Positions 1 to 64,000 of a stretch of 64,000 nt of DNA are shown here, piece after piece. Position numbers and translations under genes: made by a program. The DNA lies in contig NZ_LT608328.1 of NCBI RefSeq assembly GCF_900095795.1, positions 3,217,001 to 3,281,000 on the forward strand. The letters run 5' to 3'. Numbering within the stretch: the first letter of the stretch is position 1; each line of letters begins with the position of its first letter. This DNA comes from Petrimonas mucosa. GTDB taxonomy: Bacteria > Bacteroidota > Bacteroidia > Bacteroidales > Dysgonomonadaceae. The notes below the pieces were generated by a model that worked only from the letters and a program-made list of their open reading frames with translations, ran no database searches and was not told the DNA's origin.

Positions 1-3733
<3,733 letters not shown>

Positions 3734-5902
3734 ATGAAAATCCTTATCATAGCCAACCGACTTCCCGTAAAAATTGAGAGAACCGATGACTCCTTTATCG
3801 TAAAACGGAGTGAAGGGGGACTGGCCACCGGGTTGGGTTCACTGGAAATTGATGCAGAAATGCACTGGGTAGGATGGCCCGGAATCCATGTCGAGAACGA
3901 AGATGAGAAGCGGGAGATCACCGAAAAGCTGGCCGCATTGAATTACCATCCGGTCTTTCTCACCGGAGAGGAGATCGAGACATACTACGAGGGGTACAGC
4001 AACAGCACCATCTGGCCATTGTGTCACTACTTCTTCTCATATGTCCAGTACAAGGCGGAGTATTGGGAAGCATACCGGAGGGTGAACGGGCTCTTTTGTG
4101 AGGAGGCACTGAACTTCATCGACGACAATGATATTGTCTGGATACATGATTACCAGTTGATGCTGCTGCCGAAGAAGATTCGCGACAACAGACCCAACGT
4201 GATGATCGGCTATTTTCACCATATCCCCTTTCCTTCCTACGAACTTTTCCGGGTACTTCCGGAGCGGGAAGAGGTGCTGAAGGGCCTGCTGGGGGCCGAT
4301 CTGATCGGATTCCATACGCACGACTACATGCGTCACTTCATCAGTGCCGTCTACCGGGTGCTCGACCTGAACTGCAACCTCGATGAGATCTGCCTGCAAG
4401 ACCGAATCGTACATGTGGATGCATTTCCGATGGGCATAAACTATGAGCAGTACCATCAGGCCACTTCCCTGCCGGAGGTGAAAAAGATATCGAAGCGGCT
4501 GATCGAGGAGCTGGGAGACCAGACCATCATATTGTCGGTCGACCGGCTCGACTACAGCAAGGGGATCCTCCACCGGCTTGAAGGCTTTGCCAACTTTCTT
4601 GAAAACCATCCCGAGTACCACAAAAAGGTATCGCTCGCCATGATCGTTGTCCCCTCGCGCGACGCCGTTGAGCGGTATGCCGACCTGAAAACCCAGATTG
4701 ACCAGTCGATCGGCAAGATAAACGGAATCTACTCCACCCTTGGGTGGACCCCTGTCTACTATTTCTACCAAAGTTTCCCTTTCAATGAACTGGTCGCCCT
4801 CTACGACATTGCCGACATCGCCCTGGTAACGCCGCTGCGCGACGGAATGAACCTGGTGGCCAAAGAGTATCTTGCCACCAAAAACCGGAAACCGGGAGTA
4901 CTGATACTGAGTGAAATGGCAGGAGCAGCCAATGAGTTGACCGATGCCATCATCATCAATCCCAACGATACGCAGGAGATCGAATCGGCACTGCTGCAGG
5001 CATTGACCATGCCCGGAAAGGAGCAGCGGCTCCGGCTCCGCAACATGCAGAAACGGATATCTACACAGACCGTAAGGAAGTGGGCCAACGATTTTATAGC
5101 GGAACTCCTCCACATCAACAGGCAAAACAACGAGATCTTCCAGAAGATTGTAGGTGAACAACAACTCTCCCAGATAAAGGAGAGATATGACCAGGCTACC
5201 GCAAGATTGATCCTGCTCGATTATGACGGCACCCTGTCGCCCTTCACAAAAAGACCGGAAGAGGCACTCCCTTCCGGCAAATTGTTACATTTATTAAAGA
5301 GGATGACGGCCGACAAGAAAAACAAGGTGGTGATCAACAGCGGGAGAAACCGTCAAGTACTTGACAAATGGTTCAGGGGTATCGACCTCGACTTCGCGGC
5401 CGAACACGGTGCTTTTTTCAAGGAGAACAACAGATGGTACAGAAATGTACAGGAGAAGATAACCTGGGATGAAGAGATTCTCGGGATATTGGAACACACC
5501 ATCGATAAAACTCCACGATCCTATCTGGAGATCAAGGAATCCACCCTGGTCTGGCATTACCGGAACGTGGATGTCTGGCTGGCAGAACTGCGTGAGAAAC
5601 AGCTGATAAACGCCTTGATGGGACCGGCTTCACGGCTGAACCTGCAGATCGTTCCCGGGAACAAGATTGTGGAGATCAAGCCGCCGGAAACCAACAAGGG
5701 GAGTGAAGTAAAACGGCTGCTGGAAAAAGGGAACTACGATTTCATCCTTGCCATCGGCGACGACACCACCGACGAGGAGATGTTCAGGGCCCTTCCTCCC
5801 GACGGGATAAGCGTTAAAGTGGGAAGTTTCTCACCCACGGCCAAATACCGGATTCCGGTTCAATCCTCGGTAATACCTTTTTTTGAAAACCTGATTAAAT
5901 AA
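3734..5902 (+). CDS. otsAB: bifunctional trehalose-6-phosphate synthase/phosphatase
   Basis: A 722-residue fusion making trehalose from UDP-glucose and glucose-6-phosphate. The N-terminal GT20 synthase (about residues 1-460) starts with the typical LIIANRLPVKIER and contains WIHDYQLMLLP near residue 140 and VDRLDYSKG near 270. The C-terminal part is a HAD-type phosphatase: DYDGT at 496-500 holds the nucleophilic Asp, and GDDTTDEEMF near the end is the metal-binding HAD motif. The start at 3734 was chosen because the family's N-terminal strand begins right there; a longer frame from 3623 is unlikely. The MscS gene follows after 24 bases on the same strand and a GH15 hydrolase converges, suggesting an osmoprotection block. 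Fused synthase/phosphatase forms are known in Bacteroidota. Confidence 0.95.
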   Translation: MKILIIANRLPVKIERTDDSFIVKRSEGGLATGLGSLEIDAEMHWVGWPGIHVENEDEKREITEKLAALNYHPVFLTGEEIETYYEGYSNSTIWPLCHYFFSYVQYKAEYWEAYRRVNGLFCEEALNFIDDNDIVWIHDYQLMLLPKKIRDNRPNVMIGYFHHIPFPSYELFRVLPEREEVLKGLLGADLIGFHTHDYMRHFISAVYRVLDLNCNLDEICLQDRIVHVDAFPMGINYEQYHQATSLPEVKKISKRLIEELGDQTIILSVDRLDYSKGILHRLEGFANFLENHPEYHKKVSLAMIVVPSRDAVERYADLKTQIDQSIGKINGIYSTLGWTPVYYFYQSFPFNELVALYDIADIALVTPLRDGMNLVAKEYLATKNRKPGVLILSEMAGAANELTDAIIINPNDTQEIESALLQALTMPGKEQRLRLRNMQKRISTQTVRKWANDFIAELLHINRQNNEIFQKIVGEQQLSQIKERYDQATARLILLDYDGTLSPFTKRPEEALPSGKLLHLLKRMTADKKNKVVINSGRNRQVLDKWFRGIDLDFAAEHGAFFKENNRWYRNVQEKITWDEEILGILEHTIDKTPRSYLEIKESTLVWHYRNVDVWLAELREKQLINALMGPASRLNLQIVPGNKIVEIKPPETNKGSEVKRLLEKGNYDFILAIGDDTTDEEMFRALPPDGISVKVGSFSPTAKYRIPVQSSVIPFFENLIK

Positions 5903-5926
5903 GTAACTGTTTTGATCTTTTATCAA

Positions 5927-7015
5927 ATGAATAATGTAACTGACCTGATAACAGAAAACAGGTGGCAACACCTCTTTGTTTTGCTTATCTTCATCGTCCT
6001 GTTTGTTTTGCTCACATTAGCATCCAACATCATCTTCAAAAAATTGCGCAATCGTGCATTGAGGAGCAAAAGTCTGATCGATGATTTTATCGTACGGCTT
6101 TTTAAAGTTCCATCCGTCTGGATCACTTTTTCCATTCTGCTCAATCTTTTCAATTCGTTTCTAGATAAAAGCAGCCGGATCTACGGCATCATGCAGAAAG
6201 CAGGCCAGATATTGCTGATTCTCTCCATCGGATGGCTGGTAGTCCAGGCAGTCCGTGCCATATTCCGCTATTTTCAGAACAAACTCGATGTCAATCAGCC
6301 CGACAACCTGATTGCACGCAGGCGACTCACCCAGCTGAACATGATTGAGAAAGTACTTATCGTAACCGCAGTGATCGTTTTCACCGGTATCGCACTGATG
6401 AGTTTCGAAACCGTGAAAGGACTGGGAATGAGCTTATTGGCCTCGGCCGGCGTATTAGGAATCGTGGTAGGGCTGGCAGCACAGCGGAGTGTCGGACAGA
6501 TCTTGTCGGGTGTGCAAATAGCCATAACACAACCCATCCGGCTGGACGATGTGGTGGTTATTGAAGGTGAATGGGGACGGATCGAAGAGATAAACATCAC
6601 CTATGCGGTCGTAAAGATCTGGGACGAGAGGCGACTCATCGTCCCCATCGATTATTTTCTGAATAATCCCATACAAAACTGGACAAGAACCAGCTCCAAC
6701 ATTCTGGGAACGGTATTCCTGTATGTTTCTTACGACCTGCCGCTGGATCCGCTCCGGGAAAAACTTGCCGCCATAGTGAAGAGCGATCCCAACTGGGACG
6801 GGCGGGTGCAAAACATCCAGGTCACCGACAGCAAACAGTGGTACAAAGAGATCCGTGTGCTGGTAAGCAGCGAGAACTCCTCAAAAAACTGGAATTTACG
6901 CGTGTCGGTCCGCGAGAAGCTTATCGATTTTATCAACGAGAATTATCCGGGATCGTTCGCAAGGATTTCCACAACAGGTGAAGCGAAACAGCGACACACT
7001 GCTACGGGCGGATAA
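5927..7015 (+). CDS. MscS-family mechanosensitive ion channel
   Basis: A 362-residue inner-membrane channel that likely opens under membrane tension to release solutes on hypo-osmotic shock. Hydrophobic segments lie near residues 15-35, 65-80, 95-120 and 140-160. The Gly/Ala-rich pore helix follows (LLASAGVLGIVVGLAAQ, about 167-190), then the beta domain with DDVVVIEGEWGRIEEI and NPIQNWTR. ATG 5927 is preferred over an in-frame TTG at 5912. It lies 24 bases after the trehalose synthase gene, presumably in one transcript, which pairs osmolyte synthesis with an emergency release valve. Its last 14 bases overlap the 3' end of the convergent GH15 gene. Confidence 0.92.
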   Translation: MNNVTDLITENRWQHLFVLLIFIVLFVLLTLASNIIFKKLRNRALRSKSLIDDFIVRLFKVPSVWITFSILLNLFNSFLDKSSRIYGIMQKAGQILLILSIGWLVVQAVRAIFRYFQNKLDVNQPDNLIARRRLTQLNMIEKVLIVTAVIVFTGIALMSFETVKGLGMSLLASAGVLGIVVGLAAQRSVGQILSGVQIAITQPIRLDDVVVIEGEWGRIEEINITYAVVKIWDERRLIVPIDYFLNNPIQNWTRTSSNILGTVFLYVSYDLPLDPLREKLAAIVKSDPNWDGRVQNIQVTDSKQWYKEIRVLVSSENSSKNWNLRVSVREKLIDFINENYPGSFARISTTGEAKQRHTATGG

Positions 7016-8795
7016 ATTTCGACAACTCCTTCTCTTCCGAGAAGAGCGTAGCCGTGTTGATAAAGGCGAGGTGGGAATATGCCTGTGGAAAATTGCCGAG
7101 CTGACGTCGGGTCTCAAAATCGAGATCCTCGCTATAGAGCCCCACATGATTGGCACAGGTAATCATCGATTCGAAAATCTCCCGCGCCTGCTCCTCCTCT
7201 CCGATCACAAAAAGCGCCTCGATCAGCCAGAATGTACAGATGGTGAACGACGAGGCCGGTCTGCCGAAATCGTCTTCCGATTTATAGCGGTACATCAACC
7301 CGTTATGAAAGAGGTGCTCCTTGATCGCTTTCACTGTTTTCACATAACGCTCATCCCGGGCATCAATAAAATCGTAAAACTGCATCAGCAGAAGTGAGGA
7401 GTCGTGATCACCATTCTCGTAGGCCTGTGTAAAAGTTTGCAACTCCTCGTTCCACCCCTTTTCATGCACCTCCGCCTTGATGACGTCGGCCTCTCTCCTC
7501 CACAATTCGGCATAACGATCCTTATGCAGCAACTCCGCAATCAGCGAAGCTCTGTCGAGTGCCACCCAGCTCATCACCTTGGAGAAGACAAAGTTCAATT
7601 CGCGCGTCCGGAACTCCCAAATGCTCTGATCGGGCGAACGCCACGATTTCATCACCATCCGCACCATGTTTCTGACCATCTCCCAAATCTCCTCCACCTC
7701 ATCCAGTGTACCGGGAAAATAGAGATAGTACTTGTAGATCACATCCATCAGGTATCCCAGCGAGTCGTTCTGCAACTGGTTGTAGGCTGCATTTCCAATC
7801 CGCACGGGATAGGAGTTTTCATATCCCGACAGGTGAGTCAGCACCTGCTCGGTCAACTCCCGTTCACCCCTGATACCGTACATGATCTGGAATGTATCAT
7901 CCCGCGATTTCAGGATACGCTTGATAAAACCGATAAACCGTTCGGCCGTACCCCGGTGCCTCATGTGCAGCAACGTATCGATCGACATCGAGGCATCACG
8001 CAGCCAGCAGAAGCGGTAATCCCAGTTACGGGTCTCCCCGATGCTTTCTGGCAGGCTGGTGGTGAGGGCAGCCAGCATAGCCCCCGAATATTGGTACGCC
8101 ATCAGTTTCAATACCAGCATGCTGCGGTTGATCAAATCCCCGTACTGCTTGTATTGACGCGACCGGTTGATCCAGTTGAGCCAGTACACCTTTGTCCGTT
8201 CATACTCGAGCAGCACCCGGTTCAGGTCTACAGCAATCAGTTTCTGGTTGTACGATAACAGGAAGAAGTGGTGATCGGTCAGTACCATCTCCTCACCGTT
8301 CAGGATCGTATTGAAATCGACGCTCGAGTAGAGATATATCTTATCTTCGGGGTCGACGACAGACGATGTTCTTATGTAGTTGGGGGTAACGGTATGGAGA
8401 GCCTCCTCCCCCGCATAATTCATTTTCGGATCATAGAGGATGCGCACCCTGGGTCTCCCGCGCACCACCCGAAGGTACCGGTGCACTTCCGGCGGCAGAT
8501 AGTACTTCTGTTCACTTGTTCTGTACCGGGGCATATAGTCCATCACGACAAACTCCCCTTCCACAGATTCAAACCGGGTGACGAGGATATTGGTGTTCCC
8601 CAGGTAGGATTGGGTTACACGATACTCTTCAGAAACCTGAAAAGCGAAACAGCCCCCTTTCTCCTCGTCGAGCAACCGGGTAAAAACCGAAGGTGAATCG
8701 AAGTCTGGCAGACAGAGCCAGTCGATACTCCCCGTTCTGGAAACCAGCGCCGCAGTCCGGCAATTCCCTATGACTCCGTAGTCCAGATTCTTCAT
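7002..8795 (-). CDS. glycoside hydrolase family 15 protein (glucoamylase/trehalase-like)
   Basis: A 597-residue cytoplasmic protein with the GH15 layout: an N-terminal beta-sandwich beginning DYGVIGNCRTAALVSRTGS, then an (alpha/alpha)6 barrel. The conserved ETRNWDYRFCWLRDA motif is near residues 251-266, and a C-terminal acidic motif (GLYSEDLD) near 552-559 sits where the catalytic base is expected. No signal peptide is visible. GH15 includes glucoamylases, glucodextranases and trehalases. The neighbouring trehalose synthase makes trehalose a reasonable substrate, but this is inference from context; glucan or maltodextrin hydrolysis is the alternative. It converges on the MscS gene with a 14-base overlap and has its own promoter at 8825-8853. 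Confidence 0.9.
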   Translation of the reverse strand: MKNLDYGVIGNCRTAALVSRTGSIDWLCLPDFDSPSVFTRLLDEEKGGCFAFQVSEEYRVTQSYLGNTNILVTRFESVEGEFVVMDYMPRYRTSEQKYYLPPEVHRYLRVVRGRPRVRILYDPKMNYAGEEALHTVTPNYIRTSSVVDPEDKIYLYSSVDFNTILNGEEMVLTDHHFFLLSYNQKLIAVDLNRVLLEYERTKVYWLNWINRSRQYKQYGDLINRSMLVLKLMAYQYSGAMLAALTTSLPESIGETRNWDYRFCWLRDASMSIDTLLHMRHRGTAERFIGFIKRILKSRDDTFQIMYGIRGERELTEQVLTHLSGYENSYPVRIGNAAYNQLQNDSLGYLMDVIYKYYLYFPGTLDEVEEIWEMVRNMVRMVMKSWRSPDQSIWEFRTRELNFVFSKVMSWVALDRASLIAELLHKDRYAELWRREADVIKAEVHEKGWNEELQTFTQAYENGDHDSSLLLMQFYDFIDARDERYVKTVKAIKEHLFHNGLMYRYKSEDDFGRPASSFTICTFWLIEALFVIGEEEQAREIFESMITCANHVGLYSEDLDFETRRQLGNFPQAYSHLAFINTATLFSEEKELSKFIRP

Positions 8796-8824
8796 CTCAT
8801 CCTTTTTTAAGTTGATAACTGAGA

Positions 8825-8853
8825 CAAAGATAAGAAATTTACCTCTCGGTCAA
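8825..8853 (-). promoter_or_regulatory. promoter of the GH15 gene
   Basis: On the reverse strand a TATCTTTG (-7 type, 8825-8832) is preceded after 18 bases by TTG (8851-8853). This matches the Bacteroidota sigma-ABfr layout. It ends about 30 bases before the GH15 ATG and overlaps the last codons of the upstream asparaginase gene, so GH15 can be expressed separately from it. Confidence 0.6.
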
Positions 8854-9879
8854 CTCTCCCCTCAACGATACGGTCATCAACTCCCTCACCTGGTCGGGAC
8901 TCCTGCCGTTCCCCTGCAGAATCATCAATTTTGCCAATGCCGCCTCGGTAGTGATATCGTGTCCGGAAACAACACCCAGTTTCTCCAAATGCTGTCCCGT
9001 CTCATACCGGTGCATCTCCACACTCCCGTAAAGGCATTGCGTCACATTGACTATCACTATCCCCTTGTCGATCGCCTCCTGCAACGCATCAATAAACCAG
9101 CGATCAGTTGGTGCATTCCCCAGACCGTAGGTCTCCAGCACCACCCCCCGCAGACCGGGAACCGACAGGAGCGATTTCACCACATGTTCCTGAATGCCGG
9201 GAAAAAGTTTCAGAACGGCCACATTGTTGTCGAGCCGGGAGTTGATGACGACCGGCTTGCTGTAATCGGGCTGTAAAATGAACTTGTCGTGATAACGGAT
9301 ACCCACCCCCGCTTCTGCCAGATAGGGATAATTGGGACTGTTGAAGGCGCTGAAATTCTCCGAGTTTACCTTGGTCGTCCGGTTCCCTCGCATCAGCAGG
9401 TTCTGCATATAGATACAGAGCTCCGGTACTACGGGTCTTCCATCCTTGTCCTTGTCGGCCGCAATCTCGAGTGCGGTGATCAGATTCTCCTTCCCATCGG
9501 TACGAAGCTTGCCGATTGGCAACTGCGATCCGGTGAAAATTATTGGTTTGGTCAGGTTCTCGAACATCAGGCTCATGACCGATGCCGTGTATGCCATCGT
9601 ATCGGTACCGTGAAGAATGACAAAACCGTCGTACCCGTCGTAGTTCTCCTCCACCACCCTGGCAATATCCTGCCACTTCCTGGGGCCAACCTCCGACGAG
9701 TCGAAGGGAGGATCAAACAGATAGGCGTCAACATTGAAGTGCAGACGCCTCATCTCCGGCACGTTCGATTTCAGGTGACTGAAATTGAACGCCTCCAAGG
9801 CACCGGTCTCCAGATTTTCAACCATCCCGATGGTCCCACCGGTATAGATAAGTAAAACTCGTGCATTTTTGTCAATCAT
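8839..9879 (-). CDS. ansA: type I (cytoplasmic) L-asparaginase
   Basis: A 346-residue enzyme hydrolysing L-asparagine to aspartate and ammonia. The first catalytic motif, IYTGGTIGM (residues 11-19, Thr16), and the second, HGTDTMAYTAS (90-100, Thr92-Asp93), are both intact. The N-terminus has no signal peptide, which fits the cytoplasmic type I class. The frame extends upstream to 9966, but the extra residues are low-complexity and hydrophobic and unlike the family; the ATG at 9879 puts the first strand directly before the catalytic Thr loop. A promoter-like element lies at 9897-9904. Confidence 0.94.
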   Translation of the reverse strand: MIDKNARVLLIYTGGTIGMVENLETGALEAFNFSHLKSNVPEMRRLHFNVDAYLFDPPFDSSEVGPRKWQDIARVVEENYDGYDGFVILHGTDTMAYTASVMSLMFENLTKPIIFTGSQLPIGKLRTDGKENLITALEIAADKDKDGRPVVPELCIYMQNLLMRGNRTTKVNSENFSAFNSPNYPYLAEAGVGIRYHDKFILQPDYSKPVVINSRLDNNVAVLKLFPGIQEHVVKSLLSVPGLRGVVLETYGLGNAPTDRWFIDALQEAIDKGIVIVNVTQCLYGSVEMHRYETGQHLEKLGVVSGHDITTEAALAKLMILQGNGRSPDQVRELMTVSLRGELTER

Positions 9880-9896
9880 CAGCAACAATTTTACCG

Positions 9897-9904
9897 CAAA
9901 TTTA
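9897..9904 (-). promoter_or_regulatory. -7 promoter element upstream of ansA
   Basis: Reverse-strand TAAATTTG matches TAnnTTTG, about 18 bases before the asparaginase ATG. No TTTG was found at the expected -33 spacing, so this is a weak call. Confidence 0.35.
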
Positions 9905-10051
9905 GAAAACAAAATAACAATTTGCCATAACAAAATGACTTTTTTTAAAAAGAACAAAAGGATCAATTCCGTTGTTTACCATATTACTTAACCTCCGCAA
10001 GCATCCGCTATCGGAACTTGTGCTAAAACAAACAAATAGATATTCAACATT

Positions 10052-10471
10052 ATGATTCACTCTATCAAGACTGTCTGGAAAGAGAACAACATTTTTGAAA
10101 CCGATGTCGACGGACACAACGTGGTAATCGACCTGGCAGAAGATGCCGGCGGCAACAATGCCGGACCCCGTCCCAAGAAACTGCTGCTGGTAGCCGCGGC
10201 AGGCTGTACCGGACTCGATGTGGTGGAGATCCTGAAAAAGATGCGTATCGACATCAGGGGATTCAACGTCCAGATCGAATCGGAGATGACCGAGGAGCAC
10301 CCCAAACAGTATACCAGCCTGAAAGTGGTCTACGAATTCGAAGGCGAGAACCTGCCGAAGGAGAAGGTGGAGCGTGCATGCAGGTTGTCGTTCGAAAACT
10401 ATTGCGGTGTACTGGCCATGTACAAGAAAGCAGTTCCGGTCACCTACGAGGTAAAAATCAGGAATCTGTAA
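10052..10471 (+). CDS. OsmC/Ohr-family protein
   Basis: A 139-residue OsmC-fold protein of the family of thiol-dependent hydroperoxide reductases. Cys52 (AAAGCTGLD) and Cys118 (ENYCGVL) sit at the two positions of the reactive cysteine pair; a third cysteine is at 110. The length is normal for the family. It starts at the only sensible ATG and stands alone between the divergent asparaginase gene and phosphoglycerate kinase, which has its own promoter downstream. A role in peroxide or osmotic stress is inferred from the family; some short members of this subgroup have no tested activity. Confidence 0.88.
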   Translation: MIHSIKTVWKENNIFETDVDGHNVVIDLAEDAGGNNAGPRPKKLLLVAAAGCTGLDVVEILKKMRIDIRGFNVQIESEMTEEHPKQYTSLKVVYEFEGENLPKEKVERACRLSFENYCGVLAMYKKAVPVTYEVKIRNL

Positions 10472-10510
10472 TTTTTTTGGATAATTAAAGAAAAAAATCT
10501 CTATTTTCCC

Positions 10511-10518
10511 TATCTTTG
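10511..10518 (+). promoter_or_regulatory. -7 promoter element upstream of pgk
   Basis: TATCTTTG matches TAnnTTTG, about 64 bases before the pgk ATG, which would leave a leader of about 55 bases. No well-placed TTTG at -33 is visible. Confidence 0.5.
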
Positions 10519-10582
10519 TGGTTCAATTAGAAAAAGATTGTTTATACGTTCCGATAAAATATTTCTCATAAAATAAAAGATT

Positions 10583-11842
10583 ATGCAAACCATTGACACA
10601 TTCAATTTCGCCGGCAAAAAGGCATTCGTTCGCGTGGACTTCAACGTTCCGCTCGATGAAAACTTCACGATTACTGACGACACCCGTATCCGGGCCGCAG
10701 CTCCCACGCTGAAGAAAATTCTCAAGGATGGCGGGAGCGTGATAATCGGCTCACACCTGGGCCGACCGAAAGGGCCAACCGGTAAATATTCGTTGAAACA
10801 TATCCTGGCCCGGGTTTCAGAGTTACTGGGTGTGGATGTTCAGTTTGCCGACGATTGCATTGGAGAGGAGACCGCAGCCAAAGCTGCCGCATTGCGTCCG
10901 GGAGAGGCTCTATTGCTCGAAAATCTTCGCTTCTATGCCGAGGAGGAGGGCAAACCCCGTCTGCCTGAAACTGCAACCGAAGAGGAGGTGGCTGCCGCAA
11001 AAAGAGCGGTTAAGGAGTCACAAAAAGAGTTTACCAAGAAACTGGCCTCTTATGCCGATGTCTATGTGAACGACGCATTTGGCACCGCTCACCGGGCACA
11101 TGCCTCCACAGCCCTTATTGCCGACTACTTCGACGCCGGCAACAAAATGTTCGGCTACCTGATGCAGAATGAGGTTAATGCAGTGGAGAAAGTGATGTCG
11201 GACACGGAAAGACCCTTCACCGCCATTATGGGAGGATCAAAAGTCTCCACCAAGATCGATCTCATCAAAAATCTGCTCGACAAGGTAGACAACCTGATCC
11301 TTGCCGGTGGCATGACCTATACCTTTACAAAGGCGAGTGGCGGAAAAATCGGCGCCTCCATCGTTGAAAACGACAAACTTGAGCTGGCCAACGAAATCGT
11401 TGAGCTGGCCAAACAGAAAGGGGTAAACCTGGTACTGGCTACCGATGCCAAGATTGCCGACAGCTTCAGCAACGATGCAAAAACTGGCTTTGCATCCGTA
11501 AAGGAGATTCCCGACGGTTGGGAAGGTCTCGATATCGGTCCCGAGACCGAAAAAGCATTTGCCGAAGTGATCAAGAACTCCAAGACCATTTTATGGAATG
11601 GTCCCGTGGGCGTATTTGAATTTGACAATTTCGACAAAGGCTCACGCGCAGTGGCTGATGCCATCGTGGAGGCTACTCAAAAAGGAGCTTTCTCCCTTAT
11701 AGGAGGAGGCGATTCAGTGGCCTGCATCAACAAGTTCGGCCTGGCAGGAGGCGTCTCCTATGTCTCTACCGGTGGTGGTGCACTGCTCGAGATGATCGAA
11801 GGGAAAGTACTCCCCGGAATCAAGGCGATAAGAGGTTACTGA
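10583..11842 (+). CDS. pgk: phosphoglycerate kinase
   Basis: A 419-residue glycolytic enzyme that transfers phosphate between 1,3-bisphosphoglycerate and ADP. The N-terminal [10 protein letters not shown] motif, the substrate-binding [21 protein letters not shown], and the C-terminal [13 protein letters not shown] and [13 protein letters not shown] motifs are all present. Full length and intact. It is preceded by a TAnnTTTG element and closed by a strong terminator at 11868-11898, so it is probably a single-gene transcript. Confidence 0.98.
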
Positions 11843-11867
11843 CCAGACAAGCGCTGATGATATTGAC

Positions 11868-11898
11868 CGCACGGACAGATTGTCCGTGCGTTTTTTTT
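11868..11898 (+). terminator. rho-independent terminator of pgk
   Basis: A perfect 10-base-pair stem (11868-11877 with 11881-11890), three-base loop GAT, followed directly by eight T. It lies 25 bases after the pgk stop codon. Confidence 0.9.
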
Positions 11899-11908
11899 AT
11901 CCAGTTTC

Positions 11909-11938
11909 TTTGTTTTTCTAAATAAATGCTTAAGTTTG
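11909..11938 (+). promoter_or_regulatory. promoter of the DUF418 gene
   Basis: TTTG (11909-11912), an 18-base spacer and TAAGTTTG (11931-11938) fit the Bacteroidota promoter consensus well. The downstream ATG follows within about 20 bases, so the leader is very short. Confidence 0.6.
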
Positions 11939-11957
11939 CAAATTCATTTTAAAAATC

Positions 11958-13217
11958 ATGTCGTTCACTATGGAAATCTCGACTGTCAAGACAAGCCGTA
12001 TAGAAGTAGTAGATTCCCTGCGCGGTTTTGCAATAATGGCAATTCTATTGGTACATAATGTAGACCACTTCTTTTTTCCTGAATTTCCAGTTCAGACCTC
12101 CCCTTGGCTAAATCTGCTCGATCAGCTCACCGTGAAGACCATTTTCACCCTGTTCAGCGGAAAAACGTATGCCATCTTTACCATGCTTTTCGGATTTACC
12201 TTCTACATACAACATACCAACCAGAAGAAAAAAGGGAAGGATTTCGGATACCGCTTTCTGTGGCGGATGCTCCTGCTTGCCCTCTTTGCCGTCTTCAACT
12301 CGGCCTTCTTTCCTGCTGGCGACGTCCTGATGCTGTTTGTTTACGTTTCCCTTATTCTCTTTATCTGTCGAAACTGGTCTGATCGAGCTGTCCTGGCACT
12401 GATCATCATCCTGATGCTTCAGCCGGTTGAGTGGACCCATTATGTGCTGTCGCGCATCAATCCGGCCCATCAGCTGCCCGATTTCGGTGCGGTTTCGCTG
12501 CACCAACAGGTAGTTGAGACCACAAAGAACGGCTCCTTTTTCGACTTTCTCCGGGTCAACGTCACGGTCGGAATGAAGGTAAGCCTGATGTGGGCCCTGG
12601 GATCGGGCCGTTTCCTGCAGGCGGCCGGACTCTTCCTGCTGGGGTTCTATATCGGCAGGAAGCAACTCTTTATCAATACGCAGGAAAATCTGCAGATCTG
12701 GAGAAGAATCCTGCTGGTTTCATCCCTCTCCTTTATCCTCTTCTTCCTGATAAAAAGGATGCTGTTGCAGTCTGATCCCATGACACAGCAGACCGCCGGT
12801 CTCATCTTCGACATCTGGTACAAGCTGTCGCTCACTTTTGTATTGGTGGCCTCATTTGTATTGCTCTACGAAAAACGATTTTTCAGGGACCGGGTCTCGG
12901 GACTCCGTTTCTACGGAAAGATGAGCCTTACGAACTACGTCTCGCAGTCGCTCTTTGGCGCGCTGATCTATTTCCCGGTGGGATTGTATCTGGCACCATA
13001 CTGCGGACGGACATTCAGTCTGCTGATCGGGATTGCCATCTTCTCCTTTCAGATGATCTTCTCCCGCTTCTGGTTGAGCAAGCATAAACAGGGTCCCCTG
13101 GAGACAATCTGGCACAGATGGACCTGGATCAACTTCGGCAAGGGAGAAGAAGCAAGCGGATTACCGCTGACAGAGAGTCGATTGTCGCCCAAGGAGAGTT
13201 CAAAGGATCTCCAATAG
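11958..13217 (+). CDS. DUF418-family integral membrane protein
   Basis: A 419-residue polytopic protein. It starts with the conserved IEVVDSLRGFAIMAILLVHN (about residues 15-34) seen in DUF418/YeiB-like proteins, has several further hydrophobic segments, and ends in a DUF418-type region (YGKMSLTNYVSQSLFG, near residue 318) followed by TM helices. An ATG four codons downstream is an alternative start. The family resembles membrane acyltransferases and has no firmly assigned activity, so function is left open. It sits alone between pgk and pheT, each with separate promoter signals. Confidence 0.82.
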   Translation: MSFTMEISTVKTSRIEVVDSLRGFAIMAILLVHNVDHFFFPEFPVQTSPWLNLLDQLTVKTIFTLFSGKTYAIFTMLFGFTFYIQHTNQKKKGKDFGYRFLWRMLLLALFAVFNSAFFPAGDVLMLFVYVSLILFICRNWSDRAVLALIIILMLQPVEWTHYVLSRINPAHQLPDFGAVSLHQQVVETTKNGSFFDFLRVNVTVGMKVSLMWALGSGRFLQAAGLFLLGFYIGRKQLFINTQENLQIWRRILLVSSLSFILFFLIKRMLLQSDPMTQQTAGLIFDIWYKLSLTFVLVASFVLLYEKRFFRDRVSGLRFYGKMSLTNYVSQSLFGALIYFPVGLYLAPYCGRTFSLLIGIAIFSFQMIFSRFWLSKHKQGPLETIWHRWTWINFGKGEEASGLPLTESRLSPKESSKDLQ

Positions 13218-13296
13218 GGGCAGGAGAACATGCCAGAATCAGAAATCAAGATCTACAAAGTTTCAAATCTTTAGGGGAAGCTATCGTATTTTTTTG

Positions 13297-13304
13297 TAAT
13301 TTTG
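13297..13304 (+). promoter_or_regulatory. -7 promoter element upstream of pheT
   Basis: TAATTTTG matches TAnnTTTG, 56 bases before the pheT ATG. No clear -33 element. I see no T-box-like leader. Confidence 0.4.
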
Positions 13305-13360
13305 AACACTTTTTCAGAAGCAAAACCCTAGTACGGGTTGTCAAAACAAACGACGATAGA

Positions 13361-15823
13361 ATGAACATCTCTTACAATTGGTTGAAAGAGTACCTGCAAT
13401 TCGATCTTTCACCACAGGAAACAGCTGTAGCACTCACATCCATCGGTCTGGAGACAGGCGGAGTGGAGGAAATTCAAACCATCAGGGGGGGCTTGGAAGG
13501 GTTGGTTATCGGCAAGGTGCTGACCTGTGTTCCCCATCCCAATTCCGACCACCTGCACCTGACCACCGTAACCATAGGGAACGATGCGGAGCCGTTGAAG
13601 ATTGTCTGCGGTGCTCCCAACGTGGCTGCCGGACAAAAAGTGGTGGTTGCCACTGTAGGCACGAAGTTGTATTTTGGAGACGACGAGATTACCATCAAGC
13701 GTTCCAAGATCCGGGGCGAAGAGTCATTCGGGATGATCTGTGCAGAAGACGAGATCGGGATCGGAAACTCACACGACGGAATCATTGTTCTACCAGACGA
13801 TGCGGAAGTCGGCATGCCGGCCAAGGAGTATTACAATGTGAAGAGCGATTTCGTACTGGAGGTAGATATCACACCCAACCGTGTAGATGCTGCATCGCAC
13901 TACGGAGTTGCACGCGACCTGGCTGCCTACCTGAAGCAGAACGGGAAACCCTTCTCGCTGACGAAACCGTCGGTTGAAGCATTCAAAACAGATAGACCGG
14001 AAGGAGGAATTGATGTGGTGGTAGAGAACAGCACCGCCTGTCCGCGCTATTCCGGATTGACAATTCGTGGCGTAACCGTGAAGGAGAGCCCCGATTGGTT
14101 AAAAAACAGGCTTTCGGCTATCGGGTTACGTCCCATCAACAATATAGTGGACATCACCAACTTCATCCTTCATGAAACCGGGCATCCGATGCACGCTTTC
14201 GATGCAGACCAGATCGAGGGCGACAAGGTTATTGTCCGCACACTCCCCGAGAAGAGCAGATTCACAACGCTCGACGAACAGGAGCGTGAGCTAAGCGAAA
14301 ACGACCTGATGATCTGCAATGTGAAGGAGGGTATGTGTATTGCCGGGGTTTTCGGCGGATTGAAGTCGGGAGTGACCGAAAGCACGAAAGATATCTTCCT
14401 CGAGTCGGCCTACTTCAACCCCACCTGGGTTCGGAAAACGGCTCGCCGTCACGGTTTGAGCACCGATTCGTCATTCCGTTTCGAGCGGGGTGCCGATCCC
14501 TCCAACACCGTCTATGTACTGAAACGGGCCGCCTTGCTCATCAAGGAGATTGCCGGCGGTGAGATTGAAGGCGAGATACGCGATATCTACCCTGCAGAGA
14601 TAAAACGGGCCGAGGTAGTGCTGTCACTTCGCAAAGTCAATTCACTTATCGGAAAAGCAATCCCGAAAGAGGTGATCAGCAGTATCCTCCAGAGCCTGGA
14701 GATCGAAACGGTTAACGAAACGGAAGAGGAGTTGACCCTAAGCATCCCCACCTACCGGGTAGATGTTACCCGCGATGTGGATGTGATCGAGGATATCCTC
14801 CGCATTTACGGGTACAACAACGTCGATTTCAGCGATTCACTGAAGGCTAACCTGTCGTATCACACACCCACCGACCGAAAACATAAACTGCAGACACTTA
14901 TCTCGGAACAGTTAACGGCAAGCGGGTTCTACGAAATCATGAACAACTCGCTCACCCGGAAATCCTATTATGAAAATAATGCCGATTTTCCGGAGCGGAA
15001 TGGGGTGAAACTGATCAACCCGTTGAGCAGCGACCTGGGGGTAATGCGCCAGACACTACTCTACGGGGGACTGGAGAGTATTGCCTACAACCGTAACAGG
15101 AAACGATACGACCTCCGTTTCTATGAATTCGGCAACTGTTACTTCTTTGATGCGGAGAGGAGAAACGGCGACAAGATCCTGTCGGGTTATTCCGAAGAGA
15201 CCCACCTCGCTCTCTGGATCTGTGGCGAAAGTCACCCTAAAAACTGGGCGGCAGAGCAGAAGGCAACTTCTGTTTTTCAACTGAAGGCCTATATCGAAAA
15301 TATCCTGACCAGGATGGGAGCCACCCTCAACCAGGTCACCGTTGAACCTGCCCAGTCGGGAATCTACGCTTCAGGAATGAATATCCGGATCAACCATCAA
15401 CAGATCGGAAGCTTCGGGATCGTCACGGACGAGATATTGAAGCAGTTCGATATCGATACCGATCTCTTCTTTGCAGAGATAAACTGGGATATGCTGTTGA
15501 AAGTGACCGCATCCAACGAAGTCCGTTTTACCGAAATATCCAGATTCCCCGCCGTCAGCCGCGACCTGGCACTGCTTGTGGATAAGAACGTCACCTTTGC
15601 AGCCATTGAAGAGTCGGCGAGAAGAACTGAACGCAAACTGCTGAAGGAGGTATCGCTGTTTGATGTTTACGAAGGAAAAAACCTGCCGGAAGGCAAAAAA
15701 TCGTATGCAGTGAACTTTCTACTGCAGGATAACGAAAAGACCCTCAACGACAAACAGATCGACGCCGTCATGCAAAGGATACGGCAAAATTTGGAGAAGG
15801 AGCTGGGGGCGGTCTTAAGATAA
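13361..15823 (+). CDS. pheT: phenylalanine--tRNA ligase beta subunit
   Basis: An 820-residue beta subunit of the alpha2-beta2 phenylalanyl-tRNA synthetase. Visible in order are the N-terminal MNISYNWLKEYL, an EMAP-like tRNA-binding domain (GKVLTCVPHPNSDHLHL, about residues 47-63), B3/B4 editing domain, B5 domain, the catalytic-like core (RFEFGNCY-type segment) and a C-terminal FDX-ACB domain (FPAVSRDLALLVD, near 730). The frame extends upstream into the DUF418 gene, but ATG 13361 fits the family start exactly. pheS is not in the window, so the two subunits are encoded apart, as is common in this phylum. Confidence 0.97.
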   Translation: MNISYNWLKEYLQFDLSPQETAVALTSIGLETGGVEEIQTIRGGLEGLVIGKVLTCVPHPNSDHLHLTTVTIGNDAEPLKIVCGAPNVAAGQKVVVATVGTKLYFGDDEITIKRSKIRGEESFGMICAEDEIGIGNSHDGIIVLPDDAEVGMPAKEYYNVKSDFVLEVDITPNRVDAASHYGVARDLAAYLKQNGKPFSLTKPSVEAFKTDRPEGGIDVVVENSTACPRYSGLTIRGVTVKESPDWLKNRLSAIGLRPINNIVDITNFILHETGHPMHAFDADQIEGDKVIVRTLPEKSRFTTLDEQERELSENDLMICNVKEGMCIAGVFGGLKSGVTESTKDIFLESAYFNPTWVRKTARRHGLSTDSSFRFERGADPSNTVYVLKRAALLIKEIAGGEIEGEIRDIYPAEIKRAEVVLSLRKVNSLIGKAIPKEVISSILQSLEIETVNETEEELTLSIPTYRVDVTRDVDVIEDILRIYGYNNVDFSDSLKANLSYHTPTDRKHKLQTLISEQLTASGFYEIMNNSLTRKSYYENNADFPERNGVKLINPLSSDLGVMRQTLLYGGLESIAYNRNRKRYDLRFYEFGNCYFFDAERRNGDKILSGYSEETHLALWICGESHPKNWAAEQKATSVFQLKAYIENILTRMGATLNQVTVEPAQSGIYASGMNIRINHQQIGSFGIVTDEILKQFDIDTDLFFAEINWDMLLKVTASNEVRFTEISRFPAVSRDLALLVDKNVTFAAIEESARRTERKLLKEVSLFDVYEGKNLPEGKKSYAVNFLLQDNEKTLNDKQIDAVMQRIRQNLEKELGAVLR

Positions 15824-15852
15824 CTATTTTAAAGAAGGGCAATTGCAAAAAT

Positions 15853-16563
15853 ATGGGAAGAGCATTTGAATACAGAAAAGCGACAAAGCTGAAACGGTGG
15901 GGCAACATGGCCCGCGTATTCACAAAATTGGGGAAACAGATAACCATTGCCGCACGTGACGGCGGTCCCGATCCTGAGAACAATCCCCGCCTGCGTGTAC
16001 TGATTCAGCAGGCAAAGAAGGAGAACATGCCGAAGGAGAATGTCGAGCGTGCCATAAAAAAGGCGACCGACAAGAATGTCTCCGACTACAAGGAGATGGT
16101 CTACGAAGGGTACGGGCCTTACGGTGTAGCCATTGTGGTTGAGACCGCAACCGACAACCCCACCCGTACAGTGGCAAATATCAGGAGTTACTTCAACAAA
16201 CATGGCGGATCATTGGGCACCTCGGGGAGCCTCGAGTTCCTGTTTGATCACAAATGTGTTTTCAAGATATCTCCGAAAGAGGGCGTATCGCTGGAAGATC
16301 TCGAACTGGAGCTGATCGACTACGGAGTCGACGAGGTGGAGGAAGATGAAGGCGATATCATCCTTTATGGCGAATTCAAGTCCTATTCAGATATTCAATC
16401 CTATCTCGAAGAGAACGGTTTCGAGATCCATTCGGCCGAATTCGAACGTATTCCGCGCGACACAAAGACGCTTACCGAGGAGCAACGCGCACAGATTGAA
16501 AAACTGCTCGAAAAGTTTGAAGAGGACGACGACGTGCAGAATGTTTTCCACAATATGGAATAG
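15853..16563 (+). CDS. yebC: YebC/PmpR-family (TACO1-like) protein
   Basis: A 236-residue protein of the YebC family, described in different bacteria as transcription regulators or as ribosome-associated factors that help translate proline-rich stretches. The family start (MGRAFEYRKATKLKRWGNMARVF) is a slightly altered form of the usual GHSKWANIKHRK segment, and ENPRLRVLIQQAKKENMPKENVERAI-type sequence follows. It lies 29 bases after pheT on the same strand and is probably co-transcribed. Length is normal. Confidence 0.93.
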   Translation: MGRAFEYRKATKLKRWGNMARVFTKLGKQITIAARDGGPDPENNPRLRVLIQQAKKENMPKENVERAIKKATDKNVSDYKEMVYEGYGPYGVAIVVETATDNPTRTVANIRSYFNKHGGSLGTSGSLEFLFDHKCVFKISPKEGVSLEDLELELIDYGVDEVEEDEGDIILYGEFKSYSDIQSYLEENGFEIHSAEFERIPRDTKTLTEEQRAQIEKLLEKFEEDDDVQNVFHNME

Positions 16564-16587
16564 GAGTGGCTTATAAAAAGCCACTCC
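16563..16587. terminator. hairpin between yebC and meaB
   Basis: A 10-base-pair inverted repeat (16563-16572 with 16578-16587) with a five-base AT loop directly after the yebC stop codon, between convergent genes. No T-run follows on either strand, so it may be a weak or bidirectional terminator. Confidence 0.4.
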
Positions 16588-16600
16588 CAAAGAGACCGGT

Positions 16601-17710
16601 TCATCTGGTCGAGTAGTACCTCTCCAACGCCTCTTTCGCCGCCATGAAGGAGCTCTTTCGTGCCGATAGCACATCCTCTTCCAACTGCGGCATCAGTTTC
16701 TCAATTTCGGCATTCTTGTAGAAGTCGTTCCGCAAACGCTCGTTGATCGTCTCGTACATCCAGAATTTCGACTGCTTGTTGCGACGGATGTCGAAATAGC
16801 CATTCTCCTTCACAAATGAGACATAACGGTGGATCATATCCCATACCTGATCAATACCCAGCGCGTAATAGCCCGAGTAAGTCAACACCTCGGGCGACCA
16901 ACCCGACTCGGGAAGCGGAAAGAGATGCAGAGCATTGCGGAGTTGCGTCTGCGCCATCCTGGCCTTTTCCAGGTTGTCGCCATCGGCCTTGTTGATTACA
17001 ATACCGTCGGCCATCTCCATGATACCCCGTTTGATCCCCTGCAGCTCATCGCCAGTTCCGGCAAGCTGGATCAGGAGGAAGAAATCGACCATCGAGTGGA
17101 CAGCCGTTTCAGACTGACCTACCCCGACAGTTTCCACAAAAATATAGTCGAACCCTGCAGCCTCACACAACACAATGGTCTCGCGTGTTTTACGGGCTAC
17201 ACCCCCCAACGAGCCTGCCGAGGGTGAAGGTCTGATAAATGCATTCTTCTCAACCGACAACTTCTCCATCCGGGTCTTGTCACCGAGGATGCTACCCTTG
17301 GTCCGTTCACTCGACGGGTCAATTGCCAGAACGGCCAGTTTATGTCCCTTCCCGATCAGGTGCATGCCAAAAGCATCAATGGAGGTGCTCTTGCCTGCAC
17401 CCGGAACACCCGTGATTCCAACGCGGATAGAGTTTCCTGAATAGGGAAGAGCCTGCTCGATGATGGCCTGGGCCATCTCCTGATGCTCCGGCAGCGAACT
17501 CTCCACCAGGGTTACCGCCTGACTGAGCAGGGCAATATTGCCCGAGAGTATCCCCTCTACAAATTCCTGAACCGAATACTCTTTCCGTTGCCGCTTCCTG
17601 CGGAGATTGAGATAAGGATTGATACTGGGGGGTTGAGCCACCCCTTTGTTGACCGTCAAACCCAGGTAGGAGGGATCGTTTTCCGGATGATGCATATCAC
17701 TTGCCGTCAC
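16601..17710 (-). CDS. meaB: methylmalonyl-CoA mutase-associated GTPase MeaB
   Basis: A 369-residue G3E-type P-loop GTPase that protects and gates cobalamin loading of methylmalonyl-CoA mutase. The Walker A GVPGAGKS is at residues 101-108, and SERTKGSILGDKTRM, ETVGVGQSE and NKADGDN (guanine specificity) follow in family order. The mutase genes are not in this window. The stop codon of the upstream DUF1573 gene overlaps its start by four bases, implying translational coupling. Propionate/succinate metabolism via methylmalonyl-CoA is typical of Bacteroidota. Confidence 0.95.
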   Translation of the reverse strand: MTASDMHHPENDPSYLGLTVNKGVAQPPSINPYLNLRRKRQRKEYSVQEFVEGILSGNIALLSQAVTLVESSLPEHQEMAQAIIEQALPYSGNSIRVGITGVPGAGKSTSIDAFGMHLIGKGHKLAVLAIDPSSERTKGSILGDKTRMEKLSVEKNAFIRPSPSAGSLGGVARKTRETIVLCEAAGFDYIFVETVGVGQSETAVHSMVDFFLLIQLAGTGDELQGIKRGIMEMADGIVINKADGDNLEKARMAQTQLRNALHLFPLPESGWSPEVLTYSGYYALGIDQVWDMIHRYVSFVKENGYFDIRRNKQSKFWMYETINERLRNDFYKNAEIEKLMPQLEEDVLSARKSSFMAAKEALERYYSTR

Positions 17711-18096
17711 TGCTTTCTTGGAGTTACATTCCCTTTTATCGACAGGACATATACGGTGTCGGGGACGTTGGTATAAACAGTTATGGTCTTATTAAAGGTG
17801 CCCGGACGCGAGGTGGTTGAATAGGTGGCATCAATCTTGCCGCTCTTTCCGGGGAGTATCGGTTCTTTCGTATAACTCGGGGTGGTGCAGCCACACGATG
17901 CGGAAACACGCTGAATGATCAGGGGACTTTTTCCGGTGTTGGTAAACTCGAACTGCGTGGATACGGCCCCTATCTCTTCCTTGATCGTCCCGAAGTCGTG
18001 GACGGTCTTCTTGAATTGCATATCAGGAGCAGATTGCGAGAAGGCCATACTGCTCAACACGAAAGCGAAAAAAAGGAGAAAACTTGTTCTTTTCAT
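17707..18096 (-). CDS. secreted DUF1573 protein
   Basis: A 129-residue protein with an N-terminal signal peptide (MKRTSFLLFFAFVLSSMAFS) and one DUF1573 domain of Ig-like fold, recognised by VHDFGTIKEE and SASCGCTTPSY. DUF1573 proteins are abundant in the Bacteroidota periplasm or outer surface and their function is unknown. The start at 18096 is chosen because the signal peptide begins there; upstream in-frame codons to 18141 do not look coding. Its end overlaps meaB by four bases. Confidence 0.85.
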   Translation of the reverse strand: MKRTSFLLFFAFVLSSMAFSQSAPDMQFKKTVHDFGTIKEEIGAVSTQFEFTNTGKSPLIIQRVSASCGCTTPSYTKEPILPGKSGKIDATYSTTSRPGTFNKTITVYTNVPDTVYVLSIKGNVTPRKQ

Positions 18097-18138
18097 ATTT
18101 CTGTCTTGTTTCTGATGAATCATCAAAACTTTCTGACA

Positions 18139-18146
18139 CAAAAATA
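18139..18146 (-). promoter_or_regulatory. -7 promoter element upstream of the DUF1573-meaB pair
   Basis: Reverse-strand TATTTTTG matches TAnnTTTG, about 43 bases before the DUF1573 ATG. No clear -33 element. Confidence 0.4.
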
Positions 18147-18199
18147 ACCAATTCGTTTAAAAGGGCCCGCCATTTAACGATAATTATTTCTATTCCCCA

Positions 18200-21100
18200 T
18201 CACCGGACAGTCACCCTTGTGGCTGCAGTGTGCGACCTGAACTCGGGTGCATAGATGCACTGGAGGGTGGTAATCCCGTTGGAGTAATCCCCACTCCGGG
18301 TAACAAAGAGTGCATATTCGAAGAGGTAGGTTCCCCTGGGCAGCAGGTCGAAATAGAGATTAACCGAAGCATCCTTCGGAGCCTGGTAACAGGCGATCCC
18401 CCCGTTCCACCTCATACCCGACAACTGTTCCTGAGGCTCAAAAGCTGCGGAATAGAGATCCTTCAGATGTACAAACTCCATGTCGCGATCGGTACGGACG
18501 GTCAGACGCACGACCACCTTGTCGCCCACCTTCAGCTGACGGGACGGACCGACAGGCAGCAGTTTTCTGCCCGTAGCGTCGGTCTCTTCCACAAACAACA
18601 TTTTCTCCACATTGAGCGGACCGCCGGTTTTCGTTATCTTGTCCAGATCTTCATAGTACTGCCAGTAGAGGGCGCCCCACGCCGGAGCATTACCCCAATT
18701 TTCAACTTTAACGCTTCCCATCTGCGGGGTAATCTCGGGGTTATGCCACATCTCCTTGAAATAGCCTGTTCCCTCCTCCTGTCGACTTGGTTTCAACACA
18801 TTTCCCCCCACCGTTACCGTTGTGCGGTTCTCACCCGAGAACCAGTCGCTCCCCGTACTTAACAGGGCATAAACGGCATCCATCGTGGCATGGGTAGACT
18901 CCCACAGTTGCGTCTGCTTCTGCTTCAGCAGCCATCTTTTCATACTCTCCATCTCGTGCTGGGTTGATCCACCGATACGGAACGCATCCATAATGAAGGT
19001 GTGTACCGATACGGCCGATTGCGACATGAAGAGATGGGCGCGGTTGTTGGCCCAGAACATGCCCGACTCCCCGGAAATGGTGGCGTGTTCGCGGTACGAT
19101 TTCAGGATATCCGCCACAATATCGTCTCTTCCCACATTATCCATCAGGGGAACAATCAACGAACGCTCATAGAGACCGGCCAGGGTCCAGTTCTTCTCGA
19201 TCACCGACATGTAAAAATCTACCATCTCACGGGTGGCGGGGTCGAGCGGATACTCACCATAGGCCGAACGGACATAGAGATATTCCAGATCGGCCACAGG
19301 AATGGTCCTGATCTTCCGCCAGTCGCTGTTCCCCCTCTTCAGCTGTTCAAACATCCGGAGTGCCTCACCGTCGATATATGCAATCGCCTTTGCCTGCATC
19401 ATCCGGAGATCATCATCCTGCCCTTCCACATTCAATGCATCCAGGCGACTAAATCCAAACAGGATATATTGCGTGATGCTCCGGCTCGGATTAAACCCCT
19501 TGAACCAGCTCCAGCCTCCTGACGAAGTTTGCAGCTCGCCGAGCTTCTCCACGGCTTGCCGTGTCAGGTTATGGCTCCGGTTGATATCGAACAGCAGTGC
19601 CAGTCGCTGTCTCTGTTCAGATTCACTTTTCGCCTCAACCACCCAGGGGGTCTCTTCCAGCAACATCCCCTTCAGTTCCGGGTTCTTTTCAAGATTCGAC
19701 AACAACGTTCCGGTGTCACCTCCCCCCTTTTTCCAGGCATCGATCATGGCCGACACTTTCGGGTAGGTTTTCGAGATATGCTGCCCGAGCAGATTGGCAT
19801 AACAGGCTGCAAACCATGAAACAGCATTGTCGCTGTCGGGTGTACCCAGAACGGGCAGGGCCTGTACGGCATACCAGGCTGGATTGGATGCAAACTCCAA
19901 CATCAACCGGTAATCCTCAACAGTTGGCGAACTCCTGTTTACCATCTTCTCCATCGTGAAAATGGCGGACTGGTTTCCGTTCACATCCATCGGCATGCTT
20001 TCGGTAACAAGCATCCGGTTGGGCAACACCGCCAGCAGATTTTGCTCCCCGTCGCTGAACGATTCGCTCTGGGCGATGATCCTGACGCCGACAAGATCGA
20101 TCCTGTCGGGTACCTCGAAGGTCCATGACGCATCGACAGAGGCGTCGGGAGCTACCGAGAAGGGTTGTTGCTGCGATGCACCCGACGGCAACGGTTCATC
20201 CGTAAGCGGGTCGAACAGGATGATGCGGGCTGTTCCGCTGATCGTGGTATCGGAGAGATTGCTGATCTTTGCCGGGATAGTCACCACATCTCCATGGCGG
20301 AGGAATCTCGGCATATTGGGCGTCACCATCAACTCCTTCTGCGACACGACAACCGCTTCGACCTCACCGCTGTTCAACTTGCGGTCGTGCGCCAGCACCC
20401 GGAAGCGCCAGCGGGTATTGCTTTCCGGGACGGTGAACGAGAGTTGTGTCTCGCCCCTCTCATTTGTCCTCAGTTGCGGGAAGAAGAATGCCGTTTCGTT
20501 GAAATTGCGACGGATCTGGACCGGAGCCGGTGCCTCTCCGGCGCCATCCTCCCCACTGACATCACTCTCTGCCACCACGACACCATAGGCCTCCATCTGT
20601 ACATTTCCCATTTTCGACATCCCCCTGACCATCATCCTGCCCGAACTCCCCAGCGAAAAGTCGAACCAGTTCAGCCGGTCGAAAGCAAGCGGATCCACAT
20701 CCCTGAAGGGAAGAAGAGCATAACCCTGAATCCCCCGCAGGTCGAACGACCTGTCGCGTTGCAGTGGAATTGCAGCTCTTGCAGTATGGAGGCGCGACAG
20801 ATTCAATATCCATCGGGGAGATGGAGCGATCCGGTCGAGCGAGAAATCGTAGAGCGATGCCAACACCTCCGCATCGGCAGCCCCCCCTTCGGCATTCCTC
20901 ACCGTCAACCGCCACTCCTCAACGCCACCGGGACGGATCTTGTCGCGGAAAACATCCAGCTTCACCTCCAGTCCCTTTTTTTCATCTACCGGAAGCAGCC
21001 GTGCCGAATGGTTATAAAACTGCTCCTCCTTCACGTAGGTCAGCATCAACTCCACTCCCTCACCATAACTGGCTTTGTAGGGTATGGAGAACAAGCGGTT

Positions 21101-23995
21101 TTCGTTGTTCACCACCACCCATTTCCGTTCCAGCAGCTTCCCGTTCTGCCAAAGTTCATAGAGCACGTTAAGTTTGCCCGTCGCCCCGAGGATGATCTCT
21201 GCGTTCCTCCCGGGAGCGAACTGTTCATCCTTCACGATAAACCAGTCGTTGCTCTTTACAGGCGGACGCTTATCGGCATAGCTGAACAGAATAAAGTCTT
21301 GACTGGCAGTAATCTCGTTTCCACGATCATCTTTCGAGAGCAGGCTGATGCGGTATTTGCCCGACGGTAATCTCCTCACTCTTCTTCGCAGCTCCTCCTG
21401 TTCTCCGGTCTCGAAGCTACCCTGCAATAGCTGCCTCTGGATGGAGTCGTTTTCAAGCAATGAGAAGAGCTGGTAGCTCCCCGTCGCTTTCATATCCTCC
21501 CCGTCGAGATTCCTGGCCGAGATGATGATTTTTCCTGCAGAGGATTTCTCGAGTTTTTCTGGCATTTCAACAGTGAGTATCATCGAAATATCCCCCACCG
21601 TCACAACATGATTACCGACCACCGTCTCACCGTTTGCGTCGGTAATCACAGCCTCAATGTCGAACGTGTAGATAGCTCGCATTGATGCCGCCTCATCGGC
21701 TTTTTGCGGAGTAAAGGCAATTGTAAATCTGCCGTTTTCATCCGTCTTCGAAATCCCTTCAGTGAAATGTTCAGCCGTACCGCCTCTCCACCACCACATA
21801 TGATGCCGGCGGGTTATGCGGTAGTTTACCGGAAGGTGCTGCAGTTTCACGCCTGAAAAGTTCTCGGCTCTCCCGGTCAGGGTAATCTCATCACCGAAGC
21901 TGTAACTCCCCCCGATCTTGTCGAAAGTGATCTCGAACGAAGGGCGCTTGTACTCCTCAACCCTGAACCCTACACTCCCATTCTGGGTAGCAATAGTAAA
22001 GTAACCGGTCAGCAACCCCTCAGGTAGCACAAATTCGCCCGACGCGGATCCGAAGGCGTTGGTGGTGACCACCTGCCGGGAGATCTCCCGCCCGTTGGCA
22101 TCGCGCAGCATCAGTTCAAGGGAGCGGTTTTCCGAAACCTTTGGCTTGCCGTCGGCCGTGGCAACGGCCACCACCTTGAAAAAGACGGTCTGACCGGGAC
22201 GATAGAGCCCCCTATCTGTAAATATATTTACCGTCTCCGCCGGTTGCACCATTTCATTATCGACTTGTGGAAAATAGCCCCAGGGTAGTGGCTGTAACGG
22301 GGAACCGCTATCTGCTCCCGTCACCGCCTGACAATAAAGTTCATTGGATGGAGCAGTGTTGGAGTAGGCGGCCATTCCGAGCTCGTTTACAGATAGCGTC
22401 GAATCGAGCGTAACTGTTGAATTGGGCCAGCTCCCTGAAAAACGGTAGATTTTCACCTGTGCATGCCTTACCGGCTGGCCACTCACCCGGTTTACCACAA
22501 AAAACTCGTAACTGTTCCTGGCCGACAAACGGCTGAAGAGAGCCAGATCGGATACCGAGAAGTAGATGCTGCTTTCTTCGTCCGCCGCAGCGGGGTTCGA
22601 CTCAAATTCGAGCTTGTAGGCACCTGGTCGGACCAGATCAGGTTCGAATCGGGTAGTAAAGGTTTCATACGGCTCCCCGGAGTGAAGAGGTATCTCCAAT
22701 TCACTCACCAGGCTCTTCATCTCGTCGCTCCGCCTTACACCACGGTCGCTGTAAACGGCCGATAGTGGAGATTCAAGCCGGTAGAGCCTGGCGGTAATCC
22801 CCTTCAGGTTTTGATACTTGAGTGTGAAGCTTTTCTCCGATTTCACCCCGAAGGTACTCTTGCCCTCCACCTCGAAGCGCGGCTGCGTAAGTTGCAACAG
22901 CCGGTTTTCCAGCAGAGCTGTCCGCCCGTACCCGGGAAACTGCTGAACCCCCCTCTGCAGTAACCGGTAGAGCTCCCTAGTCTTATCCGCCCTTTTGACA
23001 GTATCCTCCTGAGGGAGCTCTCCGATTTGCGACAGGTAGAGATCTGCGATCTTGTCGATAATCTCCACGCTGACCGGATCCTCTTCCCATCTTTGCTGCA
23101 GCGACTGCAACAGGGGAAGTGCATACTGTCGGTATGCGTCATGGAGTTGGGCAAGGTAGTCGCACCTACTCAGGTCCGTAAGCGCCACCGCTTTGTCGAG
23201 CCCCCTCCCGGATAGTGAAAGAAGCAGTTTTTTATAGCACTCCAACGCCCACAAGTCATACTCTCCGGGTTTCGGGTCGAATTTCAATTTCACAAACTCT
23301 TCTGCCGGCAGAAAGAGTTCCTGCTGCGTAATACCTTTCCGCGACAATGATCGGCTCAGATCGGAATCGTCGTTTATCCTGGCAAGAAACTCGATGGCAC
23401 GGAGTGCGAGAAAGTCATACATGGAGGGATAGAAACGGCGGGAATCCTTGCCGAGTACAACAAGAGGCTCATAACTTTTCACCTCGGTCTCTTCAAGCTT
23501 CTTCTGCTGATCGATGGAGGCGTTGAGATGCTCCACCGCCTTGTCGAAGAGGTTGTTTTTAGACCACTCCTTCATATCTTCCGGAAGATAGCCGCTGATG
23601 GCCGTCCGACGGTCGATACTCCACCGCTCTTTATCATAATACTGGAGATAGAGTTCACCCAACATGGAGTGCAACACCGATCTCTCCACGGGGTCCTCCG
23701 AACTCTCCAGCATCTGCTTCAGGTTCCGGAAGATCAGCGTATCCGCTTCACTATCCAATACCAGATCATATTTGCCCTGATGGATGATTGCCTTGATGAT
23801 CTGGGGAGTGTTCTTCTCGACAACAGCCTTACGCAGGATAAGTTCCACCTGCTCGGATGCCGATCGCGGAAGGGATCTCTCCTCCAGTCGGGCTACATTT
23901 TTCCAGGCCTGGTCGTAATCCATAGCTGATTGGGTTTGCGCTTGCAACGGGAGGAAAAAGACCACTGCCGCAACAACAGGTAATATTTTTTTCAT
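18200..23995 (-). CDS. alpha-2-macroglobulin-like protein lacking the thioester motif
   Basis: A 1931-residue exported protein with an N-terminal signal peptide (MKKILPVVAAVVFFLPLQAQ). A helical N-terminal part (to about 370) is followed by MG-type beta-sandwich domains, with FTDRGLYRPGQTVFFKVVA near residue 595, typical of A2M N-terminal regions. The A2M core segment (FFPQLRTNERGETQLSFTVPES) lies near 1170. A thioester-like alpha/alpha domain with SSGGWSWFKG near 1480 follows. Where the family has the Cys-x-Glu-Gln thioester, this protein reads TPDSDNAVSWFAA (about 1380-1395), so covalent trapping is not expected. Bacterial members are thought to inhibit or trap proteases in the periplasm. 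No penicillin-binding protein gene is adjacent. Confidence 0.88.
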   Translation of the reverse strand: MKKILPVVAAVVFFLPLQAQTQSAMDYDQAWKNVARLEERSLPRSASEQVELILRKAVVEKNTPQIIKAIIHQGKYDLVLDSEADTLIFRNLKQMLESSEDPVERSVLHSMLGELYLQYYDKERWSIDRRTAISGYLPEDMKEWSKNNLFDKAVEHLNASIDQQKKLEETEVKSYEPLVVLGKDSRRFYPSMYDFLALRAIEFLARINDDSDLSRSLSRKGITQQELFLPAEEFVKLKFDPKPGEYDLWALECYKKLLLSLSGRGLDKAVALTDLSRCDYLAQLHDAYRQYALPLLQSLQQRWEEDPVSVEIIDKIADLYLSQIGELPQEDTVKRADKTRELYRLLQRGVQQFPGYGRTALLENRLLQLTQPRFEVEGKSTFGVKSEKSFTLKYQNLKGITARLYRLESPLSAVYSDRGVRRSDEMKSLVSELEIPLHSGEPYETFTTRFEPDLVRPGAYKLEFESNPAAADEESSIYFSVSDLALFSRLSARNSYEFFVVNRVSGQPVRHAQVKIYRFSGSWPNSTVTLDSTLSVNELGMAAYSNTAPSNELYCQAVTGADSGSPLQPLPWGYFPQVDNEMVQPAETVNIFTDRGLYRPGQTVFFKVVAVATADGKPKVSENRSLELMLRDANGREISRQVVTTNAFGSASGEFVLPEGLLTGYFTIATQNGSVGFRVEEYKRPSFEITFDKIGGSYSFGDEITLTGRAENFSGVKLQHLPVNYRITRRHHMWWWRGGTAEHFTEGISKTDENGRFTIAFTPQKADEAASMRAIYTFDIEAVITDANGETVVGNHVVTVGDISMILTVEMPEKLEKSSAGKIIISARNLDGEDMKATGSYQLFSLLENDSIQRQLLQGSFETGEQEELRRRVRRLPSGKYRISLLSKDDRGNEITASQDFILFSYADKRPPVKSNDWFIVKDEQFAPGRNAEIILGATGKLNVLYELWQNGKLLERKWVVVNNENRLFSIPYKASYGEGVELMLTYVKEEQFYNHSARLLPVDEKKGLEVKLDVFRDKIRPGGVEEWRLTVRNAEGGAADAEVLASLYDFSLDRIAPSPRWILNLSRLHTARAAIPLQRDRSFDLRGIQGYALLPFRDVDPLAFDRLNWFDFSLGSSGRMMVRGMSKMGNVQMEAYGVVVAESDVSGEDGAGEAPAPVQIRRNFNETAFFFPQLRTNERGETQLSFTVPESNTRWRFRVLAHDRKLNSGEVEAVVVSQKELMVTPNMPRFLRHGDVVTIPAKISNLSDTTISGTARIILFDPLTDEPLPSGASQQQPFSVAPDASVDASWTFEVPDRIDLVGVRIIAQSESFSDGEQNLLAVLPNRMLVTESMPMDVNGNQSAIFTMEKMVNRSSPTVEDYRLMLEFASNPAWYAVQALPVLGTPDSDNAVSWFAACYANLLGQHISKTYPKVSAMIDAWKKGGGDTGTLLSNLEKNPELKGMLLEETPWVVEAKSESEQRQRLALLFDINRSHNLTRQAVEKLGELQTSSGGWSWFKGFNPSRSITQYILFGFSRLDALNVEGQDDDLRMMQAKAIAYIDGEALRMFEQLKRGNSDWRKIRTIPVADLEYLYVRSAYGEYPLDPATREMVDFYMSVIEKNWTLAGLYERSLIVPLMDNVGRDDIVADILKSYREHATISGESGMFWANNRAHLFMSQSAVSVHTFIMDAFRIGGSTQHEMESMKRWLLKQKQTQLWESTHATMDAVYALLSTGSDWFSGENRTTVTVGGNVLKPSRQEEGTGYFKEMWHNPEITPQMGSVKVENWGNAPAWGALYWQYYEDLDKITKTGGPLNVEKMLFVEETDATGRKLLPVGPSRQLKVGDKVVVRLTVRTDRDMEFVHLKDLYSAAFEPQEQLSGMRWNGGIACYQAPKDASVNLYFDLLPRGTYLFEYALFVTRSGDYSNGITTLQCIYAPEFRSHTAATRVTVR

Positions 23996-24069
23996 ACGGG
24001 CTCTTTTCGGTTTTTACTGGTTAGATGCAGAAACAGGAGAAAATGAGCACCCGACCATGTTATATTTTG

Positions 24070-27051
24070 TTAAAGCGGTTTCTGTACCACTCCAATTTTC
24101 TTCCTTCCGTTGATCTTTATCGCTATCGGCTGCCCGAAGCGGACATGCCTGATAAAATCGGTCTCATGGACGGCCGGTTGAGCTTCTAGATACGCTTCAT
24201 CAAAGAAACCATCCCCACTGGAGAGGGAGTTGATTGTGAAATAGCCTACCCCGAACGATGTGAGGTTCTGAAAGAAGTGGGTACCCTGACTCGGTTCAAT
24301 CCGGTAGTTTTCCAGCCCCAGTTCCGCAATGACCCGCGCCTGGCTGATGTGTGCCCATTTTACCGGAATCCCCAGCCAGGGATCGGAAGATCCCCATCGC
24401 CCAGGTCCCACCAGTACATAATTCTGATCGCTCTCGCTGAACCGGAGATTGACCTTCTCAATCTCCCTGGCAATTGCCGGATTGTTGGCGGCTGAAAACT
24501 GTTTCGTCTTCACATATACCAGGTCGTATACATCGGTGGATATTCCGTTCCCGAGCGCATTTCGAGAATAGAGAATCGTCTCCTCCACCCCGATATCCTC
24601 CAGATTCTCATTGACCACTTCCTTGCTGTCGACGATCGGACGGATCTGCAACACAAAGAAATCGGCCTCCTGCTGACTCTTTATGTTTACTGCAAACTCT
24701 ATCTCCACCGGCCGTCCCATCTCCTGCTGCCCCACCTTCAACATCTTGTCGAGGGTTTCAGAAAGGGGTAGCGTGTCATGCTTCAACATGTTGGCAAACG
24801 AAATGATCTTTCTGCCTCCTTCGTAATATCCGTCGCGGATAATCTGGTCGTTCGGATCGTATGTTGAACAGACATAGCGGAGCGGACTGTTATCGCCTGC
24901 CTGCTGGATCCTGATCTTTTTCAGGTTGAAGCTATCGTCGATGGTAAACTCCTTCGTCATCGACTCCAGGTCGAGCGCGTAAAACTGCGTCTGGGTCTCC
25001 CTCAATGCGGTATCGAGAGAGCTCAGTTGCAATATGTTCCTGGGGTGCAGCGGTGAAAACCGGAGACCCTGAAACCCATCCATGATATATTTGCCCAATC
25101 CCATGGCCATGTTTACGATGCCATCCTCACTCTTTTCATTGCCAATGGGATAGTAGTTGATGGAGCGGGCAACTCCCGAGATTGCCGGATAGAAGAGATT
25201 GCCATACTGGCTCCCCACCACCTCCTGCAGTACAATCGCCATCTTCTCCTGGTCGATCAGGTTCTGGGTAGCTGTCATGTAGGCCTTGCTGTCCTTGTAG
25301 AAGACCGAGGCATAAACCGCCTTGACGGCATTGCTCAGAAGCCGGACCATCTCATATTTATCGGTCACGTAGGGGATCATGTAGGTTGAATATATTCCCG
25401 CAAATGGCTGATATTGCGAATCTTCAAGCATGCTCGACGAGCGGATGGCAATGGGTGTCGAGATTGCGTCGAAGAAGACCAGGAAATCGCTGACCAGACG
25501 CCTGGGCAGTTTGGCCGAAAGGAAATGCCGGAGGATCTCTTCGTCGGAACAGTTGGAAAGGGCTATCTCATACAACCTGTTAGCCTCCATGAACTCGTCA
25601 AAGATATCGGTACAGAGCACCACCGTCTTGGGTGTGGTCACCGGGAAATTCTCGTAACAGTTCAACTCCAGGTGGGTCTTCACAATATGCCCGATAAACG
25701 CCAATCCACGCCCTTTTCCCCCCAGTGAGCCATCACCGATACGGGCAAAGTTGGAGTACTTGTCGAACCGGTCCTTTTCGAATACCGCCACCACACCGGT
25801 ATTTTTCATCCGCCGGTACTCCACGATTGCCTGATAGATCAGTTCCCTTGCATCTTCCATCCTGGCATAGGCGGAGACATCGATCTTCTTCAGCATCTCT
25901 GCAACCGGGAACATGGCACGTGTATAGAAGAAACGTGAGAAGTGGTTTCTCGAGAGGTGGTAATACAACGAATCGTCGGGAATCTGGCGGATATTGAGTT
26001 GCAACTCCTTCAGGGTCCTGATCCGGAAGATCTCCTCCTGCGACTTGGGAGCAATGATGATAAAGTCGCCAAAACCGAGATTGTCCTTCACTGCCCTATG
26101 AAAGTCCTGGGGAAAGGTCTTTGAGTTCTTGTCGATAAACCTGGCCTCCACCTCATCGGCATACTTCCTGTTTTCAGATTCGGAGGAGGTGTAAATGATC
26201 GGGATATACTTGTCCTGCTTGCGGATCCATTCACCCAACAACCTCCCCGCCAACTTGTCCTTTTTCCCTTCACGGTTGAAGCTGATATCTGAAATCACCC
26301 CCAGCATATTGTCGCCATACTTCCTGTAGAGGTCTACCGCCTCCTCGTAATTGCGGGCCAGCAAGATCTTTGGACGTCCGCGCATACGCATCATGCGGAG
26401 GTGATCGTTAAGCGCCTCCTTTGAGAACTCCTTCGACTCATTGAGTACATATTTGTAGAGCAAGGGGAGTGCGGAAGAGTAGAAGCGGACGGAATCCTCC
26501 ACCAGCATGATGGTCTGCACCCCTACCGTCTTCACATCGTGCTCAACGTTCATGCTGTCCTCGATCAGCTTGATGATGGCCAGCAGCAGATCGGCATTTC
26601 CCAACCAGCTGAAGACGTAGTCAATCCCCGAAAGATCTTCCCGCTCAAGTACCCGGGTCACCGATTTCGAAAAGGGGGTAAGCAGCACGATCGGGATATA
26701 GGGAAACTTGTTCTTGATCACCTTCACTTGGGAGAAAATCTCATGATTATCCATGTTCGGCATGCAGATGATCAGCTCGTAACGATTGGAACGGAGCTCC
26801 TCCATCGCTTTTGCGGCATTGCTTACCTGCGTGAAGCGGGGCGGATAGCGGAGGTTGAGCGAGGTATACTCGTTGAAGATCTGTTCGTCTACCCGTCCGT
26901 CATCTTCGAGGATAAACATGTCGTATTGCGAGGCAATGATCAACACGTTATAGATACGTTTATTCATCAGCTTCACGAAGGGGGTGTCGCGAAACTGGAA
27001 GCGACTGATGTCATGCGCCTTTATGATGGATGGAGAAGATGCTAAATTCAT
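24070..27051 (-). CDS. double receiver-like domain fused to PEP synthase-type nucleotide-binding domain
   Basis: A 993-residue protein. Residues about 33-165 form a CheY-like fold whose phospho-acceptor position is not Asp (LIICMPNMD), so it is a pseudo-receiver. Residues about 178-325 form a second receiver-like domain that keeps an acidic pair (Glu185/Asp186), a candidate acceptor Asp255 (VISDIS), Thr288/Ser289 and Lys308. From about 430 on comes a pyruvate phosphate dikinase/PEP synthase N-terminal ATP-grasp domain: GSLGGKGRGLAFIG (441-454), AIRSSSMLEDSQ (535-546) and FAGIYSTY (550-557). The C-terminus has GPGRWGSSDPWLG. The swivelling phosphohistidine and PEP-binding TIM-barrel domains of true PEP synthases are not visible. 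It may be a regulated phosphotransferase; the substrate is unknown. A well-spaced promoter is at 27069-27099. Confidence 0.85.
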   Translation of the reverse strand: MNLASSPSIIKAHDISRFQFRDTPFVKLMNKRIYNVLIIASQYDMFILEDDGRVDEQIFNEYTSLNLRYPPRFTQVSNAAKAMEELRSNRYELIICMPNMDNHEIFSQVKVIKNKFPYIPIVLLTPFSKSVTRVLEREDLSGIDYVFSWLGNADLLLAIIKLIEDSMNVEHDVKTVGVQTIMLVEDSVRFYSSALPLLYKYVLNESKEFSKEALNDHLRMMRMRGRPKILLARNYEEAVDLYRKYGDNMLGVISDISFNREGKKDKLAGRLLGEWIRKQDKYIPIIYTSSESENRKYADEVEARFIDKNSKTFPQDFHRAVKDNLGFGDFIIIAPKSQEEIFRIRTLKELQLNIRQIPDDSLYYHLSRNHFSRFFYTRAMFPVAEMLKKIDVSAYARMEDARELIYQAIVEYRRMKNTGVVAVFEKDRFDKYSNFARIGDGSLGGKGRGLAFIGHIVKTHLELNCYENFPVTTPKTVVLCTDIFDEFMEANRLYEIALSNCSDEEILRHFLSAKLPRRLVSDFLVFFDAISTPIAIRSSSMLEDSQYQPFAGIYSTYMIPYVTDKYEMVRLLSNAVKAVYASVFYKDSKAYMTATQNLIDQEKMAIVLQEVVGSQYGNLFYPAISGVARSINYYPIGNEKSEDGIVNMAMGLGKYIMDGFQGLRFSPLHPRNILQLSSLDTALRETQTQFYALDLESMTKEFTIDDSFNLKKIRIQQAGDNSPLRYVCSTYDPNDQIIRDGYYEGGRKIISFANMLKHDTLPLSETLDKMLKVGQQEMGRPVEIEFAVNIKSQQEADFFVLQIRPIVDSKEVVNENLEDIGVEETILYSRNALGNGISTDVYDLVYVKTKQFSAANNPAIAREIEKVNLRFSESDQNYVLVGPGRWGSSDPWLGIPVKWAHISQARVIAELGLENYRIEPSQGTHFFQNLTSFGVGYFTINSLSSGDGFFDEAYLEAQPAVHETDFIRHVRFGQPIAIKINGRKKIGVVQKPL

Positions 27052-27068
27052 ACCGCTATGTTCTTGTA

Positions 27069-27099
27069 CAAATCTATGAATTTATTTATTAAACGCAAA
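27069..27099 (-). promoter_or_regulatory. promoter of the receiver/PEP-synthase-like gene
   Basis: On the reverse strand TTTG (27096-27099), a 19-base spacer and TAGATTTG (27069-27076) match the Bacteroidota consensus at the preferred spacing. The ATG is at 27051, leaving a leader of only about a dozen bases. Confidence 0.7.
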
Positions 27100-27130
27100 C
27101 CGCAGAAAAAAAAACGTAGAGTTTTTTTAC

Positions 27131-27138
27131 TATCTTTG
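27131..27138 (+). promoter_or_regulatory. -7 promoter element upstream of the TonB-domain gene
   Basis: TATCTTTG matches TAnnTTTG, 33 bases before the ATG at 27172. The -33 region is A-rich with no TTTG. It is divergent to the promoter at 27069-27099. Confidence 0.5.
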
Positions 27139-27171
27139 TTCTCAAAACAAAAAAGGTCTGAACTTTAAAAA

Positions 27172-28005
27172 ATGAATGCTAAAAGATTACTATTGTCGTT
27201 ATCGGCTTTATCTCTGGTAACGGTTTCACTTTTTGCGTCCAGCAGTGGACAGCTTCAACCACCTCCAGCCGACGAGGGGAGAGTCATCGAAAACCCCGAC
27301 ATTCCCGCCCTCTTTGCCGGAGGATCTGGCGAAATGCACAAGTTCATCTCCCAGACGCTCCGTTATCCTGCCGATGCCGTTGAACGAAACGCACAGGGGT
27401 TGGTTGTCTACACCTTTATTGTTGAAAAAGATGGCACACTGACCAACTTCGATCTGATCCACCGTGCCGACTCCTCCCTCAACAAGGAGGCCCTCCGCAT
27501 CCTGCAGGCGATGCCGCCCTGGCGTCCGGCCAAGTACAAGGATCAGTATGTACGCTCCAAGAGCTACGTGCCGATGTATTTCCGGTTGAACAAGAATGCG
27601 AACGCAGTGGCCCGCAACACGACAACAAGGTCTACAAACACCATTGGCAAGACCAATCCCGATATTGCCAACTCCGAGGTCTACTCCATCGTCGAGAAGA
27701 TGCCGGAATATCCGTACGGGGAGAAAGAGCTGGCAGGATTTATCGCCCATCAGCTCCGTTATCCCAAGGAGGCTCGTCAACAGGGAATCGAAGGCAGGAT
27801 CCTCTGCTCCTTCATTGTTGCAGCCGACGGTTCAATCTTCAATATCGAGGTAGTCCAGGGATTGCATCCCCAGCTCGACAACGAGGCGGTCCGGGTGCTC
27901 AGCCTGATGTCCAAGTGGATTCCGGGAGAGAACAAGGGTGAAAAGGTAAATGTGAAGTGTCTGCTCCCCATCGATTTCGCCATCGATGAGGAGCCAATCC
28001 CGTAA
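27172..28005 (+). CDS. protein with two TonB C-terminal domains
   Basis: A 277-residue exported or membrane-anchored protein. The N-terminal hydrophobic segment (KRLLLSLSALSLVTVSLFAS) is followed by two repeats of the TonB C-terminal fold at about 45-140 and 175-275. Each has the family pattern of RYP-x-A (LRYPADAVERNAQG; LRYPKEARQQGIEG), a FIVEKDGT/FIVAADGS strand and a final W-x-P segment (PPWRPAKY; SKWIPGENKG). Classical TonB has one such domain after a Pro-rich linker; here the linker is very short, so action as an ordinary energy transducer across the periplasm is doubtful. It converges on the aminotransferase gene with a three-base gap. Confidence 0.85.
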   Translation: MNAKRLLLSLSALSLVTVSLFASSSGQLQPPPADEGRVIENPDIPALFAGGSGEMHKFISQTLRYPADAVERNAQGLVVYTFIVEKDGTLTNFDLIHRADSSLNKEALRILQAMPPWRPAKYKDQYVRSKSYVPMYFRLNKNANAVARNTTTRSTNTIGKTNPDIANSEVYSIVEKMPEYPYGEKELAGFIAHQLRYPKEARQQGIEGRILCSFIVAADGSIFNIEVVQGLHPQLDNEAVRVLSLMSKWIPGENKGEKVNVKCLLPIDFAIDEEPIP

Positions 28006-28008
28006 AAG

Positions 28009-29205
28009 CTATCCGCAAATCTCGCGGATCGCTTCGGCAACCAGGGGAATTCCTCTCCGGATTACATCCGGAGCGGTATTGCAGTACGACACCCGTATGC
28101 AGTTGTTCTTCACCCCTGCTGGATCGAATGTCTTTCCGGTAACAAATACCACCCCCCTTTCGATCGCTTTTTTCAAGATCAGCGTGCTGTCGGCTCCTTC
28201 GGGCAGGTGAAGCCAGATATAGAACCCCCCACGCGGTTTCTCGAACGACACATAACCGGGTAAATGCTTTTCGAGGGCTTCAATCATGGCAAGCCCTCGT
28301 TTTTTATACTCCAGTCTCACCTGCCCGGTATAGGTGTAGATGGCACCGCTACGGATAAACTTATCGGCTATCACCTGTGAGAAACTGGGTGAACAGGCAT
28401 CCATCGACTGCTTGATCAGTTCGCACTTCCCGTAGATATGCTCCGGTACAAGCATCCAGCCCAAGCGCAAGCCGGGACCCAGGATTTTCGAGAATGACCC
28501 GGTCAGGCAGACATCTATCCCCTCGGGATCGATCGCTTTTATGGTCCTCATCTTCGGAAGATCATCCTCATGGAAGTAGAGGTCGCTGTAAACATCATCC
28601 TCGATAAGCGGGATGTCAAGGCCTGAAAGCAGTTCGATCATCTGCCGCTTCACGGCTTCGGTATAGATTATGCCGGCCGGATTGTGAAAATTGGGCGCAA
28701 AATAGAGGAATTTAGGTTTGGGTCCACCGCTATCCAGAGCGGTTTTCAGTGCAGCAATATCCAATCCGTCGCTCCTGAGCGGGATGGCGGTCAGATTGGC
28801 CTCGTAGGACCGGAAAGCGGACAATGCGCCGATAAACGAAGGCGACTCTACCAGCACCGGATCACCCGGATCGACAAAAGCTTTGGCCAGGATATTTATG
28901 GCCTGCAGCGATCCCGTTGTGATCAACAGCCGGTTCTTCCCGACCGGCAGCCCCTTCTTTTCAAGATAGTGCGCAAGCGATTCCAGCAGTGCCGGCTGTC
29001 CATTGGTAGGCCCATACTGCATGGCTACCTGTTTCTCTTTTTCTGAGAGGGATTGATAGATCTGATCGATCATCTCTAACGGAAAGAGTTCATTTCCGGG
29101 CATCCCCCCGGAAAAGGAGATGATATCGGGAGAAGCGGCAAGACTCATCAAGTCCCTGATCTCCGACGAACGCAATGCGGATACTCCCGTTGCAAACCGT
29201 GTCAT
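28009..29205 (-). CDS. PLP-dependent aminotransferase, class I/II (aromatic or 2-aminoadipate type)
   Basis: A 398-residue fold-type I aminotransferase. Lys240 in TGSFSKILGPGLRLGW is the PLP Schiff-base residue; FAPNFHNPAGI (169-179) and EDDVYSDLYF (202-211) supply the usual cofactor contacts, and a C-terminal Arg in NNCIRVSYC binds the carboxylate. The closest recognisable group is the MocR-like/LysN aminotransferases without a DNA-binding domain. It is the last gene of the iorA-iorB-paaK-ACT operon (21-base gap), so aromatic amino acids are the likely substrates, giving arylpyruvates for IorAB. Substrate assignment is inference. Confidence 0.9.
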   Translation of the reverse strand: MTRFATGVSALRSSEIRDLMSLAASPDIISFSGGMPGNELFPLEMIDQIYQSLSEKEKQVAMQYGPTNGQPALLESLAHYLEKKGLPVGKNRLLITTGSLQAINILAKAFVDPGDPVLVESPSFIGALSAFRSYEANLTAIPLRSDGLDIAALKTALDSGGPKPKFLYFAPNFHNPAGIIYTEAVKRQMIELLSGLDIPLIEDDVYSDLYFHEDDLPKMRTIKAIDPEGIDVCLTGSFSKILGPGLRLGWMLVPEHIYGKCELIKQSMDACSPSFSQVIADKFIRSGAIYTYTGQVRLEYKKRGLAMIEALEKHLPGYVSFEKPRGGFYIWLHLPEGADSTLILKKAIERGVVFVTGKTFDPAGVKNNCIRVSYCNTAPDVIRRGIPLVAEAIREICG

Positions 29206-29226
29206 AGTTCTCTTCTCTTCATAATA

Positions 29227-29652
29227 TTATACCTGATAGATGTCGCTCTGGCGCAGCAACTCCATCTCGTTCTTTTCCAGCACATCGACCACTTGACCGA
29301 TATCTGCGGCCCGGATGACCGCCAATGCCACCTCCTTGTTTGAAAAGGCGTACATGTAATCCACATTGATCGCGTTGTCTGCCAATATCTTAAGCACCTC
29401 ATGCAAAGCCCCCGGCCGGTCGGGCATATTGACGCAGACCACATCGGTAAGTCGCACCGAGAAGCCTGCTTCACGAAGGAACTTCTCTGCAATATCGGGT
29501 TTTCCCACCACCATTCTCACGATGCCGTAATCGGCCGTCTCGGCGAGACTCAGGGCAGCGATATTGATCTCGTGTTCCGCCAATATCTGGGTAAGATCGG
29601 TAAGCCGTCCCGACCGGTCTTCCAGAAATACGGATAACTGTTTGATAAGCAT
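29227..29652 (-). CDS. tandem ACT-domain protein
   Basis: A 141-residue protein of two ACT domains (about 1-68 and 69-141), small ligand-binding modules that often sense amino acids. Typical strands are visible: KQLSVFLEDRSGRLTDLTQIL at the start and VVCVNMPDRPGALHEVLKIL in the second half. The start at 29652 is used because the first ACT strand begins there; the longer frame to 29829 runs into paaK. Proteins of this kind are regularly found beside paaK and ior genes, so it probably senses an aromatic amino acid for this operon. No catalytic or DNA-binding domain is present. Confidence 0.88.
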   Translation of the reverse strand: MLIKQLSVFLEDRSGRLTDLTQILAEHEINIAALSLAETADYGIVRMVVGKPDIAEKFLREAGFSVRLTDVVCVNMPDRPGALHEVLKILADNAINVDYMYAFSNKEVALAVIRAADIGQVVDVLEKNEMELLRQSDIYQV

Positions 29653-29683
29653 AGTTGATACCTCCTCTTCGTTGTTTCTTGTT

Positions 29684-30982
29684 CTATAATCGCCGGTTAT
29701 CGATAATCCGCCTTGCCTTTCCCTCGGAACGCTCGATGGTGTGAGGCTCCACCAGCCTGATGACCGCACCAATGCCCAACAGGCTCTTGATGTTGTGATC
29801 GATACGGCGGCGAATCTCCTCAAGTTCACGGATACTGTCGGACCAGAACCGGTCGTTGATCTCCACCCTTATCTCCAGCGTATCGAGATTGTTTTCCCGG
29901 TCAATCACAAGCTGATAATGCGGCGATGCCTCCTCCATCTCCAGCAGGACAGACTCAACCTGCGACGGGAAGACGTTAACCCCACGGATGATCAGCATGT
30001 CGTCAGACCGTCCGAGACATTTCTCCATCCTCACCAGTGTCCTACCACACGCGCACCGGTCGGCATACAACCGGGTAAGATCCCTTGTACGATAACGGAG
30101 AAGCGGCATCGCCTCCTTCGTCACCGTAGTGAAGACCAGTTCGCCCAGTTCACCGTACGGAAGCGGCTCCAGCGTCTCCGGATCGATAATCTCCGGAATG
30201 AAATGATCCTCAAAAATATGGCCTCCACACTGGCATTCACACTCCATGGATACTCCCGGCCCGATAATCTCGCTCAACCCGTAGATGTCGTACGCCTTCA
30301 GGTTCAGCAACCCCTCGATCTGGGTGCGCATCTCGTTTGTCCACGGTTCCGCCCCGAAGACCCCCACCCGCAGTTTCACCTTCTCGGGCGAGATCCCCTC
30401 CTTGATGATACTCTCGCCCAGATGGGCAGCATAGGAGGGGGTACAGGCAATTACCGTTGCCTCAAAATCGGTCATGAACTGAAGCTGTTTCCGGGTGTTT
30501 CCGGTAGAGATCGGTATAACCGTAGCCCCCACCCTCTCGGCACCGTAGTGCAATCCCAGCCCCCCGGTAAACGGTCCGTAACCATAAGCAACCTGGATGG
30601 TATCATCCTTGTCCACTCCGGCCATCTTAAGGCTTCGGGCAACCACCTCGGTCCAGATCTCCAGGTCCCGCCGCGTATACCCTACAACCGTCGGTTTCCC
30701 CGTTGTGCCGCTCGACGCATGGATTCTTACCACCTCGGTTTGCGGCAAGGTAAACAGTCCGAACGGGTAGTTGTCGCGAAGATCAGCTTTGGTGGTAAAC
30801 GGGAGACCTTTCAACTGGTCCACACTTCTGATGTCGCCCGGTTCAATACCCTTCTCCTGCAATTTTTTGCGGTATGCAGGAACATGCTCATAAATACGTC
30901 CGACCATCTCTCTCAGCCGTACGCTCTGTAACTCGTGCAGCCTCTCTCTGTCTGCACATTCAATTTCGGGATTCCAGATCAT
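29684..30982 (-). CDS. paaK: phenylacetate--CoA ligase
   Basis: A 432-residue AMP-forming ligase that makes arylacetyl-CoA from arylacetate, CoA and ATP. The P-loop-like SSGTTGKP is at residues 90-97, [10 protein letters not shown] and the C-terminal RIIDNR follow, and the length fits PaaK. It overlaps iorB by four bases. Next to IorAB, which produces arylacetyl-CoA, the enzyme could run towards free acid with ATP formation, as proposed for anaerobes, or activate scavenged arylacetates; the direction cannot be read from sequence. Confidence 0.94.
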
Positions 30983-31563
30983 TTTTGTTCATTCAATGCA
31001 TTTGCCCGTCCCAAGCGGAAGGCGTTTATGTTCAGCTCCACCATCTCTTTACCTTTTCGGCTGAAAAATATTTCGATGGCTCTCTCCAGTTCTTCAGGAG
31101 CAATCTCCAGGTAAGGCGCGGCCGCTCCCAGCATAACCACGTTGTACGACTTGATGCTCCCTGCCTCCTTCGCCACCGAAGCGGCATTTACAAGCAGGTG
31201 ATTCGCCGTGGCGGCGATGGTCTCCAGCAACACCTCCTGAGCAGGATAATTCTCGATATTGAGATATGGCTCTGTTGCCGTCACAATAATCCCCTCCGGA
31301 GAGAGATAGGGAAGATAGCGCAACGATTCCATCGGTTCCAGGGAAAGGATAAGATCTGCCTTACCCCTGGGAATGAGATCGGAGAAGATCTCCCCGGTGG
31401 AGATCCGCAAATGCGACTCCACCGCCCCTCCCCGCTGGCTCATGCCATGAACTTCGGCCTGTTTCACCTTAAGACCCAGATTCAACGCGGCCAGATCGAT
31501 GATGGCGGCTACAGTCAGGATTCCCTGACCCCCTACCCCGGATATAATGATGTTCTTATTCAT
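30979..31563 (-). CDS. iorB: indolepyruvate:ferredoxin oxidoreductase, beta subunit
   Basis: A 194-residue gamma-type pyruvate oxidoreductase domain: [15 protein letters not shown] at the N-terminus, then [17 protein letters not shown]. This subunit pairs with IorA to oxidise aryl pyruvates to arylacetyl-CoA and CO2 with ferredoxin as acceptor. It overlaps iorA by eight bases and paaK by four, showing translational coupling. Confidence 0.95.
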
Positions 31564-33142
31564 GTTTTCTGCTTTTTACAGCCGTCTGTACGCACTCACG
31601 CCTCGAAATGATTACCGAGACGCCGGCATATTCAAACTCCTCCTTCAACACCTTCACATTCTCCTCGAAATTCCTCTTTAACGGAACAATTTCACGAATA
31701 TGGCTCTCCTCCACTCCAATCCCCCTGCAGATGGCGCCATACTTCCCGTATCCCGACGACTCCTGGCCGCCGGTCATGGCTGTTGTTCCGTTATCCGAAA
31801 TTATTACCGTAAGTGCGCTTTGGTCGTTTACGGCATCCAGCAGACCGGTGATTCCGGAGTGAGTAAAGGTGGAGTCGCCTATCACGGCCACAGCCGGGAA
31901 GAGTCCTGCATCGGCAGCCCCCTTGGCCATCGTTATTGACGCTCCCATATCTACACAGCTGCTGATGGCATTGTAGGGCGACAATGCTCCCAGCGTATAG
32001 CATCCGATATCACCAAACAGATGCCTTTCAGGATAGGGTGCCAAAGCCTGGAGAATCGCATCGAAAAGGTCACGGTGGCTGCAACCCTGGCACAACATCG
32101 GCGGACGCGGCTCAACTATCCCGGGAATACTCCTGGCATCGCCCAATTCAACCCCCATTGCAGCTGCAAGGATCGTCGGTGATAGCTCGCCAGTGCGCGG
32201 CAACGCACCATCCAGCCTTCCACGGAACTTCCGGTTTCCAAAAAAACCCTTCAGTAGCTCCTCATAGAGAGGATAACCCTCCTCAGCAATGAGGATCTCA
32301 CTATATTTCCCGGTAAATTCAGAGATCTTTCGCTCCGGCAGGGGATAGTGCGAAAGCTTCAACACCGGCAGGTCGAGCGAATAGGCCCGGTTCACCTCCA
32401 TCACGTAGTTGTAGGCAATACCAAAGGCAATGACACCCTTGTCGCCCGAACCGGGTATCTCCCGGTTGAAACGTGAGAATTCGGAACGGGTGATCAACTG
32501 GCTCTGCATCTCCAACAGTCTCGTATACCCTTTTCTTGCATTGACCGGGAGCAGGATCCACCTGTTTCTCTCCTGTGTGGGTGCAAGCTGACGTTGCGGT
32601 AGCGCTTCTCCAGTTTCAACCACAGAACGCGAGTGCGACAGACGGGTGGGGATACGCACCATTACCGGCAGCTTCACCTCTTCCGACAGATCAAATGCGT
32701 AACGTACAATCTCGTAGGACTCCTGCTGAGTGGAGGGTTCCAGTACGGGAATCATTGCGAACTTGCCATAGAAGCGGCTATCCTGCTCGTTTTGCGAGGA
32801 GTGCATCGACGGATCATCGGCCACAACCAACACCAGTCCGCCATGGATCCCGGTAATGGCCGAATTCATAAAGGGGTCGGCTGCCACATTCAGTCCCACA
32901 TGCTTCATGCTGACCAAGGCTCGCTTTCCGGCATAAGAGATCCCCAACGCCGCCTCGTATGCCGTCTTCTCGTTTACACACCATTTCGAGTGAACTCCCG
33001 ATTCACGGGCTTGTGCCGATTGTTGAATAAATTGTGCAATCTCGGTGGAGGGTGTTCCCGGATAAGCATATACCCCTGATATTCCCGCATCCAATGCTGC
33101 CTGGGCTACTGCTTCCGCACCCAATAGTATCTGTTTGTTCAT
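31556..33142 (-). CDS. iorA: indolepyruvate:ferredoxin oxidoreductase, alpha subunit (short form)
   Basis: A 528-residue thiamine-diphosphate subunit. The N-terminal GVYAYPGTPSTEI and the TPP-binding stretch GDIGCYTLGALSPYNAI with VIGDSTFTHSG and ISDNGTTAMTGGQ are intact. Archaeal-type IorA is longer and ends in a two-cluster ferredoxin domain; this protein stops at [17 protein letters not shown] and has no CxxCxxC motif. Electrons must therefore leave by another route or the protein represents the short Bacteroidota form. ATG 33142 fits the family start; upstream residues to 33172 are unlikely. First gene of the operon. Confidence 0.94.
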   Translation of the reverse strand: MNKQILLGAEAVAQAALDAGISGVYAYPGTPSTEIAQFIQQSAQARESGVHSKWCVNEKTAYEAALGISYAGKRALVSMKHVGLNVAADPFMNSAITGIHGGLVLVVADDPSMHSSQNEQDSRFYGKFAMIPVLEPSTQQESYEIVRYAFDLSEEVKLPVMVRIPTRLSHSRSVVETGEALPQRQLAPTQERNRWILLPVNARKGYTRLLEMQSQLITRSEFSRFNREIPGSGDKGVIAFGIAYNYVMEVNRAYSLDLPVLKLSHYPLPERKISEFTGKYSEILIAEEGYPLYEELLKGFFGNRKFRGRLDGALPRTGELSPTILAAAMGVELGDARSIPGIVEPRPPMLCQGCSHRDLFDAILQALAPYPERHLFGDIGCYTLGALSPYNAISSCVDMGASITMAKGAADAGLFPAVAVIGDSTFTHSGITGLLDAVNDQSALTVIISDNGTTAMTGGQESSGYGKYGAICRGIGVEESHIREIVPLKRNFEENVKVLKEEFEYAGVSVIISRRECVQTAVKSRKHE

Positions 33143-33218
33143 ATTATCTTGCAGACAACCGGTCCGCTGCATTTATCGACATTAGATTGATATCTGCCTC
33201 TATTGAAGCAGTCTATCG

Positions 33219-33226
33219 CAAAGATA
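33219..33226 (-). promoter_or_regulatory. -7 promoter element upstream of the ior-paaK operon
   Basis: Reverse-strand TATCTTTG, about 76 bases before the iorA ATG. No -33 TTTG at the right spacing. Confidence 0.5.
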
Positions 33227-33301
33227 CAAAAAAAAGTTAAACAGATAGTAAACCTCACCTCTCTTTTGAAGAAATTACGCATCCGATCGGTGTAATTTGA
33301 T

Positions 33302-33309
33302 TACTTTTG
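33302..33309 (+). promoter_or_regulatory. -7 promoter element upstream of the UXS-like gene
   Basis: TACTTTTG matches TAnnTTTG, 25 bases before the ATG at 33335. The nearest upstream TTTG (33265-33268) is too far for the usual spacing. Confidence 0.5.
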
Positions 33310-33334
33310 TGGTTCATTATCAAAAAGAGAATAG

Positions 33335-34315
33335 ATGAAAAGGATATTGGTGACCGGAGGCGCAGGTTTTATCGGATCACATTTGTGTGAAAGACTTTTA
33401 AGAGAGGGAAATCGAGTAATCTGCCTGGATAATTTTCTTACAGGAAAGAAAGAGAATATCGCTCATCTGATGGGCAATAGATTTTTCGAACTGGTAGAGC
33501 ATGACATCATGTACGCCTACCCCATCGACCCTGTAGATGAGATCTACCACCTGGCCTGTCCGGCGTCGCCCGTTCATTACCAGCGTGATCCGATCAGGAC
33601 CATGAAGATATCGGTACTGGGGTCATACAATGTGCTCGGCATGGCCAAATTGCACCGCTGCAAAATCCTGCTCACCTCCACCAGTGAAATCTATGGCGAC
33701 CCGCTTGTCCATCCACAGCCGGAGAACTACTGGGGCAACGTAAACACCATTGGTCCCCGCTCCTGTTACGATGAGGGAAAACGGGCTGCAGAAACACTTT
33801 TTATGGATTACTACCGACAGGAGAAGGTCCGCATCAAGATCGTAAGGATTTTTAACACCTATGGGCCAGGCATGCTCCCCGATGATGGGCGGGTGATCTC
33901 CAATTTCATTCTCCAGGCCTTGCAGAACAAAGATATTACCATTTACGGCGACGGCACCCAGACCCGCAGCTTCCAGTATATCGACGATCTGATCGAAGGG
34001 TTGGTGAGGATGATGGAGACTGGCGACCATTTTACCGGTCCCGTCAATATCGGCAATCCGGGGGAATTCACCATCAGGGAACTGGCCGAGCAGATCATTT
34101 CACTTTCCGGCTCCGCATCCAGGCTCGTGTTCCACCCGCTTCCGGCGGACGACCCCAAGCAGCGCCGTCCCGACATCACCCTGGCCCGAGAAGTATTGAG
34201 CTGGGAACCGACCATCCAGCTTCGGGAGGGGCTATTGCGAATGATCAGCTATTTCAGGAATAGGCTTGAGGCGGAATCGGTGGTAAAATCGAACGTTGCA
34301 ACTATCGGCTTGTGA
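33335..34315 (+). CDS. UDP-glucuronate decarboxylase-like NAD-dependent epimerase/dehydratase
   Basis: A 326-residue extended short-chain dehydrogenase. The NAD-binding GGAGFIG lies at residues 8-14, the catalytic [10 protein letters not shown] at 114-123 and the YxxxK pair at Tyr145/Lys149. The [13 protein letters not shown] (74-86) and [13 protein letters not shown] signatures are typical of UDP-xylose synthase, which makes UDP-xylose from UDP-glucuronate. It could feed the large polysaccharide cluster downstream, though about 2.3 kb and two reverse-strand genes separate them. The C-terminal tail extends beyond the usual family end and its last 67 bases overlap the convergent EEP gene. Confidence 0.9.
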
Positions 34316-35346
34316 TCGCTATATTCCAGCTCCGGCGAGAAATAGTTTGTAGACCTGAACACGCTGGGATCATAGAGAACAAAATCTATCCTGAAGAGCT
34401 TTCGAAGGTAGCGGTAGCTGTAACCATACCCCTTCCCTGCAACACGGAAGCTATCGCGCAGTCTTCCCTTGATCACCCTATATGAGTAAGAGGGTGGCGT
34501 ATTGAAGTCGCTGCAAACAATTACCGGATAAGGACTCCTGTCGATCTCCCTTCTGACGGCATCAGCCTGGCGTGCCCTGATGACACCGTTCTTCTCAACC
34601 ACCCGCTTCAGCCGCACTATCTGCTCGTACGTGCTACCCAGGTTGAAAGAGGGTTTCACCCGGTTTTGATTCACACTGGTTGTCTGCAGGTGATTATTGA
34701 AAACCCTGATTTTCACTCCCCCCAGATCGAGGTCGGCCCATACGGAGATGTTGCCGCTTTCGTCCGGGAAAAGAACCGGTTGCATCTCAACAATGGGATA
34801 TCTGCTAAAGAGTGCAACAATCAGCGAACCCGGTTTTTGTGAGGCAATGCGGTAATAAGGCAGCAACTTAGTCAATTCGACAATCAACCCCTCCCTTACT
34901 GCTCCACCTGCGGGAAACTCCTGAAGGCAGACAATATCGGCCTCCTGCTCCTCGATAAACCTTGCAAATGCCTGTCCGTCGAGGAGGATGTTCTTGGAGA
35001 TCTCATTCCTGATATTGTAGGAGACAACTGTAACCTTCCGTTCCGGTGGAGCCGTTTTACCGACAGGCCAGTTGAAAATCGAGGTCAGATAGGGTATACA
35101 GTTCAATAGCGCCACAATGGGCACAACTGCCCATCTGCTTCTCCTCCAGCACCAGAGGAGCAGTATGACAAGGTTGAGCATGAGAAGTATCGGCAGCAGG
35201 TGTCCAAGCCAATGAAGAGCCGGTTGCCGCGATGGATGGAGATAGGATACATAGCAACCTGCAACTGCCATAAATGCGGGTATCAGGCTAAGCAGGCCTG
35301 CCAGCAGCAGAAGGAACCTGTTCAGAACAACTCTTCCCACTTTCAC
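34249..35346 (-). CDS. membrane-anchored endonuclease/exonuclease/phosphatase-family protein
   Basis: A 365-residue protein with three N-terminal hydrophobic segments (about 10-30, 42-65 and 70-90) followed by an EEP-fold catalytic domain. Motifs include VSYNIRN, the metal-binding [23 protein letters not shown] and the terminal [10 protein letters not shown]. The substrate is unknown; members act on phosphodiesters such as nucleic acids, phospholipids or inositol phosphates, and the anchor suggests action at the outer face of the inner membrane. It lies 19 bases after the DHODH-like gene and overlaps the convergent UXS-like gene by 67 bases. Confidence 0.87.
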
Positions 35347-35365
35347 TCAATATCTGGATGAAACA

Positions 35366-36346
35366 TCAATGAAAATTGGTGAAATATTTCATGAACTGGG
35401 CCCTTTCGAACAGTGCAACGTCCACCTGTTTATCGATATGAAACAGTCCCTTCATCCTGTCGATTGAGATGAAATCTTTAGACTTCATCCACTCTGATAT
35501 CCGGGAAAGGGTGTCGGGGACAAACTCCTTCCCATTCTCCGGATAAAGAGCGCTTACAATCTGTACAGCCGAAGCACCTACCAGGATGCACTTCACCACA
35601 TCCTGCCAACTGTGCACACCGGTGGAGGCAGCCAGGTCCACTCCGGGCACCCTCGAGGCTGTGAGACAAATCCACCGCAGGGTATCGCTGACATCTTCGG
35701 GGTGACTCAAAATGGGTCCGGAGGTCGCCTTCATCAGGTCGATATCGATATCCGCAGGATAGAGCTTGTTGAACAGCACCACGGCATCAGCCCCCTCCTG
35801 CTTCAGCCGATTCACCAACCAGGGGATATTGTTGAAGAGTTTACTCGCTTTCACAATCACCGGGATGCCAACCACCGACTTGATCTTCTGCACGATGGAG
35901 ATATATCTTACGGCAGATTCCATCGGATCAACTTCAGGGTTTGCCTCAATGGCAGATATGTTCAGCTCCAATGCGTCGGCTCCGGCACTCTCGATCTGTG
36001 CTGCAAACTCAATCCATCCCCCATCCGAATAGCAATGGATGCTTGCAATGATGGGGATTGAGCAACTGTTCTTCGAGCCCCTGATCAGATCGAGGTAATT
36101 CATGATCCGTGTACTCTTCACGAAATTCCATACAAGCTGGCTGCCATCGCCAATCTTCTCCTTTTTCATAATTCGCTTCGACTCCAGTTCTATCTGCTCT
36201 TCAAAAAGGGAAGGAAGCACGATAGCCCCACAGCCGACCTCATCCCAGGCAGCATTCTTTTCTGCACTATCGGTCAAGACGGAACTGCCTACAATCAATG
36301 GATTACGCAGCTTCAAACCTGCGTAACAAGTGGTTAAATCTGACAT
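35366..36346 (-). CDS. dihydroorotate dehydrogenase-like flavoprotein with altered active-site loop
   Basis: A 326-residue TIM-barrel protein resembling class 1 dihydroorotate dehydrogenases: TCYAGLKLRNPLIVGSS at the N-terminus, IPVIVKASK in the middle and a C-terminal ASTGVHSWQDVVKCILVGAS phosphate-binding region for FMN. The loop that in true enzymes reads N-x-SCPN and holds the catalytic Cys/Ser is here ELNISAIEANPEVDP (127-141), with no cysteine and a different spacing. A related oxidoreductase role, perhaps on another dihydropyrimidine-like compound, is as likely as pyrimidine synthesis. It is first in a two-gene transcript with the EEP protein. Confidence 0.85.
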   Translation of the reverse strand: MSDLTTCYAGLKLRNPLIVGSSVLTDSAEKNAAWDEVGCGAIVLPSLFEEQIELESKRIMKKEKIGDGSQLVWNFVKSTRIMNYLDLIRGSKNSCSIPIIASIHCYSDGGWIEFAAQIESAGADALELNISAIEANPEVDPMESAVRYISIVQKIKSVVGIPVIVKASKLFNNIPWLVNRLKQEGADAVVLFNKLYPADIDIDLMKATSGPILSHPEDVSDTLRWICLTASRVPGVDLAASTGVHSWQDVVKCILVGASAVQIVSALYPENGKEFVPDTLSRISEWMKSKDFISIDRMKGLFHIDKQVDVALFERAQFMKYFTNFH

Positions 36347-36426
36347 TCTCTCAATAATTATTATTCATCCCTGTAACCCGGGGAGTGACGCGCATTGAAT
36401 AGAAACCGGCTACAAGTAAAAATGGT

Positions 36427-36434
36427 CAAATTTA
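36427..36434 (-). promoter_or_regulatory. -7 promoter element upstream of the DHODH-like gene
   Basis: Reverse-strand TAAATTTG matches TAnnTTTG, about 80 bases before the ATG at 36346. No -33 element seen. Confidence 0.35.
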
Positions 36435-36458
36435 CAACAATAAATCCAATGAAATGTT

Positions 36459-36466
36459 TAACTTTG
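36459..36466 (+). promoter_or_regulatory. -7 promoter element upstream of the receiver-kinase gene
   Basis: TAACTTTG matches TAnnTTTG. It lies 131 bases before the ATG at 36598, so the transcript would have a leader of about 120 bases with no structure I could assign. Confidence 0.4.
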
Positions 36467-36597
36467 CGAAATAGATATAAAAATTTGACTTTTTCATTCA
36501 AATTTTGTCTGCCGACAAAGCTACTGATACTTAGAAAAAACCACGTCATTTTTTTATACTTTTTTTTGGAGAAATTAAAAGTCAATAAATTAGATCT

Positions 36598-37734
36598 ATG
36601 GATATCGATTTCTCGAAATTTACCGTACTGGCTGTTGACGATATTCCGACCAACACCCTGCTGATCAAGATGACATTGGAGCAGTCAGGATTGAGGGTGA
36701 TTACCGCGCAAAATGCGGAAGAGGCTTTCCAACTGATCGAACAGGAGAGACCCGACCTGATATTGCTGGATGTGCTGATGCCCGGCATTGACGGTTTTGA
36801 GATGGCCAGACAGCTGAAGGAGCATCCCGAACATAAATGGGTACCCATCATCTTCCTCACTGCACTGGACTCCACCACCGATATTGTGAAGGGATTCCAG
36901 CTGGGGGCCGACGATTACGTCACCAAACCGTTCAACAAGGAGGAGCTGATGGTCCGGGTAAGTCATCAGATCCAACTGCTGGAAGCCAAACGCACCATTG
37001 AGCAGCAGAAAAAGGAGCTGGAGGAGATCATTGCAGGAAGGGACGCCATGTACTCGGTGATCGCACACGACCTGCGAATGCCGATGGCAACCATGAAAAT
37101 GATCCTCAACGTGCTATTTCTCAAAATAAAGGAGAATGAGCATACCTGCAATGATCTGTTAGAGTCGGTACAGAGTGCCAACGAAATTTGCGAAGAGCTC
37201 TACATCCTGCTCGACAACCTGCTGAAATGGACCAAGAGCCAGCTGGGAAGGTTAAAAGCATTGCCCCAGTTCTTCTACCTCGGCGAGTTCATCAAAGGCG
37301 ATGTTGAAGTTGCGGCAGCCCATGCCTCAACCAAGAATATAGGGATCCGTTTCGAGTCGGTCAACAACGAAGAAACAGGAGTTTATGCCGATACCGACAT
37401 GATCAAGACCGCGGTGCGCAATCTGATCAACAACGCTATCAAGTACAGTTACCGTGACAGCGAGATCACCATCTCGATTGAGCGGGAGGCTGACCGTGTG
37501 ATCTGCAAAGTAGCCGATACCGGATGCGGTATCTGTGAGAAAGATCAGGCCAGGCTGCTGAACCCGGCTACCCATTTTACCACATATGGAACCGAAAATG
37601 AGTCGGGTTCGGGTCTCGGACTGTTGCTGACCGACACTTTCCTGAAGCTGAACAACGGCCTTCTCTTCTTTCATTCAAAACAGGGCGAGGGTTCCACCTT
37701 CGGGTTCTCATTGCCGGCACATACCGGCAAGTGA
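36598..37734 (+). CDS. receiver-first sensor histidine kinase (REC-HisKA-HATPase)
   Basis: A 378-residue cytoplasmic signalling protein. The N-terminal receiver has Asp14/Asp15, acceptor Asp58 (LILLDVLMPGIDG), Thr89 and Lys110. A short coiled linker (125-148) leads to a histidine kinase with His157 (IAHDLRMPM), an N-box (NLINNAIKYS) and G-boxes (DTGCGI; GSGLGLLL). There is no membrane segment or PAS domain, so the receiver itself is probably the input, making this a phosphorelay or adaptor kinase. It converges with the hybrid kinase that ends the polysaccharide operon, 14 bases apart. No dedicated output regulator is adjacent; the single-domain regulator at 55950-56366 is a candidate partner. 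Confidence 0.92.
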   Translation: MDIDFSKFTVLAVDDIPTNTLLIKMTLEQSGLRVITAQNAEEAFQLIEQERPDLILLDVLMPGIDGFEMARQLKEHPEHKWVPIIFLTALDSTTDIVKGFQLGADDYVTKPFNKEELMVRVSHQIQLLEAKRTIEQQKKELEEIIAGRDAMYSVIAHDLRMPMATMKMILNVLFLKIKENEHTCNDLLESVQSANEICEELYILLDNLLKWTKSQLGRLKALPQFFYLGEFIKGDVEVAAAHASTKNIGIRFESVNNEETGVYADTDMIKTAVRNLINNAIKYSYRDSEITISIEREADRVICKVADTGCGICEKDQARLLNPATHFTTYGTENESGSGLGLLLTDTFLKLNNGLLFFHSKQGEGSTFGFSLPAHTGK

Positions 37735-37748
37735 GCATGAGTTGCCGC

Positions 37749-39980
37749 CTATAAGAACTTTCCAATGGTGGCAAGAAGCAGTTCCTTGTCGAAAGGTTTG
37801 CCAAGTATATCCTGGCAACCCTTATCCAGCAGCAACTCCTTGTCCAGATCCAACATATAGGCGCTCACTGCCACGATGGGCGGGTAGAAAGGCGATCTTT
37901 GCCGGATCTCTTGCATCGCCTCGATCCCGTCCATCTCGGGCATCCTGACATCCATCAGTATCAGGCTGGGCTGTTCCGACAGGAAGATCTCTACCGCTTC
38001 CCGCCCGTTCCTTGCGTGGAGCAGACGATACCTATTACCAATCATCGCATGGATCAGTTCAAAATTATCGTCAATATCCTCTGCCACCAGGATGGTTGCC
38101 TTGATCTCGTCGGGCTGATTCAAGAGCTGGCTTTCCGACCGGCTCTCAAAGAGCTGCTCTTCCAAATCGACAATAATCAGGGGTATCCTACAGGTAAAGG
38201 TTGCTCCCTCCCCAAGCCTGGAAGCGACCGTAATATTTCCGCCCAACCGCTCCAGTATCGTCTTGCAGATGGAGAGCCCGAGGCCGGTACCCTGAGCAAA
38301 ACTGTCCACCTTCACAAACCGCTCGAACACCTTTTCCAGCTTATCTTCGGGAATACCGATGCCGGTGTCCCTCACATAGAGCTCAATCCAGTCGCCATGC
38401 ACCCTGTATCCTATAGTAATGGTTCCGTTGGGGGTAAACTTGATTGCATTGTCCACCAGATTGGCCAACACCTGAATGAGACGGTTCCTGTCGCTTCGGA
38501 TGGTGGAATCGTGATCGGGAATCTCCAGCTCCAACCTGATTCTTCCGGCGTAGAGCTGATAGGTGTTGATGATCTCCCGGCAAAGGTCATTCATGCTCAC
38601 AGCCGAGAAGTTGAAGACAAGTGTACCCGACTCGATCCGGGAGAGGTCAAGCACCTCGTTGATCAGCATGAGCAGCCGTTTGTTGTTAGATTCGATGATC
38701 TCCTGAAACCTTCTCCGCTCCTCACGCGATTCAATATCGGCCATGATTGCCGAGAAACCCACAATCGCATTCAGCGGTGTCCGGATCTCGTGACTCATAT
38801 TGGAGAGGAAAGCAGATTTGAGCCGATCCGACTCCTCCGCCCGCTCCTTTGCCTCTTTCAGTCTCCTCTCATAGCGGGTAAACTCGGAGATGTCGTGACC
38901 GAGAAACCATATGATATCCTCGCCATACTCGTTCTGTACAACAAAGGAGTAGTACTCGGTATTGATCACGTTAAACTCCGCGTAGGGGTGTCTGCAGGTA
39001 TATTTTATGGTGTTGTTGCTCGCACGCAGTGAATCGAGAAACTGCACCCACTTCTCCTCGCCCCTGAAGTTGGCCATCAGCTCGTAGACCTTGTAGCCGG
39101 TAATATCAACATCTACGGGAATATGATTCATCTTGCGGCAGAGTTGGTTGACAAAGACCAGTGTCCCGTCGGCCTTGGCGGCAAAGATGGTCTCATAGCT
39201 GTTGTTTACTGCCGTGATGATCATATTGAGCCTGTCCCAGTTGGAGACAATATCGTCGATATTCTGGGTATAGCCGTCAATAATCAATTCCCCGTTCCTC
39301 AGGTGATACCGGTTCAATATCTTGGTTCGCATGTAATATGCCCGCCCATCCTTCACCACCCGGTAATCGTAGGTTCGGTGGCGGGTTTCAGGATCATTCA
39401 GGTAACTTACAAGCTTCTCCCGATCGTCCGGATATACATTGGTCAGGAACTGATCCAGTGTTATCTCCATCTCTTCCCCGGCATTGACCAGCAAACCCAC
39501 ATAACCGTAATAGTAAAACTTGCCGGTAGACGGGGTGTAGTTCCAATAACTGATCCTTGCCGCTCTTCCTGTCTCCTTGAGCCGCTCATTGGCCAGTTGC
39601 AGGCTCAGCTTCATCTGGCTCCTCTGTGTAATATCGCGGTATACCAGCAACAGGTGGTCGTCGTCATACTTCTGGATGATGCATTTGAAGTAGTACATTC
39701 TGTCGGGCGATGGCAAGTCATAATTCGCATTGGAGGCAATGCCGGTATGTGCAACACTCTCCATTGCAGGTCGCAGTTCCCTTACGGTCTCCGTCGGGAA
39801 GTATTCAAACAGGTTTCTTCCCAGCAAGGTAAGCTCCCGGTTTACATAAGGGTTGTCGGGCGTTTTGACAATCATGTCTACACAGGTCCCGTCATTCTTT
39901 ACCATCAGCAGGGTGTCGGTCATCATCTCCAACAGTTTTACTGCCTGGCTCTTATCATGCAATATTCCTTTTGTTTTCAT
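37749..39980 (-). CDS. PAS-containing hybrid sensor histidine kinase
   Basis: A 743-residue cytoplasmic hybrid kinase. PAS-like sensor domains occupy about 15-120, 135-245 and 250-370 (the second with TYDYRVVKDGRAYYM, typical of PAS_3). The HisKA domain has His397 (MSHEIRTPLNAI), followed by N-box NLVDNAIKFTPNG, G-boxes DTGIGIPEDKL and GTGLGLSICK, and a C-terminal receiver with acceptor Asp677 (LILMDVRMPEMDG) and a Lys in LGKPFD. No transmembrane segment is visible. It is the last gene of the polysaccharide operon and overlaps the preceding glycosyltransferase gene by four bases, so it should be made together with the polymer machinery. Confidence 0.94.
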   Translation of the reverse strand: MKTKGILHDKSQAVKLLEMMTDTLLMVKNDGTCVDMIVKTPDNPYVNRELTLLGRNLFEYFPTETVRELRPAMESVAHTGIASNANYDLPSPDRMYYFKCIIQKYDDDHLLLVYRDITQRSQMKLSLQLANERLKETGRAARISYWNYTPSTGKFYYYGYVGLLVNAGEEMEITLDQFLTNVYPDDREKLVSYLNDPETRHRTYDYRVVKDGRAYYMRTKILNRYHLRNGELIIDGYTQNIDDIVSNWDRLNMIITAVNNSYETIFAAKADGTLVFVNQLCRKMNHIPVDVDITGYKVYELMANFRGEEKWVQFLDSLRASNNTIKYTCRHPYAEFNVINTEYYSFVVQNEYGEDIIWFLGHDISEFTRYERRLKEAKERAEESDRLKSAFLSNMSHEIRTPLNAIVGFSAIMADIESREERRRFQEIIESNNKRLLMLINEVLDLSRIESGTLVFNFSAVSMNDLCREIINTYQLYAGRIRLELEIPDHDSTIRSDRNRLIQVLANLVDNAIKFTPNGTITIGYRVHGDWIELYVRDTGIGIPEDKLEKVFERFVKVDSFAQGTGLGLSICKTILERLGGNITVASRLGEGATFTCRIPLIIVDLEEQLFESRSESQLLNQPDEIKATILVAEDIDDNFELIHAMIGNRYRLLHARNGREAVEIFLSEQPSLILMDVRMPEMDGIEAMQEIRQRSPFYPPIVAVSAYMLDLDKELLLDKGCQDILGKPFDKELLLATIGKFL

Positions 39981-41182
39981 TTGAGATGGTTAGGGTGGTT
40001 GGTGCTGCTCCTTTTCGCTTTCTCCCATGCCGCATTGCCATTGAATCTACACAGGTAGACCGCTCCCTTGAAAGGATTGAGATTCATAAAGAGAAAATAG
40101 TATGGAATAAACAGCAGTTTATTTTTGATGGCCCGGTGGGCGAGATAGGATCCCAGCCATGCGGCGAGATAGAATAGTACCTGCAGCAGCGCAGTGAGTT
40201 GAAAAAACCAGGCCGGCTCAACCCGCTGGAGGAGCAGGAGCAGATTCATCGGCAGGAGCAGAAAGAGGGCAACCGGAGTGATGGTCCAACGCAACACCCG
40301 GTGAGAGAGAAGCTGAAAAGTGAGCCATCCATGCCGGAACGGATTGAGCAGCCTCCTCAGGCGCCAGACCGACTGTAACCCGCCAGCTGCAATCCGCACC
40401 TTTCTCTTCTCCTCCTCCTGCATGTTGAGGGAGGCTGACTCCACGGCATAAGCCTCCTTGCAATAATGGATGCGATAGCCCTCGGCTGCGATCTGCAACG
40501 ACAGGACAAAATCGTCGAGCAGGGTGTCTACCGGTAGCTCCCTGAAGAGATGAGTACGGATGGCGAACAGCTCCCCGGCAGCACCCATGGTGGAGTATAA
40601 GCGTGAATCGAGCTCTTTCAGCAGCGACTCATACCGCCAGTAGGCACCTTCCCCTCCCGACGAGGCGGTATCCTTCTCCTTTACCGCAATCCGCTTCTCT
40701 CCGGCCACACACCCAGTTTTGGGATCAGTGAAAGCTTTCACCATCTCCTTCAGTGCTGCAGGGTTGATCAAGGTATTGGCATCGGTAAAGAGAACAACGG
40801 GACTCTTTACAAAGGTCATCCCACGGTTGATCGCAGCGGTCTTCCCTCTCCTCTCCGGCTGGAAATGAACCTCCACTCCGGGATATGCCTTTAGTTTCTC
40901 GTTGGTCAGGTCCGTGGATCCGTCGGTCACCCAGAGTATCCTGAGTCTCTCGGCCGGATAATCGAGCGCCAGGCAGTTTGCCATCTTCTCCTCCACCATC
41001 TCCTCCTCGTTGTAGGCGGCAATAAAGAGGGTCACTTCAGGCAACTCACCGGGCACTACTGACTGGCGCTTCGGACGGAACAGCTCCCGTATCTGGACCA
41101 GCAACCAGAGGAGAATGCCATAACCGATATAGGTGTAGAAAACCAGCAAAAGCGAGAAATAGAAGAGTGATGTTAAAGCCAT
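39977..41182 (-). CDS. membrane glycosyltransferase, family 2
   Basis: A 401-residue GT2 enzyme with an N-terminal TM helix (about 5-32) and three C-terminal hydrophobic segments (about 300-375). The GT-A domain carries TLFIAAYNEEE, WVTDGSTD, FTDANTL (metal/donor DxD equivalent) and a downstream DDFVLSLQ acidic motif. The layout resembles processive or polyprenyl-linked GT2 enzymes. It overlaps the hybrid kinase gene by four bases and follows the frameshifted GT2 gene. Sugar specificity cannot be told. Confidence 0.9.
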   Translation of the reverse strand: MALTSLFYFSLLLVFYTYIGYGILLWLLVQIRELFRPKRQSVVPGELPEVTLFIAAYNEEEMVEEKMANCLALDYPAERLRILWVTDGSTDLTNEKLKAYPGVEVHFQPERRGKTAAINRGMTFVKSPVVLFTDANTLINPAALKEMVKAFTDPKTGCVAGEKRIAVKEKDTASSGGEGAYWRYESLLKELDSRLYSTMGAAGELFAIRTHLFRELPVDTLLDDFVLSLQIAAEGYRIHYCKEAYAVESASLNMQEEEKRKVRIAAGGLQSVWRLRRLLNPFRHGWLTFQLLSHRVLRWTITPVALFLLLPMNLLLLLQRVEPAWFFQLTALLQVLFYLAAWLGSYLAHRAIKNKLLFIPYYFLFMNLNPFKGAVYLCRFNGNAAWEKAKRSSTNHPNHLK

Positions 41183-41197
41183 GTCATAGCGGTTTAG

Positions 41198-42062
41198 TTA
41201 CTTTCGGTTTGTGATCAGGTTCGACTCCTCATCCTCGGGAGGTGTTGTTTGTCGAGTGAAGAGGAAGTTGATATTCTTCAATCCCTTAATCATCCTCACT
41301 TTAAAACTGTTGAAGAGCGATCCGTCCGCATGGAGTGTATTTCCGGCAGTAACCGCACGCGCCTTGCGGGAAGTGATCAGTTTAATCCTGCCATAGTTCA
41401 TCAGTCCCAGTGCCATCGAACCATCTTCTCCCCTGATCAGCTCCACCCGGTAGCCAACCTTCCGGCCATACTCCGTCCTGTATGCAAAGACCATCCCCCT
41501 CACTCCCCTTTCGGGTCGCTTGATAAAGAGTGCGCGGATATAGAGGTCTCTGATCGCCTCGTAGAGCATCAACCCCCACCTGGAATGACTCTTGTCGGGC
41601 ACAAAACTCCAGAGGGAGGATACAGCCATCACGCCCGGCTTCTCAAGCTCACGGATCATGGTCTCGATATAATGAGGCGGATAGAGGGTGTCGCCATCGA
41701 TGCAGATGCAGTATTTGCCCCTGGCATGCTCCTGGCCACACGCCCGTGCGTAACCGGGACTCTTCCTCTCTTCAAAAAAGCAGGGCACCCCTGTTGCATG
41801 AAAGAGCTCACCCGTCCTGTCGGTGGAACCATTGTTTACCCCGATCACCTCAACCGGATAGCGGCACCGATTGTCGGCGAGCGACCAGAGAGAGCCCAGG
41901 AAGGAGGCGGGTCTCCTCATTATGGGCAATCACCACTACCGAAGCGATAGGGGTGTCGCTCTGCATCCACTTCAGCTTCTCTCTCACCCCTTTCACTACC
42001 GCTGTCGGAACATCGGCAAAAGGTTTCTCAAAGACAGTCAAATAGTTATCGTACCAGGACAT
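41198..42062 (-). pseudogene. glycosyltransferase family 2 gene split by a frameshift
   Basis: The first frame runs from ATG 42062 through the GT2 start (ASVVVIAHNEETRLLPG), and the rest continues in another frame from about 41900 (SLWSLADNRCRYPVEV, GVNNGSTDRTG, CIDGDTLYPP) to the stop at 41198. The span is 865 bases, one more than a multiple of three. Losing one G of the GGG (forward CCC, 41895-41897) or gaining one CT unit in the adjacent (CT)4 run (forward AG repeat, 41887-41894) would rejoin the frames into about 287-288 residues, a normal GT2 length. Everything else looks intact. It may be a sequencing error, a fresh mutation or slippage-based switching. The short frame starting at 41929 is not a separate gene. 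Confidence 0.85.
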
Positions 42063-42095
42063 TTAAATAAGATATGTTGAAGCTATTTATTATTA

Positions 42096-43238
42096 TCATT
42101 TAGTTACACCAATCAGCTCTTCAAACAGATCCATCCATTGCGACATGATGTTCTCCTTCTTGAATCGCTTTACACTCTCTCTGGCATTGCGCCCCATCTC
42201 CCTCCTTATATCTTCATTTTCAATCAGATAACAAATTTTTTCGGCCAATCCTGCAATATCCCCATTTTTCACCAGCAACCCGTCCAGACCGTCGGTGATG
42301 ATATCCCTAGGGCCGGTGGGGCAGGCAAACGATACTGGTGGAACACCGCAGCTCATCGCCTCGGTCAATACCAGACCAAAACCTTCGTATCTTGAACTCA
42401 AGACAAAAATAGAACTTTCCAGGTATTTCTCCGTAATATGGCTGGTTTTTCCATGCGTAATGAGAGTCCCTGCAAGGCCAAGGTTGTGGATTCTTCTCTC
42501 CAGCTCATCCCGATCTCCTTCACCATAGAGATGAAGCGACCAGTCGGGATGCTTTTCTGCGACAAGTTTCCATGCCTCGGCCAGGAGATCAAATCCTTTC
42601 TGATAGGCGTAACGCCCCACGGCAATCACCCTTTTGTTCGTCAGTGCAGCAGAAACCTCACACTCCATCTCCTGGTAGTTATGGATGACTGCACTATTGT
42701 GCAACTCGGGCCACATCTCCTGCTCCTCCCATGTCAAGAAAACGATCTTGTCGAATCGTTTCAACTTGTTTACGTACCTGCGCTCAAGATATCGATGGAT
42801 CAGCCTGGAGGATTTGCGAATCCTCCAGGATAAGGCCGAATAGGCATTCCTGGTGATGTGAGACTCTCCTATCTTCAGACTCCCGTCACGAAGTTTATGG
42901 ATAAAATTGCACTCCCGCCGCAGGGTGGAGATTGTAATGTCGGGTTTCGTCTCGATAAGGAAGCGGGTGAATCGCCGCTTGAATTGCAAGTACTTCACCG
43001 GATAGGTGAGAATCTTCATCAAGAGCGACCTCTGCTTCGGATTGTCGATAACCACCCCAAGGTCGTAATGGTTGACTCGTGGCGACAACGGATAGTAACA
43101 GTCGCGAGCTTGTTGCTCCGAAGTGAGAATGGTGACCTCATAACCGGGCAGGCCGGCCAGGTAATTTGCCTTGCCGGTAATCACCCTTTCAAGCCCTCCT
43201 GCAATATAGAGTGAGGGGATGTAATAGACAATTTTCAT
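42096..43238 (-). CDS. glycosyltransferase family 4
   Basis: A 380-residue GT-B enzyme. The N-terminal IPSLYIAGGLERVI glycine-rich acceptor-side motif and the C-terminal donor-binding block (VGRYAYQKGFDLL; SSRYEGFGLVLTEAMSCGVP near residue 280, with the E-x7-E pair) place it in GT4, with several retaining transferases of O-antigen and capsule synthesis. Sugar unknown. It overlaps the following GT-D gene's stop by four bases. Confidence 0.92.
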   Translation of the reverse strand: MKIVYYIPSLYIAGGLERVITGKANYLAGLPGYEVTILTSEQQARDCYYPLSPRVNHYDLGVVIDNPKQRSLLMKILTYPVKYLQFKRRFTRFLIETKPDITISTLRRECNFIHKLRDGSLKIGESHITRNAYSALSWRIRKSSRLIHRYLERRYVNKLKRFDKIVFLTWEEQEMWPELHNSAVIHNYQEMECEVSAALTNKRVIAVGRYAYQKGFDLLAEAWKLVAEKHPDWSLHLYGEGDRDELERRIHNLGLAGTLITHGKTSHITEKYLESSIFVLSSRYEGFGLVLTEAMSCGVPPVSFACPTGPRDIITDGLDGLLVKNGDIAGLAEKICYLIENEDIRREMGRNARESVKRFKKENIMSQWMDLFEELIGVTK

Positions 43239-44137
43239 ATCTTGCAGATTATCTGGCTAAAATAGCTCTCCTCGGTTGTCATGCCAATCTCCCTGCCTGT
43301 CAATGCCTCATTGACATACTTCGAAGGCACACTCACCTTACGTCTGGCCCCCATCCGGAACCATTCATACTCAATATCAACATGCCCTATATCAATAGCT
43401 TGATAACCAATCTTATGCAAATCGTAAGCCAGAACAGTGGCCGTGGGCCCCAACGCCAGCAGAACCAGCACCCCCTTATCCTGTTTTGACACCTCTTCCA
43501 GAATGAGGTCATACTTTTCAAATGCATTGAGAGGAGGAGACAAAATGCGTCGGATGGACGCGGCATTGTCGAATAGATCGTTACCCACACCCAGCCGGCT
43601 CTTCTCACCCTCTACAACAAGCAGATCGCGCTTATTCCATATCGTTTTCAACATATTGAACCAGCCGGCGCTCTGCTCTTTCAACTTGAAGTCGATGTAG
43701 GGTCTCGTAATGAAAGTATTGCCGTAAGTGCGTCCACCCACCAGATATCGGTCCCACAAATCCCCGTAGAGATAGAAATGGGTACGCCAGAAACGCCTGG
43801 CACTGCGGGTATACCGGGATAACTCCTCAAACGTGTCGGAGATGCATACCAGGTGACCATCCTGCTGGCTCGCCATCACCTCTTTCAGTCTCTCCGACAA
43901 CAGTGTCGACTCCTTCTGGAAACGGATCGGCCGCCCCCCGATCAGTAACATCTCACCGTCGCCGAAGCGGCTCACCGAAGCACCGGTTGAAACAATCCTC
44001 CGGATGGTCTCATCAATAGAAAGCACATCAGGAATGATCTTTTGCCTTTTCCTGGCGAGCAGGTAGAGCAAGTTATAAAATTCCACGACACAATTGTACC
44101 TGATCTTCTCCAGCAAAATAGCCGATAACCCATTCAT
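43235..44137 (-). CDS. GT-D fold glycosyltransferase (DUF1792/SP_1767 type)
   Basis: About 300 residues with the hallmarks of the GT-D class: SVSRFGDGEMLLIGG, whose Asp/Glu serve as the metal-binding DxE motif, and the C-terminal GYQAIDIGHVDIEYEW. Studied members add glucose to glycans on serine-rich adhesins; here the acceptor is more likely the repeat unit of the polysaccharide. An in-frame ATG at 44191 would overlap the upstream gene by 43 bases; 44137 gives a 11-base gap and fits better. Confidence 0.86.
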   Translation of the reverse strand: MNGLSAILLEKIRYNCVVEFYNLLYLLARKRQKIIPDVLSIDETIRRIVSTGASVSRFGDGEMLLIGGRPIRFQKESTLLSERLKEVMASQQDGHLVCISDTFEELSRYTRSARRFWRTHFYLYGDLWDRYLVGGRTYGNTFITRPYIDFKLKEQSAGWFNMLKTIWNKRDLLVVEGEKSRLGVGNDLFDNAASIRRILSPPLNAFEKYDLILEEVSKQDKGVLVLLALGPTATVLAYDLHKIGYQAIDIGHVDIEYEWFRMGARRKVSVPSKYVNEALTGREIGMTTEESYFSQIICKI

Positions 44138-44148
44138 ATCCAAACTTA

Positions 44149-45267
44149 TTAAAAAATTGCATCCAAAATTTTTCCCATCTGGTTTTTCCATGAGAGAGAT
44201 TGCACAGACTCCCTTATCTGCTCGGGCTGGATAGTCAGACCCGAATAGAACTCAATCACCCGGCCAATATCCAGAGGCGATTCATCGGCCGGGATCTTCA
44301 GAATATATGGCTTTCCTTCAAAATCTTCGTCAATTTCAGAATATAGAAACGGGATTCCCCTTACCGCATATTCCCGGTTCTTCAGTGTCTTGATGTGCGT
44401 GATGTTGCTTCGGTGACGTCCCAGGCTGCCAACAGCGATATCCGCTTTTGCAAACACTTTGTCCAGCTCCCCGCCAAAGAGGCTGCCGTATAGCAATACA
44501 TACTCCTCCAGATGATATTTCTCGATCAAGGGCAGAATTTCGTCTCTCTCCCTCTGGCCACTGAATTCTCCCACAATGTGGAAATAGACCTTGCATCCGT
44601 TGGCCGATTTCCTGTAGTAATCGGCCAGCCCTGCAACTACCCGGTCGAATCCGTGCCAGAAATGGATCTCGGCCACCCCAATCAGATGGAGTTCACCGGC
44701 AGTTGGATGGCGCCGGTTCAATGGAAGCGACTGGAAATCCACACCGTTGGAGACCGATATTGTCCGCTGACCGAAAATTGTCTCCTCATTCGAAAAGGTC
44801 ACAATGGCAGAGAGCCCTTTAGCCAACCTCCTTCTGAAGAGTCTGTCGATCAGGAGGGAACATTTGCTTCTGAATGTAATATACTCCTGGTCGTACGGGT
44901 AGGTAGGCACCTCCATGACTATCTTCACGCCCAGGAGGTTCAGCTGTTTTACAAACCGGATCAGGAAGGGAGAGGCATTGTGTTCCGATCGCATGTAGAC
45001 CAGACCGACCCGCTGCTCCCGGATATAACGAATCAACGGTCTGTAATCTATCCTTTTCCGGATCTTGGCTACGATTCCGGTTCCCAGGTTTGCCAACACC
45101 TTGTTGTCAACCATCCACATCCGGGAACCATCCCGGTTAACGGTGTAGTAACAGTTGACCACTTCGCACCCGCACTCCTTCAACCCTTTCACCTGAGCCA
45201 GCTTTTTCTTGCTGATGCCGCTGTGATCGAAGAAGCCGCTGAATGAGAGAAAAAGTACTTTTGTCAT
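44149..45267 (-). CDS. glycosyltransferase, GT4-like
   Basis: A 372-residue GT-B-fold protein. FLSFSGFFDHSGISKKKLAQVKGL opens the N-terminal domain, and a donor-side domain follows with LIGVAEIHFWHGFDRVV and ADIAVGSLGRHR. The classical E-x7-E is replaced by a weaker pattern (KTLKNREYAVRGIPFL), seen in divergent GT4 members. The start at 45267 is chosen because the first Rossmann strand begins there. Sugar unknown. Confidence 0.85.
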   Translation of the reverse strand: MTKVLFLSFSGFFDHSGISKKKLAQVKGLKECGCEVVNCYYTVNRDGSRMWMVDNKVLANLGTGIVAKIRKRIDYRPLIRYIREQRVGLVYMRSEHNASPFLIRFVKQLNLLGVKIVMEVPTYPYDQEYITFRSKCSLLIDRLFRRRLAKGLSAIVTFSNEETIFGQRTISVSNGVDFQSLPLNRRHPTAGELHLIGVAEIHFWHGFDRVVAGLADYYRKSANGCKVYFHIVGEFSGQRERDEILPLIEKYHLEEYVLLYGSLFGGELDKVFAKADIAVGSLGRHRSNITHIKTLKNREYAVRGIPFLYSEIDEDFEGKPYILKIPADESPLDIGRVIEFYSGLTIQPEQIRESVQSLSWKNQMGKILDAIF

Positions 45268-45294
45268 ATCGTATTCCACAAACTTCCAATCAAT

Positions 45295-46740
45295 TTATCT
45301 CCTCTGCAGGAGTTGTTTTATGCCATTCAACAGGTTATACTCCCCGCACAGCTGCAGATAAGCTGCGGAAGAGAAGAGCAAAAGCAACAGATTTACAGCC
45401 AGGGAGAGCAGCAGGTGGTCGATCTGCAATAACCGCTCCTTCAGACTGAAGAGGGCAAATATAAGGGCTGACAAAAGGAGCGGGGAAAGCAACACCCCAA
45501 AAAACGGTCCAATAGGCAGCCGGAATGTCTTCCTGTACATCTGAAGATAGGCCTGGAAAAAATTAATTGTAAAGGTAACCACTATACACCAGGCTACAGC
45601 CTCGAGACTCCGGAACAGGAAGATACCGGCCAGAATGCCGGAAACAGTTGTAACTGCAGAAAAGAGGCCACATATAAAGAGGCTCCGGGTATCGCCTGCC
45701 GCCTGGAAGATTGAACCCGATGTGGAGAGGATAATCTGAATTCCTACCGACAACGACAAGATCCTGAAGACGGGAACAGAGGGTTCCCACTGATTTCCAA
45801 ACACAATCAGGATCAACTCTTTTGCAGAAAAGAACAAAAAGAGAGATAGCGGGAGAGCGATAAAAGCCATTAACCTGACAATCTTCCGATAGGAGCGATC
45901 CAGGTAGTTCATATCATTCTGGAAATCCGCAAGAACCGGATGCAATACCGGGGTGATCACATGTGTAATGTTTTGTAACGGCAACATCATCAGGCGGTAC
46001 GACTTTTCATAATATCCCAGTTGTCCCATCCCCATAAACCTGCCAATCAGCAACTTATCAAGATTTCGACTGAAATAGTTGATGACATTGAAGAGGAACT
46101 GATAGATGGAGTAGGAGAAGATCCCCTTAAGAGATTGAACTCCTGTGGTCAGCTTGACTTGAAGTGGAAAACGCCGGATGGTAATGATAAACATCAGGAT
46201 GGCCGACAATACCGGATTGATCAGCAAGGCAAAGATACCGCCACCTCCCAAGGCGGCTGCGACTGCCAGTCCACCGGTAATGATCTGGACCAGTATCATT
46301 CGTTTCGCAATGAACTTGAACTCCTTTTCCTTGTAAAGAAGTGCATTGGGAACAATATTTATCGTATTGAAGAAGATTGAGAGCGTAAGGATGCGACAGA
46401 TAATTACCAGCTGCCTCGCGTTGTAATATGCCGCTATTGAACCTGCCAAAATAAAAAACAGAAAAGCGACAATCAGTGCTATCCAGAAGGTAAACGAGAA
46501 GAGGTTGTCGTAATCCTGTTTTGTAAGTTCCCGATTCTGGATGACCGCCGGGGCTATCCCCAGATCGGTAATCAATCCAAAGAATGTCAGCAGGACAGTC
46601 GCCACGGCCACAATCCCGAAATCATCCGGCGAGAGCAACCGGGAGAGGATCGCAACAATCAGCAACGAGATCAACACCCCGATATATTTTGAGATGCCGG
46701 TGTAGAGTACGCCTGAGAAGAGAGTCTTTCTGATCTCCAT
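45295..46740 (-). CDS. lipopolysaccharide/O-unit flippase (Wzx/MOP family)
   Basis: A 481-residue integral membrane protein with a dozen or more hydrophobic segments spread over its length and the family N-terminus (FSGVLYTGISKYIGVLISLL, then RLLSPDDFGIVAVATV). MOP-family members move undecaprenyl-linked repeat units to the periplasmic side. With the Wzy-like polymerase at 50382-51821 and the Wzc-like protein it completes a Wzx/Wzy pathway. The gap to the upstream GT2 gene is five bases. Confidence 0.92.
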   Translation of the reverse strand: MEIRKTLFSGVLYTGISKYIGVLISLLIVAILSRLLSPDDFGIVAVATVLLTFFGLITDLGIAPAVIQNRELTKQDYDNLFSFTFWIALIVAFLFFILAGSIAAYYNARQLVIICRILTLSIFFNTINIVPNALLYKEKEFKFIAKRMILVQIITGGLAVAAALGGGGIFALLINPVLSAILMFIITIRRFPLQVKLTTGVQSLKGIFSYSIYQFLFNVINYFSRNLDKLLIGRFMGMGQLGYYEKSYRLMMLPLQNITHVITPVLHPVLADFQNDMNYLDRSYRKIVRLMAFIALPLSLFLFFSAKELILIVFGNQWEPSVPVFRILSLSVGIQIILSTSGSIFQAAGDTRSLFICGLFSAVTTVSGILAGIFLFRSLEAVAWCIVVTFTINFFQAYLQMYRKTFRLPIGPFFGVLLSPLLLSALIFALFSLKERLLQIDHLLLSLAVNLLLLLFSSAAYLQLCGEYNLLNGIKQLLQRR

Positions 46741-46745
46741 ACCTG

Positions 46746-47720
46746 TTATTGCCGTTTAAATAACTTCTCAATTGTAATCAACCAGGGGAACAGCATTACT
46801 GCAATACTCCTTGTCTTCAGGTATGTGAGCAGACGGTGGCGACTGCAATAGATCAGAATATCTACCCGTTGCCGCAACAGCAGCCCCTTGGAATTGTAGA
46901 TTGCCGGATTGAGCACATAGGAGATGATACGCTCTGCTGTCGCCCTCAACTCCCGGTTTTCGTCGTAAATCTGTTTCAACTCCCGTACTACCGTCAAATA
47001 GCCCTCAATATTGCGCTCCGAAAAACGGGTAGTAGTAATCGATCCGCTACGGATCCTCCGTCTGTAGAGGTCCCGTTTCAGACAGGCTACCCTTGTTGCC
47101 GAGAGATAGAGCCTTGCCGTAAAAAGCTCATCTTCATGGATAATGTCGGGAAAGAAGAGGATGCTGTTTCGTTTAAGGAAGCCGGCATCGATAAAATTGA
47201 GACATACGGATGCCCGGTACAGGTTGTAATCCACCATACGGTTCACCAGCTCAACTCCTGTATATGTCACCAATTCATCAAAGAGGTAAGTTCGCCTGTA
47301 GATCGTCTCATCCGTTTCAAGCCCCTCGCTCGAGAATGAGACCGCATCAAAAAAGAGAAAATCGAGTTGCCGGTCAGAAGCCAACCGATAGCACAACCCA
47401 AGTGCATCCGGTTCGAGCAGGTCATCACTGTCCATGAAATAGAGATACTCTCCATTGGCAATCTCAACTCCCCGATTCCTGCTCCTTGAAAGCCCACAAT
47501 TTCCCTGGAGATGGAGATGGATCCTCTCATCTGATGCTGCCAGTCGCCTGATTACGGCAACACTGTCGTCAGTAGATCCATCATCGATGACGATGATCTC
47601 GATCTCCTTCAGGCTCTGATTTAAAATGGAGCCAAGCGCCTCTCCCACAAACTCAGCGGTATTGTATACCGGCATGATCACACTCACCTTCGGCCGGTCT
47701 ATCTCTCTATCCTGATCCAT
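46746..47720 (-). CDS. glycosyltransferase family 2
   Basis: A 324-residue soluble GT-A enzyme: VSVIMPVYNTAEFVGEALGS, IVIDDGSTDDS, LSRSRNRGVEIANGEYL and YFMDSDDLL with the metal-binding Asp pair. This is the WfgS/EpsJ-like arrangement common in O-antigen clusters. Its 5' end overlaps the 3' end of the acyltransferase gene by 22 bases. Confidence 0.92.
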   Translation of the reverse strand: MDQDREIDRPKVSVIMPVYNTAEFVGEALGSILNQSLKEIEIIVIDDGSTDDSVAVIRRLAASDERIHLHLQGNCGLSRSRNRGVEIANGEYLYFMDSDDLLEPDALGLCYRLASDRQLDFLFFDAVSFSSEGLETDETIYRRTYLFDELVTYTGVELVNRMVDYNLYRASVCLNFIDAGFLKRNSILFFPDIIHEDELFTARLYLSATRVACLKRDLYRRRIRSGSITTTRFSERNIEGYLTVVRELKQIYDENRELRATAERIISYVLNPAIYNSKGLLLRQRVDILIYCSRHRLLTYLKTRSIAVMLFPWLITIEKLFKRQ

Positions 47721-48319
47721 TGCTCTTTTCTCTGGTCATACCGTTTTACAACCTGTGCCGGATTACCCGCGGCAACGCAGTATGATGGAATATCCTTTGT
47801 TACTACAGATCCGGCACCTATCACCACATGCTCACCGATATGCACACCTGCCAAGATGGTGCTGTTGGCCCCGATCCAGACATCATTCCCGATGACGATC
47901 CCGGCAGTTGTCACTCCCTGATTGACAATCTCGGTTGTAACATCCATATAGACATGATTCAATGCCGCTATCACCACATGCTGGGCGATGATCACGTTGT
48001 TGCCGATTTTTGCGGGACCAATCAATGTATTGCCAATTCCTACCCGTGTATTGTCTCCGATAATGATATCCCCCACCGCATTGTTGACCACAGTGAAATC
48101 TTCCACCACCGTATTCCGTCCGATTTGAAACTTGCGGAACGGGACTATGTCACACCTTACACTCCGGCAGATCACTGCCCCCTTTCCCCTCTTGATGTAT
48201 AGAAACTGGAAAAGGCGTAACCAGAACCTGGGCCTGATCTTCACCGGATGTATCATCATATCCAGTACGATCCTCTTCAACCGTGGATTCTCCATTATGA
48301 TCTCCTTGATTCTACTCAT
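47699..48319 (-). CDS. hexapeptide-repeat acyltransferase
   Basis: About 206 residues of left-handed beta-helix type: repeated [ILV]-G-x4 units such as IIGDNTRVGIGNTLIG, VIGNDVWIGANSTILAGVHIG and VVIGAGSVVTKDIPSYCVAAGNPAQVV, the last a standard signature of O-acetyltransferases. It likely O-acetylates a sugar of the repeat unit. The start at 48319 follows an A-rich stretch and leaves a gap to the upstream gene; ATG 48343, overlapping it by 11 bases, is an alternative. Confidence 0.9.
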   Translation of the reverse strand: MSRIKEIIMENPRLKRIVLDMMIHPVKIRPRFWLRLFQFLYIKRGKGAVICRSVRCDIVPFRKFQIGRNTVVEDFTVVNNAVGDIIIGDNTRVGIGNTLIGPAKIGNNVIIAQHVVIAALNHVYMDVTTEIVNQGVTTAGIVIGNDVWIGANSTILAGVHIGEHVVIGAGSVVTKDIPSYCVAAGNPAQVVKRYDQRKEQWIRIER

Positions 48320-48332
48320 CTTTTTTTTGCTG

Positions 48333-49496
48333 TTAATTATCATGTTGTCGCGTATGTATGAAGGTCCGGTTCGCCCCCTTCATCCTGAATAGATTTATCC
48401 CCATCAGCACAAACAGGTGGGGGACCTTGATCAACGCCCTTTTCAGTCGCTTATCCACCATCTCGTCGGGTATTGCCGCACTGAACGAGATGCCGAGGCC
48501 AATCAGGAGTAGCCACCACTTCAGCGACCATTGCCAGCAGAGGAGCGAGAGAACCAGGGAGATGATGAAGATCATTCCCAACAACAAGACCCGAGGGAGC
48601 ATCATCCACTGGAACAGTTTGTTGCAATAATCCCAGTTACCGTTCGACAAGGCCTCGGGGAGATCCTTCACTCCCTTCTTGAGAATGCCATATTGTGCAG
48701 CAAGCCACCGGCGCCGTTGCCGCGAAAAACTTGCCGAGTCGGCCGTCTTCTCATCAAAGATCAGCAGATCCTCCAGGTAATCAATAAAGAGTCCCTGTCT
48801 GATCAGCAATGCTTCCAGCTCTTTATCCTCGCCGGCTGTCGTAACCTGCCCGATATTCTCCTTGAACCACCTGAAATTGAATGCCATCCCCGATCCGCTC
48901 AGTGCTGCCGAGAATCCCAGCCTAACCTGCCCCTTCCGAAAGAAAGCGTGATTCATCGCTTCGCTGGCCGCATCAAGTACTGCAACGGCGGTATCCCTAT
49001 TCTTGGCGACACGTTGCCCTTGCATGGCCTGAAGACCTGACTGCCTGGCATCGTTGATCCTGGAGAGGAAATCGGGCAGAACGGTATTATCGGCATCCAA
49101 TACCACAACGGTGTCAAAACTATCCGGCTCCAGCCTCTCCACTGCCAGCTGAAGCGCTCTGGCTTTGGTCCGGGCATTATTGACGATGGGAAGCACCTCA
49201 ACCGGATAACCGGCCAATCGCTGCAACGTCACCGGCTCCATCTGATCCGATATTACCACCGTATGATACATCTCTTTCGGGTAGTCCTGATCCAGTAACG
49301 ACCGAATCGAGCCTTCAATCACACGATCCGCCTTATAGGCCGGGAAAAGGACCAATATCCGGCTCTTTCTCCCCGAACGGGGATAGGCAACGGATGATCT
49401 CCTCAGCGCCAGAAAAGCAAAGAAGATAAGGTATGCGACCGACAAGCCTGCCCAGCCAAATAAAAACCAATCGACAAATGCAGCAACCTCAATCAT
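48333..49496 (-). CDS. membrane glycosyltransferase family 2 with QRRRW-type motif
   Basis: A 387-residue GT2 enzyme with an N-terminal TM helix (about 8-30) and two or three C-terminal ones (about 305-345). The catalytic domain has VLFPAYKADRVIEGSI, VVLDADNTV and RQRRRWLAAQ, which matches the Q/RxxRW motif of processive cellulose/hyaluronan synthase-like enzymes. It may therefore elongate a chain or transfer to a lipid-linked acceptor. It overlaps the neighbouring GT2 gene by four bases. Confidence 0.9.
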   Translation of the reverse strand: MIEVAAFVDWFLFGWAGLSVAYLIFFAFLALRRSSVAYPRSGRKSRILVLFPAYKADRVIEGSIRSLLDQDYPKEMYHTVVISDQMEPVTLQRLAGYPVEVLPIVNNARTKARALQLAVERLEPDSFDTVVVLDADNTVLPDFLSRINDARQSGLQAMQGQRVAKNRDTAVAVLDAASEAMNHAFFRKGQVRLGFSAALSGSGMAFNFRWFKENIGQVTTAGEDKELEALLIRQGLFIDYLEDLLIFDEKTADSASFSRQRRRWLAAQYGILKKGVKDLPEALSNGNWDYCNKLFQWMMLPRVLLLGMIFIISLVLSLLCWQWSLKWWLLLIGLGISFSAAIPDEMVDKRLKRALIKVPHLFVLMGINLFRMKGANRTFIHTRQHDN

Positions 49497-50395
49497 TTCG
49501 TTTCCCTTTTCTTGAAAAACATCCCGAAAAAGTCGACACAGCCCTTACACGTGGCACTAGCCAGCGAGAACTTCATGCTGACCAGATACGAAAAAGTATC
49601 CTTTACCCCCGCACAGAGTGAAAGATAGGCAACCGAGAAGTATCTGGCCACACCATTCCGGTTTCTCCAGGCAAAAAGCATCCGGTTGCGTATCAGATAG
49701 TAGGCCTTTAGCGGACTCTCCTTGCCGGTGCTGCTGCTCTCTTTGTGATAAACCACTGCACGCGGATCGAAGAGCAACCGATAGCCATGCCTCTTCATCC
49801 GGGAACACCAATCCATCTCTTCATAGTAGAGAAAATAACATTCGGGCATCATCCCCACCTCTTCAATCACCTCCCTTCTTATCATCATCGCCGCCCCGTG
49901 AAGGTAGGCCGTCGGAGCAATCGCTTCATAGTTTCCATTATCGGGTTCATTGTATCCGATGGTCCTGTTCCGGATGGTAACAGGTGAAAATTCGGTATAT
50001 CCGGCAAACTGGATATGACCCGGATCATCGTAAAAGAGAATCTTTGGTGAGACGCCTGCCACATCAGGATTCCTCCTTAGGGTCTCCATCAGGTAGTGGA
50101 GTGAGTTATCCTTCACAATGGTGTCGTTATTCAGGAAGAGAAGGTATTCACCAGTCGCATGCCTGCATCCCAGGTTATTTCCACCTGCAAACCCGAGGTT
50201 CTCGTCGGAGCGCACCGTTTTCACAAAGGGATGACAATCTTTGATCAGAGCAGCTTCGTCTGTCACGGAGCCGTTGTCCACCACAATAATCTCGTGGGGA
50301 GTCTCCAGAAAGGCACGGAGCGATTCGATCAGCTGAACGGTATCGTCATAACCGTTATAATTGACCGTTATGATAGAAAGTTCAAACTGTTTCAT
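49493..50395 (-). CDS. glycosyltransferase family 2 (rhamnosyltransferase-like)
   Basis: A 300-residue enzyme: LSIITVNYNGYDDTVQLI, IIVVDNGSVTDEA, NLGFAGGNNLGCRHA and LFLNNDTIV are the GT2 signatures of the rhamnosyl/galactofuranosyl-type subgroup. FLYYEEMDWCSRMKRHGY is its usual C-terminal motif. The start at 50395 begins the first strand; the frame up to 50497 belongs to the overlapping polymerase gene (14-base overlap). Sugar specificity is a guess. Confidence 0.92.
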   Translation of the reverse strand: MKQFELSIITVNYNGYDDTVQLIESLRAFLETPHEIIVVDNGSVTDEAALIKDCHPFVKTVRSDENLGFAGGNNLGCRHATGEYLLFLNNDTIVKDNSLHYLMETLRRNPDVAGVSPKILFYDDPGHIQFAGYTEFSPVTIRNRTIGYNEPDNGNYEAIAPTAYLHGAAMMIRREVIEEVGMMPECYFLYYEEMDWCSRMKRHGYRLLFDPRAVVYHKESSSTGKESPLKAYYLIRNRMLFAWRNRNGVARYFSVAYLSLCAGVKDTFSYLVSMKFSLASATCKGCVDFFGMFFKKRETK

Positions 50396-51821
50396 TTTCA
50401 CAAATCTCCTTATCCAATTTTGGCCCCATAAGCATGAATGCCATACAGATGTATATGATCGGACCGTTAGGAAACTGCTGCAGCATCTCATTTCCATAGG
50501 CGCTTACCAGCATGCCTGCCACCCCGCCCACCAGGCCTGCAAGCACTCCTCTCAACTGGCTGCTCCTGATCCTGAACCAGATATCATAGCCCGCCTTGAT
50601 GAATGACGAGAAAAAAATTAGCAGAAAGAGTGAAAGTCCCACAATCCCTGTCTCAACCCAGACAAACACCAGTGAGGTATCGGTCGGCAACTGATAGAGA
50701 TAGTCGCCCGGTTTCGTTCGTTTCGCCTCCCCAATTCCCACTCCAAATGGGTGCTCTTTCATGAAAACCTTCATCTTTTCCTGGTTCTGTTTACGCAACA
50801 GGTAAGATGCATCTTCAGTCACGTTGAAGGCAGACCGCATCCGCCTGATCTCCGCATTTCCTTGACCGATATAGGTGAACTTGAAAAAGATGAAGAGTCC
50901 CACAATAAGGATAATTCCGGGTATCAGGACTTTCCACTGCTTTGAGAGCAACAGGAAAGCTGTAAATCCGGCAAAAGGGACCACTATGGCCGCGCGGGTA
51001 CCGGAGATCATCATGGCGTAGCCGGCAAGCAGAGCCACCACCAGGTAGTAGATCCTTAAGCCAACGGGGCGCATATAGAGAGCCGCTACACCAAATACCA
51101 CCAGCGACATGCCCATATTACACCCGAAGCTGGCGGCATCGGTAAAAAAAGAGAAATAGCGGATGCCGGTGTGGATGATATGGGTTGAGCTGCCTCCCGA
51201 AACGAAAAGCCAGTAATTCTCGGCAGCATCAAAGCCCACAAATTTCTGCATAAGTGCCTTTGCAACACCAGCCATGGTAAGGATCGACCAGACAAGAAGA
51301 AAGAGTTTGAGATATCGGTAGCGGTCCAACAAAAGGGCTGTCAGTAACGGAAAGAGAAAAAGGTAGAGGGCCAGGGCCCTTACACCTGCAGCCCAGTTGT
51401 TGAGATCTGCCTCTGGGTTAAACACCATCAGCAGACAATATATCAACCAGATAGCTGTTGAAAGTGTCAAGATGTTACGCAGGTTTCTCCAAGGCAGCGG
51501 ATATCTGAAACTGTGTAGCAGGATCATCAGGAAGGTTACCAGCAAGAGGCCGTCCATTACGATTCCGCCGGGCAAACCGGGAATATAACGGGTAACTCCC
51601 ATGACAAAATAGTTTGCCACAAAAAGTGGCAACAGGGCATAGAAAGGCTTCTCCACGAAACGAATCAGCAGATAGAGCAGCAGAGGCAACAGCGCGACCG
51701 CCGTTGCGGGGATCCATCCAAAACGCAGCAACAGAAATACGAAAAGGCCCAACAAAAGTATTGTAAGCAGGACAATCTGCCCTCCTCCCTCCCGTTGTGA
51801 ATCTGTCAGATGCAATCTCAT
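50382..51821 (-). CDS. O-antigen polymerase/ligase-like membrane protein (Wzy/WaaL)
   Basis: A 479-residue protein with roughly twelve hydrophobic segments and a large periplasmic loop in the C-terminal half (about 310-380, with HPFGVGIGEAKR near 358), which is the O-antigen ligase domain pattern. By position beside the Wzc-like and flippase genes it is probably the polymerase joining repeat units. It starts three bases after the Wzc-like stop codon. Confidence 0.88.
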   Translation of the reverse strand: MRLHLTDSQREGGGQIVLLTILLLGLFVFLLLRFGWIPATAVALLPLLLYLLIRFVEKPFYALLPLFVANYFVMGVTRYIPGLPGGIVMDGLLLVTFLMILLHSFRYPLPWRNLRNILTLSTAIWLIYCLLMVFNPEADLNNWAAGVRALALYLFLFPLLTALLLDRYRYLKLFLLVWSILTMAGVAKALMQKFVGFDAAENYWLFVSGGSSTHIIHTGIRYFSFFTDAASFGCNMGMSLVVFGVAALYMRPVGLRIYYLVVALLAGYAMMISGTRAAIVVPFAGFTAFLLLSKQWKVLIPGIILIVGLFIFFKFTYIGQGNAEIRRMRSAFNVTEDASYLLRKQNQEKMKVFMKEHPFGVGIGEAKRTKPGDYLYQLPTDTSLVFVWVETGIVGLSLFLLIFFSSFIKAGYDIWFRIRSSQLRGVLAGLVGGVAGMLVSAYGNEMLQQFPNGPIIYICMAFMLMGPKLDKEICENETV

Positions 51822-51824
51822 AGG

Positions 51825-53999
51825 CTAACTGTTTCCGGAAGTTGAAAGCCCATACTGCATGTAACGGTAAAAGAGCTTCTTCAAGAAGGTCTTGGGTGGC
51901 AACATTCCGGTAAAACTCTCCAACACCTGTTTCTCGGCATGATTGAGGCAAATGAGGGTGGGAGTACTGCCCGACTGCTCCTTCAGGCGGTCGAACAGCT
52001 GCTTGTTCCGGTCGCTCCATATCTTGTCGGCCCTGAAAAGGGTGAGGTTGATCGACGCCTCCTGGAGAATCGGTCTGGGTATGTTATAATGCTGAAGCGG
52101 CGCGTGCTCCACCAGAATGATCCGCCGAGAAGAGGTGGAGTGGTCGGGTAAAAAGCGCCGGATAGTGTCGGCAAAAAGGAAATCGGATGAGCCCGGTATA
52201 AAATCTTCACCGTAACGGAGCGACACTACCGGAATCTCAAGCCCAGTCCAATAGTTAGCCAGTTGTTCCGCAAGAAAACTCTTCCCGCAGTGCTCCTTTG
52301 TGCTGATAATATTTACAATGGGACTCTGGTCGCCGGGATGGAAAAAATCCTGGATGGCGTTGCCAAGATACTGTATCGCCTGCTCCTGATAATATCCCTG
52401 ATATCTCCGTTGCCGGAAGTTGTACTTTCCGGGTAGTGCCCCCAGTACACTGCTCCCGGTGATCTTCTTTGTCCGTAACGGATCCCTCAAGGTACGATCC
52501 AGCAGATCGAACAACATGAAAATGGTAAGGAGGATAAATAGGCTGCCGGCATAGGCGCCCATAACCATCTTTTTCCGCTTCGACGGCTCGGTGTTGAGAG
52601 GGAAGACCGGAGGATTGATCAACTGTAGCGATGCCGAGTTCATCTCTAGGCTTTTCAGCTGCAGCCTGGCTGCATTCAGGCTGGCCAGAATAGATAAGTA
52701 GTTGCGCTCAATGAAATCGATGCTTCGTTCCTGTCGCTTGATGGTGGACCCGATAGGAGAATAGTGGGAATAGAGATGATCGATCTCCTCGATCTTATCT
52801 TCAATCACCTCAAGTTCCGCCTTGGCCTTCTCCATCAAAAGTAGCTCCTCCAGCCACTGCGTAACAAAATTGCTGGTTGGGTATCCCTCACGTGTAAATT
52901 TCCGTTCACCATACCGCCGGGTAAAAGCTTCAAGCTCCTTTTTAGCATTGGCCAACTCTGCCCGGTACTGTTCCAGCCGGTTGAAGGCTGGACTACCAGA
53001 CAGTGAGTCGGTATAGAAAGTTTCCAGTTCGGCAATCCGGGTATTCAGATTGGAGACCTGGTTGAGTCGCGACAGAAATTCTGCATTGTCTCGCAGATAA
53101 AGGATATTCTCATCCTTTAACGACTCGAGGTAACTGACCGAGGCCTTGGCATTGTTATACCTGAGCAACACGTCGTTATGCTTCAGTTGTATCTGCATAT
53201 CAAGCGCCGCTACCTGTTCGGTCTGTTCAAAGTAGTTGATAACCCGATTACTTATATTGTAATTTGTAAGAGAATCTTCACTCTCACGTAACTGCTTGCC
53301 CACCCTCTCGAGCTCCTCCTCGAAATATTTTATCGTACTGTTGGTCGAACCGAACTGCAGCTTCCGGTACTCCTTCGAATAGAGCTGCTCCAGCAAGATC
53401 AATGTCTGATAGGCCACACCGGGATCATTTGCCGAATAGGATACCTTTAGCATATCACTGCTTCCCAGTCGCGTCACATTGATCTTCTTCAGACTCCCGT
53501 AAGCGTAATGTGGATGGTTCCAGTTGAAAAGACCGTATACGAAGTTGGTGGGGGATGCCTCCTCATATTTTTTCAAATTTTCCACCGTCCTATCCTCTGA
53601 ATCTTTGACTATCAATCTCTTTACCTCATCGGGAGTGATCCGCTGCAAGTGACGGTAATTGGGTGCGCTGATATACTCGTTGTCCCTCTCCGGATCACCG
53701 TAGATCATATGCCTGGCATAGAGGTGAAGAGATACCTCATGCAAAGTCTCTTTCGACAGGATGATATTGATGATGTTGTCGATGGTATTGTTGATAACCG
53801 TACTGCTTTCCACCCTGGTATCACCCACCTCCAGTACGTTCCCCGAGATCACGCCGGTAAAGATGGTCATGTCTACCGGATAGGATTTCTCCAGATTCCT
53901 TGTTCCAATGATTACCACAAATGCAACCAGCAGGGGTGCAACAATGATCCACCAACGGATACGATAGATAAGCCTGAAAAAATATTGTAAAATCTCCAT
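51825..53999 (-). CDS. Wzc-like chain-length determinant with degenerate tyrosine-kinase domain
   Basis: A 724-residue inner-membrane co-polymerase. TM1 is near residues 15-33, a long periplasmic coiled coil covers about 230-430, and a second TM at about 478-500 is preceded by a Pro-containing loop (INPPVFPLNTEPSKRKK). The cytoplasmic part resembles a BY-kinase: SVLGALPG, then a Walker A-like STKEHCGKS near 561. The DxDxR Walker A' motif is missing (VVSLRYGED instead), the Walker B position reads IILVEHAP, and there is no C-terminal tyrosine cluster beyond two tyrosines in RYMQYG. It probably regulates chain length without autophosphorylation. Confidence 0.87.
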   Translation of the reverse strand: MEILQYFFRLIYRIRWWIIVAPLLVAFVVIIGTRNLEKSYPVDMTIFTGVISGNVLEVGDTRVESSTVINNTIDNIINIILSKETLHEVSLHLYARHMIYGDPERDNEYISAPNYRHLQRITPDEVKRLIVKDSEDRTVENLKKYEEASPTNFVYGLFNWNHPHYAYGSLKKINVTRLGSSDMLKVSYSANDPGVAYQTLILLEQLYSKEYRKLQFGSTNSTIKYFEEELERVGKQLRESEDSLTNYNISNRVINYFEQTEQVAALDMQIQLKHNDVLLRYNNAKASVSYLESLKDENILYLRDNAEFLSRLNQVSNLNTRIAELETFYTDSLSGSPAFNRLEQYRAELANAKKELEAFTRRYGERKFTREGYPTSNFVTQWLEELLLMEKAKAELEVIEDKIEEIDHLYSHYSPIGSTIKRQERSIDFIERNYLSILASLNAARLQLKSLEMNSASLQLINPPVFPLNTEPSKRKKMVMGAYAGSLFILLTIFMLFDLLDRTLRDPLRTKKITGSSVLGALPGKYNFRQRRYQGYYQEQAIQYLGNAIQDFFHPGDQSPIVNIISTKEHCGKSFLAEQLANYWTGLEIPVVSLRYGEDFIPGSSDFLFADTIRRFLPDHSTSSRRIILVEHAPLQHYNIPRPILQEASINLTLFRADKIWSDRNKQLFDRLKEQSGSTPTLICLNHAEKQVLESFTGMLPPKTFLKKLFYRYMQYGLSTSGNS

Positions 54000-54011
54000 G
54001 CTGCTATAAGG

Positions 54012-54746
54012 CTATCGATTAAGTAACTTGGTTTTTGAGAGCACTTCAAGCTGCAATAATGCCTTGTTCAACTCCGAACGTGTCTGCTCGTAAGACTCCA
54101 GAAGATTCATCTGAATGCTCTTGATCTGTGAAAGCTCACCGGCATCGATCTTGCCATTGAGAAAATCCTGCTGGGCCAGTTCCGACTGCACATTGGCAAA
54201 GGCGAGCGATTCGGCCTTCAGTCGCAAAACCGACAACTCCTTCACCGCCTTTGAATACATCTCAATGATCCTCATCTTCTGTTCGTCATGCCACTTCTCC
54301 ATCTCCACCTTCGTGGCTTCAGTCTTCAGCAGCTGTCTATGGATCCGGTTACCACGGTCGAAGAAATCATCGAAGGGGAGTGAAAACGACACGCCCACAT
54401 TATACCAGTTCTGTCTCGCACCCGAATATTGATAAAAGAGTGGAGTATCCGTATCGGAGAAAGCGGAGTTGATTCCCATCAGCCCCCATTGGTAGGTTGA
54501 GTTGAACCGGAAATATTTCAACCAGCTCCTCCTCTCGGTTTTCAATGCACTGGCCTCCTCCTCCATCTTCACCTTATAGTAATCCACCGCCGCACTGTTC
54601 TTGGCATTCTCGAACAGCTCTTCAAGCGAGGGCAGCTGTAAATTGAGGTAATCGTCCGAAGTGAGGGATTCAATACCCACCTGTGCCATTCCTGAAAAAA
54701 ACGGTATGAAGAACGAAAGAGCTATGGCAATGGATAATCTGTTCAT
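54012..54746 (-). CDS. half-length TolC-family-like exported protein
   Basis: A 244-residue protein with a signal peptide (MNRLSIAIALSFFIPFFSGMAQ). After it comes PSLEELFENAKNSAAVDYYKVKMEEEASALKTER, the opening helix of TolC-like proteins, then beta segments (FNSTYQWGLMG; WYNVGVSFSLPFDDFF) and long helices to the end. Ordinary TolC proteins have two such repeats in over 400 residues; this is one repeat. It stands where other clusters encode the outer-membrane export protein, but a normal Wza gene is absent here. The start at 54746 is chosen at the signal peptide; the frame goes on to 54803. Confidence 0.8.
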   Translation of the reverse strand: MNRLSIAIALSFFIPFFSGMAQVGIESLTSDDYLNLQLPSLEELFENAKNSAAVDYYKVKMEEEASALKTERRSWLKYFRFNSTYQWGLMGINSAFSDTDTPLFYQYSGARQNWYNVGVSFSLPFDDFFDRGNRIHRQLLKTEATKVEMEKWHDEQKMRIIEMYSKAVKELSVLRLKAESLAFANVQSELAQQDFLNGKIDAGELSQIKSIQMNLLESYEQTRSELNKALLQLEVLSKTKLLNR

Positions 54747-54771
54747 ATTGGCACAATTAAAGAATTGGTAT

Positions 54772-55953
54772 CTACACATCCTCTTTCTGTATAAAAGCTG
54801 CAAATGTACGGAAAATTATCTTTAAATCCAACCATATGGTATAGTGCTGAGCGTAGTAGATATCGAGTTGTTTTCGCTCTTCTGCAGATAGTTTCCCTGC
54901 ATCACCCCTTTTCTGCACCTGCCATAATCCGGTCAGCCCTGCCGGAGCAATAAAACGCTCCACGCTGTTATCACCGGTAAGCAGCTCTGCCTCGTACAGG
55001 GGTAATGGGCGGTTGCCCACAAACGACATCTCCCCCTTCAGGATATTGATCAGTTGGGGAAGTTCGTCGATACTGTACTTGCGAATAAATTGTCCTACCC
55101 GTGTTACCCTGGGATCCTTCTCGATCTTCACAAAAGCCCTTTCCGTTTTTTGCCGGTTTTGTGCAATATACTCCTCTTCGGGAAGAATGAAATCGTCGTC
55201 AACCAGGAAGGTCTGGCCCAAACTCTCCAACTGTTCAAGATCCAGACCGTCATCTATGGGAAGTTGCTGTTCTTCCGTCGGAGTTGTAGTAGCATACTGG
55301 TTGTACTGTTCCACCTCTTTCAGCCGTTTATCGGCATCCACGTACATCGACCTGAATTTCCAGAAATCGAAGATATGGTAATTGGTGCCAACCCTTCGGG
55401 ATTTGTAGAATATGGGTCCCTTGCTCTCCAACCTGATGGCCAGGGCAACCAATAAAAAGAGAGGCGAGAGAAACAGCAGGGCACAAATCGAGACAACCAC
55501 ATCAAACGCCCGTTTTGTCACAGGCATCTTGAACTGGGGCAGCAGTGTGGTATCGCGTTGCCGGCGGCTTTGAAGATGAGGTCGGTACTTGCGGATAAAC
55601 TGAAAAAAGTGCGACAGCAACTCCGCATTGGCCTCCGGAGAAACGGTATCATTCACTCCGGCACGGATATAGTCCAAACGCTCCGCTCCGGGCAGGCCGG
55701 CTGTAATCAGCAGAATATAGGCGTGGGGAAAATTCCTGCGCAGGAATTTAATGCCTGCCTCATCCTCCTGCAACGACTGCTGTTCACAGAAGACAACCGG
55801 ATCATCGTCCAGCGAATTGTCAATCAACCATCTGGCTGCATCTACGTAACGGCTGAAGACCCGTGGCGACTCAGACACCGCCTCCCTCAATATTCCGACA
55901 AAATGATGAGCCAGCTGTTGATCACTACCAATAAAAAAAATCGGTGGATTCAC
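54772..55953 (-). CDS. polyprenyl-phosphate sugar transferase with N-terminal pseudo-receiver
   Basis: A 393-residue protein starting the lipid-linked repeat unit. Residues 1-122 look like a CheY fold without active-site residues: GSDQQ replaces the acidic pair, FCEQQ stands where the acceptor Asp would be, and the Lys position is not kept (DTVSPEA). Residues 145-393 are a bacterial sugar transferase (WbaP/WcaJ type): a hydrophobic helix at 152-174, FWKFRSMYVDADKR (197-210), KYSIDELPQLIN (292-303) and FVGNRPLP (311-318). An acidic insertion of about 65 residues (211-277) separates the catalytic halves. The start overlaps the stop of the response regulator gene by four bases. Confidence 0.9.
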   Translation of the reverse strand: MNPPIFFIGSDQQLAHHFVGILREAVSESPRVFSRYVDAARWLIDNSLDDDPVVFCEQQSLQEDEAGIKFLRRNFPHAYILLITAGLPGAERLDYIRAGVNDTVSPEANAELLSHFFQFIRKYRPHLQSRRQRDTTLLPQFKMPVTKRAFDVVVSICALLFLSPLFLLVALAIRLESKGPIFYKSRRVGTNYHIFDFWKFRSMYVDADKRLKEVEQYNQYATTTPTEEQQLPIDDGLDLEQLESLGQTFLVDDDFILPEEEYIAQNRQKTERAFVKIEKDPRVTRVGQFIRKYSIDELPQLINILKGEMSFVGNRPLPLYEAELLTGDNSVERFIAPAGLTGLWQVQKRGDAGKLSAEERKQLDIYYAQHYTIWLDLKIIFRTFAAFIQKEDV

Positions 55954-56366
55954 TGCAACACCTTTCTGATGCGGACCTTCAGTTCCTGGGGATTAAACGG
56001 TTTCAGGATAAAGTCGGCAGCACCCTCTTCCAGCATCTTAATCCGGAAGTCACTGCTCTCCTCACCCGATAAAATCAAAACGGGAATATCCTTATACAAT
56101 CCATTCTGCTTGATAAAAGAGAGAAACTCATCACCACTCATGCCCGGCATCCAGATGTCAAGCACAATCAGATTGGGTCTATTGCCTTCAAACAACCATT
56201 GCATTGCCTTCAATGGCGAATCGAAATAGGTGATTTCGTATTCGTCCGACAGATATACTGTGATGATCCGGGCAATCGCAATCTTATCGTCAATAATCAG
56301 TAACTGCTTCTTGGTGGCATTCACAACAGCTTGCTCTTTTTTTAATATTGCAGGAAACATTACCAA
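55950..56366 (-). CDS. single-domain response regulator
   Basis: A 138-residue receiver without an output domain. All key residues are present: Asp26/Asp27 (LLIIDDK), acceptor Asp70 (LIVLDIWMPGMSG), Ser100 and Lys122 (LKPFNP). Its stop overlaps the start of the sugar transferase gene, whose own N-terminus is a pseudo-receiver. It probably acts by protein contact, for example as a phospho-switch on the sugar transferase or as a relay intermediate for the hybrid kinase at the operon's end. That partner choice is inference. It starts six bases after the LruC-protein stop codon. Confidence 0.93.
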   Translation of the reverse strand: MVMFPAILKKEQAVVNATKKQLLIIDDKIAIARIITVYLSDEYEITYFDSPLKAMQWLFEGNRPNLIVLDIWMPGMSGDEFLSFIKQNGLYKDIPVLILSGEESSDFRIKMLEEGAADFILKPFNPQELKVRIRKVLQ

Positions 56367-56372
56367 CTATCT

Positions 56373-58775
56373 TTATTTTGAATGATAAACAAAGTTCAGA
56401 TCAGGACGGGTATACCAATCTTTCGCCTCTTCACCGGCACTTACGGCCCATTTCTCAAGATCGGGATATGCTTTCCTTATCGAAGTAAACTCCTTAGGAT
56501 AGGGGCAAGAACCGGGAACGGCCAATCCCCAAATCATATTTTTATCGGAGACATAGTATCTCCTCTCCTCAACGCTCGAATTATCGTCACCAACCTTGCC
56601 CAATATCTCCTTGTTGGCCTTGTCGGTAGGTACAAAACCGGCCATATGCACTTCATATCGCCTGCTCGAGTAGCCTCCGTTTACAATAAAGGGATTCAAC
56701 CGGTCAATCGCTACATCCTCAAAGTTCACCGGAGTATTAAACTGGATGGTGACGGTCACCTTCAGCGGCTCTCTGGTCACCGATTGATCTCCGGCAGTAG
56801 TATTTACCATGGTTCCTGCATCCACGCCAAATGCCATGTGCACGTCATCGAAGATGGGGATTACCGCCAGGCTTTGACCCGACTCAAGACCATTGGCCAA
56901 AATGCTCCCGAACACCGTATTGGTTCTGCCCGGATTTGTGGTCACTCCGACACCCTTTACCGATGCAGGAGCAACACCGTCGAGCTGCATTCCCAATGCC
57001 AGTTTTTTGATTCCTCCCGCGGCTTGCAGTGTAACTGCCAGGTCAAGTTGAGATACCCGGTTGCCCTGCTCGATGGTATACGACGGCTTGACATTCAGTA
57101 CCACGTCGTTCATATCGTAGTCGCCCAGCAACGGCCAGTTGTCCTCAAACATGTAGGTGACATCAATACCGTTCCAGATGATCGGGAAGCTTGGATTCAC
57201 CGGAGGTTGCCCGCTCCCGCCGACAGGATTGCCTCCATTGTTGCATTCGGTAGCCTCAATGGTGACCGACGACTCACCCTTCTGCACCCATGAAGCAGGC
57301 GCCTTAAGTGAAAAGGCGGTTCCGGAACTGAGATTCGAGAAATTTGAATTCTCCAGCTCAAGATTTCCCTCAATATCCAGGTTGTACCAACCGTTGAAGA
57401 TGATTTTCTCCAGTCGGGCCAGTGCTGTTTTGGAACCAATACCGTTGATGCAACTTATGGTGGAGTTGAAACTGATGGAGCCGGTAACCTCGAAGATGGC
57501 ATGTGAGTCCAGATCGAACTGGGTCCCCGAAGCCAGGGTATATTCATCAACCGACAAAAGAGTCTCCTCGGCACCAATGAACACCGTACCGCTTGTGGTC
57601 ACTTTGCCAAACTCGGCAAGACAGTGGTTGTAAAATATTCCATTCATAAACTCGCCATTGGTTACGGTAACCTTCTTACTGTTTCTTATGGTAGTCCCGT
57701 TGACATGGAGATCTGCTATTTCGAGGAGATTATTGTTGACCACCTCACCGTTAGTGAAGTTCGCTTTAGCAATGATCAGCCTGTTGTCGTTGACAATGAT
57801 GTTTTCTGGGCTGTTTACCTGAAACTCTCCCACGCTGGCATTACCGGCATTGTACATCATCCCCAGTGACAGAAAGTGGATCAGGCTGGCATCCAGTATT
57901 CCGTTGTTGATAACCTTTCCGGCACCGGTAAACCTGATCGTCGTCTTCTCTCCGATAAAGCTTCCAGAGGGAGCGATCACCAATGTTGAGTTATTGTTGC
58001 CGGTTATCTCCACTGTTCCGCTCGCTGCAAAACATCCTCCATCCTGCACGATAAGCTTGGCTCCGTCTTGCAGTACAAAACCGGAGGAGCTGTTATTCCA
58101 GGTTCCTTCCACATACAATGCAACATTACCTTCATTGGGGAATTGGATTGCTCCGGTATATGTTCCTCTTATCACATAGGCTTTATTTGTTTCCAGTGTA
58201 TAGTTGGCAGGTGACTGCTCGTTGATCACGATTGCATCCGCAGGAGTTGGATAGCTGGTCTGCAGATCTGCAGGAGCAGCACGAAACGATGATGCTGAAG
58301 CAGTTGCGCTGCGTAAAGATGAACTGCCATGGAGAAACGAAACCGACAACTGGGTGGCATCATCAACCGATACGGCTGTTACTTTCTCCATCCCGGCAGG
58401 ATCGGTCTGCTTGATAAAGATTGTTTCCAGACCATTTGGCAAGGTTGGGGAAAAAGTGAAGTTGATTCCCTTTTTAGCCACCCCCTTACCCAACAGTGAG
58501 GCATTTTCATAAAAAAACGGGTGAGCATCATAGAGCTCCACCAAATAGTAATAGTTCCCGTCGAATCGGTCATCGACCTCGATATCGAGGTTCACTGAAC
58601 GAAGGGTCGACCAATCGAAGCTGGACGGGACTGCAATGTTGTCCCCGAAAAGGGAGGTTCCTTTACCTTCCATTCTCTCAGGTTGGTAATAGTCGTGTTC
58701 ACATCCTGTTAGAATAGGATAAACTCCTGCCAGGAGGAGTAGCGCAAAAAAGAGAGTTCTTTTTCTGGTTTTCAT
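56373..58775 (-). CDS. LruC-domain lipoprotein heading the polysaccharide operon
   Basis: An 800-residue surface or periplasmic lipoprotein. The signal peptide ends in a lipobox with Cys25 (ILTGCEHD). The middle (about 180-520) is rich in repeating beta-strand segments (INEQSPANYTLETNKAYVI, VEITGNNNSTLVI and similar) and looks like a beta-helix. The C-terminal LruC/DUF4842 region begins near 530 with GIDVTYMFEDNWP and LGDYDMNDVVLNV; the Asp-rich loop may bind calcium. Function is unknown; the family includes a leptospiral outer-membrane lipoprotein. The start at 58775 is set by the signal peptide. It could bind or anchor the polymer. Six bases separate it from the response regulator gene. Confidence 0.86.
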   Translation of the reverse strand: MKTRKRTLFFALLLLAGVYPILTGCEHDYYQPERMEGKGTSLFGDNIAVPSSFDWSTLRSVNLDIEVDDRFDGNYYYLVELYDAHPFFYENASLLGKGVAKKGINFTFSPTLPNGLETIFIKQTDPAGMEKVTAVSVDDATQLSVSFLHGSSSLRSATASASSFRAAPADLQTSYPTPADAIVINEQSPANYTLETNKAYVIRGTYTGAIQFPNEGNVALYVEGTWNNSSSGFVLQDGAKLIVQDGGCFAASGTVEITGNNNSTLVIAPSGSFIGEKTTIRFTGAGKVINNGILDASLIHFLSLGMMYNAGNASVGEFQVNSPENIIVNDNRLIIAKANFTNGEVVNNNLLEIADLHVNGTTIRNSKKVTVTNGEFMNGIFYNHCLAEFGKVTTSGTVFIGAEETLLSVDEYTLASGTQFDLDSHAIFEVTGSISFNSTISCINGIGSKTALARLEKIIFNGWYNLDIEGNLELENSNFSNLSSGTAFSLKAPASWVQKGESSVTIEATECNNGGNPVGGSGQPPVNPSFPIIWNGIDVTYMFEDNWPLLGDYDMNDVVLNVKPSYTIEQGNRVSQLDLAVTLQAAGGIKKLALGMQLDGVAPASVKGVGVTTNPGRTNTVFGSILANGLESGQSLAVIPIFDDVHMAFGVDAGTMVNTTAGDQSVTREPLKVTVTIQFNTPVNFEDVAIDRLNPFIVNGGYSSRRYEVHMAGFVPTDKANKEILGKVGDDNSSVEERRYYVSDKNMIWGLAVPGSCPYPKEFTSIRKAYPDLEKWAVSAGEEAKDWYTRPDLNFVYHSK

Positions 58776-58935
58776 ATAACTGTTTTGAAAATTCGGGACA
58801 AAAATATATAGATTCGGGACAAACTGTAACGACAAATGAACACCCTCTCTTATAGAGGGGGCCCATCTCTCCATTCCGGAAAGCCAGACCCTCTCAATTT
58901 CTTAAAATGCAATTTGTCCGTTTGAATAAACGGAG

Positions 58936-58943
58936 CAAAATTA
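58936..58943 (-). promoter_or_regulatory. -7 promoter element of the polysaccharide operon
   Basis: Reverse-strand TAATTTTG matches TAnnTTTG. Transcription from it would give a leader of about 150 bases before the LruC-protein ATG. No TTTG at the -33 position. Confidence 0.4.
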
Positions 58944-59159
58944 ACCGATTTTTTTCATAATATTTGAAAATAACGATCTGTATGCCCGTTGTTTAACTTT
59001 ATTTAACTATAACAAAAATGTTATGTTTGTTTGTTTTTTAAAAGGATACCCTTTTGTAGAAAGGGATTCAAGCAATCAGAAGGCAATCTTGTCGAACTTT
59101 GCAGAGAGTTTTACTCACTTCTGAATTGATTGTTTTTGCTGTGAATTCTTAACGAAACA

Positions 59160-59177
59160 TATCTTCTACCGAAGATA
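59160..59177 (-). terminator. possible hairpin terminator after pnp
   Basis: Inverted repeat TATCTTC/GAAGATA with a four-base loop, about 80 bases after the pnp stop codon. Only a short T-containing tail (TGTTTC) follows on the reverse strand, so it is weak. Confidence 0.3.
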
Positions 59178-59256
59178 GGCAAGCGGAAGTGGCTGTCCCG
59201 GCAACGAGACAACCATCAACCCGATTGTCCATCTTGTCAACTTTCCCTGCTGCCGG

Positions 59257-61386
59257 TTATTCCGGCTTTTGGGGGCGAGGCAGCAAAGCCTTGCGCGAAA
59301 GTTTGAATTTACCTGTTTTGGGATCGATATCGATCAGCTTGACAGAGACCTTGTCCCCCTCCTTAATTCCAGCATCTTCCACCTTCTCGAGCCGTTTCCA
59401 GTCGATTTCTGAAATGTGGAGCAATCCATCCTTGCCTGGCAGGAATTCGCAGAAGGCACCGTACGGCATTACCGATCTGACGGTGGCATCGTATACCTCG
59501 CCAACCTCGGGAACGGCAACAATCGACTTGATCTTGCGCAACGCCGCCTCAATGGAGTTTTTATTGGAAGCAGACACCTCTACCCTGCCTTTGCTGTCGA
59601 TCTCCTCGATGGTGATAATGGCACCGGTCTCCTCCTGGATACCCTGAATGATCTTTCCACCCGGGCCGATAACAGCACCGATATAGTCTTTCGGAATTTC
59701 GATCACTTCGATCCTCGGAGCATGCGGCTTCAGATCGGGACGTGGTTCGGAGATGGTCTCCATCATCTTGCCCATGATGTGTTCGCGACCTGCCTTGGCT
59801 TGTGCGAGCGCCTTTTCAAGAATCTCGTAAGATAGTCCATCTACCTTGATGTCCATCTGGGTAGCGGTAATGCCATCTTTGGTTCCGCACACCTTGAAAT
59901 CCATATCCCCCAGGTGATCCTCATCACCGAGAATATCGGAGAGGATGGCATAATTTTGACCCCTGTTTTCCGAGATCAGCCCCATGGCAATCCCCGATAC
60001 CGGTTTCTTCATCTTTACACCTGCATCCATCAGGGCCAGCGTACCGGCACAAACCGTTGCCATCGACGATGAACCGTTGGATTCGAGGATATCAGAAACG
60101 ACACGGATCACATATGGATATCCTTCGGGGATCATGCGCTTCAACGCCCGGTGGGCCAAGTTTCCGTGACCGATCTCACGACGGCCGGTAGCTCGCTGCG
60201 GACGCGCATCTCCAGTGGAGAATGGCGGGAAATTATAGTGTAACAGGAACCGCTCAGTGCTGTGGTTAAGCACGTCGTCCACAATTTTTTCGTCAAGTTT
60301 CGTACCCAAGGTAACGGTTGTCAGCGACTGGGTCTCCCCGCGTGTAAATATGGCCGAGCCGTGCGGACCTTTTATGTAGTCCACTTCACTCCAGATGGGG
60401 CGAATCTCGGTAGTGCTTCTCCCGTCGAGCCGTTTTCCCTCGTCCAGTATGCAACGGCGCATCGCCTCCTTCTCCACGTCGTGGTAATACTTGGCAACCA
60501 GCGGCGCTTTTGCCTCACGCTCTTCCTCTGGAATGGCCTCCATAAACTCTTCGAGGATAGCTTCAAAGGCCTCCGTGCGGGCGTGCTTGTCGTTATTCTG
60601 TGAAGCGGCAATAGCGTAGGCTTTGGAATAACATGCATCCCACACCTGTTTGCGGAGCTCCTCATCGTTCTCCTCGTGACAATATTCGCGTTTCTTGACC
60701 GTCCCGCAAAGCTCCATCAGTTCAAGCTGAGCCTTGCACTGTACCTTTATCTCTTCGTGAGCAAACTTGATCGCTTCGAGCAGCTCCGCTTCCGAAACCT
60801 CGCTCATCTCGCCTTCCACCATCATGATGTTGTCGATGGTAGCTCCCACGATAATATCAATATCAGATTTTTCAAGTTGACTGAAGGTCGGGTTAACAAC
60901 AAATTTCCCGTCTACCCGGGCAACACGTACTTCCGAAAGCGGACCGTTGAACGGAATGTCGGAAACGGCCAGTGCTGCAGATGCGGCAAGACCGGCCAAT
61001 GCATCCGGCATATCTTCACCGTCTGCCGAAAAGAGCATTACCGTCACGAATACTTCGGCATGGTAGTCGTCAGGAAAGAGGGGGCGGAGAGCACGGTCGA
61101 TCAACCGGCTGGTAAGGATCTCGTAATCCGAAGGCCTTCCTTCCCTCTTCATGAAACCTCCCGGAAAACGTCCGAAAGCGGAGAATTTCTCTTTATATTC
61201 TACTTGAAGTGGCATAAAATCTACTCCGGGGGCAGCGTCTTTTGCAGCGCAAACAGTGGCCAGGAGCATGGTATTGCCCATACGCAGCTCTACCGCCCCA
61301 TCGGCTTGTTTGGCCAGTTTTCCCGTTTCGAGCGTAATCGTGCGTCCGTCTGACAGCTCGATTCGCTTCATGATTGGATTCGTCAT
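59257..61386 (-). CDS. pnp: polynucleotide phosphorylase
   Basis: A 709-residue exoribonuclease that degrades RNA with phosphate, releasing nucleoside diphosphates. Two RNase PH domains ([20 protein letters not shown] at the start; [16 protein letters not shown] in the second) flank the helical linker, followed by a KH domain ([17 protein letters not shown]) and an S1 domain ([18 protein letters not shown]), all in order. A second Met five codons downstream is an alternative start. A TAnnTTTG element lies at 61427-61434. Confidence 0.97.
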
Positions 61387-61426
61387 AAATAAATTTCTGT
61401 TTTTAAATTTTGCATATAAAAGCCCG

Positions 61427-61434
61427 CAAAGTTA
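61427..61434 (-). promoter_or_regulatory. -7 promoter element upstream of pnp
   Basis: Reverse-strand TAACTTTG, about 40 bases before the pnp ATG. No -33 TTTG at standard spacing. Confidence 0.45.
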
Positions 61435-61500
61435 ACACAAAGTTTTCTTTTTTAAGCGTATAAAACCAAAAAATATTGAACATTACCGTCGATTCGATTC

Positions 61501-62535
61501 TCAAATTCCGGAAGAGTTGAACTCAAGATCGGCGTAAACCGGCAAATGGTCGCTAAAACCACCGATATACCTTGGTCCATAGTAGGTGCGGTACGGACGT
61601 TTCACCCCACTGCTCTTCTCTTCCCTCAACAGAAAATCGGGACTGAAGATATACCCTCTTCCCTCCCGTATATAGAGAGGATTCTCCTGCCTCAACAGGT
61701 TACCGCTCACGATAATCTGATCAGGCAGCTCCCAGTTGCCCTGGAAAAAGTAGGTACCCCGCCTCAGCTCTTTCAAATGGCTGGAAAAAAGATTGTACAG
61801 CCTCTTCTCGCTACAATCCTGGTCTGGAGCTCCCGCACCCAACGTCAGGGAGATGCTCCGGTTGTCGGGATTGTCGTTGAAATCACCCATGATCACAATG
61901 TTGGCATCTCCCCTGATACTGAAAAGGCTGTCTACTTTCCTCCGCAGAAGGGATGCAGCATCAATGCGGGCCGGTTCCGACTCACGCTGGCCACCTCGCC
62001 GGCTTGGCCAGTGACAGACAAACAGGTCGAGCGTATCTCCGGTGACGGTTTTTCCGGCCACATGGAGAATGTTGCGCGTGGGACGGAGACGCTTGTCGCT
62101 GAAGAGCACCTCATGTTCGTTTTTTTCCAGCAGTCTGAACTGATGCCGCTGATAGAGCAGCGCCACATCCACGCCTCGCTCGTCGGGAGAACTGGTGATC
62201 ACATACTCATACCCTTGCGCCCGAAGCGGCGACCGCCGGGTGAGATCGAACAGCACGCTGTCGTTCTCAACCTCGCAGAGTCCCACCAGCGCCGGAGAGT
62301 ACATGCCACCAACGGCCGTGATTACCCGGGTAATATTTCTCAGTTTTTCCCAATACCTCCACGGCTTCCATTTCATGGTCCCCTCCGGAAGGAACTCATC
62401 ATCATCTTTCAGTGGATCATCGACGGTATCGAACAGGTTCTCCACATTGTAGAAGAGAATGCGAAAACCCGTGTCTGCAATGGAAAATGAGATGGCGACC
62501 AGCAGAAGAGAGCAGGTCAGGAGAAACTTTTTCAT
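61501..62535 (-). CDS. exported endonuclease/exonuclease/phosphatase-family protein
   Basis: A 344-residue EEP-fold protein with a signal peptide (MKKFLLTCSLLLVAISFSIA). Family motifs: FRILFYNVENLFDT, LVGLCEVEND (metal-binding Glu), LFVCHWPSRRGG, MGDFNDNPDNRS and FSDHLPVYADLEF. It probably acts in the periplasm or outside on nucleic acids or another phosphodiester, perhaps for nutrient phosphate. It starts 24 bases after the dipeptidase gene, likely in one transcript. It is not closely similar to the other EEP protein at 34249-35346, which is anchored by TM helices. Confidence 0.9.
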   Translation of the reverse strand: MKKFLLTCSLLLVAISFSIADTGFRILFYNVENLFDTVDDPLKDDDEFLPEGTMKWKPWRYWEKLRNITRVITAVGGMYSPALVGLCEVENDSVLFDLTRRSPLRAQGYEYVITSSPDERGVDVALLYQRHQFRLLEKNEHEVLFSDKRLRPTRNILHVAGKTVTGDTLDLFVCHWPSRRGGQRESEPARIDAASLLRRKVDSLFSIRGDANIVIMGDFNDNPDNRSISLTLGAGAPDQDCSEKRLYNLFSSHLKELRRGTYFFQGNWELPDQIIVSGNLLRQENPLYIREGRGYIFSPDFLLREEKSSGVKRPYRTYYGPRYIGGFSDHLPVYADLEFNSSGI

Positions 62536-62559
62536 AAAGACAACTCTCCTTGCTCCAAT

Positions 62560-64000
62560 TTATTCCGTCTCCGCCGAAGATACATTCTCCAGAATCCGTA
62601 CCAGGTAATTCCAGAATTTACCCACGGATGGAATGTTCATCCGTTCATCGGGCGAATGGACGTCAGTCATATCGGGGCCGATGGAGATCATGTCCAGTTG
62701 AGGATATTTCTCAAGGAAGAGGCCACATTCCAGGCCGGCATGGATCGCCTTCACCTTTGCCTCCTTGTTGTAAAGGTTCTTATATTCATCTCTTGCCAGT
62801 TTCAGGATATGGGAGTCGGTATTGGGCTGCCATCCCGGATAACCCTCATTGTGCACCACCTTCGCTTCGGCCAGTTCGAAGACGGCACGGACTCTATTGG
62901 CAATATCCTCCTTGCGCGACTCAACCGAACTGCGCTGACTGGTGCCGATCTCGATAATATTGTTGTCCAGCATCTTGATAGACGCCAGGTTGGTTGAGGT
63001 CTCCACCAGCCCTTCGATATCGGCGCTCATGCTGATTACGCCGTGCGGGCAGGCATAAAGCGACTGTATCAGCCTTCTGGCAACACCCCGCTTGATGATT
63101 TTCGACGGCATCGACACCGACTCGAGCAATATCTCCAGACCGGGATCACTCTTTTTATACTCGTTCTGCACATTGGCAAGAAAAATATTGAGTTTTACCC
63201 GGATATCCTCCTTGTATTTCTCTTTAACCCCTACAACAGCATATGCCTCCCGGGCAATAGCGTTGTGTAGGTTTCCTCCACCAATCTCAGAGAGCACCAT
63301 CCCGTACTTCTTGTTCATGATTCCGTACAGGAACCGGGTAAGGATTTTGTTGGCGTTCCCGAGGCCCTTGTCAATATCGCTGCCCGAATGGCCTCCCCGA
63401 AGTCCCTTCACCTGAACCTTAAACCAGAAATAGTCCTCGGGGGCACTCTTCTCCTTGTACCGGAAATAGGCCTTTGTCCCTATCCCGCCGGCACATCCGA
63501 TATAGATCTCTCCCTCCTCCTCCGTATCCAAGTTCAGCAAAATGTTTCCGGTAATAAAGCCGGGTTCGAGCGAACTGGCGCCGGTCAGTCCCGTCTCTTC
63601 ATCCACGGTAAAGAGAGCCTCAATCTTCCCGTGGGCAATGTCGGTCGATGCCAGCACCGCCAACTGAGCTGCAATGCCGATACCGTTATCCGCCCCGAGG
63701 GTGGTTCCGTTTGCTTTTACCCAATCGCCATCGATGATGGTTTCAATCGGATCGTTGTCGAAATCGTGCGTCACATCGCTGTTCTTCTCGCACACCATAT
63801 CGACGTGCGACTGCAGAACCACGGTCGGCGATCCCTCTTTGCCTGGCGTTGCCGGTTTCGTAATCACCACATTGCCGACAGCATCTTTTCTGGCTTCCAG
63901 GTTATGCTCCCTTGCGAAGTCGAGCAGATAGGCGATAATCCTCTCCTCTTTCTTCGATGGACGGGGAATCTGTGTAATGTCGTGGAAATAATGCCAAACA
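62560..64000 (-). CDS. pepD: aminoacyl-histidine dipeptidase (PepD), 5' end beyond window
   Basis: The reverse-strand frame stays open to the right edge; about 480 codons are visible and the family length is about 485, so only a few N-terminal residues are missing. The protein is an M20 zinc peptidase that cleaves Xaa-His dipeptides such as carnosine. The metal site is visible: LQSHVDMVCE (His), LGADNGIGIA (Asp) and VDEETGLTGA (Glu pair), with RGGHSGSDI in the dimerisation lid and HAGLECG in the C-terminal half. An internal ATG at 63870 lies within the conserved N-terminal domain and is not the start. Confidence 0.95.
   Translation of the reverse strand, partial: VWHYFHDITQIPRPSKKEERIIAYLLDFAREHNLEARKDAVGNVVITKPATPGKEGSPTVVLQSHVDMVCEKNSDVTHDFDNDPIETIIDGDWVKANGTTLGADNGIGIAAQLAVLASTDIAHGKIEALFTVDEETGLTGASSLEPGFITGNILLNLDTEEEGEIYIGCAGGIGTKAYFRYKEKSAPEDYFWFKVQVKGLRGGHSGSDIDKGLGNANKILTRFLYGIMNKKYGMVLSEIGGGNLHNAIAREAYAVVGVKEKYKEDIRVKLNIFLANVQNEYKKSDPGLEILLESVSMPSKIIKRGVARRLIQSLYACPHGVISMSADIEGLVETSTNLASIKMLDNNIIEIGTSQRSSVESRKEDIANRVRAVFELAEAKVVHNEGYPGWQPNTDSHILKLARDEYKNLYNKEAKVKAIHAGLECGLFLEKYPQLDMISIGPDMTDVHSPDERMNIPSVGKFWNYLVRILENVSSAETE

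Follow-up and report, generated by a model that had tools for sequence, protein, structure and literature searches.

Gene content of the locus

Within the window, the 64,000-nucleotide stretch of Petrimonas mucosa contig NZ_LT608328.1 analysed here, the ORF list contains a reverse-strand run of 17 ORFs extending from 58775 down to 37749. Fifteen of the 16 junctions in this run lie within -116 to +15 bp, and the sole larger one, of 166 bp before 41929, exists because of a frameshift inside the GT2 gene at 41198-~42062. A previous sequence-only reading of this DNA had described a tight 17-gene operon that has a response regulator (RR) as its second gene, a sugar transferase as its third and a hybrid kinase as its last, with a receiver-first kinase converging on the operon's end; the ORF coordinates and junction gaps bear out the run, and Pfam the order.

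The first gene of the operon encodes a LruC/DUF4842-domain lipoprotein (56373-58775; Pfam PF16130, E 1e-48; NCBIfam TIGR04456 above cut-off), its ORF opening at 58874 with a lipoprotein-like start at 58775. It is followed by the single-domain RR (55950-56366; PF00072, Response_reg) and by a small monotopic phosphoglycosyl transferase (PGT) with an N-terminal pseudo-receiver (54772-55953; PF02397, Bac_transf, with AF2 and fold searches), and these two genes share a 4-bp overlap. Next are genes for a short outer-membrane efflux-type protein (OEP; 54012-54803; PF02321), a polysaccharide co-polymerase-like protein (PCP; 51825-53999) named from hydropathy, which gave two hydrophobic segments, and from a below-cut-off match to NCBIfam TIGR03007 (60 bits) with no Pfam match, and a Wzy/ligase family membrane protein (50382-51821; PF04932). 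The remainder of the operon encodes, by Pfam except where stated, a GT2 (49493-50497) whose ORF probably opens ahead of the true start, which would lie close to where the sixth gene ends, a membrane GT2 (48333-49496), a hexapeptide acyltransferase-like protein (47699-48343), another GT2 (46746-47720), a Wzx flippase (45295-46740; PF13440), a glycosyltransferase-like protein assigned to GT4 by eye with no Pfam match (44149-45279), a GT-D glycosyltransferase (43235-44191; PF08759), a GT4 (42096-43238), the GT2 with a frame broken near 41.9 kb (41198-42062), the relative of which at locus L197 is intact at 285 aa, a further GT2 (39977-41182) and, as the 17th gene, a soluble hybrid histidine kinase (37749-39980; HisKA, HATPase and receiver domains, with a weak PAS, PAS_4 being below cut-off).

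The operon is part of a larger block of 21 genes (33335-58775) that also includes the convergent soluble receiver-first histidine kinase (36598-37734, forward strand; Pfam receiver and HATPase), a DHO_dh-family gene (35366-36346, reverse), an exo/endonuclease-phosphatase (Exo_endo_phos) family gene whose product has three hydrophobic segments (34249-35346, reverse; Pfam, hydropathy) and an NAD-dependent sugar epimerase/dehydratase gene (33335-34315, forward), the last two also assigned their families by Pfam, as was the DHO_dh gene. This block is species-specific, as it is missing between the pnp and POR genes in all four sister-species loci read, and a search of two stretches found no repeats at the block boundaries. 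The Exo_endo_phos gene recurs as a neighbour of kinases at loci L197-L201, and the sugar epimerase gene adjoins the receiver-first kinase at L197, L198, L200, L206 and L216.

The presence of the PGT (PF02397), Wzx (PF13440) and Wzy (PF04932, a family that also covers ligases) assigns the operon to the Wzx/Wzy-dependent pathway. The earlier description of a full Wzx/Wzy set holds for Wzx, the Wzy_C protein, the PCP-like protein and the short OEP; it does not extend to OPX/Wza (PF02563), for which Pfam returned no match in any of the block's 21 genes. Three PF02563 proteins are encoded in the same genome, every one outside the window.

The response regulator and the phosphoglycosyl transferase

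The RR consists of a PF00072 receiver only, with the acidic pair D26 and D27, the phospho-Asp D70, S100 and K122 (ORF numbering), and its phosphorylation residues are complete in 86 of 89 relatives. In the PGT, the pseudo-receiver occupies residues 1-~125 and the Bac_transf catalytic domain residues 147-388 (PF02397, 206 bits), with one hydrophobic segment only, beginning at residue 148. The catalytic domain carries the D-x12-P motif and Asp-Glu pair of monotopic PGTs (D151/P164 and D296/E297, invariant in the 30 rows of alignment A4), a likeness to PglC/WbaP-type enzymes, from which the protein differs in its N-terminal pseudo-receiver and in an insert at ~residues 215-272 that contains a Cys motif in many relatives.

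The pseudo-receiver had no Pfam match. Its AF2 model has a pLDDT of ~80 over residues 1-120, and fold matches resting on residues 1-136 gave a VIA-align Z of 15.4 against a receiver and a best Foldseek E of 2.3e-5; the full-length AF2 model was set aside, with pLDDT <50 for residues 176-393. Glu57 stands at the place of the phospho-Asp, and none of 92 relatives has an N-terminus with complete phosphorylation residues. The PGT N-terminus is, by predicted structure and alignment, a receiver fold that would be unable to be phosphorylated in the usual way. At locus L055, this N-terminus is interrupted; L045, L185 and L187 do have it, although a motif rule scored them as being without it.

Glu occurs at the phospho site in 53/62 relatives within the order and in 8/30 outside it. 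We rejected Glu as a universal phosphomimic on this latter count, and the residue cannot be essential because it is uncommon outside the order. Covariation between RR and PGT, in a sample of 89 pairs with an effective number of 43, showed no marked enrichment in the N-terminal domain, which took up 44% of the 200 highest-ranking inter-protein pairs and 36% of the highest 50, where 33% would be expected.

Conservation of the RR-PGT pair

Loci were sampled at the order, class and phylum levels, and no p-value is given because these relatives are not independent samples. Of 99 long-form loci, 96 have an RR gene immediately upstream of the receiver-fused PGT, and two of the three others are at contig edges, leaving 96/97 loci with upstream sequence. 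By comparison, an RR was beside 0/58 other PF02397 proteins from 24 genomes carrying the fused PGT, in flanks of up to ~4 kb (at least 569 bp upstream). RR-PGT adjacency exceeds chance. The gap between the two genes is at most 30 bp in 80/97 pairs, a count that includes L194, an exception in which the RR adjoins an unfused PGT; at the other exception, L086, a fused PGT has no RR within 4 kb upstream.

Five close PGT paralogues among these 58 lack both the pseudo-receiver and the RR, and a quick tree, used only for placing the unfused paralogues and built with the contig-edge rows L067 and L070 left out, puts them inside the fused clade. Fused PGT with RR and unfused paralogue without RR coexist in four genomes (G098, G103, G203 and G216), and at three loci (L193, L195 and L196) the OEP, PCP and WZY are kept while the PGT is unfused and no RR is present. 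An independent-pair test of pseudo-receiver against RR on the quick tree yielded five supported pairs, too few to reach significance.

Among 82 loci with 9 kb of downstream sequence, the RR is present in 81, the remaining locus being a contig edge, and models matched the OEP in 66, the PCP and WZY in 64 each, Wzx in 40 and GT-D in 3. All 13 loci matching none of the OEP, PCP and WZY models retain the RR-PGT pair. Judged from these gene neighbourhoods, the pair outlasts the rest of the cluster. Synteny had been proposed as a check on whether the signalling genes vary freely; the RR does not, and it tracks the receiver-fused PGT.

Two of the relatives are L004, a Proteiniphilum MAG (59% identity), and L005, a Bacteroidaceae MAG (51%), and from these we infer a Bacteroidota/Bacteroidales setting for the relatives.

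Kinases associated with the pair

Members of the receiver-first kinase subfamily (at least 438 bits, a threshold set once the scores were seen to drop from 438 to 400 bits, with only five candidates scored per genome) were found in 18 of 393 genomes of the order. The PGT is present in 17 of these 18 and in 64/393 overall, and kinase and PGT are at most 20 kb apart in 14 of the 17 genomes having both; in G327 they are separated by 537 kb. The kinase occurs without the PGT in G059, and the PGT without this kinase subfamily in G002 and G163; in G658 and G704, two genomes sampled at class level, the fused PGT is present but a search at 1e-30 gave no match to the receiver-first kinase. A kinase was found in the flanks covered (median ~4 kb up and 14 kb down) of only 21/103 loci. 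The hybrid kinase is the least conserved of the signalling parts, with a relative that includes the sensory half beside the operon in G408 only, of 25 genomes, and we rejected it as a conserved partner. From these distributions, the recurrent kinase is the convergent receiver-first one, not the hybrid kinase, and a phosphorelay from the latter is not supported.

Discussion

The results presented here suggest that polymer production at this locus is switched at the starter enzyme, not at the gene. We consider it reasonably probable (roughly 0.6) that the RR and the receiver-fused PGT constitute a switch acting post-translationally on the first committed step in making a Wzx/Wzy-type surface polysaccharide, and we infer that the RR controls the PGT directly. 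In such a switch, the receiver-first kinase, which could itself be fed through its receiver domain, with the hybrid kinase as a conceivable source, would phosphorylate the RR. The phosphorylated RR would then dock onto the PGT's dead receiver in a receiver-receiver pairing of a type familiar from DNA-binding regulators. Docking would alter the activity of the PGT, most likely as an activation if the analogous action of EpsW~P on EpsZ is a guide, and the cell would commit or save undecaprenyl phosphate according to the signal, which is probably intracellular, as both kinases are without a hydrophobic segment.

The precedent for such control comes from Myxococcus xanthus, in which EpsW~P activates the PGT EpsZ (mBio 2025, PMC12802240, in the portion of the text available to us, to which our statements about this source apply throughout). 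The sequence-only reading is supported in part: RR-PGT synteny favours a direct coupling of the two, and the Myxococcus case shows that control of this type exists. A phosphorelay from the hybrid kinase and an absence of transcriptional control are not supported. The mechanism is known in kind, as EpsW-EpsZ also ties a stand-alone, receiver-only RR with no output domain to the PGT that starts a Wzx/Wzy polysaccharide, but the architecture here differs. EpsZ belongs to the large monoPGTs, its catalytic domain being preceded by a transmembrane bundle and a cytoplasmic DUF, whereas the window PGT is a small enzyme that has a single hydrophobic segment and is fused to a dead receiver, and the kinase for EpsW-EpsZ is DifE of a chemosensory system, whereas the candidate here is a soluble receiver-first kinase. 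The window RR scores 50.4 bits against the EpsW family NF041866 (cut-off 200) and the window PGT 162.6 bits against the EpsZ family NF041877 (cut-off 800); by NCBIfam, the predicted proteins are not orthologous to EpsW and EpsZ. A sentence in PMC12802240 indicates that O'Toole et al. 2021 noted receiver domains on small monoPGTs, a likeness to the window PGT; the present analysis adds an RR gene next to the PGT gene, a dead phospho site and a kinase that travels with the pair. The term "bacteroid" has no match in the main text of PMC12802240, and the RR-PGT pair was not found in the open-access literature searched.

The sign of the switch could be reversed, with the unphosphorylated RR capping the dead receiver to hold the PGT inactive and phosphorylation freeing it. 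This version shares the switch itself and differs in sign alone; the comparative evidence is compatible with either sign, but EpsW~P, the sole studied case of its kind in PMC12802240, activates, and we regard capping as unlikely. Rather less likely is that the RR acts as a phosphate sink, although the kinase is nearby in 14/17 genomes and single-domain RRs can be sinks. DifD is an example (PMC12802240). Against a sink, the RR keeps its place just ahead of the PGT at loci with an otherwise different cluster (13/13) and is missing beside 8/9 close PGTs without a pseudo-receiver.

Least likely, in our view, is that the pseudo-receiver is a mere dimerisation or folding module replacing the N-terminal domain of large PGTs, with the RR linked to it by history. 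Its poor conservation (mean column entropy ~1.7-3.5 bits by element vs 1.5 for the catalytic domain) would fit such a role, but historical hitch-hiking should decay, and the pair is kept in 96/97 loci across the order, class and phylum samples. Mainly transcriptional regulation, which could coexist with the switch, is as improbable as the sink. The earlier observation that no DNA-binding regulator is seen was confirmed, in that none of the 21 block genes matches a Pfam DNA-binding family (two are without any Pfam match), and the RR is without an output domain. However, regulators act in trans, so that a local lack may mean little, and at L004 an ECF-sigma-like and FecR-like pair, named by eye, lies ~0.8 kb upstream of the operon, which is why an absence of transcriptional control is not supported.

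The switch may have a wider reach: it is conceivable, though we place it slightly below even odds, that a phylum-wide module pairs the live receiver of the RR with a dead receiver in the starter enzyme to switch a membrane enzyme, with one clade having its own receiver-first kinase. PMC12802240 raises as an open question how undecaprenyl phosphate is rationed among glycan pathways that compete for it. Its authors propose that RR control of PGTs is wider than Myxococcus, which supplied the one worked example we found in which an RR acts on the first enzyme. The loci described here, ~100 in number, would represent a second, architecturally different RR-PGT system in another phylum, and since they offer natural with/without comparisons and a candidate kinase, the idea is directly testable.

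Operon architecture and genomic setting

The window (3217001-3281000 of a 3.72-Mb single-contig genome) carries a reverse-strand operon of 17 genes that runs from 58775 down to 37749. In order, and with Pfam matches unless otherwise stated, these encode an LruC/DUF4842 lipoprotein, a single-domain response regulator (RR), a Bac_transf sugar-1-phosphate transferase (PGT; 54772-55953), OEP, a 724-aa protein without a Pfam match and with weak likeness to a chain-length determinant, Wzy_C, two GT2 proteins, a hexapeptide protein, another GT2, Wzx, a GT-like protein without a Pfam match, GT-D, GT4, a frameshifted GT2 (41198-~42062), a further GT2, and a hybrid kinase. The operon end faces a convergent forward-strand gene (36598-37734) for a kinase whose receiver is N-terminal. 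The 17 open reading frames and their Pfam names bear out the gene order given in the sequence-only reading. The frameshift, near 41.9 kb, breaks a gene that is intact in its relative at L197; it may be genuine or stem from an assembly error.

Four sister-species loci (L210-L213) have the POR genes, which start at 33172 in the window, immediately after pnp. The stretch 33335-58775 is therefore a species-specific block; besides the operon and the receiver-first kinase, it carries genes for a DHO_dh protein, an Exo_endo_phos protein, and a sugar epimerase. None of the nine other same-genus genomes searched has a PGT match at 1e-80. A family relative, G408 (locus L198), has the same end, with GT2, hybrid kinase, and Exo_endo_phos genes followed by a convergent receiver-first kinase and epimerase. 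L197 (C1:3318000-3337900) is a second copy of the cluster end in the same genome, encoding the epimerase, a receiver-first kinase, Exo_endo_phos, a kinase without a receiver, two GT2 proteins, and a GT4; transposase-like genes adjoin it, and no fused PGT (one with a receiver-fold N-terminus) besides that of the window turned up in the PGT search of this genome. Elsewhere in the window, a PPDK_N-domain protein (24070-27051) weakly resembles a receiver over a stretch close to its N-terminus, with a score under the Pfam cut-off.

The PGT combines a conserved catalytic half with a predicted dead receiver

The catalytic half of the PGT retains the monotopic-PGT residues, namely D151 and P164, separated by twelve intervening residues, and the D296-E297 pair (30-row alignment); the roles of these motifs (Asp...Pro and the Asp-Glu pair) are as described in PMC12802240. 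Residues ~215-272 form an insert within the catalytic domain, which in the consensus of the 30 relatives contains several Cys, metal-binding by appearance, that are lost in the window PGT.

Residues 1-140 have no Pfam match. In an AF2 model built from three rows, residues 1-120 form five alternating strands and helices with a pLDDT of about 80, and Glu57 lies at the end of strand 3. The 50 VIA-align matches listed for the N-terminus are receiver entries by title, one of which, 6oec, is named as a fusion of a coiled coil to entry 3H5I, and the best has a Z of 15.4 and an rmsd of 2.1 over 119 aligned residues. Across 92 relatives, Gly replaces the strand-1 acid in 77; at the phospho-Asp column, 61 have Glu and 9 have Asp; and none has the complete set of phosphorylation residues. 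Because the model predicts a receiver fold and no relative has the whole phosphorylation set, the N-terminal domain is, on structural prediction and alignment, a dead receiver. Glu at the phospho site is a tendency of the order and not a general rule, as it occurs in 53/62 N-termini inside the order versus 8/30 outside.

An intact response regulator accompanies the fused PGT

The order-level search, at a threshold of E 1e-80, gave 75 PGT matches in 64 of the 393 genomes. Of the 74 that lie outside the window, we read 58, together with those in G408 and G419, leaving out 11 catalytic-only matches, 5 of which afterwards served as controls, and five that were weaker or at an edge (G085, G200, G298, G074, and G337); with L004 (Proteiniphilum MAG), L005 (Bacteroidaceae MAG), and the window, the order-level set comprised 63 loci. 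The class and phylum searches found PGT matches in 40/345 and 23/296 genomes, respectively, with overlapping lists, from which 36 long-form (fused) and 4 catalytic-only PGTs were read and 7 (catalytic part only, or broken) left out. The PGT gene is immediately preceded by a same-strand RR gene in 60/63 order loci and in all 36 class/phylum long-form loci. Two of the three misses have <300 bp of upstream sequence, and L086 is a real exception. The domain model recognized the N-terminus in 92 of 99 long-form PGTs; six others are full length yet unrecognized, and that of L055 is interrupted. Both acids, the phospho-Asp, the Ser/Thr, and the Lys are all kept in 86/89 of the RRs upstream of fused-type PGTs. 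One of the three exceptions is L066 (1218-3886), where the RR gene is in two pieces ~2 kb apart and the PGT is otherwise normal.

In the 82 loci whose downstream sequence extends 9 kb or more, family models, which may miss distant homologues, matched OEP in 66, PCP in 64, WZY in 64, Wzx in 40, hexapeptide in 30, LruC in 13, and GT-D in 3. Of these loci, 81 have the RR, including all 13 without an OEP, PCP, or WZY match; the remaining one, L067, is a contig-edge case. Glycan genes held constant beside freely varying signalling genes, the pattern at odds with the proposed link, were thus not seen for the RR.

As controls, we used every other PF02397 match at E 1e-20 or better in 24 fused-PGT genomes, 58 in all (one a broken copy); the fused locus had itself been read in 23 of these genomes, that of G200 having been left out. 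With a receiver model that recovers four receiver-bearing proteins of the window, an RR was found upstream of 0/58 and anywhere in the flanks of 0/58 (flanks up to about 4 kb, the shortest upstream ones being 569 and 937 bp). Among these 58 are five close paralogues (scores 390-411) that lack the dead receiver and group together inside the fused clade of the tree; the model search found no OEP, PCP, or WZY in their flanks, so cluster type also differs there. Better-matched controls are L193, L195, and L196, where OEP, PCP, and WZY are present, the PGT is unfused, and there is no RR. L194 (1523-4780) is a counter-case, with a 685-aa hybrid kinase, RR, and unfused PGT in a row, a simpler arrangement that lacks the dead receiver.

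Candidate kinases

The receiver-first kinase retains receiver D58 and K110 as well as H157 at the HisKA place (six-row alignment). It has two matches in its own genome and one strong match (42-58% identity) in each of seven operon-bearing order relatives (G408, G372, G355, G305, G078, G121, and G182), with none at 1e-40 in three sister species without the operon and none at 1e-30 in the class-level fused-PGT genomes G658 and G704. A six-row profile matched 98 of 393 genomes at 1e-75, and scores split into 438-634 bits in 18 genomes and about 400 and less elsewhere. The PGT is present in 17 of these 18 (exception G059). In 14 of the 17 (G000, G060, G078, G121, G133, G165, G182, G205, G224, G289, G291, G305, G355, and G372), the kinase lies <20 kb from the PGT, at spacings of 0.5-18.6 kb and in varied places and orientations; the two are on separate contigs in G137 and G105 and 537 kb apart in G327. 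G408 is a further proximity case, convergent at about 21 kb. The kinase subfamily occurs in 17 of the 20 genomes of the 393-genome draw that fall in the window's 24-row tree clade; of the other three, G023 carries a kinase piece at a contig edge, and G002 and G163 lack the subfamily. Proximity kept despite shuffled position speaks for function over one frozen operon. Elsewhere a nearby kinase is rare, with any kinase within the flanks examined at 21/103 loci.

The hybrid kinase is the least conserved signalling part, as among 25 genomes relatives covering its sensory half were found only in its own genome (a second copy, 55%), in G408 (58%, at the operon end), and in G419 (47%, on a contig other than that of the PGT); the remaining matches start at residue 213 or later. 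Neither kinase has a hydrophobic segment, nor does the RR, and the input signal is therefore probably intracellular.

A model for control of polymer initiation

The best explanation for these data, to which we assign a probability of roughly 0.6, is that the phosphorylated RR switches the PGT post-translationally. The operon may also be under transcriptional control; in L004, ECF-sigma-like and FecR-like genes (4515-6306; named by eye) lie just upstream of the LruC-RR-PGT operon.

Post-translational switching has a parallel in EpsW and EpsZ, the RR and initiating PGT of Myxococcus xanthus. According to PMC12802240, EpsZ was enriched with EpsW in proximity labelling unless the kinase was absent, EpsW increased the activity of EpsZ in Salmonella, and EpsW was modelled onto the cytoplasmic part of an EpsZ dimer; the discussion of that paper describes small monoPGTs as monomers, among which receiver fusions exist. 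The window pair scores under the NCBIfam cut-offs (50/200 bits for the EpsW model and 163/800 bits for EpsZ) and its PGT is of a different build from EpsZ, so it is not an EpsW/EpsZ member. By analogy, the published results support this kind of mechanism, without making the window pair a member. For that pair, the dead receiver would offer a docking face for the phosphorylated RR. Most likely, a kinase would phosphorylate the RR, which would then dock on the dead receiver and alter PGT activity at the first step of synthesis, ahead of the commitment of undecaprenyl phosphate.
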